From an uncultured Bacilli bacterium (GTDB lineage: Bacteria > Bacillota_I > Bacilli_A > RF39 > UBA660), in assembly GCA_944358705.1 (NCBI GenBank), contig CALVRR010000012.1, positions 1-47,710 of the forward strand: a DNA stretch of 47,710 bases, written 5' to 3'. Of the stretch, positions 1 through 47,710 are shown piece after piece. The notes under the pieces were generated by a model that was not told the origin of the DNA, searched no databases, and was given only the letters and a program-made list of their open reading frames with translations. Both the position numbers and the translations under genes were made by a program. Positions within the stretch are counted from its first letter, which is position 1, and every line of letters starts with the position of its first letter.

Positions 1-2
1 TA

Positions 3-449
3 GGAATTCCGTATACAGTATACTTATTTAGTTATGCAGAAAATGCCAAAGAAGCAGGTATGGAAGCTGACAATTTAATTAATATTATTAAAAATAATCA
101 AGCAAAAATAGCATCAAGTATCTTCTCTATTTACTATGACTTAGAAGATTGGTATATTTCTTCTACTGGGGAAAATAGTAATGGCATAAGTAAAAAAACT
201 TATGAACAAATGTATAATGCATTTGCAGGTAAAGTAGAAAGTGCCACCGGAGTAGATGTAAAAATATATGCATCAAAAAACTTTATTGAAACAAGATTCC
301 CAACTTCCCTAAAACCACACGTTGGATGGGTTGCACAATGGGGAAATGAAATTACGTATGATGGAACCTATGAAGGATGGCAATATACAAGCGACGGAAG
401 TGTTCCAGGAATTAGCGGAAGAGTAGATATGAGTATATTTTATTACTAA
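3..449 (+). CDS. GH25 family lysozyme, C-terminal fragment
   Basis: The frame is open from the first bases of the window, so the true start lies upstream; 148 residues are visible. The C-terminal end carries the pattern of glycoside hydrolase family 25 (Chalaropsis-type lysozyme): a WVAQW strand, then WQYTSDGSVPGISGRVDMS just before the stop, which forms the last strand of the GH25 barrel. Such enzymes cut the MurNAc-GlcNAc bond of peptidoglycan outside the cell, for wall turnover or lysis. The catalytic DxE motif and any signal peptide or wall-binding domain lie off the window. The first ATG inside the frame, at base 60, is not a real start. A terminator follows directly and is shared with the converging gene. 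Confidence 0.85.
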   Translation, partial: GIPYTVYLFSYAENAKEAGMEADNLINIIKNNQAKIASSIFSIYYDLEDWYISSTGENSNGISKKTYEQMYNAFAGKVESATGVDVKIYASKNFIETRFPTSLKPHVGWVAQWGNEITYDGTYEGWQYTSDGSVPGISGRVDMSIFYY

Positions 450-484
450 AAAAAGATTTCTCAAATTTATGAGAAATCTTTTTA
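450..484. terminator. bidirectional terminator between converging genes
   Basis: Inverted repeat AAAAGATTTCTC / GAGAAATCTTTTT with an 8-base loop. It has a T run on the plus side and an A run on the other side, so it can end both the lysozyme gene and the minus-strand synthase gene. Confidence 0.75.
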
Positions 485-2059
485 TTTGCACTGATTAAAG
501 TTAATACAAGAGTCATAATAAGAAGATTTTTTCTTTAATTCTTCATTCACATGAGAACTACCATATTTCTCACTTAATGTCTTTTTATTACTAAATAGAT
601 TCGTTCCAAGTCCTAGACGATTTCCTTTAATTTTAACTCCTAAAGAAGCAAGTGTAGTAGGATAATAATCGAAAGTAGAAAATTCTCTATTTTTATTATT
701 GTCCGTATCTACAAGAGAGTTAATATAAACATTATAAACACCACGTTCATAATCTTTTGGAATATCATCAAAAGAATAGTTATTCATACTAATATGATCG
801 CCAGTTAAAACAATGGTAGTATTATCGTAAAAATCTTGATCTTGAATCCACTCAATAAATTCAGCTACCTGTTCGCTAGAACAAGCGATAGAATTAAGAT
901 ATTTATCATCATATTTATTTTCACAGGAATCATCTGTATAACCATCCGGAGCATGAGTATCAACCGTCAACATCATAAAGTTAAATGGTTCCTCTTCCTC
1001 AGACAACTTCACTAATTCGTCTTTTGCCCAATCAAATAATTTATTATCTTCAAGTCCCCAGAAAACATAATAGTCATCATCGATAACATCATCATCAATA
1101 GCGGTATAATAATCATAAATATCAAAATTACCATGTTCAGTAAAATACGTCTTTCGGCCACCAAACTCTAAATCAGAACCAACCATAATAGATTGACGAT
1201 AGCCTTCTTCTTTTAAAATATCACCAAGACTCCAAGCACCATTGACTAAACCATTTTCATAACTTTGTTCACTATTTGGACCAAAGACTGTTTTAATCGG
1301 AATACCAGCTGTTTCTGCAACAATTCCTCCCATTGTCCAAGAAGAACCATTTAGCATAGTAGCTCCACCAACATCTTCAGTAGAAGAAAAATTAGTATTA
1401 TCTTCCGCTAGATCAGTAAGCTCTGGTATATAGTTAACATCAAAAGCTCCTCCATGTTCGGTATCCGCATAGGTTGATTCCATAGATTCTAAGAAAATAT
1501 AAATTAAATTTCTTTTTTTCTTAGGCCACTTTAAAGATACATCTTTAGGATCAACATATTCCTCTTCAAAGAAAGAAGAAGTTTTCGTATTCGCATCGAG
1601 ATATTCATTAATATATAACTCATCCATAGCATAAGAGATAGAATTACCAAGCGTAAATAAAGAAAAAATAGAAAATGTACAAAGGGTTAGAACAATAAGA
1701 TTAATTTTTATTGAAAACTTTTTTCGAAATAACTGAAGATTTAATAAAATAGTACTATTCTTAAACATAATTCGATAAAGAATGTAAATAATAAGAAAGA
1801 CTACTAAAATACATAAAGTTATTTTTAATGGAGGAAAAACATTGGACTGAAAAAATTCTTCCAAAACTCCCTCACTCGCAGTAGTAACAGAAGTACCTAA
1901 AGTATATAAAATTTCATCAAAAGAAGAATAATTATAATTCGTTTTTGCCCAACTAGTCCCAAGATTGATTACTTGAGCTAGAAAAAATAAAAGAAAGATA
2001 AGAAAAACGAAGAACCACTTAACGACTTTTTTTACGACTTTTATTCCTTTGTGTAACAT
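482..2059 (-). CDS. LTA synthase / MdoB-type phosphoglycerol transferase (sulfatase fold)
   Basis: 525 residues. The N-terminus has hydrophobic helices near residues 14-32, 80-97 and 120-140. A long extracellular alkaline-phosphatase/sulfatase domain begins near residue 183. The nucleophile region reads FLESMESTYAD (T196 is the likely catalytic Thr). It is followed by GSSWTMGGIVAETAGIPI, LTVDTHAPDG and TIVLTGDH, the metal- and substrate-binding motifs of the LtaS/MdoB family. The family moves glycerol-phosphate from phosphatidylglycerol onto lipoteichoic acid or glucans at the outer face of the membrane. The domain is complete, but the membrane part is shorter than the five helices of LtaS; the overlapping upstream gene may supply the rest. 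The ribosome site AAAGGA lies before ATG 2059. Substrate cannot be told from sequence. Confidence 0.85.
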   Translation of the reverse strand: MLHKGIKVVKKVVKWFFVFLIFLLFFLAQVINLGTSWAKTNYNYSSFDEILYTLGTSVTTASEGVLEEFFQSNVFPPLKITLCILVVFLIIYILYRIMFKNSTILLNLQLFRKKFSIKINLIVLTLCTFSIFSLFTLGNSISYAMDELYINEYLDANTKTSSFFEEEYVDPKDVSLKWPKKKRNLIYIFLESMESTYADTEHGGAFDVNYIPELTDLAEDNTNFSSTEDVGGATMLNGSSWTMGGIVAETAGIPIKTVFGPNSEQSYENGLVNGAWSLGDILKEEGYRQSIMVGSDLEFGGRKTYFTEHGNFDIYDYYTAIDDDVIDDDYYVFWGLEDNKLFDWAKDELVKLSEEEEPFNFMMLTVDTHAPDGYTDDSCENKYDDKYLNSIACSSEQVAEFIEWIQDQDFYDNTTIVLTGDHISMNNYSFDDIPKDYERGVYNVYINSLVDTDNNKNREFSTFDYYPTTLASLGVKIKGNRLGLGTNLFSNKKTLSEKYGSSHVNEELKKKSSYYDSCINFNQCK

Positions 2060-2378
2060 CTTTTTTACGTTCCTTTACTTCAATATTAATCTGTACTACT
2101 TTAGAAACAATATAGAAAAGACATGGCAAAACTACTGCGATTAGAAGACTCAACCAAGTATATTGCAAAGAAAATCCCAAGGTAAAAGTCGACAATTGAT
2201 ACCAAGCATTTTTCGTCTCAGTTACCAAATAAACAAGGGTATTCATAATAGTTGTAATTACAAAAGTATAACCAAAATAAGATAGTATCAAATCTCTAAC
2301 ACTATATTTTTCTTTTCTTAATTTTTCACTTATCAAAATCGAAATACTCGCTGGTAAAAATAAACAAATAAATGACAT
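2019..2378 (-). CDS. small multi-helix membrane protein coupled to the LtaS-like gene
   Basis: 119 residues with about three hydrophobic segments (residues 2-18, 28-50 and 65-95) and a very basic tail (KKDVTQRNKSRKKSR). It overlaps the synthase gene by 41 bases in another frame, so translation of the two is probably coupled. Its own AGGAGTG ribosome site and a good promoter sit upstream. The position suggests a membrane partner of the synthase, supplying transmembrane helices that the 525-residue protein lacks. I do not recognise a named family. A recent frameshift splitting one longer gene is possible but less likely, because each part has its own start and ribosome site. Confidence 0.65.
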   Translation of the reverse strand: MSFICLFLPASISILISEKLRKEKYSVRDLILSYFGYTFVITTIMNTLVYLVTETKNAWYQLSTFTLGFSLQYTWLSLLIAVVLPCLFYIVSKVVQINIEVKERKKDVTQRNKSRKKSR

Positions 2379-2416
2379 AAATCACACTCCTAATAAAATA
2401 ACTAAAAACAGTAAGA

Positions 2417-2445
2417 AATATATCATAAATCAGTAAAAAAATCAA
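2417..2445 (-). promoter_or_regulatory. sigma-A-type promoter for the LtaS-like operon
   Basis: On the minus strand: TTGATT, 17-base spacer, TATATT with an extended TGA before the -10. It lies about 40 bases upstream of the small membrane protein start. Confidence 0.55.
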
Positions 2446-2522
2446 TGATAGAATCAGAACTCGCAAGAAAAGACTGAAAACAATAATTTATTATAGTTCT
2501 ATCTACCAAAAAAGAAAGAATA

Positions 2523-2531
2523 TGTTATAAT
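2523..2531 (+). promoter_or_regulatory. extended -10 promoter (TGTTATAAT)
   Basis: A perfect TATAAT with TG one base upstream, 25 bases before the lipid kinase start. No good -35 hexamer is present, as expected for an extended -10 promoter. Confidence 0.6.
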
Positions 2532-2555
2532 ATAGCTATCAAGGAGAGGTGCCCT

Positions 2556-3476
2556 ATGAAAAAATGTATCATTATCATGAATCCAGAAAGTGGAAAAGTA
2601 AAAAGTCTAAGTAGTAAAAAAGAATTTTATGATATTTTAAGAAAACATGGATATGATGCAGAAATAAGATATACAAAAGCGAAAAGAGATGCTACAAGAA
2701 TTGTTGAAGAGTTAGAAGATGATGTAGACTTAGTAATTAGTGCCGGTGGAGATGGTACATTAAACGAAGTAGTAACAGGAAATTTAAAGAGAAATAAAAA
2801 ACTAGTATTAGCAAATCTTCCCATGGGAACCACGAACGATGTAGCCAATATGTATGGATATACTAAGAATTATCAAAAAAACCTAGAATTATTATTAAAT
2901 GGTGTAAGAAAAAAAGTAGATGTTTGTTATATCGATGAAACCCCATTTGTATATGTAGCATGCCTTGGAGATTATATCGATATGGCTTATAATACACCGA
3001 GAGATTTAAAAAAGAAATATGGAAAAACAGCATATATATTATATGGTTTAAGACAACTACGTAATAAAATTCATCGCTATAAAGTAAAATATAAAGTAGA
3101 TGGAGTAGAACATGAAGGAGAATATTCATTTTTCTTTATTACCAACTCATCAAGAGTCGCTGGAGTAGATGATATTTATTATGATGTAAAAATGGATGAT
3201 AATATGTTTGAAGTAGCCCTAGCAAATCCAAAAACCAAAGCAGATATTTTAAAAATGCTAGTACAAGTAACGATGAAAGATGTCAAAGAAGTACCAGGAA
3301 TTACTTACTATCAAACCAATAATTTTGAAATAGAATTTTTAAATAAAAGAAAAACGTCTTGGTGTATCGATGGAGAAGAATATCCATCTAGTAGTAATAA
3401 ATTTACTTTTAAAGTAGAACAAAAAATTAAGATGTTAATTCCAAGAACCAATGTCAAAAAGTTATTTGATAAATAA
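2556..3476 (+). CDS. diacylglycerol kinase-type lipid kinase (DagK/YegS family)
   Basis: 306 residues, the usual length of the DgkB/YegS family. The catalytic fold is marked by IMNPESGK near the start, SAGGDGTLNEVV near residues 62-73 and LPMGTTNDVAN near 88-98, the ATP-binding and substrate motifs of soluble bacterial diacylglycerol/lipid kinases. Such enzymes phosphorylate diacylglycerol at the membrane surface. That recycles the diacylglycerol released when lipoteichoic acid is built from phosphatidylglycerol, which fits the LtaS-like gene next door on the other strand. The ribosome site is AAGGAGAGG. The DUF2238-like gene follows by 9 bases and is probably cotranscribed. Confidence 0.9.
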   Translation: MKKCIIIMNPESGKVKSLSSKKEFYDILRKHGYDAEIRYTKAKRDATRIVEELEDDVDLVISAGGDGTLNEVVTGNLKRNKKLVLANLPMGTTNDVANMYGYTKNYQKNLELLLNGVRKKVDVCYIDETPFVYVACLGDYIDMAYNTPRDLKKKYGKTAYILYGLRQLRNKIHRYKVKYKVDGVEHEGEYSFFFITNSSRVAGVDDIYYDVKMDDNMFEVALANPKTKADILKMLVQVTMKDVKEVPGITYYQTNNFEIEFLNKRKTSWCIDGEEYPSSSNKFTFKVEQKIKMLIPRTNVKKLFDK

Positions 3477-3485
3477 GGAGAAAAA

Positions 3486-4289
3486 ATGCCAGAGAAAAAG
3501 AAAGACCAAAGTAAAAAAGAATTACGTATCAATATTATTGTATATTTAGTACTAAGATTTTTAGTTATTGTTTGTATGGTAGAACAAGCAATAAAAGGAA
3601 ACTGGCACGGAGTTGCTTTATGTTTCTTAACCTTAGTATTATTTACTTTACCAACGATTGCTTCCAAAACATTTAAAGTAAAGCTACCAACAACTTTAGA
3701 AATAATCGTTTATCTTTTTATTTATGCCGCAGAAATATTAGGAGAAATACAAAATTTCTATGGAATATTTAAACACTGGGATACGATGCTTCATACCTTA
3801 AATGGTTTTCTAGCGGCTGCGGTAGGGTTTTCTTTGATTGATATATTAAATAGAACCGAACGCTTTCACATTAAAATGACACCTGTCTTTGTAGCATTAG
3901 TAGCTTTTTGTTTTTCTATGACGATAGGCGTATTATGGGAGTTTGGAGAGTTTGCTGCTGACAGATATTTAAATCTAGATATGCAAAAAGATAGAATTGT
4001 ACAAAAAATCTCTTCTGTAGAATTAAATCAAGAAAATAAAAACCAACCTGTAATTATTAATAATATTAACAAAACAGAAATATATAGTAATAATAACCAA
4101 ACAATAACAACCGTAGAAAATGGTTATTTAGATATAGGAATACGAGATACAATGAAAGACTTATTTGTAAATTTCATTGGGGCTATAGTATTTTCTATGT
4201 TAGGTTTTTTATATATTAAAGATCGTGATGAATATCAATTTATTGAACGCTTTGTACCAGTGATGAAAAAGTTTAAAGAAGAAACTTGA
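3486..4289 (+). CDS. DUF2238 (YjdF)-like multi-helix membrane protein
   Basis: 267 residues with about five to six hydrophobic segments: two near residues 18-60, one near 75-90, then 105-120, 132-155 and 228-245. It carries HWDTMLHTLNGFLAA in the middle and GVLWEFGEFAADR later, which resemble the W/YD-x3-H and WE-x2-E signatures of the DUF2238/YjdF family. A soluble stretch of about 60 residues, rich in Asn and Lys, separates the last two helices and looks like an insertion. The family's function is unknown. It starts 9 bases after the lipid kinase with a clear AAGGAG ribosome site, so the two form a short operon ending at the terminator at 4344. Confidence 0.7.
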   Translation: MPEKKKDQSKKELRINIIVYLVLRFLVIVCMVEQAIKGNWHGVALCFLTLVLFTLPTIASKTFKVKLPTTLEIIVYLFIYAAEILGEIQNFYGIFKHWDTMLHTLNGFLAAAVGFSLIDILNRTERFHIKMTPVFVALVAFCFSMTIGVLWEFGEFAADRYLNLDMQKDRIVQKISSVELNQENKNQPVIINNINKTEIYSNNNQTITTVENGYLDIGIRDTMKDLFVNFIGAIVFSMLGFLYIKDRDEYQFIERFVPVMKKFKEET

Positions 4290-4343
4290 CAAAGTTAGAA
4301 TATAAAACTAAGAAATGGTTGTAACTACAGCACCACAATTAAG

Positions 4344-4370
4344 AAAAGTAGCAATTTTGCTACTTTTTTT
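4344..4370 (+). terminator. Rho-independent terminator
   Basis: Stem AAAAGTAGC / GCTACTTTT with loop AATTTT and seven T after the last C of the stem. It separates the lipid kinase operon from the sporulation sigma operon. Confidence 0.85.
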
Positions 4371-4412
4371 GTCGATATTTGTCGAACGAAATAATTGTCA
4401 TCCTTTGTCGAA
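4368..4412 (+). promoter_or_regulatory. cluster of Spo0A boxes upstream of the spoIIA-like operon
   Basis: Three direct matches to the Spo0A box (TTTGTCRAA): TTTGTCGAT at 4368-4376 (8 of 9), TTTGTCGAA at 4378-4386 (9 of 9) and TTTGTCGAA at 4404-4412 (9 of 9). The first two start 10 bases apart, one helical turn. The cluster lies 52-97 bases upstream of the STAS gene start, as expected for a Spo0A-activated spoIIA promoter. No clear sigma-H or sigma-A core could be fixed; the AT-rich stretch 4418-4430 is the likely -10 area. The Spo0A box is established in Bacillus and Clostridium; its use here is inferred. Confidence 0.75.
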
Positions 4413-4464
4413 ACGGTAGAAAATATTTTAAAGTTGTTTTATAGTGCTAGCAAGAGGTGATCTT

Positions 4465-4803
4465 ATGTTAGAAGTAAATGCCCAAATAAATCGAGGAATT
4501 ATGTTTATTCGATTAGAAGGTGAATTAACCAAAAACAATTTCTATAAAGTAGCAGAAGAAATTAATTATCTACTTTATAAACAGGGGATACTAGTTTATG
4601 TATTTAATTTAGAAGAAGTAAAAAGAATTGATAAAAATTTACTAGAAAGTATCCAAAACAAACTAACCGAAATATTTTTAAAATGTGGTAGTGTAGTATT
4701 TTGCGGAATTTCAGAAAAATTAAAAAAGAAGTTAGGAGAAAGAAATAATAATTTATTTTATGTAACCGAAGAAAAAGAAGTATTTCAATATATCAGTATA
4801 TAA
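4465..4803 (+). CDS. spoIIAA: SpoIIAA-like STAS anti-sigma-factor antagonist with altered phospho-site
   Basis: 112 residues from ATG 4465, chosen over GTG 4444 because AAGAGGTGA lies just before it. The STAS pattern is clear: FIRLEGEL near residues 14-21, VYVFNLEEVKRID near 44-56 and VVFCGIS near the middle. It aligns with Bacillus SpoIIAA without gaps through this part. In SpoIIAA the regulatory serine is S58 in the sequence DSSG; here the same place reads D56-K57-N58-L59, so the serine phosphorylated by SpoIIAB is missing. It is followed 10 bases later by the sigma gene, and spoIIAB is absent. It may act without phosphorylation or in a different way. Family membership is secure; the SpoIIAA role rests on gene order and the Spo0A boxes. 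Confidence 0.75.
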   Translation: MLEVNAQINRGIMFIRLEGELTKNNFYKVAEEINYLLYKQGILVYVFNLEEVKRIDKNLLESIQNKLTEIFLKCGSVVFCGISEKLKKKLGERNNNLFYVTEEKEVFQYISI

Positions 4804-4813
4804 AGGAGCAAAT

Positions 4814-5449
4814 ATGGAAAACATATTGGAATATGAAAAATTAATTTATAAAATGATTAGTCCCTATAAAAGTTTTGATAAAGAAGACTTATATCAAGTC
4901 GCAATGATTGGTTTAATGAATGCTAAAAAAAATTATAATCCAGAGGAAAACACCAAATTCTCAACCTACGCTTATTATTACATTTTAGGAGAAATTAATA
5001 ACTACATTACCTCTAGTAATCCAGTGAAAATAAGTAAAGACTTATTACGATTGAATAAAAGTTTAGAAAATGCCAAAGAAGTTATGCGCCAAAGATTAAA
5101 AAGAGAACCAACAACACTAGAGTTATCAATATTTTTAGAAGAACCAGAAGAAAAAATTGAAGAAGCCTATCTAGCAACAAGACAAATAGAGAGCCTAGAT
5201 TATGTCTATGCCGACGAGCAAGCAGATTTATATAATTGTTTAGGTCTAGAAGAAGAAGCCATGAATGAAAATATCTTAGATTTAAAAAATGCGATTCTAG
5301 CCTTACCCGAAGAAGAACAAAAACTAATTATTGCTAGATATTATAATGACATGACACAAACAGAAACAAGTAAAACTCTAGGAATGAGTCAAGTACAGGT
5401 TTCAAGAAAAGAATCCCAAATATTACAAAAGCTAAAAACAACATTATAA
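4814..5449 (+). CDS. sigF: sporulation-type RNA polymerase sigma factor (SigF/SigG group)
   Basis: 211 residues. Region 2 spans about residues 20-70, with DLYQVAMIGLMNA and FSTYAYYYILGEINNYI. Region 3 follows, starting VKISKDLLRLNKSLE and resembling the VKVSRSLKE of SigF. Region 4 spans about 155-211, with ALPEEEQKLIIARYY and a helix-turn-helix TSKTLGMSQVQVSRKE. Length and domain order fit SigF/SigG of endospore formers, slightly shorter than Bacillus SigF. Its place after a SpoIIAA-like gene behind Spo0A boxes argues for SigF, the first forespore sigma. The ribosome site is AAGGAG. No anti-sigma kinase gene is linked, so how activity is held back is unclear. A terminator overlaps the stop codon. 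Confidence 0.8.
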   Translation: MENILEYEKLIYKMISPYKSFDKEDLYQVAMIGLMNAKKNYNPEENTKFSTYAYYYILGEINNYITSSNPVKISKDLLRLNKSLENAKEVMRQRLKREPTTLELSIFLEEPEEKIEEAYLATRQIESLDYVYADEQADLYNCLGLEEEAMNENILDLKNAILALPEEEQKLIIARYYNDMTQTETSKTLGMSQVQVSRKESQILQKLKTTL

Positions 5450-5470
5450 AAATAATGCTGTTTTTTTTTT
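5438..5470 (+). terminator. Rho-independent terminator overlapping the sigma stop codon
   Basis: Stem ACAACATTAT / ATAATGCTGT (one A-C mismatch), loop AAAA, then eleven T. The TAA stop codon lies in the loop. Confidence 0.75.
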
Positions 5471-5497
5471 GAATTTTAAACGAATTTTTGATATATT
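5469..5497 (+). promoter_or_regulatory. sigma-A-type promoter for the zinc-ribbon genes
   Basis: TTGAAT, 17-base spacer, TATATT with an extended TGA. A leader of about 105 bases follows before the first zinc-ribbon gene. It holds an unused AGGAGGTG at 5536-5543. Confidence 0.6.
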
Positions 5498-5609
5498 AAA
5501 AATAAGAACATTCGAGTGTGAGTGTGACTAGTTTTAGGAGGTGTTAAATAAGGAAAGAAGTCTATAGAAAAGCGTTTTTTCATATAATAAAAAGAAGGAG
5601 TGTAAAAAG

Positions 5610-6869
5610 ATGTATTGTAGTGAGTGCGGTGCAAAAAATAAAAAAGATGCTCTATTTTGTGAAGAGTGTGGGGCAAAATTAGAGCCTATAGAAGAAGAAA
5701 AAACAAAAAAGAAGTCAACTCCTAAGAAAAAATCAACGAAAAAACTAACAAAGAAGCAAACAATCATTATTATAGTAATAGTTGCTGTAATAGTAATACT
5801 GTTTACTATCTTCCAAGTATTAAAATCAATAACTTCTCCACAAAAAATAGTGGAAAATTATATAGAAGCAATAAATACGAAAGACTATGCAAAACTATAT
5901 GATTATGCAAATTATTCTGGAGATAAGACTTTTATTAGTGAAAAAATATATACAGAAGCAGCAAAAGAAAAATTAGAGAATTCATCAACCATTAATAATT
6001 TTACTGTAGGAACAACAACCTATGAAAATGGAGGATTAACAGCAGTAGTAACAGTAAATACAGCAATGAAAACTGGAATTCATACTACAGACGCTACTTA
6101 TGAAATTAGATTAACCAAAGAAAAAGAAAAACAATTCTTATTCTTCCCTAAATGGACAATGAATGAAGATGAATTGTTAGATATGAATACTTTAGAAGAT
6201 TTTGATTTAATTGTTCCAAAAGATACAGAAATAACTTATGGAGGAGTAAAAGTAACAGAGAAATACAAGAATAAAGAAGAAAAAGACGAGGATACAGTAA
6301 CGTATACTCTACCACAAGTAATAACAGCAACAACCAAAGTAGAATATAAGTTACCTGGAGGATTGGAAGTAGAAAAAGAAGTAACACCATCTACTTATAA
6401 TACTAGTTTTAGTCTAAATATATTAGCATCAGATATATCGAAAAAAAGTCAAACAAAATTAACGGACACCATAAAGAATACAACCGAAGCAATGATGAAA
6501 GGAATAATTGACAATAAAGATTTTAAAGATATAAAATCCAATTTTGCGAAAGAAGAGGATTCAGAATATTATCAAGATTTAGAAGACGAATATGCAGACT
6601 ATAAAAAAGACATCGAAGAAGAAGATAGTGAATTAACGAAATTTAATATAGAAGACATAGAGATATATTCTATTGGATTTACAAGAAGTTATGAATTATC
6701 AGTTCGTGTTAGAATAAGTTATAATTGGACAGAAAAAGATAAAGAAACCAATAAGACAGAGGAAAACGATAACTATAGTTATTATACATATTATATGGTA
6801 CCAGAAGAAAACGAATATAAAGTAGTAGGAATTTCTTCTTTCCCTACGACAGTTTCTTGGTTATGGTAA
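5610..6869 (+). CDS. zinc-ribbon membrane-anchored extracytoplasmic protein
   Basis: 419 residues. A zinc-ribbon opens the protein (C3, C6, C17 and C20), followed by a Lys-rich linker and one hydrophobic helix near residues 50-70. The remaining 350 residues have no further helices and should lie outside the membrane. Residues after IVENYIEAINTKDYAKLYDYA resemble the start of the NTF2-like/DUF4878 folds that follow such anchors in Bacillota (TcaA-like layout). No catalytic motif is visible. It is the first of three zinc-ribbon genes in a row with near-identical ribosome sites (AAAGGAGT or AAGGAGT). It may sense or scaffold at the envelope; the function is not known. Confidence 0.65.
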   Translation: MYCSECGAKNKKDALFCEECGAKLEPIEEEKTKKKSTPKKKSTKKLTKKQTIIIIVIVAVIVILFTIFQVLKSITSPQKIVENYIEAINTKDYAKLYDYANYSGDKTFISEKIYTEAAKEKLENSSTINNFTVGTTTYENGGLTAVVTVNTAMKTGIHTTDATYEIRLTKEKEKQFLFFPKWTMNEDELLDMNTLEDFDLIVPKDTEITYGGVKVTEKYKNKEEKDEDTVTYTLPQVITATTKVEYKLPGGLEVEKEVTPSTYNTSFSLNILASDISKKSQTKLTDTIKNTTEAMMKGIIDNKDFKDIKSNFAKEEDSEYYQDLEDEYADYKKDIEEEDSELTKFNIEDIEIYSIGFTRSYELSVRVRISYNWTEKDKETNKTEENDNYSYYTYYMVPEENEYKVVGISSFPTTVSWLW

Positions 6870-6884
6870 AAGAAAGGAGTAAAA

Positions 6885-7691
6885 ATGGCAAAATTTTGTA
6901 ATAAATGTGGAAAACCACTAGTGGACGGAATATGTCCAGATTGCAGTAAAAAGGATGAGAAAAAAGAAAGAACAGAAGTAGAGGCTTCAGAAAGTAATTT
7001 ACTTACCGATTATTTAGATATTTTAAAAGGAATGTTTACATCACCAGTAAAAACAATGGAAAAAAATATAACAGAGAAAAACTTTCCAATAGGAATTTTA
7101 TCCATCGTGATTTGTTCCGTTTTATTTGGAATCTTCATGCATGTGTTAATAAGTAACATATTTAGTTCTGTGGGACTAGATATGTCAATCATTTCCGCTG
7201 GTATTGAAAGTTTAAATGCGAAAATAGCAGCCATGGGAGTTTCTTTCCCAACACTAGGAAGCATTGGAGTAAAAATGGCAATTTTCTTTGCTTTAGCATC
7301 TGTAATTATGGCAGGACTTATTTACTTGATGAATTCCATTATATTTAAAAAGAAATTAGATTTTAAAAAAATTATTACCATGATTGGAATAATTGAAATA
7401 ACTTTTAGTGTATGTTTATTAGTAGCAATTATTGCATCATTTATTCATTATGTTTTAGCATTCATTATTATTATCGTAGCAATAGCAATACTATTAGTAC
7501 ACTTACACCAAGGAATTTTAGTAATAGCAACAATGACTAAGACACAAACATTCTATACAATCGCATTGTGTGTAGGACTTGCAATTATTGCGTTTATATT
7601 AGCCTTTGTAACAACGCTAATGGCACTAATACTTGCACTAGCAATGCAAGATGTTACCAATACTATCTCAAGGAATGGTATAGGGTTATAG
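6885..7691 (+). CDS. zinc-ribbon, multi-helix (Yip1-like) membrane protein, copy 1
   Basis: 268 residues. The N-terminal zinc-ribbon has C5, C8, C17 and C20 in MAKFCNKCGKPLVDGICPDC. An acidic linker is followed by about five membrane helices (near residues 66-90, 125-150, 160-185, 187-210 and 222-250), a layout seen in Yip1/DUF1129-like integral proteins of Bacillota. The next gene has the same layout, and their first 23 residues are identical. It lies 15 bases after the 419-residue zinc-ribbon gene. Function is unknown; neighbouring sporulation genes do not prove a role in spores. Confidence 0.6.
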   Translation: MAKFCNKCGKPLVDGICPDCSKKDEKKERTEVEASESNLLTDYLDILKGMFTSPVKTMEKNITEKNFPIGILSIVICSVLFGIFMHVLISNIFSSVGLDMSIISAGIESLNAKIAAMGVSFPTLGSIGVKMAIFFALASVIMAGLIYLMNSIIFKKKLDFKKIITMIGIIEITFSVCLLVAIIASFIHYVLAFIIIIVAIAILLVHLHQGILVIATMTKTQTFYTIALCVGLAIIAFILAFVTTLMALILALAMQDVTNTISRNGIGL

Positions 7692-7704
7692 AAAGGAGTA
7701 AAAC

Positions 7705-8472
7705 ATGGCAAAGTTTTGTAATAAATGTGGAAAACCATTAGTAGATGGAATTTGTCCAGATTGTTCAAAGAAAGTAGAAGAACAAGAACATACCTCACAA
7801 AAGGAACTTGGAGCATCTTTAATAGATATTATAAAAAATATTTGGAAAAAACCAGTAGAAACAATTCATTCCTATGTAAAAGAAAGTAATATGTCATTAT
7901 CTTTTATACTTTTAGGTATTAGTGTATTAATAGGAGGATTATTCACTTATTTTAATACCAATAGCATAATAAATGGAGTAGTTGCAGATATAAACAATAA
8001 AATGACAGGAATTGCATCAATGTTAGGAGAAAGTTATATAGCAACAACCCCTGCAACAGAAATATCTTTCTTCTCGATGTTTTTAACAGGAATAATAACT
8101 TCTGCTTTAGCATATACATTCTTTATTTTATTAGCAAAATTATTTGTAGGAATAGTATTTAAAGGAAAAGGAACCCTAAAAGAATTTACAACAACCGTAG
8201 CAGTAGCCAGCATCTTTCCGACCACTTTCTCTGTGATTGGAATTCTTACAAGTTTCATTTCTTATCAACTAACCTCTTTTATTTATCTAGCTGGATTAAT
8301 ATTATTTATTGTAGTAGTAGTACAAAGTTTTATAGAGGTTCTAAAAGCTAATAAAGAAAGACTAGGATATGCGATTCCATTAACTGTAATTATTACATAT
8401 GTAGGACTAATTATCATTAACATCATTATTCTAGCAATAATTACTACAAGTCAAGTAACACCAATCTATTAA
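7705..8472 (+). CDS. zinc-ribbon, multi-helix (Yip1-like) membrane protein, copy 2
   Basis: 255 residues. The zinc-ribbon at residues 1-23 is identical to that of the previous gene, although several codons differ only at silent positions. After residue 40 the two proteins diverge but keep a similar order: a stretch ending in KKPVETIHSYVKE (compare TSPVKTMEKNITE in copy 1), then about five hydrophobic helices near residues 65-85, 115-145, 155-180, 190-210 and 225-250. It is an old tandem duplication. The gene follows copy 1 by 13 bases with ribosome site AAAGGAGT and ends in a terminator. Confidence 0.6.
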   Translation: MAKFCNKCGKPLVDGICPDCSKKVEEQEHTSQKELGASLIDIIKNIWKKPVETIHSYVKESNMSLSFILLGISVLIGGLFTYFNTNSIINGVVADINNKMTGIASMLGESYIATTPATEISFFSMFLTGIITSALAYTFFILLAKLFVGIVFKGKGTLKEFTTTVAVASIFPTTFSVIGILTSFISYQLTSFIYLAGLILFIVVVVQSFIEVLKANKERLGYAIPLTVIITYVGLIIINIIILAIITTSQVTPIY

Positions 8473-8474
8473 AA

Positions 8475-8500
8475 GGAAGCGATAATTGCTTCTTTTTTTT
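8475..8500 (+). terminator. Rho-independent terminator
   Basis: Stem GAAGC / GCTTC around a 7-base loop, extended by G-T and A-T pairs, then nine T. It ends the zinc-ribbon operon. Confidence 0.75.
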
Positions 8501-8529
8501 GTATGAAATAAAAAAAACAGACAATACTA
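8501..8529 (+). promoter_or_regulatory. possible sigma-F/sigma-G-type promoter of the spoVA operon
   Basis: GTATG, 17-base spacer, AATACTA. The first element fits the sigma-G -35 pattern GHATR and the second matches 6 of 7 bases of CATNHTA. Transcription would start at about 8536, leaving a very short leader with the GGTGAT ribosome site at its 5' end, which weakens the call. Confidence 0.35.
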
Positions 8530-8543
8530 TAAATGGTGATATT

Positions 8544-8987
8544 ATGAAAAATGAAAAATATGAAGCAATTGCAAAAGACCATCAAGCTCCCAATCCCAGA
8601 CTAAAAAATGCAATCATCGCCTTTATTGCTGGAGGTATCATAGGAGTAATAGGAGAAGGAATTATTGAACTATTATGCTACTATACTCATATTTCTAGAA
8701 GTAGTGCAGGAACAATCATGATTGTAATATTAATATTTGTTGCGTCCCTTTCTACTGCTTTAGGCTTTTTCGATAAGTTAGTAACCAAATTCAAATGCGG
8801 ACTTTTAATACCCATCACAGGTTTTGCTCATTCTATGACTAGTGCTGCCCTAGACTATAGAAAAGAAGGACCAATTTATGGACTTGGAGCTAATATTTTC
8901 AAACTTGCAGGATCCGTAATTTTATATGGTATCATTGCCGCATGGTTCTTTGGAATGATTCGTTTTCTTTTAGGAGGTAAGATATGA
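8544..8987 (+). CDS. spoVAC: stage V sporulation protein AC (SpoVAC)
   Basis: 147 residues from ATG 8544, chosen over the in-frame ATG 8499 because GGTGAT lies just before it and because SpoVAC is normally about 150 residues. Four hydrophobic helices are seen (near residues 25-45, 55-75, 85-105 and 120-142). The family segments ALGFFDKLVTKFKCGLLIPI and TGFAHSMTSAALDYRKEG are conserved. SpoVAC is a membrane channel component that moves Ca-dipicolinate into the forespore and out of the germinating spore. It overlaps spoVAD by four bases (ATGA), so translation is coupled. Confidence 0.93.
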   Translation: MKNEKYEAIAKDHQAPNPRLKNAIIAFIAGGIIGVIGEGIIELLCYYTHISRSSAGTIMIVILIFVASLSTALGFFDKLVTKFKCGLLIPITGFAHSMTSAALDYRKEGPIYGLGANIFKLAGSVILYGIIAAWFFGMIRFLLGGKI

Positions 8988-9976
8988 CATTTCAATATAA
9001 CAATGTATATGTAAAAGACACCGCAACCGTAGCTGGACCATATGAAAAAAAAGGACCATTAAAAAAATATTTCGATAAGACTTTTGAAGATTTATATTTT
9101 AAAGAAACTTCCTGGGAAAAAGCTGAAATAAAAACAGTAAAAGAAAGTTTAAAACTACTTCATAAAAAAGCAGGTTTAAAAAGAAAAGAAGTAGATGTAA
9201 TTTTAGGAGGGGACTTATTAAATCAGATTAGTGCAACAACCTATGGAGCCTATGATTTTTCAAAATGTTTCTTAGGACTTTATGGAGCTTGTTCTACTTC
9301 TGTAGAAGGAATGATTATAGGTAGTGCTTTGATTGACTCCAAAAAAGTAAATAATGCTATCGTAACCATATCTTCACATAATATGGCTGCGGAAAAACAA
9401 TTTAGAAATCCGACCGAGTATGGAGCACCAAAACCATTGAGTGCAACCTTTACTGCAACTGGGAGTGCATCCATTCTTTTAACCAAAGAAAAAACAGATA
9501 TTAAAGTAGAATCATCTACCATTGGACAGATTATAGACTTCGGACAAAATGACCCTAATGATATGGGAAAAGTAATGGCTCCAGCAGCCATAGACACAAT
9601 CAAAAGACATTTACAAGATTTAAATAGAACCCCGGACTATTATGATTTAATTGTAACAGGCGATTTAGGTCTTTATGGAAAAGAAATATTAAAAGATTAT
9701 ATGTTAGAAGAATACAATCTGGATTTATCTAAAAATTATAATGATTGTGGAGTTATGTTATACGATTTAAAAAAACAAGAAGAATGTCTTGCCGGTGGTA
9801 GTGGACCAGTATGCAGTGCTTTAGTTACCTTTGGATATATCTATCATGAAATGAAAAAGAAAAATCTAAAAAAAGTATTAATCGTCGCAACTGGAGCTCT
9901 ATTTTCTCCAACTATGGTTTATCAAAAAGAAAATATATATTCAATTGCTAATGCAATTAGTTTGGAGGTAGTATAA
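8984..9976 (+). CDS. spoVAD: stage V sporulation protein AD (SpoVAD)
   Basis: 330 residues, the usual SpoVAD length. The thiolase/ketosynthase-like fold is marked by VILGGDLLNQISATTYGAYD and the active-site-like FLGLYGACSTSVEGM, with GGSGPVCSALVTFGYI near the end. SpoVAD is a soluble, membrane-associated protein that binds dipicolinic acid for the SpoVA channel rather than acting as a condensing enzyme. A strong AGGAGGT ribosome site lies inside the end of spoVAC, and the stop overlaps the start of spoVAE (TAATG). All core family segments are intact. Confidence 0.95.
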   Translation: MTFQYNNVYVKDTATVAGPYEKKGPLKKYFDKTFEDLYFKETSWEKAEIKTVKESLKLLHKKAGLKRKEVDVILGGDLLNQISATTYGAYDFSKCFLGLYGACSTSVEGMIIGSALIDSKKVNNAIVTISSHNMAAEKQFRNPTEYGAPKPLSATFTATGSASILLTKEKTDIKVESSTIGQIIDFGQNDPNDMGKVMAPAAIDTIKRHLQDLNRTPDYYDLIVTGDLGLYGKEILKDYMLEEYNLDLSKNYNDCGVMLYDLKKQEECLAGGSGPVCSALVTFGYIYHEMKKKNLKKVLIVATGALFSPTMVYQKENIYSIANAISLEVV

Positions 9977-10326
9977 TGTTATTAATAAATTCGTTCTTAT
10001 TCTGTGGATTTGTTTGTATGATTGCACAAATCATATTAGATAATACAAAACTAACTCCAGGACATATCACAAGTTTATTTGTAGTATTTGGTGCCTTCTT
10101 AGATTCCTTTAGTTTTTATGATAAAATTATTAAAGTAGTTGGAGGAGGAGCCTTGGTACCAATTACCAGTTTTGGACATTCTCTAATTCATGGAGCTCTA
10201 GGAAAAGCAAACGAATATGGAATATTAGGAATATTAATGGGAATGTTTGATTTAACAGCCACCGGTATTACTGCCGCCATTATCTTTGCCTTTGTTTTCT
10301 CTCTAATCTTTAAGCCTAAAAACTAA
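9976..10326 (+). CDS. spoVAE: stage V sporulation protein AE, short form (SpoVAEb)
   Basis: 116 residues with about four hydrophobic segments. It carries family segments LTPGHITSLFVVFGAFLDSF, GGGALVPITSFGHSL and GALGKANEYGILGI, which mirror those of SpoVAC. This is the SpoVAEb type, an integral part of the dipicolinate channel. The order AC-AD-AEb is the minimal SpoVA set. The start ATG shares one base with the spoVAD stop, with GGAGGT upstream. The next gene has its own promoter, so the operon ends here although no strong terminator hairpin is seen. Confidence 0.93.
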   Translation: MLLINSFLFCGFVCMIAQIILDNTKLTPGHITSLFVVFGAFLDSFSFYDKIIKVVGGGALVPITSFGHSLIHGALGKANEYGILGILMGMFDLTATGITAAIIFAFVFSLIFKPKN

Positions 10327-10329
10327 TAT

Positions 10330-10358
10330 TTGAAAAATAGATGTAAATATGTTATAAT
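10330..10358 (+). promoter_or_regulatory. sigma-A-type promoter
   Basis: TTGAAA, 17-base spacer, TATAAT, with an extended TGT. One of the best promoters in the window. It places transcription start near 10365, so ATG 10368 cannot be the start of the next gene and GTG 10389 is used instead. Confidence 0.8.
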
Positions 10359-10388
10359 ACTCCCTACATGACAAAAGGGGGTATTTTT

Positions 10389-11144
10389 GTGTGGGAAAAT
10401 AAAATATTAAGTATTCTAACAACAGAGGAATTAAAAGAATTTAGAACGATTTTAACAACCGATAAAATAGGAAAAGACCAATTATTAGAACAAATAAATG
10501 AAAGAATTAACAGTCGCCAAGAAAAAAGTAAAATCATAACACAAGCATTTAGAAGTGATCGTCTTCCATACTATGATATAGAAAAGAAACAAGTAGTAGA
10601 AGAAGCTATGAAACACTTAAACATAACACCGTTTCTTTCTTTACTTACAAATTCTTTAACTCCTGGTAATAACAAAGTACAGGGTCTTAGTATCAATAGG
10701 TTTTATCGTACAGGAAAATTACAAGATATGGAGTACTTTTTTAGCCAAGAAGAAAGTCGTGAAAACTATGAAGGACTATATAATACTTTTCAATACATAA
10801 AAAACTACATCTATTACTGTGCCAAAGGAAAAGACGAGATATGTGAAGAAGATATTTTTCAAGAGGAACAGAGAAAGAAAGGAATTGTAACGGCGGATTT
10901 ATTAAATATTGCTACTTACCTAGAAGAAATAAAAGAAGGTACGAAGTTAAGACTATCGGTAGGAGATGCCAGTCTAACAGTTTCTACGAAAGAAAAAACA
11001 ACTCCATTAACAAATAAACAAGAGATGTTAGTAGAAGCTCTAGCTTTTGGTATGCCACTAGAAAAACTACAAAAAGGAAATTATGAAGATGCCAAAAGAT
11101 TATTATTTTTACCAAGTCAAATTAAAACAAACCAAGTAAAATAA
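10389..11144 (+). CDS. unrecognised soluble protein, paralog of the next gene
   Basis: 251 residues starting at GTG 10389, 7 bases after AAAAGGGGG. It has no signal peptide or membrane helix and is mostly helical, charged sequence. Its last 110 residues resemble those of the next protein: YNTFQYIKNYIYY (against YNTLNYIKNYFYY), LRLSVGDASL (against LRISVANNSL) and KGNYEDAKRLLFLP (against EGNYEDSKRLIYLP). So the two are paralogs with a conserved C-terminal domain. I do not recognise the family. It heads a three-gene operon of unknown role directly after the SpoVA genes, with its own vegetative-type promoter. Confidence 0.6.
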   Translation: MWENKILSILTTEELKEFRTILTTDKIGKDQLLEQINERINSRQEKSKIITQAFRSDRLPYYDIEKKQVVEEAMKHLNITPFLSLLTNSLTPGNNKVQGLSINRFYRTGKLQDMEYFFSQEESRENYEGLYNTFQYIKNYIYYCAKGKDEICEEDIFQEEQRKKGIVTADLLNIATYLEEIKEGTKLRLSVGDASLTVSTKEKTTPLTNKQEMLVEALAFGMPLEKLQKGNYEDAKRLLFLPSQIKTNQVK

Positions 11145-11156
11145 AAAGGTGATAAC

Positions 11157-11879
11157 ATGAATTATATAGAAAGATTAAATAAAGAGGAATTAGAAGAATT
11201 AAAAAAAGAATTAGAAACAAACCCTCATAATGTTACAGAAAGAATAAAAAAACGATTACAATATATTACAAGTCAACAAGAAAGAATGAATCCAGAAGAT
11301 TATTCAATCACAAGATTAGCATTTTATAGAAAAGAGTTTGAAGAAGAAATAGAAGAAAGATTAGCGGAATATAGAGTAGAAGACTTATCTTTTTTATACG
11401 ATGATATAGAATACAGTCTTTATTCTGATGTATTAAGATATGAAAATATTAGTATGTTTAAGGAAGAAATTCCATTTACAATATTAGACAGATTCTTAGA
11501 AAAAAATCATAGGACAGAAAATGCCCAAGACGTATATAATACTCTAAATTACATTAAAAATTATTTTTATTACAGAAAAGGACAAGGAATATCCTTAGAA
11601 AAACAAGAAATAATGACAGAATGGCAAGAAAAACAAGAAATACTAGGTCCAAATCTAAAAGAACTAGCCGGATATTTGTATAGTATAAAAGATCAAACAC
11701 CATTAAGAATATCCGTGGCTAATAATTCTTTAAGTAGAATGAAAAAGAAAAAAGAAGGAATAGAACTTACCCCAATCCAGTCGGATTTTATCGCAACCGT
11801 AGCCTTTGGTAGTGATATAAAAAAATTAAGAGAAGGAAATTATGAAGATAGTAAAAGACTAATATATTTACCAAAATAA
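11157..11879 (+). CDS. unrecognised soluble protein, paralog of the previous gene
   Basis: 240 residues, soluble, very rich in Glu, Lys and Tyr. The start follows AAAAAGGTGATAAC, the same kind of ribosome site seen across the window. The N-terminal half (helical, with EEFEEEIEERLAEYR-like repeats of charge) differs from its paralog. The C-terminal half shares the motifs YNTLNYIKNYFYY, LRISVANNSL, and EGNYEDSKRLIYLP at the very end. It lies 12 bases after the first paralog and 2 bases before the third gene, so the three are cotranscribed. No catalytic motif is seen. Confidence 0.6.
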   Translation: MNYIERLNKEELEELKKELETNPHNVTERIKKRLQYITSQQERMNPEDYSITRLAFYRKEFEEEIEERLAEYRVEDLSFLYDDIEYSLYSDVLRYENISMFKEEIPFTILDRFLEKNHRTENAQDVYNTLNYIKNYFYYRKGQGISLEKQEIMTEWQEKQEILGPNLKELAGYLYSIKDQTPLRISVANNSLSRMKKKKEGIELTPIQSDFIATVAFGSDIKKLREGNYEDSKRLIYLPK

Positions 11880-11881
11880 GA

Positions 11882-12601
11882 ATGGAAGTGGAAAAATTGG
11901 AAGAAAAAATAAAAGCTTTTTTAGATGCTTATCAAACAATGACAGACCTAGAAAAAAAAGAACTAATAAAACATAATGGAGAATCGTTTTTAGAAATTGT
12001 AGGATTGTATGCAGAAATTCATAACCTACCAGAAATAAAGGATCAAATAATAGCGTTACAAAAAGAAAATAAACAAACGGAAGAAAAAGAAAATAGGATT
12101 TTACTTCTAAAAAGAGATATTGAAGATATTTTATTAAAACAACCTGAAGAAGAAATAGTATACGATTTTACCGAAGAAGAAAAAGAAATTTTAACGTCTT
12201 ATTTTGAAAAAACAAAAGATGGAGTCATAGAAAAGATTTTAGAAGGAATAAGAGATCGTATATTAGGGAGAGAAACACATAGACGAAGAAGAAAAGATAG
12301 ATTTCAATTTAAGACCCCATTTGTTATTTTTCCAGATGGTTATCATTCCGAACAAGAATTAATGTATTTAGAAGAGCTTTGCCGTAATCGAGTAAAAGAA
12401 TTAGGTCTAGGTACCATCGGAATCATGGATTTAAAAATAGTACCAAGTCAAACTTATATAAGTTTAGATTCTTATAAAATAGCCTATTCATGCGAGCGTA
12501 GATTTGGTTTGAAAAATAAGTATAGTATTTATCAGTATAGTTTGGAAACTACTTGTGATATAGAAAAAGCAAGGCAATTAATAAGGCAAAAAAGAAATTA
12601 A
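11882..12601 (+). CDS. unrecognised soluble protein with coiled-coil N-terminal half
   Basis: 239 residues. Residues 1-85 are helical and charged, with a heptad-like run near 45-85 that suggests a coiled coil. A basic patch RETHRRRRKDR lies near residues 134-144. A more compact C-terminal part follows (TPFVIFPDGYHSEQELMYLE, then two strands near YISLDSYKIAYSC). It is adjacent to the previous stop (2 bases) and lacks a strong ribosome site of its own (GAATGGAAGTGG area), so it is likely translated by coupling; a GTG or a later ATG start is possible. Not a family I know. Confidence 0.5.
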   Translation: MEVEKLEEKIKAFLDAYQTMTDLEKKELIKHNGESFLEIVGLYAEIHNLPEIKDQIIALQKENKQTEEKENRILLLKRDIEDILLKQPEEEIVYDFTEEEKEILTSYFEKTKDGVIEKILEGIRDRILGRETHRRRRKDRFQFKTPFVIFPDGYHSEQELMYLEELCRNRVKELGLGTIGIMDLKIVPSQTYISLDSYKIAYSCERRFGLKNKYSIYQYSLETTCDIEKARQLIRQKRN

Positions 12602-12628
12602 AAGAAGTTACTGTAATAAACAGTTTTA

Positions 12629-12637
12629 TGATAAAAT
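12629..12637 (+). promoter_or_regulatory. extended -10 promoter (TGATAAAAT)
   Basis: TG, one base, TAAAAT, with no good -35. It overlaps the ATG at 12636, which supports the later start at 12654 for the following gene. Confidence 0.45.
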
Positions 12638-12653
12638 GAATTTTGGTGATAAT

Positions 12654-13292
12654 ATGAAAGATAAGGTAAAAAAAGTAATAGAAGAAGAAAAAATAAATCC
12701 TAATAAGACTTATCAAAATCCTTTTCTAGTTTTATTAACAGGAAATGTAGGAAGTGGAAAAAGTCTAGTCTCACAACTTCTATCAAAAGAATTAAATTTA
12801 TATTTAGTTAGTGGGGATTATATAAGGAATATAATAAAAAAAATATCCCCAGAAATAGACCTTCATAGAGAAGAAGTAAGAAAAATAAATAATGAAGTAT
12901 GCCTAGAAGAAATAAAGTACTGTATAAAAAATAGGTATTCTATAATTCTAGATAGAAGTATATCTAGCAAAAAATCTTTATCAACAATTACTGAAAATGT
13001 AAATTTACCAATTATCTTTATTAAATTAATATCTTCAGAAGAAGAAAATATTAAAAGAGTGATAAATAGACAAGAAAAGCAAGACATCATAATTCCACAC
13101 TATGGACATCAAGAAACAAAAAGCGGTGTAGTAACAGAAGAAGAATATAATGAGATAAAAGAAAGAAAAGTTTATGATTTAGAAGATAGCGTTTACTCTT
13201 ATTTTATAAATACTAACACTTCTCTAGAAGAATTAAAAACTGCTCTAAATAGTATAATAGATGATATAAAAGAAAAATATAAAAATAACTAA
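12654..13292 (+). CDS. P-loop kinase-like protein (AAA_33 / zeta-toxin-like fold)
   Basis: 212 residues from ATG 12654, just after GGTGAT; the ATG at 12636 lies in the promoter. The Walker A motif LLTGNVGSGKSLVSQLL is near residues 25-41, and VSGDYIRNIIKK follows, as in small kinases that bind a substrate hydroxyl. A later IILDRSIS strand could be the Walker B region. A lid-like part contains RVINRQEKQDI. This is the nucleoside/adenylate-kinase fold used by many metabolic and RNA-repair kinases, and by zeta toxins. No antitoxin gene is adjacent, so a metabolic kinase is more likely. Substrate is unknown. Confidence 0.7.
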   Translation: MKDKVKKVIEEEKINPNKTYQNPFLVLLTGNVGSGKSLVSQLLSKELNLYLVSGDYIRNIIKKISPEIDLHREEVRKINNEVCLEEIKYCIKNRYSIILDRSISSKKSLSTITENVNLPIIFIKLISSEEENIKRVINRQEKQDIIIPHYGHQETKSGVVTEEEYNEIKERKVYDLEDSVYSYFINTNTSLEELKTALNSIIDDIKEKYKNN

Positions 13293-13293
13293 A

Positions 13294-13323
13294 AAAGAAA
13301 CTACCAAAAAAGTAGTTTCTTTT
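13294..13323. terminator. bidirectional terminator between converging genes
   Basis: Stem AAAGAAACTAC / GTAGTTTCTTT with a 7-base loop, flanked by A and T runs. It serves the kinase-like gene and the RNHCP gene. Confidence 0.85.
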
Positions 13324-13327
13324 GTCT

Positions 13328-13633
13328 TTAAAATTGATTAGAAGAAAGTGAAATAATTAAATCCATATTATCATCCTTGGCCATAATATTCTTATGAAGT
13401 TCTCCACATTTCTTACAACGATATATAATTTTATAAGTATCTCGAAATTTTTCAATACCAATCGGTTCTAATAGTCCTAAACAAGTATTTTTTCGATCTC
13501 CAGGCATAATATCTACATGTTTAGAACAAAGACAAAATGGACAATGATCCCTAGCAGTATATCCTAAAGGAGAAACTTTTCTCCCACAAGCTTCACAAAT
13601 AAATTCTTCATCACGCATTGTAAAGTTTTTCAT
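13328..13633 (-). CDS. RNHCP-domain zinc-binding protein
   Basis: 101 residues from ATG 13633, chosen because GGTGATGTT lies just upstream; a longer in-frame start at 13684 would run through the promoter. Two zinc pairs are visible, FICEACG and YRCKKCG, and the central block ARDHCPFCLCSKHVD is the RNHCP signature, followed by GDRKNTCLGLLEPIGI. The family is small, widespread in Bacillota and of unknown function, probably a zinc-ribbon nucleic-acid binding protein. It is a single-gene unit facing the kinase-like gene. Confidence 0.85.
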   Translation of the reverse strand: MKNFTMRDEEFICEACGRKVSPLGYTARDHCPFCLCSKHVDIMPGDRKNTCLGLLEPIGIEKFRDTYKIIYRCKKCGELHKNIMAKDDNMDLIISLSSNQF

Positions 13634-13648
13634 AACATCACCAAAAAT

Positions 13649-13657
13649 ATTATAGCA
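13649..13657 (-). promoter_or_regulatory. extended -10 promoter (TGCTATAAT)
   Basis: Minus-strand TG-C-TATAAT, 16 bases upstream of the RNHCP start. Confidence 0.5.
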
Positions 13658-13693
13658 TATCCCACTCATATTGAAAAAGGACAAGAGATAAAC

Positions 13694-13723
13694 TAGACAG
13701 AAAAAGAAAAGACATGATAAAAT
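13694..13723 (+). promoter_or_regulatory. sigma-A-type promoter
   Basis: TAGACA (5 of 6), 18-base spacer, TAAAAT (5 of 6) with an extended TGA, 20 bases before the PEP-synthase-like gene. Confidence 0.6.
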
Positions 13724-13743
13724 GAAAAAAAGGTAGGGATACT

Positions 13744-15531
13744 ATGAAATATGGTGGGAAAGCAGAGTCATTATTATTTTTAGAACAAAACAAAATATTA
13801 GTACCAGAATTTTTTATCATCACCGAAGAAGATTATATTATTTTTTTAATAAAGAACAAGATTTATTCAGAAATAAAAACTTTATTTTTAAACAAACAAT
13901 ATAAAAAGATAAAAGAATTAATAAACAAACAACAAATAACAAAAGATTTAAAAGAAAAAATAGAGAAAAATATTTTAAAAATAAATAGTAATCTCTACGC
14001 CGTTCGCTCATCAGCAACCAATGAAGATGGAGAAAATAAGTCCTATGCAGGTCAATACGATAGTTTTTTAAATATAAAAAAAGAAGAATTATTTGAAAAT
14101 ATCAAGAATTGTTGGTGTTCTTTATATAATGAAAATGTAATCCGCTATAGTAACGATTTTGATATTTATGGAATGAATGTAGTAATCCAAAAAATGATAG
14201 AATCAGACTATTCTGGAGTAATATTTTCTATAGATCCATCTTCCGAAACCAGAAATTATACGATTATTGAAATGGTAGAAGGTTTAGGAGAAAAATTAGT
14301 TTCAGGAAAAGTAACACCAACGAAATTTTTTATAAGAAAGAAAACCAAACGAATCGACTTAAAATTAGGTAATTTAAATATAGAAAAGAAAAGAATAGAT
14401 GCATTAATGGAAAACGTAGAAAAAATAGAAAAAATCTATAACAAACCTATGGATATAGAATATGCAATCACCAACGATAATTGTTATATAGTGCAAGCAC
14501 GTCCAATCACAGCGAAATCACCATTACCAAAAACCTTTGACTTATCGTTAACTAGACAAAAACCAATCATAGATATAGAGATATACTACAGGGGAGAATA
14601 TGAAGGTATTAAAAAAGTAACAAGAAATCTATACTATTTCAAACCATTATTTATTTTCAATCCAGAAGAAAACAATGTATCGATTTACTATAATGGTGTA
14701 GACTTAGAAGAATTACCAGAACCAATGTATTATTATTTAGATTTAGATTTTGATAAAACACTAAAATATTATGAAAAAATTAAAACCAATATTAAATATT
14801 TAGATACTATAATTGATAATAAAAAAGAACTAGAGTATAAAAGTTATATAGAAAAGATAATCGAAATTTATCCCTTGATTAGTCTAGGACAACTAGCAGG
14901 ACATTTTAACGAGATGACCAAAAGAGTAAAGGATTTATTAATAGAGTTTAGAGAAAAGTATGATTACATTATATATAAAGCAGTAGACTATTTAGTACAA
15001 AAAGTAAAAGAAAAACTACCAAAAGAATATCAAGAATATATAGATTTTCTAAAATTAGAAGAAACAGTAAATAACAATCTACCTAGTATAGAAGAATTAG
15101 AAAAAAGAAAACAAGGATATATCTATTATAATGGTAAGCTATATATAACAAAAGATTACAATCCATTCTTTTATGAACATAATATTAGTATTGCTGCTCC
15201 AGAAAACAATTTATTAACCGGAACATTTACATATTTTTCTGGAAAAAGTATAAAGGGAAGAGTTTGTAAGATAATGAGTGATAAAGATTTTTCTAGTTTT
15301 AAAGAAAATGACATCATAGTAACACCAATGACCTCTCCTAAGTTTTTAAGTATCTTAAAACATTGTCAAGCAATCATTACAGATGAAGGGGGAATCACTT
15401 CTCACGCAGCAATCATTTCCAGGGAATTAAAAATACCATGTTTAGTAGGAACAAGAGGAGCTACGAAGCATTTATCAACGGGGGAAATCATTGAAATCAC
15501 ACCAAGAGGAGAGATTAAAAAAACAGAATAA
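13744..15531 (+). CDS. PEP-synthase-like phosphotransferase without TIM barrel
   Basis: 595 residues. The N-terminal part is a PPDK/PEP-synthase ATP-grasp domain, with AVRSSATNEDGENKSYAGQY near residues 86-105, VVIQKMIESDYSGVIFS, and YIVQARPIT near its end. The C-terminal part is the swivelling phospho-histidine domain, with TDEGGITSHAAIISRELKIP (H554 is the phospho-acceptor) and PCLVGTRGATK. Between them lies a helical linker of about 220 residues. The PEP/pyruvate TIM barrel of PpsA and PpdK is absent. The layout matches rifampicin phosphotransferase-like and other 'PEP-utilising' enzymes, which pass the ATP beta-phosphate to a small molecule, but it is shorter than Rph (about 870). Substrate unknown; antibiotic modification is possible but unproven. 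Confidence 0.75.
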   Translation: MKYGGKAESLLFLEQNKILVPEFFIITEEDYIIFLIKNKIYSEIKTLFLNKQYKKIKELINKQQITKDLKEKIEKNILKINSNLYAVRSSATNEDGENKSYAGQYDSFLNIKKEELFENIKNCWCSLYNENVIRYSNDFDIYGMNVVIQKMIESDYSGVIFSIDPSSETRNYTIIEMVEGLGEKLVSGKVTPTKFFIRKKTKRIDLKLGNLNIEKKRIDALMENVEKIEKIYNKPMDIEYAITNDNCYIVQARPITAKSPLPKTFDLSLTRQKPIIDIEIYYRGEYEGIKKVTRNLYYFKPLFIFNPEENNVSIYYNGVDLEELPEPMYYYLDLDFDKTLKYYEKIKTNIKYLDTIIDNKKELEYKSYIEKIIEIYPLISLGQLAGHFNEMTKRVKDLLIEFREKYDYIIYKAVDYLVQKVKEKLPKEYQEYIDFLKLEETVNNNLPSIEELEKRKQGYIYYNGKLYITKDYNPFFYEHNISIAAPENNLLTGTFTYFSGKSIKGRVCKIMSDKDFSSFKENDIIVTPMTSPKFLSILKHCQAIITDEGGITSHAAIISRELKIPCLVGTRGATKHLSTGEIIEITPRGEIKKTE

Positions 15532-15554
15532 CTCTTCAATAATTAAGAAAGTTA

Positions 15555-15563
15555 TGATATTAT
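15555..15563 (+). promoter_or_regulatory. possible extended -10 promoter ahead of scpA
   Basis: TG-A-TATTAT with TTCAAT 17 bases upstream. It sits before the hairpin at 15590, so it either reads through that hairpin into scpA or is a chance match. Confidence 0.3.
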
Positions 15564-15589
15564 TAAATCATTGATATAAAAAGGTAAAA

Positions 15590-15610
15590 CATCCTAGTAG
15601 GATGATTTTT
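15590..15610 (+). terminator. Rho-independent terminator or leader hairpin
   Basis: Stem CATCCT / AGGATG with loop AGT and then ATTTTT. It lies 58 bases after the PEP-synthase-like stop and 38 bases before scpA. Confidence 0.6.
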
Positions 15611-15647
15611 ATCAGTTTGTAATAAGGAAAAGAATAGGGTGTGAAGT

Positions 15648-16367
15648 ATGAATTTTAAAATTAACGAATTTGAAGGACCATTAGACTTATTACTTCATTT
15701 AATAAAAGAAAATAAAATGGATATCATGAATATAGAGATAGAACTTATTACGGAACAATATATTACTTATTTAAATGAACAAGAAAAAATGAATTTAGAA
15801 ATAGCAAGTGAATATTTAGTTATGGCTTCCGAATTAATTGAATTAAAATCTAAGTTGTTGTTACCAAATCAAAAAGCAGAAACCGAAGAAGACGAGGAAG
15901 TAGACCCAAGAGAAGAATTAGTAAATCGTCTATTAGAATATCAGGCATATAAAGAAATCACAAATGTATTAAAAGAAAAAGAAGAATTAAGAAAAGAAAT
16001 ATATACCAAATCCCCAGAAAATATAAAGAACTATGTAGAAGAAAATTCCAAATTATCATCAGATATCACCCTAGATGATTTAGTAGAAGCCTTTAAAAAA
16101 TATTTAGAAAGAAAAAAAGAATCTAAACCATTAAAAACAAAAGTAACAACCAATGAAATTAGTGTTTCATCTAGAAGATTAGAAATTAAAAGTATTTTAA
16201 AAGAAAAACCAAGAGTATCTTTCTTTGAATTGTTTCCAGTATTTAATAAGGAATATATAGTCGCAACATTTCTTGCTATTTTAGAAATGGCCAAAAATAA
16301 AGAATTAGAAATTACTCAGGAAAGAAACTTCGATGATATTATATGTGAGGTGCGGGATGAAAAATAA
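15648..16367 (+). CDS. scpA: segregation and condensation protein ScpA (kleisin)
   Basis: 239 residues, typical length. The N-terminal kleisin segment FEGPLDLLLHLIKENKMDIM and ASEYLVMASELIELKSKLLL are diagnostic. An acidic linker (ETEEDEEVDPREELVNRLLE) and the C-terminal winged helix (SFFELFPVFNKEYIVATFLA) complete the protein. ScpA bridges the Smc heads and, with ScpB, forms the bacterial condensin that organises and separates the chromosome. The ribosome site is AGGGTG. scpB overlaps it by 11 bases, the usual arrangement. All domains are intact. Confidence 0.96.
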   Translation: MNFKINEFEGPLDLLLHLIKENKMDIMNIEIELITEQYITYLNEQEKMNLEIASEYLVMASELIELKSKLLLPNQKAETEEDEEVDPREELVNRLLEYQAYKEITNVLKEKEELRKEIYTKSPENIKNYVEENSKLSSDITLDDLVEAFKKYLERKKESKPLKTKVTTNEISVSSRRLEIKSILKEKPRVSFFELFPVFNKEYIVATFLAILEMAKNKELEITQERNFDDIICEVRDEK

Positions 16368-16929
16368 AGCAGTATTAGAAGGATTATTATTTGTAGTAGG
16401 AGAAGACGGATTAACGTTAGATCAAATAGAAGAAGTATTAGAAATAACAGAAGAAGAAGCAAAACAATTGGTAAATGAGTTAAAACATAACTATGAAGAA
16501 GAAGATCGAGGATTAAGAATTGATTATTTAGGAAACCGATTAAAACTAACTACTAAGTTTGAACACAGAGAATACTATCAAAAACTATTAGAAAATCCAG
16601 AAACCAATATTTTGAGTCAAGCTGCTTTAGAAACACTAGCAATTATCGCCTATAATGAACCAATAACTAGAATGCAAGTAGATAAAATAAGAGGTGTCAG
16701 TAGTGGTCAAATGATTCGAAAATTAGTTGCGAAAGGACTAATAAAAGAGTCTGGAAGAAGTGACCTACCAGGTAGACCAATTCTTTATGAAACTACCAAT
16801 GAGTTTTTAGATTATTTTGGATTAAGTAACATAAAAGAATTACCAGATATGGAAAAATATATTGAAGCTAGTGAAGAAGAGCTAAAAGAGGAAAAGGACT
16901 TATATACATCAAAATACAAAGAAGACTAA
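16357..16929 (+). CDS. scpB: segregation and condensation protein ScpB
   Basis: 190 residues from ATG 16357, chosen because GTGAGGTGCGGG lies just upstream inside scpA. Two winged-helix domains are present. The signature LSQAALETLAIIAYNEPITR, then VDKIRGVSSGQMIRKLVAKG and GRSDLPGRPILYETTNEFLD, is that of ScpB. It forms a dimer that binds the middle of ScpA and regulates Smc ATPase activity. It overlaps scpA by 11 bases and is translationally coupled. A terminator follows the stop directly. Confidence 0.96.
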   Translation: MKNKAVLEGLLFVVGEDGLTLDQIEEVLEITEEEAKQLVNELKHNYEEEDRGLRIDYLGNRLKLTTKFEHREYYQKLLENPETNILSQAALETLAIIAYNEPITRMQVDKIRGVSSGQMIRKLVAKGLIKESGRSDLPGRPILYETTNEFLDYFGLSNIKELPDMEKYIEASEEELKEEKDLYTSKYKED

Positions 16930-16953
16930 GAACATAAAAATATGTTCTTTTTT
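16930..16953 (+). terminator. Rho-independent terminator
   Basis: Stem GAACATA / TATGTTC, loop AAAA, then seven T. It ends scpA-scpB. Confidence 0.85.
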
Positions 16954-16984
16954 TAATAAAAATAGTGGAAATAAAAAAAATATA

Positions 16985-16993
16985 TGATATAAT
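16985..16993 (+). promoter_or_regulatory. extended -10 promoter of tRNA-Leu
   Basis: TG-A-TATAAT, 12 bases before the first base of the tRNA. The -35 area (TGGAAA) is weak. Confidence 0.6.
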
Positions 16994-17005
16994 CTAATAT
17001 GTAAT

Positions 17006-17092
17006 GCCTGCGTGGCGGAATTGGTAGACGCGCTGGACTCAAAATCCAGTGTTAGCGATAACGTGTCGGTTCGAGTCCGACCGCAGGCACCA
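17006..17092 (+). tRNA. tRNA-Leu, anticodon CAA
   Basis: A complete cloverleaf with a long variable arm, as expected for leucine. The acceptor stem GCCTGCG (17006-17012) pairs with CGCAGGC (17082-17088). The anticodon stem CTGGA/TCCAG encloses CTCAAAA, placing anticodon CAA at 17040-17042. The T loop is GGTTCGAGTCC. The CCA end is encoded (17090-17092). Confidence 0.97.
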
Positions 17093-17133
17093 TTGGAAAA
17101 TTCTGTTCGGAAATATCGAACTTTTGATATAAG

Positions 17134-17160
17134 AAATCAATCAGAAATGATTGATTTTTT
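17134..17160 (+). terminator. Rho-independent terminator of the tRNA gene
   Basis: Stem AAATCAATCA / TGATTGATTT, loop GAAA, then a T-rich run, about 40 bases after the tRNA. Confidence 0.8.
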
Positions 17161-17243
17161 ATTTTTATAGAAATGCTTACAAAGGTAAATATTTTATCAT
17201 AACAAAATATATAAAATAAAAATTTATATTTTAAGTTATTTTA

Positions 17244-17252
17244 TGTTATCAT
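17244..17252 (+). promoter_or_regulatory. extended -10 promoter (TGTTATCAT)
   Basis: TG-T-TATCAT, 46 bases before the next gene start. The -35 area is only weakly matched (TTTATA). Confidence 0.4.
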
Positions 17253-17297
17253 ATATAGCAATTCACAAGTGCTTTTTCAGGAAAGAAAGTGATATGA

Positions 17298-17987
17298 ATG
17301 TTTAAAGAATTAATTGATAAATTGAAAGCAAAGAAAAAACAATTACAAAATTATAGAATAGAAAATAATACAATGGAAACTAAAACAGTAGAACAAAATA
17401 AATCTCATATAACTATATCAGTTCAAAATAAGATTTCTAAAATAGAAATAAACGATTATATTTCTATGGAAGATTATGAAAAAATAATGAAATCAAGTGA
17501 AGAATATCATATATTAGAATTACTATGTAATTGTGTATTGTGGAATAGTAATAAACAAAGAGTTAATAAAGGTACATATTATGTCATAATAGTTGATAAT
17601 CGTATTTATAATATTTTGTTTACCGGTGATAAAATAAAAATAGATGAAAGGACCAAAATACAACTAGATGAACAAACCCAAAAAGAAAATATAACGCAAG
17701 AAAGAGCTATAACCCTTAATATCAATAAAAATGAATATCGTTACTATAGTGCAAAACATGATAAAACAGGCAATACTTTTTATATAAAATATTATAATAA
17801 AAATAGATTGTATAGTTTAGGCACACTTGATTTAAATAAAGAAGAAGCTTATGAGGAGATTAATTCAGTTATACATAACTTAGAAAATATAGAAGGAATA
17901 AAAAATATTCTCAATATACCATTCCTAAAAACAAACATTTTAGAAGATTTAGGAAAAAGTTTTCAACAAAGAAAAAAAGAGTTATAA
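17298..17987 (+). CDS. unrecognised soluble protein
   Basis: 229 residues; no signal peptide and no membrane helix. The first 20 residues are basic and helical (MFKELIDKLKAKKKQLQ). The middle has a strand-rich part (NKGTYYVIIVDNRIYNILFT) and a later one (FYIKYYNKNRLYSLGTLDL). It is rich in Ile, Asn and Lys, even more AT-biased than its neighbours, which would suit recently acquired DNA. The start lies after AAAGAAAGTGAT; a nearby ATG at 17294 hits a stop at once. I do not recognise a family. It opens the accessory stretch after tRNA-Leu. Confidence 0.5.
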   Translation: MFKELIDKLKAKKKQLQNYRIENNTMETKTVEQNKSHITISVQNKISKIEINDYISMEDYEKIMKSSEEYHILELLCNCVLWNSNKQRVNKGTYYVIIVDNRIYNILFTGDKIKIDERTKIQLDEQTQKENITQERAITLNINKNEYRYYSAKHDKTGNTFYIKYYNKNRLYSLGTLDLNKEEAYEEINSVIHNLENIEGIKNILNIPFLKTNILEDLGKSFQQRKKEL

Positions 17988-18013
17988 AAAGTTGTAGAAG
18001 TTTATATCTTTAG

Positions 18014-18187
18014 TACCAAATTGAAAATCACATTTATAAAGAATTTAAAATGAAAGTTTTGGATAAAGTGGTAAAATTTATTCTAGATATTTAAAAAAGT
18101 TCTATAAATAAAGCAAGGGGAAGATTTGATAGATTTCTAAAAGAAGTTATTGAAGTAAAAATGAAAAAAGAAAAAACGGTGGCTTAA
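18014..18187 (+). pseudogene. possible decayed gene tail
   Basis: One frame translates to two protein-like pieces around one in-frame TAA at about 18095: a first piece ending VLDKVVKFILDI and a second reading KSSINKARGRFDRFLKEVIE before a stop at 18187. Their joined sequence looks like the helical, basic end of a larger protein, such as a mobilisation or recombination protein, but it is too short to name. There is no start codon with a ribosome site. It may also be chance. Confidence 0.3.
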
Positions 18188-18211
18188 CTATTTAAGCCAT
18201 CGTTTTTTTTA
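18176..18211. terminator. strong bidirectional terminator
   Basis: Stem ACGGTGGCTTAA / TTAAGCCATCGT (one G-T pair), loop CTAT, A run before and eight T after. It serves the converging methyltransferase gene as well. Confidence 0.85.
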
Positions 18212-18226
18212 GTACTATAGTTTTCT

Positions 18227-19018
18227 TTAATTTTTCTTACCAATATATAACATATGTGTACTATATCCTTGAACTTCTTTTCTTTCACAAGAACTAAAAT
18301 GATAATTTTTCCATATTTCAAATTCTTCTTCTGAAAGATTATCAACTATATCTCTAAAATGAGGAGCAACTCCTGAAGTTGAAATATTAATAATTTTTTC
18401 TATATCATTTAATTGCATAATTTCCTCAAGTTCATCAATATAGAATGCTCTCATAATTTCACTTGGTTCTGATAGCATTCTAAAATTTTCATCAAATTGT
18501 TTGCTTTCATATCCAGTTTTTAAATGCCCTTTTAATAATGCCCAGCTTACCATAATCGAATCATTTGGTAAATAGGCAAACATCATTACCCCATTTTTCT
18601 TACATATTCTTTTTGCCTCTTTTATACATTTATTAACATCTTCTTCCGTATATAAATGGTATAAAGGCCCTAAAACTAATACAATATCAAAGGTATTATC
18701 ATCAAATCTGGATAAATCAACTGCATCTCCTTGTTCAGCAATTATATCCATATCTTCAGTAATTTTACTTTTTAATATATCCAAATTATGTTGTACATAT
18801 TCTATAGAATTTATTTTATATCCCTGTTTTGCATAATGTAAAGAATATTTACCAGTTCCAGCACCAACTTCTAAAATTCTACAACCTGGTTTTAAATATT
18901 TTTGAACATATCTATCCGTTGTTAAAAATTCTAATTGTCTATGTTTAGGATCTAATCTTGTATCTTCATCACATGATTCGTTATAAAATCTATTTAATAA
19001 TTCATTTCTATCATTCAT
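18227..19018 (-). CDS. class I SAM-dependent methyltransferase
   Basis: 263 residues from ATG 19018, chosen because AAGAGGT lies a few bases upstream; a start at 19084 would sit on the transcription start. Motif I is ILEVGAGTGKYSLHYAKQG, motif II acidic residue in SIEYV, then GDAVDLSRFDDNTFDIVLV and LGPLYHLYTEED, the Methyltransf_11/25 pattern. The part after residue 150 is helical and includes a substrate lid. Substrate is unknown; small molecules are typical for this shape. It is a single-gene unit on the minus strand in the accessory stretch. Confidence 0.85.
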   Translation of the reverse strand: MNDRNELLNRFYNESCDEDTRLDPKHRQLEFLTTDRYVQKYLKPGCRILEVGAGTGKYSLHYAKQGYKINSIEYVQHNLDILKSKITEDMDIIAEQGDAVDLSRFDDNTFDIVLVLGPLYHLYTEEDVNKCIKEAKRICKKNGVMMFAYLPNDSIMVSWALLKGHLKTGYESKQFDENFRMLSEPSEIMRAFYIDELEEIMQLNDIEKIINISTSGVAPHFRDIVDNLSEEEFEIWKNYHFSSCERKEVQGYSTHMLYIGKKN

Positions 19019-19095
19019 TTTAAAATACCTCTTTTTCTTTCTATACTTGGAACTTCTAAATAAGACTTTGCCATTTATATTCACTTCTTATACTA

Positions 19096-19104
19096 ATTAT
19101 AACA
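19096..19104 (-). promoter_or_regulatory. extended -10 promoter (TGTTATAAT)
   Basis: Minus-strand TG-T-TATAAT, about 77 bases upstream of the methyltransferase ATG at 19018. Confidence 0.55.
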
Positions 19105-19300
19105 TTAGTTTTACATTTTTAACAGTTTGTTGGAATTATTATAATTCTATATAGAACGGATACTTATAAAATATAAATGTTCATAATAGACTCTTATATC
19201 AAATCAAATATAGACTTTAAAACTCAGAATCATAAGCTTTTATCATAGAAAAAGCAAGTATTCACTTGCTCTTAAAGTATTCATAACTAGAAATTTATAT

Positions 19301-20278
19301 TTATGCACTCATACTAATATTATACCAATCATTTTCTTTAGAGATAACCCATTCTAATCCTCGACGTCTTTCAATTACATTAGATGCGTTTAAATTTCCT
19401 ATACTAGAGTTGGGATTAATTTTCTTTTCATTTATTGCCCAATTATATCTTAAGTATAAATCTTGCATATCAAGTATTTCACTAACACTTCTCATATTAC
19501 ATTTACTTTTAAATTCTTCGAAAGATTTAGAATTCATAACAAACGATATTGCCATGTTACAGTTACATACTTTACTTGCATCTTTGATATCATCGACAAG
19601 TCCCAAACACCAGCATATTGCCCAATAGATTTCATAAGCCCAATCCATATCAATTGCATCTTGTTCGCTATAGGTACCATCAATAATTCTCTTTTCTTTC
19701 GAATTTAAGTAGTCTTCCACATGATATTGCTTTAATATTGGCAAAAAGAAATCTAAGGATTCTTTATATTTATTATTGTTTATATCACAAGCTATTTGAA
19801 TAACGATTAGAGAAGCTATTGCTTTCTTACATATAACATCTATATTCTTTAATTCTATTTTGCTATCCTCATACAAACAAGGCATTAATTTATTAGCTGT
19901 AATATGATGATTACTTAAATATTCATAATTTTTTAATCTTCTATTTTTTTGTATATCGGTTTCTATAACATTACTTTCTCTTAGACAGGCATGATTTTCA
20001 TGCATATAATTAATAGTTTGATTATACATATCTTCATCAATGGTAAGAAGCATAATTTTATTATTTTGAGCAGCAAAATAATAAGTGTTTTTATCTTTTA
20101 TGGATAATTTATATAGTGCTTCCAACACACCATCATCTTTAGTAAATAAATATCCATAAATACATTGCACAGAAGATAAGTCATTAGTGTTAATTATATT
20201 TTTAGATAATAACATTTCTAAAGAGTAATTAGCTAATTTCTCTTTAAGTTTTTTATTATTAATTTCATTTGTTTCCAT
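19301..20278 (-). CDS. DUF4272-domain protein
   Basis: 325 residues, soluble. The C-terminal 200 residues carry the DUF4272 pattern: a paired Trp stretch in MDWAYEIYWAICWCLGL, SEILDMQDLYLRYNWAINE, and VIERRRGLEWVIS near the end. The N-terminal 120 residues are a separate domain. The family is found in many bacteria, often next to toxin or immunity-like genes, but its function is not established. The ribosome site AAGGAAGGAT precedes ATG 20278. A 97-residue gene lies 32 bases upstream, probably in the same operon. No terminator hairpin stands out between it and the methyltransferase gene. Confidence 0.8.
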   Translation of the reverse strand: METNEINNKKLKEKLANYSLEMLLSKNIINTNDLSSVQCIYGYLFTKDDGVLEALYKLSIKDKNTYYFAAQNNKIMLLTIDEDMYNQTINYMHENHACLRESNVIETDIQKNRRLKNYEYLSNHHITANKLMPCLYEDSKIELKNIDVICKKAIASLIVIQIACDINNNKYKESLDFFLPILKQYHVEDYLNSKEKRIIDGTYSEQDAIDMDWAYEIYWAICWCLGLVDDIKDASKVCNCNMAISFVMNSKSFEEFKSKCNMRSVSEILDMQDLYLRYNWAINEKKINPNSSIGNLNASNVIERRRGLEWVISKENDWYNISMSA

Positions 20279-20310
20279 ATTTATCCTTCCTTTTTTTATT
20301 ACATATATTT

Positions 20311-20604
20311 TTAAATTGGATGACTGTTAGCTTTTCTATAGGGTTTAGAAATCTTTTGTTGTGTCTGTTCTAAAATATTTAATTTGTTAGATTCTTGTTG
20401 TATAAAAAAGTCTGTAATAAATTGAGAGTACCTTAACACAGTAGAGATATCAGTTGGCAGTCTATCAATATTACAAGAACATTCATCCCTTAGCATAATA
20501 ATACCATTGATAATAGTAAAATCATTTTTACTTAAAAAACCAGAAGCAACTACAACATCCAAACCGCGATTATGAAATTCTTGTTGTAAAAAACGTGCGG
20601 ACAT
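20311..20604 (-). CDS. unrecognised small protein
   Basis: 97 residues, no signal or membrane helix. A strong ribosome site (TTGAGGTGAAAATTT before ATG) and an extended -10 promoter support it as real. The N-terminal two-thirds looks like a small alpha/beta domain (RFLQQEFHNRGLDVVVASGF, then FTIINGIIMLRDE); the tail is Gln-, Lys- and Asn-rich. It precedes the DUF4272 gene in the same direction, so the two may act together. Not a family I recognise. Confidence 0.55.
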   Translation of the reverse strand: MSARFLQQEFHNRGLDVVVASGFLSKNDFTIINGIIMLRDECSCNIDRLPTDISTVLRYSQFITDFFIQQESNKLNILEQTQQKISKPYRKANSHPI

Positions 20605-20623
20605 AAATTTTCACCTCAAGAAA

Positions 20624-20632
20624 AGTATATCA
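20624..20632 (-). promoter_or_regulatory. extended -10 promoter (TGATATACT)
   Basis: Minus-strand TG-A-TATACT, about 20 bases upstream of the 97-residue gene. No good -35. Confidence 0.45.
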
Positions 20633-20815
20633 CAATTTATGGAACCGAATCTTTATTTTAATGGAATATGCTTTAGTTAATATAGATTGACTAGCATATC
20701 TACATTTCATATAATAAATATAAAAGTTGTAGATAAAGTTAAGAATATGTAGAATAATTATTAGAAAAATTGGAAATAGAAATTTAATAATACAATATAA
20801 AAGAAAGGAGAGAAT

Positions 20816-21799
20816 ATGACCAAAAACTTTTATGACTTATTAGAAATTCCAACAAACGCAACAGACTATGAAATATATACTAGTTTTAGTAGAGTAATAT
20901 CTGATATAGATAGAATTAATGAGGAAACCAAAGAAAATTTTTTAGAGGCATTTATCGTTTTATCAGATATAAATCTGCGAAAAAAATATGATAGGTCCCT
21001 AGGACTAGATATAGAAGAAAATTTCCCTTGGTATAATTATACATATTTTGAAAATGGTGATAATTTTTATGATATCAATGGAAATCTACGGGGGGACGAA
21101 AAACTGACAAAGTTAATAGAAAGAAAAAAAGGAAAACCAATTAGATCATCCATTTCCCCAGATGCTTTTTTTAGTGAAGGAGAATTATTCCAAAGGATAG
21201 CAAACTTCACAAAAGAGAAAATAAAAAACAAAGACTTCATTCCATATCTTTCTTCACAAATAGATTGCCAAAGTCTATCAGAAAGTGAAAAATATGCTTA
21301 TTTTAAAAAAATATATGAGGAGTATAAAACAAAGTTTAAGTTTTCTCAGGAATTTGCTTCTTTTATAATATCAGATAATTATAACCAAATGGAAATAGAT
21401 GCAGCAACTCAAATGAATGCCCAACAACTGTTAATATCCAAAAGAGGGGTATGTACGCATTTTGCTTCTTTAATGTATGAAGAATTAAAAGGATTAGGAA
21501 TAGAGTCTTATTTCTTAAGAATGACGCTACCTCACTGGTATCATCATATAGTATTATATAGAATAAATGAAGAGTGGAATGTATGTGATTTAACGAATGA
21601 ATATTTATTTGGTAGAGCGGGATATAAAATGAGTGATACCAATTATATGTCTATTCCATTAGATACCTTTATTAAAAATAATCCAGAAGTCTTTAAAACA
21701 ACCATTATCCCACAATATGGTGGAGATACATTACTAAGTGAAAATGACAATAGCTTAAAGTCATTTATAGAAAACTCTCAAAATAGAAGATATAAATAA
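20816..21799 (+). CDS. J-like domain fused to a transglutaminase-like domain
   Basis: 327 residues, soluble. Residues 1-65 (KNFYDLLEIPTNATDYEIYT, then VLSDINLRKKYDRSLGLD) have the helix pattern of a DnaJ J domain, but the HPD motif is missing: the loop reads SDIDRIN. Residues from about 190 have the transglutaminase/papain-like triad pattern: C213 in RGVCTHFASLMYEEL, His in PHWYHHIVLY (H243 or H244) and D258 in WNVCDLTNEY. That fold acts as protease, peptidase or cross-linker. The combination is unusual; the J-like domain may only bind a partner. The ribosome site is AAAGGAG. It is followed 26 bases later by the histidine phosphatase gene. The function is unknown. Confidence 0.65.
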   Translation: MTKNFYDLLEIPTNATDYEIYTSFSRVISDIDRINEETKENFLEAFIVLSDINLRKKYDRSLGLDIEENFPWYNYTYFENGDNFYDINGNLRGDEKLTKLIERKKGKPIRSSISPDAFFSEGELFQRIANFTKEKIKNKDFIPYLSSQIDCQSLSESEKYAYFKKIYEEYKTKFKFSQEFASFIISDNYNQMEIDAATQMNAQQLLISKRGVCTHFASLMYEELKGLGIESYFLRMTLPHWYHHIVLYRINEEWNVCDLTNEYLFGRAGYKMSDTNYMSIPLDTFIKNNPEVFKTTIIPQYGGDTLLSENDNSLKSFIENSQNRRYK

Positions 21800-21825
21800 G
21801 AATTTAGAGAAAATGAGGTGTACAA

Positions 21826-22428
21826 ATGAAAATTTATTTAATAAGACATTGTGAGTCAGAAGATGATATTTTAGATTGTTACGGAGGTTGTGCGGACTTT
21901 GACTTAACAGAAAAAGGAGTAACTACAGCGAAAAAATATGCCAAAGAATTAACAAATTTGAAAATTGAAAAAATATTTACCAGTCCTTATAAAAGAGCTA
22001 AAAGTGTAGCTGATATTTTTAATGAACAATTACACTGTGGAGTAGAAATTATAGATAATCTAAGAGAAATGAACACTTATGGAGTTATGTCCGGAGTAAA
22101 TAAAGAGTTAGCTAAAAAAATATTTTCATTATTATTAAATAGTGAAAAATATAAAAAGTTTGGTTACTATAATGGAATTCCTTTTGAAGGAGGAGAAGAA
22201 GTAGCAGATTTCGACCAAAGAATAAAAGAGGCCTTTGATACCATAACAAGCAAAAATTTAAATACCGTTGCAATTGTAACACATGGTGGAGTATTTCGAA
22301 GTGTTTATAAAAATATATTAAATAAATCAGAACAACTAACAGAAATAGACGATGTAGCAACCATAAAAATAGAGTATAGAGATAACCAATATTTTATTAT
22401 TTCAATGAAAGGAATAACCTTGAAATAA
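21826..22428 (+). CDS. histidine phosphatase family protein (phosphoglycerate mutase-like)
   Basis: 200 residues. The catalytic motif reads LIRHCES at residues 4-10, with Cys where most members have Gly or Ala. Arg in TSPYKRAKSVADIF, Glu in LREMNTYG and the second His in VTHGGVFRSV complete the active site. The size and motifs fit the GpmB/CobC/PhoE group of small-molecule phosphatases. The exact substrate cannot be told. It follows the transglutaminase-like gene after 26 bases with ribosome site GAGGTG and is probably cotranscribed. The next gene has its own promoter. Confidence 0.85.
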   Translation: MKIYLIRHCESEDDILDCYGGCADFDLTEKGVTTAKKYAKELTNLKIEKIFTSPYKRAKSVADIFNEQLHCGVEIIDNLREMNTYGVMSGVNKELAKKIFSLLLNSEKYKKFGYYNGIPFEGGEEVADFDQRIKEAFDTITSKNLNTVAIVTHGGVFRSVYKNILNKSEQLTEIDDVATIKIEYRDNQYFIISMKGITLK

Positions 22429-22491
22429 ATACCGAAGAAAATAGGAAAAGAAATAATATTCGTAAAAAAATGTAAATTGTAAAAACACCCC

Positions 22492-22520
22492 TTGTAAATT
22501 TAATAAAAATTGGATACAAT
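22492..22520 (+). promoter_or_regulatory. sigma-A-type promoter at the head of the surface-protein locus
   Basis: TTGTAA (5 of 6), 17-base spacer, TACAAT (5 of 6), about 66 bases before the first gene. This one lacks the TGn extension common elsewhere in the window. Confidence 0.5.
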
Positions 22521-22585
22521 AATCATAGACATAGTAGGAAAGGGAGCAAGTGATGTACTAGAAAGCAAAACAAGTGGTGATAAAA

Positions 22586-23284
22586 ATGGGATTAAAAACA
22601 GTAAATATTGAAGCAGAGAAAGTCTATAGAAAAAAAATTGTTTCTAGACTAATAAAAATAGCATTTTTATTATTGATTATATTTTTATCCGTTGTTTACT
22701 TATTCTTGTATATCGTCTACGATGGTGGAAGATTTACTGTGTCTTTGGATAGAAATATGTCAAATCGTAAGAATATATTTTTATCAGAAGATGGGAAATT
22801 GAAGTCAAAGACAAGAAAATTGTCTGCAGACACCATAGATTATATGGATAACATTTCTATTAAGTGGCTTCCTCAAAATATTGATACGGAAGCAACTGGT
22901 GCTCATAATGGAGATAACTATATCGCTTATACATTTTATGTAGTCAATGCTGGGGAAGAAAAAGTCCATTATTGGTATGAACTAGATATTGATGACACGA
23001 TAAAAAATGTAGATGAAGCTATTCGAATTATGATTTATAGAAATGGAAAACCCACAGTCTATGCCAAGAAAAATAAAACAACCAAGAAAAAAGAACCAGG
23101 TACAAAGAAATTTGTATCCAACGAAATTGCTGTACTGGAGCAAAGAAAAAATCTTCGCCCCGGAAAAAAAGATCGCTTTACTATTGTGATATGGATAGAA
23201 GGCGACGATCCAGAGTGTAACAATGCCTTACTTGGTGGAGAAATTAAAATGCACATGGATATAACAGAAGAACATATCGCATAA
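22586..23284 (+). CDS. membrane-anchored TasA-related surface protein
   Basis: 232 residues from ATG 22586, after GTGGTGAT; GTG 22574 is the other choice. One hydrophobic helix lies near residues 24-45, with the rest outside. The C-terminal part carries IVIWIEGDDPECNNALLGGE, and the next protein ends with a matching IYMWVEGQDVDCENNASGGD (W-x-E-G-x-D-x2-C-x-N...GG). So the two share a C-terminal domain of the TasA/CalY-like surface type. Unlike the other small surface proteins here it lacks the [ST][YF][AT]x[YF] motif after the helix, so it may stay anchored. It is 17 bases upstream of the next gene. It could be an anchor or assembly partner. Confidence 0.6.
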   Translation: MGLKTVNIEAEKVYRKKIVSRLIKIAFLLLIIFLSVVYLFLYIVYDGGRFTVSLDRNMSNRKNIFLSEDGKLKSKTRKLSADTIDYMDNISIKWLPQNIDTEATGAHNGDNYIAYTFYVVNAGEEKVHYWYELDIDDTIKNVDEAIRIMIYRNGKPTVYAKKNKTTKKKEPGTKKFVSNEIAVLEQRKNLRPGKKDRFTIVIWIEGDDPECNNALLGGEIKMHMDITEEHIA

Positions 23285-23301
23285 GAATAAGGAGTGAAAA
23301 A

Positions 23302-24318
23302 ATGAAAAAAGAAGACAAAAAGAAAAAAAGAAAAATATTGTTATCCCTAATTATGATTTTATTTGTGGGAGTAATTTTAACTGCATCAACTTATACATGG
23401 TTCACTGCCAATAGAGTTGTTACAGTAGAAGCTTTAGATGTTAATGTATCTACAACCGCTGGATTATTAGTTTCTGTAGATGCAATTAACTGGAAAACCA
23501 TCGTAACAAAAGATGATATTAAAAATGCCAGTGGTACTTACCCTGCTGCAGTAAATCAATTACCTGCTGACACGACAGAACCAGTATCATCTGCCGGTGA
23601 AGTAGACGCAGGAACTGGTTTTATGAATATGTTTAAAGGAACACTTACAGCAAATGACACTGGTGAGTTTAAAGATTTAACAGCAACAAAATCAACAGAA
23701 GAAAACGGAGAGGATGGAGATTTTATTGCATTTGACTTATTCTTTCAAACCAACCAACAAACAGATTTATATTTAACAAATAACTCAACAGTAACTGCTG
23801 GACTTACCGATACCAATATTCAAAATGCTACACGTGTTGCATTCGTACCACAAGGTAATATCTCAGATACAAGTAACAGTTCTGGGGCACAAGCATTAAA
23901 AGCAACTGATAGTACAGGATTAAAAATTTGGGAACCAAATGCCGATACACATACTTCTGGAGCAGTTGCCAATGCAGCAAATTATCCTGGACTTGCAGAC
24001 GGCATTAGAGCTGGATCAGGAAATGCAACATTAAAATATTACGGAATAAAAGCCGCTATTGCTACAAAAGAAGATATCGCATCAACCAGTACAACATACT
24101 TTACTGATATGAATACAACAGGATTCATTATGGATACTCCAGCATCAGGAATTCCTGATTCTGCCTATAAACAAGTACTTCATTTACAAGCTGGTATTAC
24201 GAAAGTTAGAATCTATATGTGGGTAGAAGGACAAGATGTTGACTGTGAAAATAATGCATCTGGTGGAGATCTATTATATAACTTACAATTTAGCTCACTA
24301 GCAAGTGCAAACGCTTAA
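23302..24318 (+). CDS. TasA/camelysin-like secreted surface protein
   Basis: 338 residues. A basic start (KKEDKKKKRK) is followed by a helix at residues 12-28 and then TYTWFTANR at 30-38, the pattern seen where SipW-type signal peptidases cut TasA-like precursors. The body is rich in Thr, Asn, Ala and Ser, and uses codons such as GCA/ACA more than its neighbours, as for an abundant exported protein. It contains SVDAINWKT early and MWVEGQDVDCENNASGGD near the end. The ribosome site AAGGAGTG is strong. A GC-rich hairpin follows the stop and may cap this message. It is the likely main subunit of the surface structure; the fibre role is inferred from TasA. Confidence 0.65.
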   Translation: MKKEDKKKKRKILLSLIMILFVGVILTASTYTWFTANRVVTVEALDVNVSTTAGLLVSVDAINWKTIVTKDDIKNASGTYPAAVNQLPADTTEPVSSAGEVDAGTGFMNMFKGTLTANDTGEFKDLTATKSTEENGEDGDFIAFDLFFQTNQQTDLYLTNNSTVTAGLTDTNIQNATRVAFVPQGNISDTSNSSGAQALKATDSTGLKIWEPNADTHTSGAVANAANYPGLADGIRAGSGNATLKYYGIKAAIATKEDIASTSTTYFTDMNTTGFIMDTPASGIPDSAYKQVLHLQAGITKVRIYMWVEGQDVDCENNASGGDLLYNLQFSSLASANA

Positions 24319-24343
24319 GAGTAATGAATAGATAAAATACACG

Positions 24344-24366
24344 AAGGCCTTCCAAGAAGGCCTTTT
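24344..24366 (+). terminator. strong hairpin with short T tract
   Basis: Perfect 9-pair stem AAGGCCTTC / GAAGGCCTT with a CAA loop, followed by only TTTT. Probably a partial terminator or a 3'-end stabiliser that lets some transcripts reach the next genes. Confidence 0.65.
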
Positions 24367-24384
24367 AAAATAGTAGGAGGGTTT

Positions 24385-24489
24385 ATGGAACAAGCACAAA
24401 AAATATTAGAATTGTATCAACAAATTGAAAAACATATTCGTTATCTAGAGGGAAAAATAATAAGTGAGGAAGAGGAAAATGACAACTGA
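24385..24489 (+). CDS. 34-residue helical protein coupled to the next gene
   Basis: A 34-codon gene starting at ATG 24385, with a perfect AGGAGG (24375-24380) and a 4-base spacer. It ends at TGA 24489, 11 bases inside the next gene. The product is one charged amphipathic helix (MEQAQKILELYQQIEKHIRY...). It may be a real small coiled-coil partner of the 551-residue protein or a translational lead for it. No relative is recognised. Confidence 0.55.
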   Translation: MEQAQKILELYQQIEKHIRYLEGKIISEEEENDN

Positions 24490-26134
24490 TTTGCAAGAAC
24501 AAATAAAAAAAGAAATAGAAATCAATGAAAATCATATAGAAAACTTTCCACTAGAAACCGAAACTGGAACAAAAAAAATGAAAGAAAAGTTCCATCAAAA
24601 AGCAGTCCAAGAACGAAATGCTTATATTGAAAAAGAGTTAGAAAAATTCAAAGAATTTCAAAAGAATACCTTTCAAGAATTAGACTCTTATATGAAATCA
24701 GTTTTTCCGGAAAATAAAAACGAATCTTATCAACAAGAAGAAGAACAATTATCAGAAATATTAAAAATAATTCCTAGTACTGATGATAAAATATCCTTAG
24801 AAATGAATCTTGGTTTTGCTCATATTTTTCATCAATTATCAGCAGAAAGTGAAACACTGTTGAATAATATTAATGGTTGTGTATTGGATTTTATAGAAAA
24901 GATGCAAAATGCCAAGATAAGTTTAACGATAGAAGACTTCAATTATAGCCCTTTTGTAGAAACGTATATGAAAATCTTACTAGAAAATAGGAACCAAGAA
25001 AACTTTGACGATTTAATGCAAAATGCCTTTAAAGAAATTTACTGGGAATGTCCAGAAATTATTATGCATATCAAACGAAATTTAATCGCATTGGTAAAAA
25101 AACATTATCAAAAATTAAAAGAATACAACAAAGAAAGAGTAGATCGATGGTTACAAGAAAAAACTTTAACAAGACAAAACATTATAGAAATTTATCAACA
25201 ACAAATGTTAGAGTTACAAACAAAAAAAGAAAAAGACGAATTTAGAAATCTCCAAAAATTCTTAGATAAAAATAAAAACATAGACGATTATACAGAAGGA
25301 GCACCTCTACGTAATAAAAGTTTTAATCAATTAGTAATCAAAGAAACCTATAAAGAATTATCAGAAGAAGAAAAAAATGTTTTCGACAAAGAAACGATTA
25401 CTTTAGGAAGACATTTGAATATTTTAAAAGAATACTATCGTTATGAAAGTATTATCAAAGATATAATTGAACGTTTCAAGAAAAAAGAGGAAGCTAAAAC
25501 CAAATACGATGCTAAGGAAAAAGAAATACAGGCTGAAGAAAAAGTTCGCGAAAAACTATACAAAGACTATCAAAAAGCAAATGGAATTGGCTTTCTAGCA
25601 AGAAAAAATCCTGTGAAAATGGCAGAATTAAAAGTAAAAATAAAAGAACAAATTAATAAATTAGACACTTTATATAATGATTTAGAAGAATTAGAAATAG
25701 ATTTAAAAATTAGAGAAAATTTAAGTGAAGGAAGTAGTATTTACGATGCTTTAATTACAAGTATAAGTTCTTATACTTATATCGAAAAAGTAATGGTAGA
25801 AAAGTTTAAAGATGTAGATACAGATTTTGATTTATCAAAGTATGTAAGAGAGTATATTGAATTTATCTATAATCCAAATGCAGATTTTCTTCATAAAATT
25901 GCAGTTCTATTAGACTATGATATTGCGGATGTAATTTCAGAAAAATACGCTTTATTAGGAATTAATATAAATAAAGAGGAGATTACTCAAGATAACATCG
26001 ACACAGCGATTGCTACTCTAAATGTAGTAACACTAACAAACAATATTAAAAATTCTAATATGTCGATAGAAGAGATGAAATTAATCTGTGATATTAATAG
26101 GATAGATTATAAACCAGAAGAAGAAATATTATAA
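24479..26134 (+). CDS. unrecognised helical / coiled-coil cytosolic protein
   Basis: 551 residues from ATG 24479, after GAGGAAGAGG; GTG 24464 is less likely. No membrane helix or signal peptide. Charged helical segments dominate: residues 1-95, and a clear coiled coil near 345-430 (KKKEEAKTKYDAKEKEIQAE, later KMAELKVKIKEQINKLDTLY). The middle has patterns such as DLMQNAFKEIYWECPEI. It lies inside the surface-protein locus between the main subunit gene and the first signal peptidase. A cytosolic scaffold for export or assembly is a guess. It is not a family I know. Confidence 0.55.
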   Translation: MTTDLQEQIKKEIEINENHIENFPLETETGTKKMKEKFHQKAVQERNAYIEKELEKFKEFQKNTFQELDSYMKSVFPENKNESYQQEEEQLSEILKIIPSTDDKISLEMNLGFAHIFHQLSAESETLLNNINGCVLDFIEKMQNAKISLTIEDFNYSPFVETYMKILLENRNQENFDDLMQNAFKEIYWECPEIIMHIKRNLIALVKKHYQKLKEYNKERVDRWLQEKTLTRQNIIEIYQQQMLELQTKKEKDEFRNLQKFLDKNKNIDDYTEGAPLRNKSFNQLVIKETYKELSEEEKNVFDKETITLGRHLNILKEYYRYESIIKDIIERFKKKEEAKTKYDAKEKEIQAEEKVREKLYKDYQKANGIGFLARKNPVKMAELKVKIKEQINKLDTLYNDLEELEIDLKIRENLSEGSSIYDALITSISSYTYIEKVMVEKFKDVDTDFDLSKYVREYIEFIYNPNADFLHKIAVLLDYDIADVISEKYALLGININKEEITQDNIDTAIATLNVVTLTNNIKNSNMSIEEMKLICDINRIDYKPEEEIL

Positions 26135-26176
26135 AAACTATTGTATGAAAAATTTTTCAAAGAATAGTTTTTTTTT
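26133..26176 (+). terminator. Rho-independent terminator
   Basis: Outer stem AAAAACTATT / AATAGTTTTT around an inner GAAAAATTTTTC, followed by a long T run. It overlaps the stop codon of the coiled-coil gene. Confidence 0.7.
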
Positions 26177-26184
26177 CTGTAATA

Positions 26185-26193
26185 TGTTATAAT
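26185..26193 (+). promoter_or_regulatory. extended -10 promoter (TGTTATAAT)
   Basis: TG-T-TATAAT, 35 bases before the first signal peptidase gene. Begins the peptidase plus giant-protein unit. Confidence 0.6.
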
Positions 26194-26228
26194 GAATTAT
26201 AAAAGAATAAAGATGGCGTGGTGAAAAA

Positions 26229-27485
26229 ATGAGAGCAACAAAAAACGTAGTAAAATCAATTGGATATTTATTCGTAGGTATGCTAGTTGCTTTATGTGTA
26301 TATACCTTTATTATGACGGATATCTTAAAAAAAGATTATGCGAATGTCTTTGGGTATACTTATTTTGTAGTAGCAACGGGATCAATGTCTGGAACAATTG
26401 AAGTAAATGATGTAGTGATTGTAAAGTTAGGACAAGAAGCAAATATTAATGACATTATTACTTATCAAACAGAAGATGGAGATTTTATTACGCATAGAGT
26501 CGTAAAAAAGATAGGAAATCAAATTATTACCCAGGGAGATGTAAACAATACAGAGGATGATCCTATTAAAAAAGAAGAAATCGTAGGAACTGTAAAACTA
26601 GTGATTTCACCAAGTTTTGTATTGAAACTAATTGCGGTAATATTAATCGTCTTCATCTTACTTGCTTTCCTAAATTTTGATAAAATTTTCAAAAGATTTA
26701 TTGTAGGAGAAGAGAATACATCAAAGAAAATAACAAAAGGTAGTGTTCCAGAAGAATTATTCACAACAACTCCAGTAAAAAAAGAAGAAAAGTCAACAGG
26801 TAACACAGTAAATATTCCAATTAGCGAAGTATTGCAGATTCAAAAAGATCAAGAACTAGCAGAAGTAGAAGATGAAATTGAAGTTTTAGAAATAGAAGAC
26901 ATCATTGATATAGATGATAACAATATCATAAGAAAAGAAAAAAACAGTGCCAAAGAAAAGGAAAAAGAACTTCTAGAACAAGTATTAAATTTACTAAGAA
27001 TTAAAAATGATACTTTAACAATTACCAAGATGAATAAAAAATGGTTAACAAAATACCAATACGTTTACAAGTTGGCACAAATTCTATCCATGGGAGATAG
27101 TACAGAATTAACAGAAACTATTATGCATCCAACATTTAAAGAAATCTATGATTATGACTTAGAACGTGCTGGCTTATATGAGAATTTAAGAAATAAAATT
27201 TATGGGATGCCAATTTATGTGTTTTTACGAATTTTAACATTTGCGATACTATACAACGATCAAACATTTTTTGATGGTGTATACAAAATATTAAAATATA
27301 AAGTACAAATTGATAGTGAAAACCATTTTAAAGAAATAAAGAAAAATGATGCTTATGCCAAAAAACAATTAAAATCATTAATTACATTTATGCAAAAAAT
27401 ATCGATTCGTTTTGATAATAAAAAGGTATTTGAATTAGATAGAATCGAACGTTATGTAAAATTAAAAAATTATGTAAATCACTAA
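26229..27485 (+). CDS. SipW-type signal peptidase I with long C-terminal extension
   Basis: 418 residues. The peptidase domain (residues 1-165) has a helix near 9-30, the nucleophile region VATGSM (S52), DFITHRVV (H89) and ITQGDVNNTEDDP, then a second helix near 135-155. A His in place of Lys is typical of the SipW/ER-type enzymes, which in Bacillus process TasA and TapA. After the second helix comes an acidic tail (EIEVLEIEDIIDIDDNN) and a helical domain of about 170 residues, which ordinary SipW (about 190 residues) lacks. It lies 16 bases before the giant gene, so that protein is a likely substrate or partner. It could also cut the TasA-like proteins nearby. Confidence 0.85.
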   Translation: MRATKNVVKSIGYLFVGMLVALCVYTFIMTDILKKDYANVFGYTYFVVATGSMSGTIEVNDVVIVKLGQEANINDIITYQTEDGDFITHRVVKKIGNQIITQGDVNNTEDDPIKKEEIVGTVKLVISPSFVLKLIAVILIVFILLAFLNFDKIFKRFIVGEENTSKKITKGSVPEELFTTTPVKKEEKSTGNTVNIPISEVLQIQKDQELAEVEDEIEVLEIEDIIDIDDNNIIRKEKNSAKEKEKELLEQVLNLLRIKNDTLTITKMNKKWLTKYQYVYKLAQILSMGDSTELTETIMHPTFKEIYDYDLERAGLYENLRNKIYGMPIYVFLRILTFAILYNDQTFFDGVYKILKYKVQIDSENHFKEIKKNDAYAKKQLKSLITFMQKISIRFDNKKVFELDRIERYVKLKNYVNH

Positions 27486-27501
27486 AAAGGAGGGACTTGC
27501 G

Positions 27502-30500
27502 GTGAAGAAGTGGAAACGAAAAACATCGGCAATTATGAAAATAACTTGTGCTTTTCTTATTCTAATTTCTTGCTTTGGAATAATTAATCTCTTCACTGCA
27601 ACAACTACTTTAAGTAACATAGAAGAAGCCTGGGATGGAGTAGAAGTAGCTACTTCTTTTTCTGGTGGTAACGGAACCAAAGAAAATCCATATCAAATAT
27701 CAAGTGGAAGGGAATTAGCCTATTTAAAGCAAATAGTAGAACAAAACCAAATTCCCAATTTACAAGAAAAATACTTTGTTTTAATGAAAGATATTGACTT
27801 AGGAGGAAACAATTGGCAAGGAATTGGTACTAAGAATGAAGATATTGAACTTCCTTTCTCTGGTCATTTTGATGGGGCTGGATACAGTATCAAAAATTTT
27901 AAAATAGAAACACCAACAACCATAGACAATGTAGATTACTACGGCTTATTTAATCTAGTATCAAATGCAGAAATAAAAAACTTAAACTTAAATAATGTAA
28001 CAGTTACCACAACCTCTTCAACCAACCTAGTAACGCTTGGATTAATTGCAGGAAAAGTAACCGGAACAACTTCAATAACAAATATCGCAACACAAGATAC
28101 CGTGTTAGACTTATCAAAAACTCTAGGAACCAAAGAAAATAAAATTGGTGGGCTTTTTGCAGAAATTGAGGAAAAGGTAACCGTTGAAAATATTTATAAT
28201 AATATGGAAATAAAAGATACAAATGCAAATTCCTATGGAAAAGTATTTGGTATTTTAAAAGGACAAGCAAACAACATCGTAACAAAAGTAACCTACAGTA
28301 ATTTCCTATCTGTAAATATACCAGTGGCAAAAGAAATAAAAGAACCTGGAAAACTAGAAAATGATTATGAATTAACGAGTGATAACAAGTTATATATTTC
28401 ATCGAATGAAAATATTACTTTAGAAGAATTATTAGATAACTTAAATAAAAAAATAGAAACAGATTATCGCTGGGTAATTAGTGATGTAAACTTAAAAATT
28501 AGTAGGTTAGAAGACCTTAAAGTAACAAAAGAAGAACAAAAAAAAGATGTACCAGCTCTCTTTAACTTTGGAAGAAGTGCCGCAATACCTCTACATGATA
28601 CAGAAATGACAGATACAACGGTATATATTAATGATTTAGATAGTGATTATAACTACTATAAAGGTCTAAATTACACTTCCTCAGAAACAGGAACATTACC
28701 AACAGGAAATAATCAAGGAATTTATACAGATAATAATTTAGTAAAAGCGTATATAAAATATAGTGGAGAAGACATTAATAACTCTGATTTAGTTGGTCAT
28801 GTGAGTCTAGAAGAACAACAAAGTGAATTAATCTATTACAAATATTATCCAGTAGAAGCCGTAACGGAAAATGGACAAACCAAATATTATGCAACCATTG
28901 AATTAATTGACAATCCATTTGCCGATCATCCAAATAACAAGGGATTTAACGGATGGGTAACCGATGATCCGAATACTGAAATAATTTATGATGCGGATAC
29001 GTATACAAGATATGCCCGAGTAGAAGTAACTTATACCAATGGAATACCAGATACGATTAATGTAACTTTTCATAGTTATTGGATAGAAGCAACAGTTTAT
29101 GAAATGACAAGGTCAAACGATTGGACCAATGCTTTTGCAGCGTTAAAGAATGTAGGAATGGAACCGATTAAAAGCACTCATGAGGTTTATGAAGATATGA
29201 GTAATTATTATATTCGAGGAACCATATCACGTAGAGAGTATTTTCCAACAGGAGCCGTAAATGATTATGGTAACAATATAGGAGGAAATCGCTGTGGTAG
29301 TACTAGATGTACATATTATACTAAAAGCAGTTCAAACTATGACCCAGATAGTGATTACTATCGATTTACAGGTTCTTCTATGGTTTCTTATACACCAAAA
29401 CCAATTGGTCAGGAAACAGAAACGATTGTTCCAGAAGGAAGTGTAGCATCTGGATTATATCGCCCGGTAACAATTAATAGATATCAAAGTGTCGCCGGCT
29501 ATTATGATGAAACAGGGCAGTATCAAGAAAGTGGAACTTGTAACAGCAGTAGAGGATGTACGTACTACGAATTAGAACAATATTACGATGCATCTGGAAA
29601 TGTAAATGTAGTAACCGAAGATAGCGATTTATATTATTTAGTAACAAGAGATACCAATATTATTGTTTTAGAAACCACTTGCGATGAAACTTGGAATGGA
29701 ACAAAACCATTTACCTTAACAGGAATATATAATGGTCAAGACTTTAGTGATAATGAACTAAATATTGAAGCTGAAAGAGATTGGTTTGGAAATTTAGATG
29801 GTGGAACGTACATTAGAGCTTATGCAGATACTAGAATTGAGTACCTTACCATTACTACAGGTCAAGAAAAGGAAGCTAATGGTACACCACCAAGTAATGG
29901 AACAAGGGCAGAAACAATTTATGGTTATTGGCATAACCTAAAAATTGGACGCGGAGTAAAGCCAGGAAATGGAAACAATTATACAACGGCCAATACCATT
30001 CTCGCTGGGGGAAATAACAGTGTAGGAAGCGAAGGCAATATAGAAAGATACAAAATGATTGTAGAATCCGGAGTTTATAATTTAGCTTCTGCTACGAACG
30101 GAACTTCAAGTAGTACTCTACGCATTGATGGACAAGTGGTATATGGAAGCGATTATGACCGCGTAGCAAAAAACAATGATAATCTAGAAATTTATTTCTG
30201 TGCATCTGGCAGCTGGGGAGGGTATATTTATTCTAATTCCACTCAAACAGGAGTTGCTATTCACACTAATGTAAAAAGCGGATCTTTCGGAACAAGTGAA
30301 TATGATTATTCCACAGGAATCTATATTGGTGGACGTCAAGGAGGAACCCATTACGCTGCAAGAGATGCTATCATTGAAGGTGGCGATATTTATAATTTAA
30401 TTGGCGGCCCATTAACTGCTAGCAATCGGACCAATATCAATGACACTTACATTAATATAAAAGGTGGAACCATTGATATGGTAATCGGTGGAGCAGGTGC

Positions 30501-33500
30501 TTCCGAAACCTATGGAAATAGAATTGTAAATATGACAGGTGGAACGGTAAATTATGGTGTCTTCGGTGGTAGTAATGGATATACCGGAGGAGATAATGAT
30601 AGTAATTATAAAGGAACACTCTCTGGTTCTACCTTTATCTATGTCGGTGGAAACGCAACCGTTGGAAATGATAACCTCATTAATAATAATAGACAAATAT
30701 TTGGAGTATCGTCTGGAAATGTATTTGGAATAGGAAATGGAAATAGTGATTCTACTCAAGTTGGATCTGCCGATAATTCAAATATAGTAATTGACGGAAA
30801 TGCAGTGATAAAACAAAGTGTCTATGGGGGAGGTAATTATGGCGCTACTGGTCTTGTTCCATATCAAGATAGAAACGGAAGTAAAGAGTCTACCACGAAT
30901 ATTAAAATACTAGGTGGAACAATTGAAGGCTCTGTTTACGGTGGAGGTAACAACAATGGTTCCGGAGGAGAAGCAACCTATACCACCAGTTGGTGGGGAG
31001 GAGGAACCACGTATACCACAACCGTAACTTCTACCATTAATATTAATGTATCTGGTGGAAACATAAAAAAATCAGTTTACGGTGGATCTAGAGTACGAGG
31101 AACCGTCTACGGAGACAGTAATGTAAATATTCTTGGAGGAACCATTACAGAAGACGTTTATGGTGGAGGAGAAGGTGGTTATAGCAATAGAAATACTCCT
31201 GGAACCTATATCAAAGATAACGTTTTTGTAACCATCGGAACCGCCGAAAATGGCCCAACCATTGAAGGATCAGTCTATGGTGGTAGTGCTTATGGTACCG
31301 TAAATGGTACAAGTGAAAATGAAAGTGCCAATAATAACGAAACAAAAGTAACGATAAATAATGGAGTGATTACAAACTCAGTTTTCGGTGGTGGAAAGGG
31401 TAGTACCCAATATACTCCGAAAGTTTATGGAAATGTTACAGTAACAGTAAATAATGGTAATATTGGTAGTGTCTATGGAGGAAATGATGCTGCTGGAAGT
31501 CCAAGCAATAACGATGTTGTCTACTTAAATGGTGGAGTTATTGGAAATGCTTTCGGTGGAGGAAATCAAACAGGACAAACCACAACCAACATCTATTTAC
31601 AAGGAGCAACCATTACCAATAAATTATTTGGAGGTTCTAATCAATCGGGAACCGTAAATACATCCAATGTATATATGTCTAGTGGAAATGCTGGATATGT
31701 CTATGGTGGAAATAATATCGGTGGAACAACAACCACAACCAATGTAACCATTACTGGTGGAACCGTAACAGGAGATGTTTATGGTGGTGGAAGTAAAGCT
31801 TCGACTACAGATACACATCTATACTTAGGAAATGCAACACTAAATAATGTTTATGGTGGTGGAGAAGAAGCTAGTGCAGACACAACCGAATCAACTATAG
31901 AAGGAGCAACTATTACCAACTTCTTCGGGGGATCAAACGTTAATGGAACCGTAGATACCACAACAACAACGATGACAAACGGAAATGTAGGAAACTTACA
32001 TGGTGGAAATAATGAAGGTGGAACTACCAATACAGCAAATATTACCATTCAAAATGGAGAAGTAGACACCATTTACGGTGGTGGAAATCAAGCCTCTTCC
32101 ACTTTTTCAGATATCAAAATTAACAATGGAAAAATAAACAATATTTATGGAGGAGGAAACGAGGCCGGATTAAACACTTCAAATATTACCATTAACTTAG
32201 GAACCATTGGTAATATTTATGGAGGATCCAATAAATCAGGAAATATTACGACATCCAATATTAAAGTAGGCCAAAAATTAGAATCAGATTCCAATATTAC
32301 CATTGATAATATTTATGGTGGAAATAATATGGGTGGACTTACCAATAGTACCAACCTAGATATAGATGGTGGAGTTATTGGAAACATCTATGGAGGAGGA
32401 AATGCTGCAGAAGTAGCAGAACCAATAGTAGATGTAGAAAATGCAACAGTAAACAATATTTTTGGTGGTGGAAACATGGCCAAAATCAGTGGGGATACCA
32501 AAGTAACCATCAAAAACAGTACCATTAATACAAACATCTATGGTGGAGGAAATGAAGGAAGCGTCGATGGTAGTACAGAAGTATTACTTACCTCTAGTAC
32601 AGTTTTAGGAAGTGCTTATGCCGGAGGAAATGGATCCACTGCCATTGTTAATAGAAATACAACAATCACAGTAGAAGGAGATACCGTCATTGGTTCTACC
32701 TCTTCCAAAGCACCACATAGTGGCTGTCTATTTGGAAGTGGAAATGCCGCTGCAACAGGAACCGAAGCAGAAAATAATTCTCTTGCAACAGTAAATGTTG
32801 TTGGAGCTAGAATTTATGGGAATGTCTATGGTGGAGCTAACACCTCGGTAGTCTATGGAAAAACCGATACTAATATCGGAACCAATGCAGTAGCTAATGA
32901 TACTTTAATAGAAACCTCCATCAATATTGGAGGAACCGTCTTCGGTGGAGGAGAAGCCAATGCTTCAGGAGATGAAGATTATGACTACTCATTCATTTCC
33001 GTAACTGGAGCAATTGATATTGCGATTGATGGAAAGGGATATTTAAATAATAATCATGATTTCATTATCTCAGGCTCTATCTTCGGTTCAGGAAATGCCT
33101 CTTCTTCGAGTGGTACAAGTAATATTTATATTGCTAATCTTGGAACAAGAGAAAAACCAAGTGAAAATATTTCTATTCAAAGAGCAAATTCTGTAATATT
33201 AGATAATACCGTTATGGAATTAGAAGGAACAACCGATAGAACGAATGAATACTCCGATATCGAATATTCTCTAAACCGTATCGATGAATTAAATATCAAA
33301 AACAACACAATGTTATTATTACAAAGAAATGCCAACTTACTACAAAGCTTCAAGAGTACCGTAGACATTGACGGAGAAGAAGTACAAGCTACCGTAGAGA
33401 TTGATGACGATACAAAAACAGTAACTAAAAACGTCGACAATCGTCTATATATGTTAGCGAATCGTAACTTAAACATAACAACAAACGAATCCGCAACTGC

Positions 33501-35757
33501 GTATGGAGAAGTCAGTGGTATGACATTCTTCGGAATGTATAATAAATATGGAAATGGCTCATTCTCTTACGGATTATACGATGACTCTGTAAATTATGGC
33601 GACAGTGGAGATGCCGGAGATATCATTATTGGAGGTTCCTACGTATTAGGACTTCACAAATTAAATCATGATATTACCGTAGATGGTTTCTATAGTAATT
33701 ATATTGATGATGCCTATACAGAAATAACAACCAAGTATATTGAACCAACCCCTCCAGACTCTAATTATTACATGTGGACCATCGGTATTTCTGCAATCAA
33801 TTACTCTTTCACAATGACAGCTTCTAAGTATTCTTCTTTAGGTACTTATGAGTTATCTATGAGAGATTTTGCTAGTGGAGATACCACATTTGAAGTCATA
33901 GGATTTAACTCAGAAGGATTAACTTCTGGAGTAGGTTTAGTAGATTCTAATAATGTACCAAAACTAGCAGACACGCAAGAAGAAGCCAATAGTATTTTAG
34001 GTCTTTCTATGAAATCAGAAACAAGTGAATGGACAGCCTATGGAACGACCAAATTCCTAAGTAATAATAATGGAACCTATACTGGAGACAAAACTTATAA
34101 AACAGATAGTCAAGCTCTGGCACCATCGATGATGTTTTATCTGTACCATGCAAAAAACATCTCTCTAGATCAAGAATTAGGAACCGTAGTAATTACAATG
34201 CAGGCAAAAACACCAATCAATGACATTGAATTTGATGTTCAACTAATTACCATAACCATTGACTTAACCGCTAGAAACTATGATGACGGAAATGCCTATG
34301 ATGCAAGTATTACTTACGATAAGAAATACGAAATGCCAGCCGCAACAAACGTTAACATCACGAATCAAAGTCAATTTACTGCATATTTTGATCTTTTTGC
34401 CCAAGATAGTTTTGAAAATATCTATGGAAGAGAAAATGAAAACTATCATGCATTAGTGACAGATTATGCTTTACCAGTAGGAACACAAATTACGATGTTA
34501 GATTATAGTTCGCAAGATGGAAAACCAAAATATTATTACTTTACAGTAGACGAAGAAGAATACAATCGAGCGACTATTCAGTTAGAGTCAGAAAATGAAA
34601 TTACTTATCGACTAAATAAATTTATAAAAATGGGTAGTACCAGCGAAGATAATACCTATGATGATAAAACCGCAAATAATGAGTATTATGAAGAAGGAAA
34701 GAATAGAACAATAGAAGAGTTTATCTTTATCTTCGACTTTAAAGAAACAAATACTACCGGAGATCATCTAAATAAATACATACGCTTTGAACTTCGTAAT
34801 GAAGAAGACAGAGCAATAATTAGTGTACTAGGTATTAGACAAAATTTAATGTATTATAATTTATACGAAAGTAGTAATATGGTTCTAAATCAAGAAATTT
34901 CCCTAGATAATACTTATGTATATCCAGGAACAACTAGAGAAATAAACTATGCAACCGCAGTTACTTACGATCAAACATCAAATCGAGAATCAATTATCAA
35001 TACCAACTATGAATCTACAAACATGGGATTAAATGTCACATTATTCGACTCTTCTGGAAACCAAGTAAGCTCCAGTCTATTAACCGGAACTTCCATTCGT
35101 ATGGATGGAGAAGAATATTTTGCCGATAGTGAAGGGGTATTTAGAATAAAATTAGCTGGAAAAGTTTCAAATTTAAATAAGAGTCTATATCTCTTAACCG
35201 ACAGTACATTACCAGCGGGAAATTATCGAATGATATTTACACTATTTGCATCATCGGACGGACTACATAATTCAGGAGATCTACAATACGTAGAAGAAGA
35301 AAAAAATATTACTGTAGTTCCAGCTGATAACGCAATTAAAGCAACGACATTAAAAGATGAAACTAAAGTGGTAAATGGGGAAACCAGACAAAATGAATTA
35401 GAAACGAGCGAGTCAAGTTATCGAATTATCACAACCCAGAGCTTAACCAATCCGAATTTACGTATAGCTTTGTATAAAAGAAATACCGATAACAAAGATA
35501 CAACTGCCTATACAGAAGTAAATTTAGATAATCTATTTATAAACAGTTACAGTCAACCAAGAGACTATGGATTAACCTCTGGAAGTACTTATGAAAAGCT
35601 TATCAGTAACAGCGTAACATCTCAAACAAATATAACACTAGAATACGCAACAACACTAACCAGTGGAACTTACCGAGTAGTCTTCCGTTTATACGATAAA
35701 GATCAACTAATTGATGAAGATTGGGAATATGTAATTGTAAAAAAGAAAGAAGAGTAA
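27502..35757 (+). CDS. giant secreted beta-solenoid surface protein
   Basis: 2751 residues, start GTG 27502 eight bases after AAAGGAGGG. A signal helix lies near residues 12-32 (KITCAFLILISCFGIINLF). Residues 50-260 carry GLUG-like repeats (GGNGTKENPYQISSGRELAY, LFSL-type loops with YGLFNLV). Residues 360-930 are mixed strands with two CxxxxC modules near 596 and 678 (NRCGSTRCTYY, CNSSRGCTYYE). Residues about 940-1875 form a solenoid with many YGGGN turns, likely a right-handed beta-helix. Residues 2100-2751 hold Ig-like domains; the last two share a [ST]L-x-[AS]G-[NT]YR strand pattern. There is no LPXTG anchor. Such proteins act as adhesins or surface scaffolds. Pfam hits cannot be run here. 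Confidence 0.75.
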   Translation: MKKWKRKTSAIMKITCAFLILISCFGIINLFTATTTLSNIEEAWDGVEVATSFSGGNGTKENPYQISSGRELAYLKQIVEQNQIPNLQEKYFVLMKDIDLGGNNWQGIGTKNEDIELPFSGHFDGAGYSIKNFKIETPTTIDNVDYYGLFNLVSNAEIKNLNLNNVTVTTTSSTNLVTLGLIAGKVTGTTSITNIATQDTVLDLSKTLGTKENKIGGLFAEIEEKVTVENIYNNMEIKDTNANSYGKVFGILKGQANNIVTKVTYSNFLSVNIPVAKEIKEPGKLENDYELTSDNKLYISSNENITLEELLDNLNKKIETDYRWVISDVNLKISRLEDLKVTKEEQKKDVPALFNFGRSAAIPLHDTEMTDTTVYINDLDSDYNYYKGLNYTSSETGTLPTGNNQGIYTDNNLVKAYIKYSGEDINNSDLVGHVSLEEQQSELIYYKYYPVEAVTENGQTKYYATIELIDNPFADHPNNKGFNGWVTDDPNTEIIYDADTYTRYARVEVTYTNGIPDTINVTFHSYWIEATVYEMTRSNDWTNAFAALKNVGMEPIKSTHEVYEDMSNYYIRGTISRREYFPTGAVNDYGNNIGGNRCGSTRCTYYTKSSSNYDPDSDYYRFTGSSMVSYTPKPIGQETETIVPEGSVASGLYRPVTINRYQSVAGYYDETGQYQESGTCNSSRGCTYYELEQYYDASGNVNVVTEDSDLYYLVTRDTNIIVLETTCDETWNGTKPFTLTGIYNGQDFSDNELNIEAERDWFGNLDGGTYIRAYADTRIEYLTITTGQEKEANGTPPSNGTRAETIYGYWHNLKIGRGVKPGNGNNYTTANTILAGGNNSVGSEGNIERYKMIVESGVYNLASATNGTSSSTLRIDGQVVYGSDYDRVAKNNDNLEIYFCASGSWGGYIYSNSTQTGVAIHTNVKSGSFGTSEYDYSTGIYIGGRQGGTHYAARDAIIEGGDIYNLIGGPLTASNRTNINDTYINIKGGTIDMVIGGAGASETYGNRIVNMTGGTVNYGVFGGSNGYTGGDNDSNYKGTLSGSTFIYVGGNATVGNDNLINNNRQIFGVSSGNVFGIGNGNSDSTQVGSADNSNIVIDGNAVIKQSVYGGGNYGATGLVPYQDRNGSKESTTNIKILGGTIEGSVYGGGNNNGSGGEATYTTSWWGGGTTYTTTVTSTININVSGGNIKKSVYGGSRVRGTVYGDSNVNILGGTITEDVYGGGEGGYSNRNTPGTYIKDNVFVTIGTAENGPTIEGSVYGGSAYGTVNGTSENESANNNETKVTINNGVITNSVFGGGKGSTQYTPKVYGNVTVTVNNGNIGSVYGGNDAAGSPSNNDVVYLNGGVIGNAFGGGNQTGQTTTNIYLQGATITNKLFGGSNQSGTVNTSNVYMSSGNAGYVYGGNNIGGTTTTTNVTITGGTVTGDVYGGGSKASTTDTHLYLGNATLNNVYGGGEEASADTTESTIEGATITNFFGGSNVNGTVDTTTTTMTNGNVGNLHGGNNEGGTTNTANITIQNGEVDTIYGGGNQASSTFSDIKINNGKINNIYGGGNEAGLNTSNITINLGTIGNIYGGSNKSGNITTSNIKVGQKLESDSNITIDNIYGGNNMGGLTNSTNLDIDGGVIGNIYGGGNAAEVAEPIVDVENATVNNIFGGGNMAKISGDTKVTIKNSTINTNIYGGGNEGSVDGSTEVLLTSSTVLGSAYAGGNGSTAIVNRNTTITVEGDTVIGSTSSKAPHSGCLFGSGNAAATGTEAENNSLATVNVVGARIYGNVYGGANTSVVYGKTDTNIGTNAVANDTLIETSINIGGTVFGGGEANASGDEDYDYSFISVTGAIDIAIDGKGYLNNNHDFIISGSIFGSGNASSSSGTSNIYIANLGTREKPSENISIQRANSVILDNTVMELEGTTDRTNEYSDIEYSLNRIDELNIKNNTMLLLQRNANLLQSFKSTVDIDGEEVQATVEIDDDTKTVTKNVDNRLYMLANRNLNITTNESATAYGEVSGMTFFGMYNKYGNGSFSYGLYDDSVNYGDSGDAGDIIIGGSYVLGLHKLNHDITVDGFYSNYIDDAYTEITTKYIEPTPPDSNYYMWTIGISAINYSFTMTASKYSSLGTYELSMRDFASGDTTFEVIGFNSEGLTSGVGLVDSNNVPKLADTQEEANSILGLSMKSETSEWTAYGTTKFLSNNNGTYTGDKTYKTDSQALAPSMMFYLYHAKNISLDQELGTVVITMQAKTPINDIEFDVQLITITIDLTARNYDDGNAYDASITYDKKYEMPAATNVNITNQSQFTAYFDLFAQDSFENIYGRENENYHALVTDYALPVGTQITMLDYSSQDGKPKYYYFTVDEEEYNRATIQLESENEITYRLNKFIKMGSTSEDNTYDDKTANNEYYEEGKNRTIEEFIFIFDFKETNTTGDHLNKYIRFELRNEEDRAIISVLGIRQNLMYYNLYESSNMVLNQEISLDNTYVYPGTTREINYATAVTYDQTSNRESIINTNYESTNMGLNVTLFDSSGNQVSSSLLTGTSIRMDGEEYFADSEGVFRIKLAGKVSNLNKSLYLLTDSTLPAGNYRMIFTLFASSDGLHNSGDLQYVEEEKNITVVPADNAIKATTLKDETKVVNGETRQNELETSESSYRIITTQSLTNPNLRIALYKRNTDNKDTTAYTEVNLDNLFINSYSQPRDYGLTSGSTYEKLISNSVTSQTNITLEYATTLTSGTYRVVFRLYDKDQLIDEDWEYVIVKKKEE
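31777..32613 (+). repeat. eleven tandem solenoid repeats of 24-32 residues within the giant protein
   Basis: Residues 1426-1704 divide into 11 units beginning [VIFL][YFH]GG[GSN], with lengths 24, 24, 25, 25, 24, 24, 32, 25, 24, 26 and 26. Each has a Thr/Ile-rich strand pair and ends with a short [IV]x[NS] before the next YGGGN. Similar but less regular units continue on both sides (about bases 30320-33140). The regular length fits one turn of a beta-helix per unit. Confidence 0.8.
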
Positions 35758-35765
35758 ATAAAAGT

Positions 35766-35795
35766 AAAGGGACATAAAAAATGTCCCTTTTAATT
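35766..35795 (+). terminator. Rho-independent terminator after the giant gene
   Basis: Stem AAAGGGACAT / ATGTCCCTTT, loop AAAAA, then T-rich sequence, just after the giant protein stop. Confidence 0.8.
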
Positions 35796-35859
35796 GAAAA
35801 AAAAAAAGAAATATGTTACTCTAAAATAGAATATAAAATAGAAATGGGTGGACACAGTG

Positions 35860-36474
35860 AAAAAGTTTCTAAAAGGTTTATGGGGATTGGTAGAAGTAAT
35901 CATTATTATTTATGTAATTTGCATGACTGCCTTCTTATTATGTAAAAATAAATATGGATTTACACAAATAGGAGATATGACCTATATTACCATAAACGAA
36001 CATCTACAATCTTATCTACCAGAAACCAAAGAAAATGATTTGTTAATGGTAAAACAAAATAATAAAGATATTAATGTAGGAGATAAAATATATTATTATG
36101 CCGTAGAAAATAATGAATATGTTATTAAAACAGCCCATGTAAAAGAAATTGTTATTTCAGAAGACGATATGGCACTATATCAGTTAGATGATGAAGCAAA
36201 AACAACAATTGCAACAACAAGAGTCATTGGTAAATATTCAGCAATCTATCATAATATTGGTGGAGTTTTAGATGTCTTACAATCTAGAATTGGCTTCTTA
36301 TTATTAGTCATCTTACCAATTTTATTAATATTTATGTATCAAATTTATGCATTAATTATAGTAATAAAATATGGAGAAGAAGAGCTTCAAGAGAAAAGTT
36401 CTAGTGACAAGCCCCAAGCAAATAATAACAACAAGGATAAGAAAAAGAAAAAAGAAGAGATTGAACTACTATAA
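35860..36474 (+). CDS. signal peptidase-like protein lacking the catalytic serine
   Basis: 204 residues from GTG 35860, eight bases after GGTGG; GTG 35848 is possible. The layout copies the SipW-type enzymes nearby: helix near residues 10-29, a soluble domain, and a second helix near 140-165. It keeps ENDLLMVKQ and NVGDKIYYYAV (compare VNDVVIVKL and INDIITYQT). The place of the ATGSM nucleophile reads DMTYITINEH, and THRV has become KTAHV (H93). So it is most likely inactive as a peptidase and may bind precursors or regulate the active copies. The tail is highly charged (NNNNKDKKKKKEE). It is bounded by two terminators. Confidence 0.65.
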   Translation, partial: KKFLKGLWGLVEVIIIIYVICMTAFLLCKNKYGFTQIGDMTYITINEHLQSYLPETKENDLLMVKQNNKDINVGDKIYYYAVENNEYVIKTAHVKEIVISEDDMALYQLDDEAKTTIATTRVIGKYSAIYHNIGGVLDVLQSRIGFLLLVILPILLIFMYQIYALIIVIKYGEEELQEKSSSDKPQANNNNKDKKKKKEEIELL

Positions 36475-36497
36475 AGGATTAAGAGTTTAATCTTTTT
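36474..36497 (+). terminator. Rho-independent terminator
   Basis: Stem AAGGATTAA / TTAATCTTT (one G-T pair), loop GAGT, then a T/C-rich run. Confidence 0.65.
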
Positions 36498-36518
36498 CTT
36501 TTTCTCTAAAAAAGTATG

Positions 36519-36527
36519 TGGTATAAT
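36519..36527 (+). promoter_or_regulatory. extended -10 promoter (TGGTATAAT)
   Basis: TG-G-TATAAT, 23 bases before the first of three small surface protein genes. Confidence 0.55.
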
Positions 36528-36550
36528 AAAATGGAAAGGTAGAGTAAAAG

Positions 36551-37129
36551 ATGGTAAAGAAAAAAAGAAGAACAGGGATAATAATAATCGCTCTAATATT
36601 GGTGTGCCTCCTTTATTTACATGCAAGTAGTACTTATACCTCTTACGAATCAGAAGTAGAAGGTTCTGCTGATAGCGAAGTAGCAGATTGGAAAATAAAA
36701 GTAAATGATACCTTAATTACTGCGGACCAGACAACAACAATTAATATTGATAGTATTGACTGGGAAACAGAGCACACTAGAGAAGGAACCATCTCTCCTG
36801 GAACTTCTGGAACGATTACCGTTACCGTTGATCCAACAACGACACAAGTTGCTTTTGATTATGAATTAATAATTATTGACAAAACAGTAGACGAAACAAA
36901 ATTATTAACAGTAACATCAGTAGAAAATACCTTAACTCCTTTAACAAAAGAAGATAACATTTATCGTGGAATCATGACGTTAGAAAATATAAAGAATAAA
37001 GCAACCGATACCATCAAAATTCATGCAATCTGGGATGATAATGGAGAGGACGTAGAAGTAGACCCAGACGAAGAAACAGAAAAAAGCGATTTAATAGAAA
37101 TAGACTTTAAAGCAAAGCAAAGAACCTAA
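36551..37129 (+). CDS. TasA/camelysin-like surface protein
   Basis: 192 residues. A basic start is followed by a helix at residues 9-24 and then STYTSYES (27-34), the shared juxtamembrane motif. A beta-rich body begins ADSEVADWKIKVNDTLI, close to SDIASWNIKVNGEDI in the minus-strand protein at 43874-44473, and later has TISPGTSGTITVTVD. This is the usual layout of SipW-dependent TasA/CalY proteins. The tail is very acidic. The gene starts a set of three surface proteins and precedes the next by 13 bases. Function as a fibre or matrix subunit is inferred. Confidence 0.65.
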   Translation: MVKKKRRTGIIIIALILVCLLYLHASSTYTSYESEVEGSADSEVADWKIKVNDTLITADQTTTINIDSIDWETEHTREGTISPGTSGTITVTVDPTTTQVAFDYELIIIDKTVDETKLLTVTSVENTLTPLTKEDNIYRGIMTLENIKNKATDTIKIHAIWDDNGEDVEVDPDEETEKSDLIEIDFKAKQRT

Positions 37130-37142
37130 GGTGGTGAAAAAC

Positions 37143-37772
37143 ATGACTAAAAAGGTAAAAATATTTGAAAAACTAAAAAAAGAAAATATTTCATATTTTG
37201 AAGAGAAAAAAAGATTTTTAATCGTTATTTTAGTCATGTTTATCTTAATTGTAGTAGCAATAAAATTATTACAAATAGCTTATGCATCTTACGAGTCCCA
37301 AGCAAAGTTAAATGCAAATATTGATAAAGCATTATATATACTAAAAACCGGAGGAATGAATTTTAATATTGATTTAGATAAAATCGAACCCTCTAGTAAA
37401 CCATATATATATAAATTTAGTATCTCAAACTTTGATGGAAATAGACATAGTGATGTAGACATTGAATATCAAATGAATATCACCACAACAACCAATCTAC
37501 CACTAACTTATGAATTATATCGAAATGAAAACTATGATGATGAAAATGCAACCAATTTATTTGAAAATATGAAAACCAAACAAGATGTCGATGGTGCTTG
37601 GTATAATTATTTAGAAGGACAAGAAAAGTATCTGTTTCCTTATGAAGAAGATAAAACAGATATTTATACATTAGTGGTTTATTTTCCAGAATCCAATAAA
37701 ACAACAACAGAATATGCTGACAATTTAGAGAATATCGAAGTAGAAATAAAATCAAATCAAGTAACAGAATAG
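37143..37772 (+). CDS. TasA/camelysin-like surface protein
   Basis: 209 residues from ATG 37143, after AAGGTGGTG; GTG 37131 is the alternative. The N-terminal part is longer than usual: 24 residues of basic cytosolic sequence, then a helix at about 25-46 and IAYASYESQAK at 45-55. A beta-rich body follows (GGMNFNIDLDKIEPSSKPYI, later EYQMNITTTTNLPLTYELYR). The sequence after the helix matches the motif seen in five other proteins of the locus. It lies 9 bases before the next member. Probably a minor subunit of the same surface structure. Confidence 0.6.
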   Translation: MTKKVKIFEKLKKENISYFEEKKRFLIVILVMFILIVVAIKLLQIAYASYESQAKLNANIDKALYILKTGGMNFNIDLDKIEPSSKPYIYKFSISNFDGNRHSDVDIEYQMNITTTTNLPLTYELYRNENYDDENATNLFENMKTKQDVDGAWYNYLEGQEKYLFPYEEDKTDIYTLVVYFPESNKTTTEYADNLENIEVEIKSNQVTE

Positions 37773-37781
37773 AGGTGTCAT

Positions 37782-38714
37782 ATGGAATTTATTAGAAAAC
37801 ATAAAAGACTAAGTATTCTAATATTGATAATAGCCATTCTTTTACTATTCTTTGGAACAACATTTGCTCGTTATATCTACAATGCGATTCATAATTATAT
37901 TTTAGAAAGTAATGAATTTTATTTTAATAGTACCGTACTAGATATGAATGGAAGACAGTACAAAATTAATAACTGGGACGGAGTCAACGATTATGTATTA
38001 ACAATTGATGTAAATAACAAAAAGAATTCATTAAAAGCAACCTCTAGTGATATTGCTTATGATATTGAAGTAAGTTGTCCAAGTAGTGTGGAATGTCGTC
38101 TAAATAAGACAGAAGGAATTATCTATGAATCCTCTGGAACCGATAGCTATCAAATTACAGTAATTCCAAAAGAAGAATTTCATGAAGGTGATGAAATTGA
38201 TGTAACAACCACGGCAACCTCCAAATCCCCTTATGTAAAAGCGTTATCAGCAACCTATACCATAGGAATTGAAACAACTAACTTTACTTATAATATTGAA
38301 GACAATACAGATAATAAATACTTAACTCTAAATTTAACGAATTCTGTAACTTATTATCGAGTAGAAAAAGCTTTCGGATCTTATACGGAAGGAGAAAGAA
38401 TTACTCCAGAAGAGTATCAAAAACTAACCGAAGAAGAGAAAGAAAATTGTTTTTCTGCTAAAGTTACCGTATCTTTTTCTCCTAGAGAAATCTATTTAGA
38501 TATGACAAATATTAACTATCTACACCGAATAGAAAATAGTGAAAAGAAAGAACAAATTGACGGCTTTGACTATATAAACGAATTTACCTTTAAAATGGAC
38601 GCTAGTTCCAGTGAAAAAATAATATTTTATAAAAGTGATCCAGAGAAAAACTATACATACCCAATTGTTAATAATACACCAATTGTAACAGTAACTGTAG
38701 AAACTGCAGAATAG
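37782..38714 (+). CDS. SipW-dependent-type surface protein
   Basis: 310 residues. A helix at residues 10-25 is followed by TTFARYIYNAI (26-36), the shared juxtamembrane motif. The body is beta-rich, with one Cys pair (CPSSVEC) near residue 105 and TATSKSPYVKALSATYTIGI in the middle, like the repeated sandwich domains of other surface proteins. The ribosome site GAGGTGTC is good. It is the last gene before the promoter of the AAA+ unit. Its larger body suggests a tip or adaptor protein; that is a guess. Confidence 0.6.
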   Translation: MEFIRKHKRLSILILIIAILLLFFGTTFARYIYNAIHNYILESNEFYFNSTVLDMNGRQYKINNWDGVNDYVLTIDVNNKKNSLKATSSDIAYDIEVSCPSSVECRLNKTEGIIYESSGTDSYQITVIPKEEFHEGDEIDVTTTATSKSPYVKALSATYTIGIETTNFTYNIEDNTDNKYLTLNLTNSVTYYRVEKAFGSYTEGERITPEEYQKLTEEEKENCFSAKVTVSFSPREIYLDMTNINYLHRIENSEKKEQIDGFDYINEFTFKMDASSSEKIIFYKSDPEKNYTYPIVNNTPIVTVTVETAE

Positions 38715-38736
38715 ACTAGGAAACGAAAAACTTTTA

Positions 38737-38745
38737 TGATATAAT
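38737..38745 (+). promoter_or_regulatory. extended -10 promoter (TGATATAAT)
   Basis: TG-A-TATAAT, 30 bases before the 354-residue gene. Begins the AAA+/DUF2357/signal peptidase unit. No terminator separates it from the gene before. Confidence 0.6.
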
Positions 38746-38775
38746 TTACCTAGCATAAAATAAGGAGGGAATGAT

Positions 38776-39840
38776 ATGAAAGAAAATTTAATTACTAGAT
38801 TTTTAGAATATAAGAAAAAAAGACTAACCTCCTATGCCTTAACACTATTTCAAGAAAAAACATATAAAGAATTTGCTTTAGAGTGTCTAAAAAAATATAT
38901 TAATAATTATATAGAAGTATATTACCATCATCAATTTGAAACTCTAGGTCAAGGAACAAAGGTAGATCAAGAAGCAATCAAAATAGAACAAGAGGGAATG
39001 CGATTAGAATTATTAGAAGAACTTTCAGTAAAAGAAATCATAGAAACCAATGAGAGTTACGAAAGAAAAAAACAACTAATAAACGCGACTCATCAATACG
39101 TAGAGGCCATAATTCTTTTTGATTGGCAACAACCAACCAAAGAAAATATAAAAGAAATCATAACAGAAATAGTAAATAAAACAAGTAACAAACTTCCAGT
39201 ATTACCAACAACAATAAATAATTGGATGAAAAAATGGCAAGAGAATGAAAAGATAATCAAAGCTTTATTAGAAGAAAAAGATACTTTTATCTTAAATCAA
39301 ATTCCATATCATGAAGCTTTATGGGAAGTAAAAATAATATCCCAAATAAAACAGTTAAATAACTACAAAAAAAGTCTAGTAAAAAGAGTCGATGAAGAAG
39401 AAAAAGTAGTAACAGAAAAACTAAAATTAACAACAATATTAATGAATCAAGTAATATTAAAACAACTGATAAACAAAGAAAAAATAGGAGAATATATCTT
39501 CTTTATACCAGAAGAAATATGGTCAAAGAAAGAGGTAATGAATACCATTTATCAACTATTAGAGGATGATATACTAAAAGAGCATATTTTATTAGGCATC
39601 AGTTATAATCAAATGCTAAGTAGTAAAACAATTCAAGAAAAGAAAAAAAATGGATATCGCTTTGTTTGTTATCAAGACTTCACTCATATTTCAGACATTC
39701 CAAGTAAAATAGAAGCAATAGATACATCGAATTATTTCAACTATTTAATGGTAACTGGATATAAAGGAAAAGATTACGCAACGATTGAAAAAGAAGAACC
39801 AGTCAATATGAAAGCAATATTATTTAGTAAGGAAGGATAA
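38776..39840 (+). CDS. unrecognised helical cytosolic protein linked to the AAA+ gene
   Basis: 354 residues, no signal or membrane helix. Mostly helical and charged. The last 70 residues read like an alpha/beta barrel end (GYRFVCYQDFTHISDIPSKI, then NYFNYLMVTGYKGKD), which recalls EAL-type domains, but no catalytic motif is complete. The ribosome site AAGGAGGG is strong. It ends two bases before the AAA+ gene and is certainly in the same unit. It may supply substrate recognition for the AAA+ protein. I do not recognise a family. Confidence 0.5.
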   Translation: MKENLITRFLEYKKKRLTSYALTLFQEKTYKEFALECLKKYINNYIEVYYHHQFETLGQGTKVDQEAIKIEQEGMRLELLEELSVKEIIETNESYERKKQLINATHQYVEAIILFDWQQPTKENIKEIITEIVNKTSNKLPVLPTTINNWMKKWQENEKIIKALLEEKDTFILNQIPYHEALWEVKIISQIKQLNNYKKSLVKRVDEEEKVVTEKLKLTTILMNQVILKQLINKEKIGEYIFFIPEEIWSKKEVMNTIYQLLEDDILKEHILLGISYNQMLSSKTIQEKKKNGYRFVCYQDFTHISDIPSKIEAIDTSNYFNYLMVTGYKGKDYATIEKEEPVNMKAILFSKEG

Positions 39841-39842
39841 AT

Positions 39843-41390
39843 ATGGACACATTTATAAGATTTTTATATGAATTTATGTCAGTTTTCTTTAATGGACTGT
39901 TTACAATAGGACGTGGAATTGTATTAGGATTTGCCCAGATGTTTAATTTTAGTGAATATTTATATATCATACAATTTTATAAGAATGATTTTCAAATGGC
40001 AGAATGGGTCCTAGTCGTAATTGCAATTATTGTTTTATTAGTAATGTTAACATTAATTGTTTTACTTGGTTGGTTACTAATTAGAAAATATATACGTTTT
40101 CGAAAAACATTGGTAGAACAAGAATCCATGTTAACAGAAATTGGAGAGTTAAATAATAAAGTAGCAAGTCTAGTAAAAGAAAAAGAAGAAATTCTAGCGA
40201 TGAAAGTTTCACAACTAGGATTAAAACCAGGAGAAGCGGAAATATTAAGTGAAGAAGAAACGAAGAAAGAAGATGCAAAAGAAAATCCTGCCTTAGAAGA
40301 AGATGATAGTAAATATCGTTTCTCAAAACTACATGCTATTGATTTACAGTATAGAGATTATAAAGTTCAAAATTATAACAATACATTTACTCTAGAAGAA
40401 TTGGTAGAAGAATTTAGAAACTTTGCTGCTTCTAAATTAAGATTATATTATACAACCAAAATGATTCGTTTATTTATTTCTGCCTTATCCGCAACGAAAT
40501 TAGTAATATTACAAGGTATCTCTGGTACAGGTAAGACTTCCCTTGCTTATGCCTGGGGAAAATTTATCAAACGAGATGCAATTATCGCCTCAGTACAACC
40601 ATCATGGAGAGATCGTACAGAGTTATTTGGATACTTCAACGAATTCACCAAGAAATTTAATGAAACCGATGTTTTAAAAGGAATGTATATTGCTGGATAT
40701 ACCGACGATGTTTATGTAACCGTACTAGACGAAATGAACATTGCCCGTGTCGAATATTATTTCGCAGAAATGCTATCCATTCTAGAAATGCCATCACGGG
40801 AAGAATGGATTATCGAATTAGTACCAAGTAGTTGGGATACCGATCCGAAAAAGTTAAAAAATGGAAAATTACAAATTCCAGGAAATATGTGGTATATAGG
40901 TACCATCAATAATGACGACTCTACCTTCGCCGTAACCGATAAAGTATATGACCGTGCTATGCCAATTGATATCAATGACAAAGGACAACCATTTACTCCA
41001 GTAGATACTGAAGCAATGAATATTAATAGTTCCTATTTAGAAGGATTATTTGCCGAAGCAAAACAAAAACATCCTTTATCCGAAGAAATGGAACAAAAAA
41101 TTAGTGAAATGGATGATTATGTAATTAAACATTTCCGTATCGCTTTCGGTAACCGTATTGTAAAACAAATGAGAGATTTTGTAGCAACGTATGTAGAATG
41201 TGGAGGAACCGAAGTCGATGGCGTAGATTACTATATTGCCAGAAAAATATTAAGAAAATTTGAACAATTAAACTTAGCTTATATTAGAGATGAAATTGAT
41301 GGTTTCGTTGATTACTTAAATAAAGCTTTCGGAAAAGAAAACTTTAATGAATGTAAAGAGTACTTATTAAGATTAAAGAAATTAGTATAG
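39843..41390 (+). CDS. membrane-anchored McrB-like AAA+ NTPase
   Basis: 515 residues. The N-terminus is hydrophobic, with a strong helix near residues 52-80, followed by a coiled coil (85-120) and an acidic linker. The AAA+ domain starts near 200: Walker A GISGTGKTS (225-233), Walker B VTVLDEMN (292-299), then ARVEYYFAEMLSILEM as in McrB. It also has TINNDDS (354-360), which fits the N-x2-D motif of McrB GTPases, and YDRAMPID with a likely arginine finger. So it belongs with McrB rather than MoxR. McrB normally works on DNA with McrC; a membrane anchor and neighbours that make surface proteins are unusual. GTP or ATP use is not settled. The next gene is its probable partner. Confidence 0.8.
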   Translation: MDTFIRFLYEFMSVFFNGLFTIGRGIVLGFAQMFNFSEYLYIIQFYKNDFQMAEWVLVVIAIIVLLVMLTLIVLLGWLLIRKYIRFRKTLVEQESMLTEIGELNNKVASLVKEKEEILAMKVSQLGLKPGEAEILSEEETKKEDAKENPALEEDDSKYRFSKLHAIDLQYRDYKVQNYNNTFTLEELVEEFRNFAASKLRLYYTTKMIRLFISALSATKLVILQGISGTGKTSLAYAWGKFIKRDAIIASVQPSWRDRTELFGYFNEFTKKFNETDVLKGMYIAGYTDDVYVTVLDEMNIARVEYYFAEMLSILEMPSREEWIIELVPSSWDTDPKKLKNGKLQIPGNMWYIGTINNDDSTFAVTDKVYDRAMPIDINDKGQPFTPVDTEAMNINSSYLEGLFAEAKQKHPLSEEMEQKISEMDDYVIKHFRIAFGNRIVKQMRDFVATYVECGGTEVDGVDYYIARKILRKFEQLNLAYIRDEIDGFVDYLNKAFGKENFNECKEYLLRLKKLV

Positions 41391-41409
41391 GAAAAAAGGA
41401 GGAAGGATC

Positions 41410-42537
41410 ATGAATTCAGAAGAATTAGAAATATTAGAAGAATCTACCAATCAAGATATTTTTATGAACAATATGAATGCCATTCTATCGGTAAAAACTG
41501 ATTATGAAAAAAGAGAATATGATTATGAATGGATTGATATCATTGATGAGACCCTTCCTTATATTGATAATATTTTAAGAAATCCCAAAAGATTTATTAT
41601 TAACGAAGAAGAAGTAGTACAAGTAGAAAAATCAAAAAAAGTAACCGTAGAAAGTATTATCCATTTAACTCAACATACCAACTACATCCAAAAAATAGAA
41701 GACAATGGAGATGTCAAACCATCCAAAATATTAAACATCAATAAAGAAGAAAGTCTAGATACTTATGAAAATAGATTTATTTATACTTTGATTAATAATA
41801 CGAGAACTTTTTTTGAAAAAAGAAAAAGTGAAACTGGAGAATTTTCTTTTTTTAGAGATAAGAAGAATTTAAAGTATGAAGCAAATACCATAATTAACAG
41901 TGAAGAAATAGAAATTTCTTTAGATATTTCCTCAAGAAATGAAGCAAAACTAAATTCCAAAGATACTTCATCCGAAGAATCCATAGCCGATAGATTAAAA
42001 AGAATTAAAATTCAATTGGATGGGTTCATGGGATCGGAATTAATGCAGACATTATCCAAACAACACGTATCCCCAGTTCGTTCTCCCATTCGAAAAACAA
42101 ACGTAATCTTAAAAAATCCAAACTTCCAAAAAGCAGAAGCTCTATGGAACTATATTCAAATGTATGAAGAAAAAGATACGAATGAAAAAGAAAAAAAAGA
42201 TTATTATGACGAAAGTAATTTAAAAAAACAATATACTCAGGCTTTTCTAACGTTATATTTAGCAAACAAAGCCCTAGATCATGAAGGAGAAAAGGTAACC
42301 GCAGAAAATTTACTATCTCAGACAATGAATCGTCTAATTGAAAACATTCTAGATAGTAATGATGATATAACAGAAAAAGAAATAAAAGAGTTGTTTGAAA
42401 AACAACTAAAATTAATCAAAGAAGCAAACGAAGAAAAGAAAAGAAAAATCAAAAAACTATTATTAGATAAACTAGAAGAAGAACAAAAAAAATATAAGAA
42501 AGAATGGAGTATATTAGAGGGGACGATAATATGTTAA
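41410..42537 (+). CDS. DUF2357 protein, McrC-like partner without nuclease
   Basis: 375 residues, cytosolic. The block ESLDTYENRFIYTLINNT near residues 113-130 matches the [DE]xYEN[RK]F core of DUF2357/McrC proteins. VSPVRSPIRKTNVILKNPNF near 220 is the second typical segment. McrC has a C-terminal PD-(D/E)xK nuclease; here the C-terminus is helical and charged (EEKKRKIKKLLLDKLEEEQK), with no nuclease motif visible. The gene follows the McrB-like gene by 19 bases with ribosome site AAGGAGGAAGG, so the two form a pair. It overlaps the signal peptidase gene by 7 bases. It likely controls or links the AAA+ ring. Confidence 0.7.
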   Translation: MNSEELEILEESTNQDIFMNNMNAILSVKTDYEKREYDYEWIDIIDETLPYIDNILRNPKRFIINEEEVVQVEKSKKVTVESIIHLTQHTNYIQKIEDNGDVKPSKILNINKEESLDTYENRFIYTLINNTRTFFEKRKSETGEFSFFRDKKNLKYEANTIINSEEIEISLDISSRNEAKLNSKDTSSEESIADRLKRIKIQLDGFMGSELMQTLSKQHVSPVRSPIRKTNVILKNPNFQKAEALWNYIQMYEEKDTNEKEKKDYYDESNLKKQYTQAFLTLYLANKALDHEGEKVTAENLLSQTMNRLIENILDSNDDITEKEIKELFEKQLKLIKEANEEKKRKIKKLLLDKLEEEQKKYKKEWSILEGTIIC

Positions 42538-43121
42538 GAAAAATATTAGACAGTAAATATTTTCAGATTCCTTTTAAGATAGTAAAGTTTATTATTTTTC
42601 TAATTTTAATTGTATACTTAGCCTTTATTGTAATTCAAAGAATCTCTGGAAACCAAAGCATCTTTGGATATCGTATTTTCGCTGTTGCAACAGGAAGTAT
42701 GGTGCCAGATTATAATGTCAATGATGTCCTTGCCATTAAAGAAGTAGACCATGATGAATTACAAGTAGGGGATGATATAACATATTTAGGAGAGCGACAA
42801 GACGTAAATGGAAAAATCGTTACCCATAGAATTATAGATATAAAAACGATAGATGGAAAAAAAACATATATTACCAAGGGAATCAACAATATAACAGAAG
42901 ACCCATCCATCGAAGATGATCAAATTTATGGAAAGGTAATGGGAAAAATCCCGGTAGTTACAGAGATTAATCACATAATAAAAAACCAATACGGTTTCTT
43001 CTTCTTAATTTTTATTCCTCTAGTAACCGTTATATTTTTAGAAATTGCTGATACAGTAACAGAAATAAAACATGAAAAAAAGGATGTTGAAGAAAATGGA
43101 GAACCAGAAGAAATTATCTGA
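42531..43121 (+). CDS. SipW-type signal peptidase I
   Basis: 196 residues from ATG 42531, after GAGGGGACG; earlier in-frame starts lack a ribosome site. It is the usual SipW size: helix near residues 15-35, nucleophile region VATGSMVPDY (S56), VGDDITYLG, KIVTHRII (H99), ITKGINNITEDPSI, and a second helix near 155-175. Ser and His are both intact, so it should be active at the outer membrane face. It overlaps the DUF2357 gene by 7 bases and the next surface protein gene by up to 50 bases, so expression is tied to both. Its expected substrates are the TasA-like proteins of the locus. Confidence 0.88.
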   Translation: MLRKILDSKYFQIPFKIVKFIIFLILIVYLAFIVIQRISGNQSIFGYRIFAVATGSMVPDYNVNDVLAIKEVDHDELQVGDDITYLGERQDVNGKIVTHRIIDIKTIDGKKTYITKGINNITEDPSIEDDQIYGKVMGKIPVVTEINHIIKNQYGFFFLIFIPLVTVIFLEIADTVTEIKHEKKDVEENGEPEEII

Positions 43122-43848
43122 CAACTCACTAACAATAGAAAAAAAGAAAGCCAGAAAAAGGGTAGTTATTCGTAGTTTATTATTAATTGCCTTATTATTG
43201 GTAGTGAATACTTTTGCTTGGTTTACTTATATTTCTAGAGCTGGAGTAACGTTAAATGGAAGCGTTATAGACTGGGATATATCTTTCTTAAATGAAAATG
43301 GAGCTGTGAAAGATATACAAATAGACATCACAGATATGAAACCAGGAATGATACCCTTCGAATATAAAATACAAATTCAAAATAATAGTGACGTAGCGGC
43401 AAATATAAAATATGATATTAAATCAGTAAAATTACTAGGAACAGAATTACTCCAAGAAGGACAAGAAGATCAAATAGAAGAAAGTCTGAAAACAGAATAT
43501 CCATTTGTTTTAGAATTAATTACGGAAAAAGATGATATTGGAATAAATGAAATGATTAACTTTAAAACAACCCTAAATTGGGATTACCAAGCTAGTAATT
43601 ATTATAAACTTAATAATTTATATACTTATGATGCAGGGGTATATTACTATACAATTATAGATGACACCTACCAAGTAGATAATACAGTAACTGAAGAAAA
43701 CTTTAAAGAAAAAGTAGCAAGTGGACTTTATTTAGAAAAAGATGATGCAGATAGTTTCTTTGGGTATGCCTGTGGTAAATACGAAGAAGAAACGAAAAGT
43801 CCATGCCTACAAATGAAATTAGATTTAAATGTTACACAAGCAAACTAA
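43072..43848 (+). CDS. TasA/camelysin-like surface protein
   Basis: 258 residues if ATG 43072 is used; ATG 43084 or 43096 are possible, and none has a strong ribosome site, which fits translation coupled to the signal peptidase gene it overlaps. After a basic segment, a helix at residues 33-46 is followed by TFAWFTYISRAG (47-58), the canonical SipW-substrate pattern (compare TWAAF in Bacillus TasA). Then LNGSVIDWDISFL and IQNNSDVAANIKYDI resemble the TasA/CalY sandwich. A Cys pair near the C-terminus (YACGKYEEETKSPC) may form a disulfide. Being coupled to the active peptidase, it is the most likely direct substrate. Confidence 0.7.
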   Translation: MKKRMLKKMENQKKLSDNSLTIEKKKARKRVVIRSLLLIALLLVVNTFAWFTYISRAGVTLNGSVIDWDISFLNENGAVKDIQIDITDMKPGMIPFEYKIQIQNNSDVAANIKYDIKSVKLLGTELLQEGQEDQIEESLKTEYPFVLELITEKDDIGINEMINFKTTLNWDYQASNYYKLNNLYTYDAGVYYYTIIDDTYQVDNTVTEENFKEKVASGLYLEKDDADSFFGYACGKYEEETKSPCLQMKLDLNVTQAN

Positions 43849-43875
43849 AAGAAGGTTCAAACAAAACCTTCTTTT
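43847..43875. terminator. bidirectional terminator between converging surface protein genes
   Basis: Stem AAAAGAAGGTT / AACCTTCTTTT, loop CAAACAA. It overlaps both stop codons region and serves the plus-strand and minus-strand genes. Confidence 0.85.
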
Positions 43876-44473
43876 ATTCATTTAATTGAGAAAATTGTAA
43901 TGTAACTTTCATTAAAGCTGTACTTTGATCATTAATACCAACTTCAGTATCCGCTTGATTATCCATACTTCCATCCTCATCTTCCCATTTCAAATAAATA
44001 CGAAATATGTATTCATTGGTATTTCTAGGAATCTTTTGGACAATACCAGTATCAGGAGAATAGGTAAGACGGTTCTCCGTATCCGTAGGATTTACTTCGT
44101 AAGATAAAGTTTTTAAGTCAGAAACACTAGAATCTGGTGAAACTTCAGAGCGAATACTACATTCAAAAGGAACATCAACATCACTAGCATCAATAGTAAT
44201 TGTATAATATCCCTCAACTCCAGGAGCTATTACTCCAGCAGCACTATTTTCACTTTCTAAAAATGTTGGTTCAATGGTATTTGTAAGCGTCTTCTTATTC
44301 GCAATATCTTCTCCATTAACTTTAATATTCCAACTAGCAATATCACTTGAAACATTACCAGAAATCCCACGACGATACCTAGCATAAGAAGACTGAAATA
44401 AATAAATAAGGCAACAACCAACAATCACTACAAATAAGACAATAAATCGTAAATCTTTTTTCTTACTAGACAT
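43874..44473 (-). CDS. TasA/camelysin-like surface protein on the opposite strand
   Basis: 199 residues from ATG 44473, after AAGGTAGGTG; a GTG at 44485 is in frame. A helix at residues 9-26 leads into SSYARYRRGISG (28-39), the shared juxtamembrane motif. The body begins SDIASWNIKVNGEDI, near-identical in pattern to ADSEVADWKIKVNDTLI of the 36551 protein, and has GVIAPGVEGYYTITID like TISPGTSGTITVTVD there. So it is a paralog of that protein. It has its own promoter and opposite direction, so it may be expressed under other conditions. It closes the locus. Confidence 0.65.
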   Translation of the reverse strand: MSSKKKDLRFIVLFVVIVGCCLIYLFQSSYARYRRGISGNVSSDIASWNIKVNGEDIANKKTLTNTIEPTFLESENSAAGVIAPGVEGYYTITIDASDVDVPFECSIRSEVSPDSSVSDLKTLSYEVNPTDTENRLTYSPDTGIVQKIPRNTNEYIFRIYLKWEDEDGSMDNQADTEVGINDQSTALMKVTLQFSQLNE

Positions 44474-44499
44474 ATTATAAGACACCTACCTTATATTAA

Positions 44500-44508
44500 A
44501 TTTTACCA
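44500..44508 (-). promoter_or_regulatory. extended -10 promoter (TGGTAAAAT)
   Basis: Minus-strand TG-G-TAAAAT, 27 bases upstream of the minus-strand surface protein start. Confidence 0.45.
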
Positions 44509-44588
44509 TAAATAATTTTATTCGCAAATAGAACTATGTCAAAAATAAAAAACAAGTAGTAAAAATATTTACTAGAATAAATGAAATA

Positions 44589-44597
44589 TGGTATATT
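44589..44597 (+). promoter_or_regulatory. extended -10 promoter (TGGTATATT)
   Basis: TG-G-TATATT with TTTACT 18 bases upstream, 21 bases before the lipoprotein gene. Confidence 0.5.
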
Positions 44598-44617
44598 CAT
44601 AATAAAGGTGGGATACT

Positions 44618-45448
44618 ATGAAGAAAACAAAAAAAATATTAGGAATATTCTTACTAACACTGGTATTGACAGGTTGTAATGGAAATGTAACAAGAGAATT
44701 ACGACATGCAGGATTTTCACTATCTACCGAAGAATTTTCATGTTCTACGTTAATGCCTGAAAAAGAAAGTGAAGAACCAAAAGAGAAATTGATTTATAGC
44801 AATAGTTCCTTTGCCATTACAGAAAGTGGCAAATTATATGAACTATCATTATCACAACCATATAGTAATGATGAAAATTGTAAAGAAGTACCTTTTTCCA
44901 TTGATATTATTGCCTACATGGACGATAAAATTTTAAAAGGGGAAGATAATAAATTCTATTATGCTCCAGGTACCACAACAACAGCCCCTTTAACCGAAGT
45001 AACAGCAAACGATAGTAATTATCAGTTATATAAACTACTATTAGGAAACGCTACTGTAGAAAAAGTAATTACCGTAGATTCCAATGCAGGAATTTATTAT
45101 GTATTAGAAAATGATGGAACTGTATATCAATACAATATAACTAGAAAAGATTATAACGCACCATATACATTAACTTCAAAAGTACCAGTATATGCAAAAC
45201 AAGATTATGGGGAAATTATTGATTTTAATTATGCAGGAGAATCTACAACAACCTATATTAAAACCAAAGATGAAATTTATCGTATGCAAATGACCAATGA
45301 AAAAGAATGTACAAAATATGCAGACGTAGAATGTAAATACAAATTAAAAAAAGATGAAACTCTAACAAAATATTACAAAGATAAAATTATATATTATGGA
45401 CCAAATCTTTTAATCACTACCTATGGAAAAGAATTTACAATGAATTAA
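44618..45448 (+). CDS. lipoprotein, beta-propeller-like body
   Basis: 276 residues. A basic start and helix end in a lipobox LVLTGC, so Cys19 or 20 is expected to be lipidated and the protein held on the outer face of the membrane. The body alternates strands in a repeating way (SFAITESGKLYELSLSQP, IYYVLENDGTVYQYNITR, TTYIKTKDEIYRMQM), each reading like one 'display value' blade, which suggests a small propeller or repeat fold. Several Cys residues could pair. It is a single-gene unit with its own promoter and terminator just outside the surface locus. No catalytic motif. The role is unknown. Confidence 0.65.
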   Translation: MKKTKKILGIFLLTLVLTGCNGNVTRELRHAGFSLSTEEFSCSTLMPEKESEEPKEKLIYSNSSFAITESGKLYELSLSQPYSNDENCKEVPFSIDIIAYMDDKILKGEDNKFYYAPGTTTTAPLTEVTANDSNYQLYKLLLGNATVEKVITVDSNAGIYYVLENDGTVYQYNITRKDYNAPYTLTSKVPVYAKQDYGEIIDFNYAGESTTTYIKTKDEIYRMQMTNEKECTKYADVECKYKLKKDETLTKYYKDKIIYYGPNLLITTYGKEFTMN

Positions 45449-45456
45449 AATGGTCA

Positions 45457-45486
45457 AAAGGAAGTAATAAGAATTGCTTCTTTTTT
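45457..45486 (+). terminator. Rho-independent terminator
   Basis: Stem GAAGTAAT / ATTGCTTC (one G-T pair) with AAGA loop, followed by six T; the outer GTC/GAC bases can also pair. Confidence 0.75.
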
Positions 45487-45513
45487 GACTTACAAGAATT
45501 AAAATGATAAAAT
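45485..45513 (+). promoter_or_regulatory. sigma-A-type promoter
   Basis: TTGACT (5 of 6), 17-base spacer, TAAAAT (5 of 6) with extended TGA, before the methyltransferase gene. The leader is about 55 bases. Confidence 0.7.
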
Positions 45514-45574
45514 ATAGAACGAATTTAAGAAAAGGCACACGAAAATATAAGGAAATATAATAAGAGGTGATGAA

Positions 45575-46453
45575 ATGAAAACAGCAAAAAATTGGAAGGA
45601 CTACGAATTAATCGCAACATCTCGTGGACAAAAATTAGAACGTTGGAAAGATATTTATTTGTTAAGACCAGATCCACAAGTAATCTGGGATGAAGGGGAT
45701 CTATACGAAAAATATCATAGTTTAATTCATGCGGTTTATCATAGAAGCAATAAAGGTGGCGGAAATTGGGAAAACATAAAAAATACACCAGCATCCTGGG
45801 AAATAAAATATAAGGACTTGATTTTTAATATAAAACAAATGGGCTTTAAACATACCGGACTATTTCCAGAACAAGCAGTAAACTGGGATTTTATGATAGA
45901 CAAAATAAAAGGTCAAAAGAAAGAGATAAAAGTATTAAACTTATTTGCTTATACTGGAGGAGCAACCATAGCTTGTCTTTCAGCAGGAGCAGCTGTTACT
46001 CATGTAGATGCCTCTCGTGGTATGGTAGATTGGTGTAAAGAAAATGTAAAAGCCAATGGATTAGAACAAGCCAAAATACGTTATATTGTCGATGATGTTG
46101 TCAAGTTTGTAAAAAGAGAAATTAGACGTGGAAACAAATACGATGCCATCATCATGGATCCTCCAAGTTATGGAAGAGGTGCAAATAAAGAAATCTGGGA
46201 TATCGAAAAAAATCTATTTTATTTAGTAAGTCTTTGCACCGAGATATTAAGTGATCAACCCTTATTTTTCCTAATTAACTCCTATACCACGGGACTTTCT
46301 TCCACCGTATTAAAAAACATATTAACAATAACGGTAGATAAAAAGAAAAAAGGGGAAATTACCTGTGGAGAAATCGGATTAAATGGAACAAAAGATAACC
46401 TAGTGTTACCATGTGGTATCTATGGACGATGGGAGAGTACGGATGAAAATTAA
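45575..46453 (+). CDS. class I rRNA methyltransferase-like protein (RlmI/RlmK-like)
   Basis: 292 residues. The N-terminal 95 residues form a substrate part (RGQKLERWKDIYLLRPDPQV, then RSNKGGGNWENIKNTPASW). The SAM-binding motif I is LNLFAYTGGATIACLSAG near residues 121-138, followed by VTHVDASRGMVDWCKENVKA and the catalytic IIMDPPSYGRG near 190-200. This is the Methyltrans_SAM (COG1092-type) family, which methylates rRNA bases; the DPPSYG motif fits m5C/m2G-type chemistry. No PUA domain is present. The ribosome site GAGGTGATG is good. It overlaps the pseudouridine synthase gene by 11 bases, which supports an RNA-modification operon. Confidence 0.85.
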   Translation: MKTAKNWKDYELIATSRGQKLERWKDIYLLRPDPQVIWDEGDLYEKYHSLIHAVYHRSNKGGGNWENIKNTPASWEIKYKDLIFNIKQMGFKHTGLFPEQAVNWDFMIDKIKGQKKEIKVLNLFAYTGGATIACLSAGAAVTHVDASRGMVDWCKENVKANGLEQAKIRYIVDDVVKFVKREIRRGNKYDAIIMDPPSYGRGANKEIWDIEKNLFYLVSLCTEILSDQPLFFLINSYTTGLSSTVLKNILTITVDKKKKGEITCGEIGLNGTKDNLVLPCGIYGRWESTDEN

Positions 46454-47114
46454 TGTTTTATATGAAGATAATCATATAATCGTAGTAGAAAAACCAATCA
46501 ACCTATTAAGTCAAAGTGATAATACAAAAGATGAAGATTTATTAACTATAGTAAAAAAATATATAAAAGAAAAATATCAAAAACCGGGAAATGTATATAT
46601 AGGATTAGTACATCGTCTAGATAGGCCCGTAGGTGGAATTATGGTATTTGCCAAAACATCCAAAGCCGCGACAAGACTATCCAAACAAATACAAAATCAT
46701 CAAATGAAAAAAGAGTATTTAGCTATTGTAAATGGAATAATAAAAGAAAATCAAGGAACATATCAAGATAAAATAGAACGTCTAGCAAATGGAAATAGTA
46801 TTGTTAGTGAAAAAGGAAAAGAAGCACTTCTAGATTATGAAGTTTTAGCTAGAAATGAAAAAAGTCAAAAAACATTAGTAAGAATCCAATTAAAGACCGG
46901 AAGACATCATCAAATTAGAGTTCAATTTGCTAGTCATAATCATCCTTTATGTGGTGACCAACGCTACGGAAAACAAGACAAAACTCAAATAGCATTATAC
47001 GCCTACCAATTAGAATTTCTTCATCCGACGACAAAAAAGGTATTAAAATTTCAGATTTTACCACCAAAAATAGATCACTGGACAGAATTTACAGTGTCAA
47101 AGTATGTCCAATAA
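46443..47114 (+). CDS. RluA-family pseudouridine synthase
   Basis: 223 residues from ATG 46443, after GGGAGAGTACGG; an earlier in-frame ATG at 46413 lies within the preceding gene. The catalytic motif is VHRLDRPVGGIMVFAKTSKA, with D60 as the nucleophilic Asp of the RluA family. VLYEDNHIIVVEKP at the start and LKTGRHHQIRVQFASHNHPL near the end are also diagnostic. It converts uridines to pseudouridine in rRNA or tRNA. No S4 domain is present, so it resembles the shorter RluA/RluC/TruC-like proteins. It overlaps the methyltransferase gene by 11 bases. Confidence 0.92.
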   Translation: MKINVLYEDNHIIVVEKPINLLSQSDNTKDEDLLTIVKKYIKEKYQKPGNVYIGLVHRLDRPVGGIMVFAKTSKAATRLSKQIQNHQMKKEYLAIVNGIIKENQGTYQDKIERLANGNSIVSEKGKEALLDYEVLARNEKSQKTLVRIQLKTGRHHQIRVQFASHNHPLCGDQRYGKQDKTQIALYAYQLEFLHPTTKKVLKFQILPPKIDHWTEFTVSKYVQ

Positions 47115-47124
47115 ATAAAATGTT

Positions 47125-47153
47125 TGCAATTGCAAATATTTTTTGTTATCATA
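47125..47153 (+). promoter_or_regulatory. sigma-A-type promoter overlapping a palindrome
   Basis: TTGCAA, 17-base spacer, TATCAT with extended TGT. The -35 lies inside a 14-base palindrome TTTGCAATTGCAAA (47124-47137) that could be an operator, or a weak terminator for the preceding gene. Confidence 0.55.
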
Positions 47154-47186
47154 ATATTAGAATAAAAGTAGAGGGAGTCGATATAG

Positions 47187-47710
47187 ATGGATATGATTTT
47201 AGACTGGCTTTTAACAATACCAGGATTATTAATAACAGGAGGTATATTATTATTAATTATTGCTTTAATTATTTTAATTGCTACTTCCGGAAAGAAAAAG
47301 AAAGAAAAAGTAGAAGAGGCAAGTGTATCTACACCACAAGCAGATGCACAAGCTCCAACAGCCCAAGCAAATGTAACACCAAATAATGGAGTAGCTCCAG
47401 AGATGAATTCTCCTGCCATGAATAATGGAACAATTATGGATATTCCGGCTCCGGTATCTCCAACGCAAACACCTGATACAATGAATAATAATATGGGAAT
47501 GCCTATGGATATGCAAGGAGGAATGACATCTCCTGCAATGCCTACAACACCAATGGATACCAATATTCAAACTCCACCGATGGCAACTACTCCTGAAAAT
47601 GTAGTAACAACTCCAACGGTAGATCCGTTTGCTCCACAACCAGTGGCTCCAACAGTAGAGCCAATGTCTACGGAACAAAATGTGGCAGCAACACCAATGG
47701 TAGAACCTAT
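47187..47710 (+). CDS. membrane-anchored Pro/Thr/Met-rich protein, N-terminal part
   Basis: The frame opens at ATG 47187, nine bases after GAGGGAG, and is still open at the window end (174 codons seen). A hydrophobic helix lies near residues 6-33 (LLTIPGLLITGGILLLIIAL), followed by KKKKEK and then a low-complexity stretch of Pro, Thr, Met, Asn and Ala (for example NNNMGMPMDMQGGMTSPAMP). That stretch could be an extended cytosolic or surface linker, with orientation by the positive-inside rule pointing to the cytosol. No domain is recognised yet; the rest lies downstream. Confidence 0.7.
   Translation, partial: MDMILDWLLTIPGLLITGGILLLIIALIILIATSGKKKKEKVEEASVSTPQADAQAPTAQANVTPNNGVAPEMNSPAMNNGTIMDIPAPVSPTQTPDTMNNNMGMPMDMQGGMTSPAMPTTPMDTNIQTPPMATTPENVVTTPTVDPFAPQPVAPTVEPMSTEQNVAATPMVEP

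Follow-up and report, generated by a model that had tools for sequence, protein, structure and literature searches.

An McrBC-like NTPase joined to SipW-type peptidases and their candidate precursors in a conserved, likely surface-fiber locus of uncultured Bacilli and Clostridia

Why should a relative of a restriction NTPase sit among signal peptidases and their apparent substrates? The question is raised by a 22-kb block within the window, by which we mean the whole 47,710-nucleotide stretch of contig CALVRR010000012.1, from an uncultured Bacilli bacterium, that was analyzed here. The original prediction saw in this block an undescribed surface-structure system, and its gene inventory is borne out: every gene is an intact open reading frame, at least 13 of them lie on the same strand (22574 to 43848), and only O (43874-44485) is read from the opposite one. 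Together they encode two intact SipW-type peptidases and a third in which Ser and His are missing, six precursors marked by the SipW-type motif and the related anchored protein A, a 2,751-residue beta-solenoid protein, and a trio made up of J, an McrB-like AAA+ protein and a DUF2357 protein:

A, 22574-23284, plus strand: single-pass anchored protein without the SipW motif; C-terminal domain common to A and B
B, 23302-24318, plus strand: SipW-type precursor, STYTWF; AlphaFold2 beta-sandwich
C, 24464-26134, plus strand: 556-residue soluble protein without known domain; near the giant protein E in relatives
D, 26229-27485, plus strand: SipW-type signal peptidase, Ser/His intact; C-terminal extension of ~250 residues
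E, 27502-35757, plus strand: predicted secreted protein of 2,751 residues; beta-solenoid-like YGG repeats at residues ~1000-1820
F, 35848-36474, plus strand: putative pseudo-SipW, catalytic Ser/His absent; kept across the family
G, 36551-37129, plus strand: SipW-type precursor, STYTSY; forms one family with O
H, 37131-37772, plus strand: SipW-type precursor, AYASY; C-terminal half common to H and I
I, 37782-38714, plus strand: precursor-like protein, TFARY
J, 38776-39840, plus strand: predicted cytosolic partner; its domain is carried at the SipW C-terminus in another clade
K, 39843-41390, plus strand: McrB-like AAA+ NTPase; N-terminal transmembrane helix, then a coiled-coil-like stretch
L, 41410-42537, plus strand: DUF2357 protein (McrC N-terminal-like); nuclease domain not found
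M, 42504-43121, plus strand: SipW-type signal peptidase, Ser/His intact; immediately 3' of L in most loci
N, 43072-43848, plus strand: SipW-type precursor, TFAWF; reading frame overlaps M
Hairpin, 43846-43876, no strand: terminator-like, bidirectional; separates N and O
O, 43874-44485, minus strand: SipW-type precursor, SYARY; AlphaFold2 transmembrane helix and beta-sandwich

A promoter scan of the block gave counts no higher than in shuffled sequence. The position of O is a shared feature, with the gene on the opposite strand in 53 of 54 relatives.

The peptidases are readily assigned. M matches NF046067 (E 5.6e-26) and TIGR02228 (89.8 bits, exceeding the cut-off of 51.85), and D and F give SipW-type matches of 3.9e-11 and 4.5e-7, respectively. 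In an active-site alignment M and D retain both Ser and His and F retains neither, in agreement with the earlier description of two intact copies and one inactive-looking one. Both residues are kept in only 3 of 52 F homologues, as against all 34 of those of D and 86 of 89 of those of M, and dN/dS for F is 0.12-0.25. Thus, while the catalytic residues are indeed gone, F is no decayed copy: it is a pseudo-peptidase that purifying selection has conserved. Judged by sequence, a conserved but catalytically dead SipW is newly recognized here, as is the fusion of a cytosolic J domain to SipW in one clade.

The candidate substrates of these enzymes carry a SipW-type signal region, from which cleavage is predicted. 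Defining the motif as [YFW][AT]x[YFW] directly after an N-terminal hydrophobic stretch, we find it in six proteins of the block, B, G, H, I, N and O; A lacks it and joins the group through its C-terminal domain, which matches that of B (HHalign 98.3%), so that the predicted set of six proteins with one motif and one relative stands. In related loci the strict motif is present in 53/64 homologues of B, 48/57 of N, 38/54 of O, 25/41 of G, 15/40 of H and 9/55 of I, against 10/145 among the remaining proteins of the same loci that begin with a hydrophobic stretch (the control set being the open reading frames of the related loci). B, N, O, G and H all exceed this background, and I is weak by the strict pattern. 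The NCBIfam model for the SipW-dependent-type signal peptide, TIGR04088, matches 3 of 40 B homologues (best 5.2e-05).

No window protein matches the TasA family by sequence, and profiles of O and B searched against solved structures returned nothing convincing. Structure prediction, on the other hand, yields beta-sandwiches with the TasA fiber (8aur) among the nearest structures, as the original prediction would have it. The AlphaFold2 model of B (pLDDT 84.5) found no convincing match with Foldseek alone, but 8aur came first in a second structure comparison (Z 5.1, 3.7 A over 134 residues). For O (pLDDT 89.4), 8aur (prob 0.98, E 3.9e-03) and the bundling pili of archaea (7ueg, prob 1.00) occupied ranks 3-4 in Foldseek, while the second comparison was headed by donor-strand pilins with Z 5-6. 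The Z of 8aur is only 5.1-5.2 for B and O, and scores of this modest size (Z 5-6; the O-TasA Foldseek E) can reflect just a common beta-sandwich.

TasA is processed by SipW and assembles by donor-strand exchange, and was originally described as spore-associated (PMC9674648). The contig also carries SpoVAD at 8984-9976. Together these would suit a spore-surface or forespore structure, an appendage or coat, in place of a vegetative fiber; yet SpoVAD lies ~13 kb from the block with unrelated genes between, no sporulation gene was recognized within the block itself, and we consider a spore structure very improbable.

The giant protein fits the description first given of it, that of a solenoid: E is a single reading frame with 25 [VILF][YFHS]GG turns, against a shuffled mean of 1.45, mostly spaced 24-39 residues apart over residues ~1020-1813. 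A is often found in distant relatives immediately 5' of B or of the SipW-AAA+ genes.

What sets the block apart is the trio that follows. K is McrB-like (PRK11331, 5.2e-07; E. coli McrB structures with K as profile, 5.6e-07), with a Walker A motif GISGTGKT, DEMN, and the NxD motif GTINNDDST; the form GT[IA]N[NK]DDST, NxD and not NxxD, is present in nearly all complete K proteins of the family and in members from the class. L carries DUF2357 (PF09823, 4.7e-11, exceeding the cut-off) and is the sole DUF2357 protein found in the genome assembly, so the predicted McrB-like/DUF2357 pair is confirmed. Complete L proteins are mostly 356-410 aa in the family (~375 aa here) and 428-861 aa in other families. 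A DUF2357 profile gave no McrC match among solved structures up to E 1.

Such a pair might suggest anti-phage defense of the McrBC/CoCoNuT type, its effectors working extracellularly or on the membrane. As a member of the McrB-like family, K matches the PADLOC phage-defense candidate model PDC-M26A (1.9e-33), DUF2357 is the McrC N-terminal domain, and NxD relatives, the CoCoNuTs, are predicted defense systems (PMC11090510). But Pfam recognizes no nuclease, of the PD-(D/E)xK type or any other, in L itself or among the 10 long L homologues scanned (a search that would not rule out a very divergent one), and none was found in J. Where a DNA-binding domain would be, K instead has a membrane anchor: no nucleic-acid-binding specificity domain was found in Pfam or NCBIfam, and the N-terminus holds a transmembrane helix (~48-85) followed in the consensus by a heptad-like LLEEIxxLNxxVxxL, a coiled coil by its pattern. 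When FtsB homology of this domain was examined, residues 63-116 gave a weak match to ftsL_broad (E 0.3). The partners, moreover, are peptidases and structural-type proteins with export signals, and those scanned show no PADLOC match. Only partial AAA+ matches to K, below 60% identity, occur in plasmids and phages, and there is therefore no sign there of carriage on such elements. Overall, we regard a defense function as improbable.

J, predicted earlier as a linked cytosolic protein, is present as such and appears to be more than that, a core partner of the block. It lies immediately 5' of K in 56 of 80 loci, and in relatives it is fused to D-type SipW (HHalign 99.8%, E 1.2e-28), with the J profile matching 11 fused SipW proteins at 7.8e-33 to 2.8e-41. 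The C-terminal extension of D in the window has no significant J similarity, and the fusion is thus seen in relatives only. J found nothing convincing among solved structures or in Pfam. An EAL-like C-terminal domain was considered and rejected: Pfam EAL matches 2 of 23 members (best 0.011), and profile comparison with EAL proteins gives 0.8% probability, about control level.

The joining of these genes is not confined to this genome. Our census comprises 80 named loci. Within the family more than 30 genera keep the gene order, which is seen again in other families of the class and as far away as the Clostridia; the AAA+/DUF2357 pair and the surface genes occur together in most of the ~40 family loci, in distant families and in Clostridia. 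The original prediction would have fallen had the two been joined only here and usually been apart elsewhere, and the comparison shows the contrary. Most family loci read J-K-L-M-N(-O'), and other families of the class, as well as Clostridia/Oscillospiraceae metagenome-assembled genomes, read A-B-SipW-K-L-SipW. In 76 of 78 loci the DUF2357 gene comes immediately after that for the AAA+ protein, and of the 66 loci that span at least 14 kb, 64 have a SipW gene in the vicinity; where SipW is not nearby, J-K-L still adjoins another single-pass surface-type protein, and one such variant adjoins a T2SSE-family ATPase gene. Distances among K, L, M, A, I, J and O correlate (Mantel r 0.63-0.92, p<=0.001), which vertical descent would also predict, and one might suppose that a surface-protein island simply sits beside an unrelated K-L pair in small genomes that rarely rearrange. 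Presence is patchy, though (of 288 genomes of the order 80 have the system, every one of them from a single family, of whose genomes they make up under a third), the flanks mostly vary while the core order is fixed, distant families and Clostridia keep the K-L/SipW joining with different cargo, and J is fused to SipW. We give mere neighborhood by descent scarcely any credence. Because the block recurs widely among gut Bacilli and Clostridia, it is probably a real, almost unstudied machine for a surface fiber or coat.

The best reading, to our minds, is that a membrane-anchored McrBC-like NTPase controls the maturation and assembly of TasA-type surface fibers. A surface fiber is likely; precisely what the motor does, and that it would supply energy for building or releasing the fiber, we infer. 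B, G, H, I, N and O would be exported by Sec as small single-pass proteins, A remaining anchored, and M and D would trim the precursors behind the hydrophobic stretch, their beta-sandwich domains then polymerizing, probably through donor-strand exchange of the TasA kind, with E as a co-exported partner or adhesin. K would form an AAA+ ring on the cytosolic face, held by its own transmembrane helix and activated by L, with J working alongside and providing the physical link to the peptidase, while F may hold precursors without cutting them. That the block is a dedicated fiber or fibrous-coat system in which J-K-L controls the peptidase/precursor assembly seems to us probable, with considerable room for doubt. 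Counted against it are the modest fold scores, the known SipW/TasA systems, which as described have no NTPase and so give no ground to assume a need for energy, the cytosolic site of the AAA+ ring when the fiber lies outside the cell, the match of K to PDC-M26A, and a further two small SipW loci of the genome, both without McrB.

Alternatively, K-L(-J) might be a regulator or quality control of a SipW-secreted coat, for example one that times release or uses SipW to sense the precursor load, with fibers that self-assemble as TasA does. No NTPase figures in descriptions of TasA/CalY systems; K and L change at a lower rate than most cargo (dN/dS 0.06 for K versus 0.2-0.4 for N), as expected if one controller served a varying cargo; and the fusion partner of J is SipW, not cargo. 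A regulator would nonetheless leave unexplained why a ring NTPase is retained with SipW in so many lineages, and no sensor or signaling domain was recognized. We think it unlikely, and continue to prefer an NTPase that controls assembly. A stronger version, that a McrBC-related nucleotide-driven ring motor became an assembly or export machine for the TasA-type donor-strand fibers of Bacilli and Clostridia, with J as its coupling to active signal peptidases and with the pseudo-peptidase handling precursors, is a tentative proposal that we would not yet bet on. Our main reading, if true, would reveal a surface-fiber system of uncultured gut Bacilli and Clostridia under a restriction-enzyme-related NTPase, place an McrBC-type motor at work outside nucleic-acid defense, and establish that a signal peptidase can be conserved though catalytically dead.

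The system is not wholly undescribed, and here the original prediction needs amending: the conserved unit with its SipW/TasA-type look stands, but a class named CoCoPALM in 2024 (Bell et al., eLife; PMC11090510) resembles it, and gains a testable function if our reading is true. In the available part of that paper, CoCoPALM receives a few sentences, is deferred and not characterized, and its linked signal peptidases are called likely pilus assembly factors; to go by those sentences it shares with the block the NxD McrB-like NTPase (there a GTPase), the N-terminal transmembrane and coiled-coil stretch, DUF2357 and the signal peptidases. CoCoPALM is further marked by FtsB homology of that N-terminal domain and by a coiled coil fused to the McrC-like protein. 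The same portion of text makes no mention of arrays of SipW/TasA-type precursors, a conserved pseudo-SipW, a giant solenoid, the J subunit, the J-SipW fusion or a short L. McrBC type IV restriction (E. coli McrB/McrC) has a tandem pair with DUF2357 and an AAA+ domain that aligns with K, whereas the block has NxD for NxxD and an anchor in place of the DNA-reading domain; CoCoNuTs share the NxD-motif NTPase and DUF2357 partner, but in the block exported partners appear instead of nuclease, RNA-binding or HEPN ones. The precursor models resemble donor-strand-complemented subunits of chaperone-usher and archaeal thread or bundling pili (PapG, FimG, CsuA/B, 7ueg and 7pnb, Z 3-6), but no chaperone or usher was recognized and maturation would be of the SipW type. 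In this it resembles the tapA-sipW-tasA and sipW-tasA-calY matrix operons of Bacillus, which likewise join a SipW-type peptidase to SipW-motif precursors, those of the block being beta-sandwiches near the TasA fiber fold in the predicted models. AAA+, DUF2357, J and giant solenoid proteins are not described from the Bacillus operons, and where these have one SipW and fewer precursors, the block combines two active SipW peptidases and an inactive one with six or seven precursors.

All of the block genes named in the original prediction were found as intact open reading frames, and its labels are borne out by sequence families: three SipW-like proteins (D, F and M), an McrB-like AAA+ protein (K), a DUF2357 protein (L) and a very long repeat protein (E), in which 25 YGG-type turns, many of them 24-26 residues apart, stand against a shuffled mean of 1.45. 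A single strand carries A to N and the opposite strand only O, a bidirectional terminator-like hairpin lies between N and O, and the K-L-M-N junctions are short or overlapping. The window spans contig C12 from end to end and is low in G+C (26-39% in 2-kb steps), and the assembly that holds it comprises 1.7 Mb at 94.99% completeness and 7.5% contamination. Just upstream of the block, a single protein (20816-21799) joins a weak DnaJ-like start to a transglutaminase-like domain. A SpoVAD match (1.1e-125) at 8984-9976 indicates that the spoVA set is at least partly retained in this small genome.

Within family UBA660, the DUF2357 protein is present in 41 of 145 genomes. Set against the genes of the window, ORFs in larger fetched stretches show the order (G-H-)I-J-K-L-M-N and an oppositely oriented O in most loci, and H-I-F-D-K-L-M-N in a second clade; here G, H, I, N and O, like B, are candidate SipW-type precursors, or cargo, and J is a putative cytosolic partner. 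Profile searches were positive in 80 of 288 genomes of the order, every one in UBA660, and in 60 of 392 across the phylum. Among the latter are members of several further families of the class, which often show A-B-SipW-K-L-SipW and carry different cargo (A being a related anchored protein). A named-genome scan returned at least 574 K relatives, the best 80 of which belong to MAGs annotated as Bacilli, Erysipelotrichaceae, Tenericutes, Clostridia and Oscillospiraceae, many of rumen or gut origin; among these 80, L directly follows K in 76 of 78, SipW is present in 64 of the 66 loci of at least 14 kb, J lies immediately upstream of K in 56 of 80, and M occupies position +2 in 64. The AAA+/DUF2357 pair and the surface genes, whose union in this contig alone would have told against the predicted system, are thus joined in many relatives and in other families. 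Patchy presence, mostly variable flanks and a fixed core order argue for a block that behaves as one conserved unit. Pairwise-distance correlations with K (r = 0.92 for L, 0.83 for I, 0.82 for A, 0.72 for O, 0.70 for M and 0.65 for J) show co-inheritance, which is not proof of shared function.

DUF2357-like proteins of about 330 residues occur in L069 (9422-10405) and L070 (9348-10343), with no McrB-like neighbour recognised. What directly follows K-L in L196 and L198 is a single-pass protein that matches E and is very long (2,768 residues in L196), together with a G-type precursor; no SipW lies within the fetched stretch.

K has the lowest dN/dS of the compared genes (about 0.06). Its N-terminal part contains a membrane helix and a heptad-like stretch, and its motifs are GISGTGKT, DEMN and GTINNDDST, the last of the NxD form. 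In McrBC, the DUF2357 stalk contacts and activates the McrB hexamer (PMC11090510), and by analogy it is reasonable to infer that K forms a ring activated by L. K also matches PDC-M26A, for which reason we retain, at low weight, the reading that the block serves an McrBC-type defence function; no nuclease domain was recognised in L or in its longer homologues. In variants without SipW nearby, J-K-L stays with a single-pass protein having Asp-rich repeats and, in one case, follows a T2SSE-family ATPase gene, so that J-K-L may serve single-pass surface proteins in general. The Asp-rich repeats (DxDGDGxxDxN) adjoin J-K-L in L048, L051, L053, L056 and L057, with SipW not recognised nearby in four of these five.

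In alignments of related SipW proteins, both Ser and His are kept in 34 of 34 D, 86 of 89 M and only 3 of 52 F sequences. F is nonetheless retained across genera, and comparison with two close relatives gives dN/dS values of 0.12 and 0.25 (approximate, as dS exceeds 1); by these signs F is a conserved pseudo-peptidase. The D peptidase of one clade reaches 668-811 residues, and its C-terminal part shares homology with J (HHalign 99.8%, E 1.2e-28; J profile matches to the fused proteins 7.8e-33 to 2.8e-41). SipW C-termini are expected to be cytosolic, which would put J next to K-L on the cytosolic side. The same genome carries a lone SipW-like protein away from the block (contig C11:381-902), closest to the F family (E 4.5e-27), and, on contigs C6 (~36.5-40.1 kb) and C8 (~31.4-34.1 kb), two more small loci in which SipW accompanies short proteins resembling precursors and no McrB or DUF2357 was found.

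The model of O (mean pLDDT 89.4) combines a beta-sandwich with a long helix at the N-terminus. Foldseek places the TasA fibre 8aur third (E 3.9e-03, prob 0.98) and the Pyrobaculum bundling pili 7ueg fourth (E 4.3e-03, prob 1.00); a second structural comparison puts donor-strand pilins and other beta-sandwich adhesins on top and gives TasA a Z of 5.2 (3.7 A, 124 residues). For B (pLDDT 84.5), that comparison ranks the TasA fibre first (Z 5.1, 3.7 A, 134 residues) and the Sulfolobus 0406 filament second (Z 4.7). At this modest level, Z may reflect no more than a common arrangement; that donor-strand fibre proteins recur among the leading matches of two cargo families speaks for B and O as candidate fibre subunits. 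TasA itself is processed by SipW and polymerises through donor-strand exchange (PMC9674648).

Bell et al. 2024 (PMC11090510) gave the name CoCoPALM to NxD McrB-like GTPases that have a transmembrane/coiled-coil domain and are linked to signal peptidases, and took these peptidases for likely pilus assembly factors. In the literature searched, we found nothing later on this class, and the single paper with both SipW and McrB concerns, by its title and abstract, a screening system. Most CoCoPALM features tested here are present. Of two others, homology of the K N-terminal domain to FtsB shows only as a weak ftsL_broad match (E 0.3, residues 63-116), and for a coiled coil fused to the McrC-like protein the observation is one of length, complete L having mostly 356-410 residues in this family and 428-861 in others. 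On this basis we believe the block is best called a variant of CoCoPALM, a kind of system already named yet uncharacterised.
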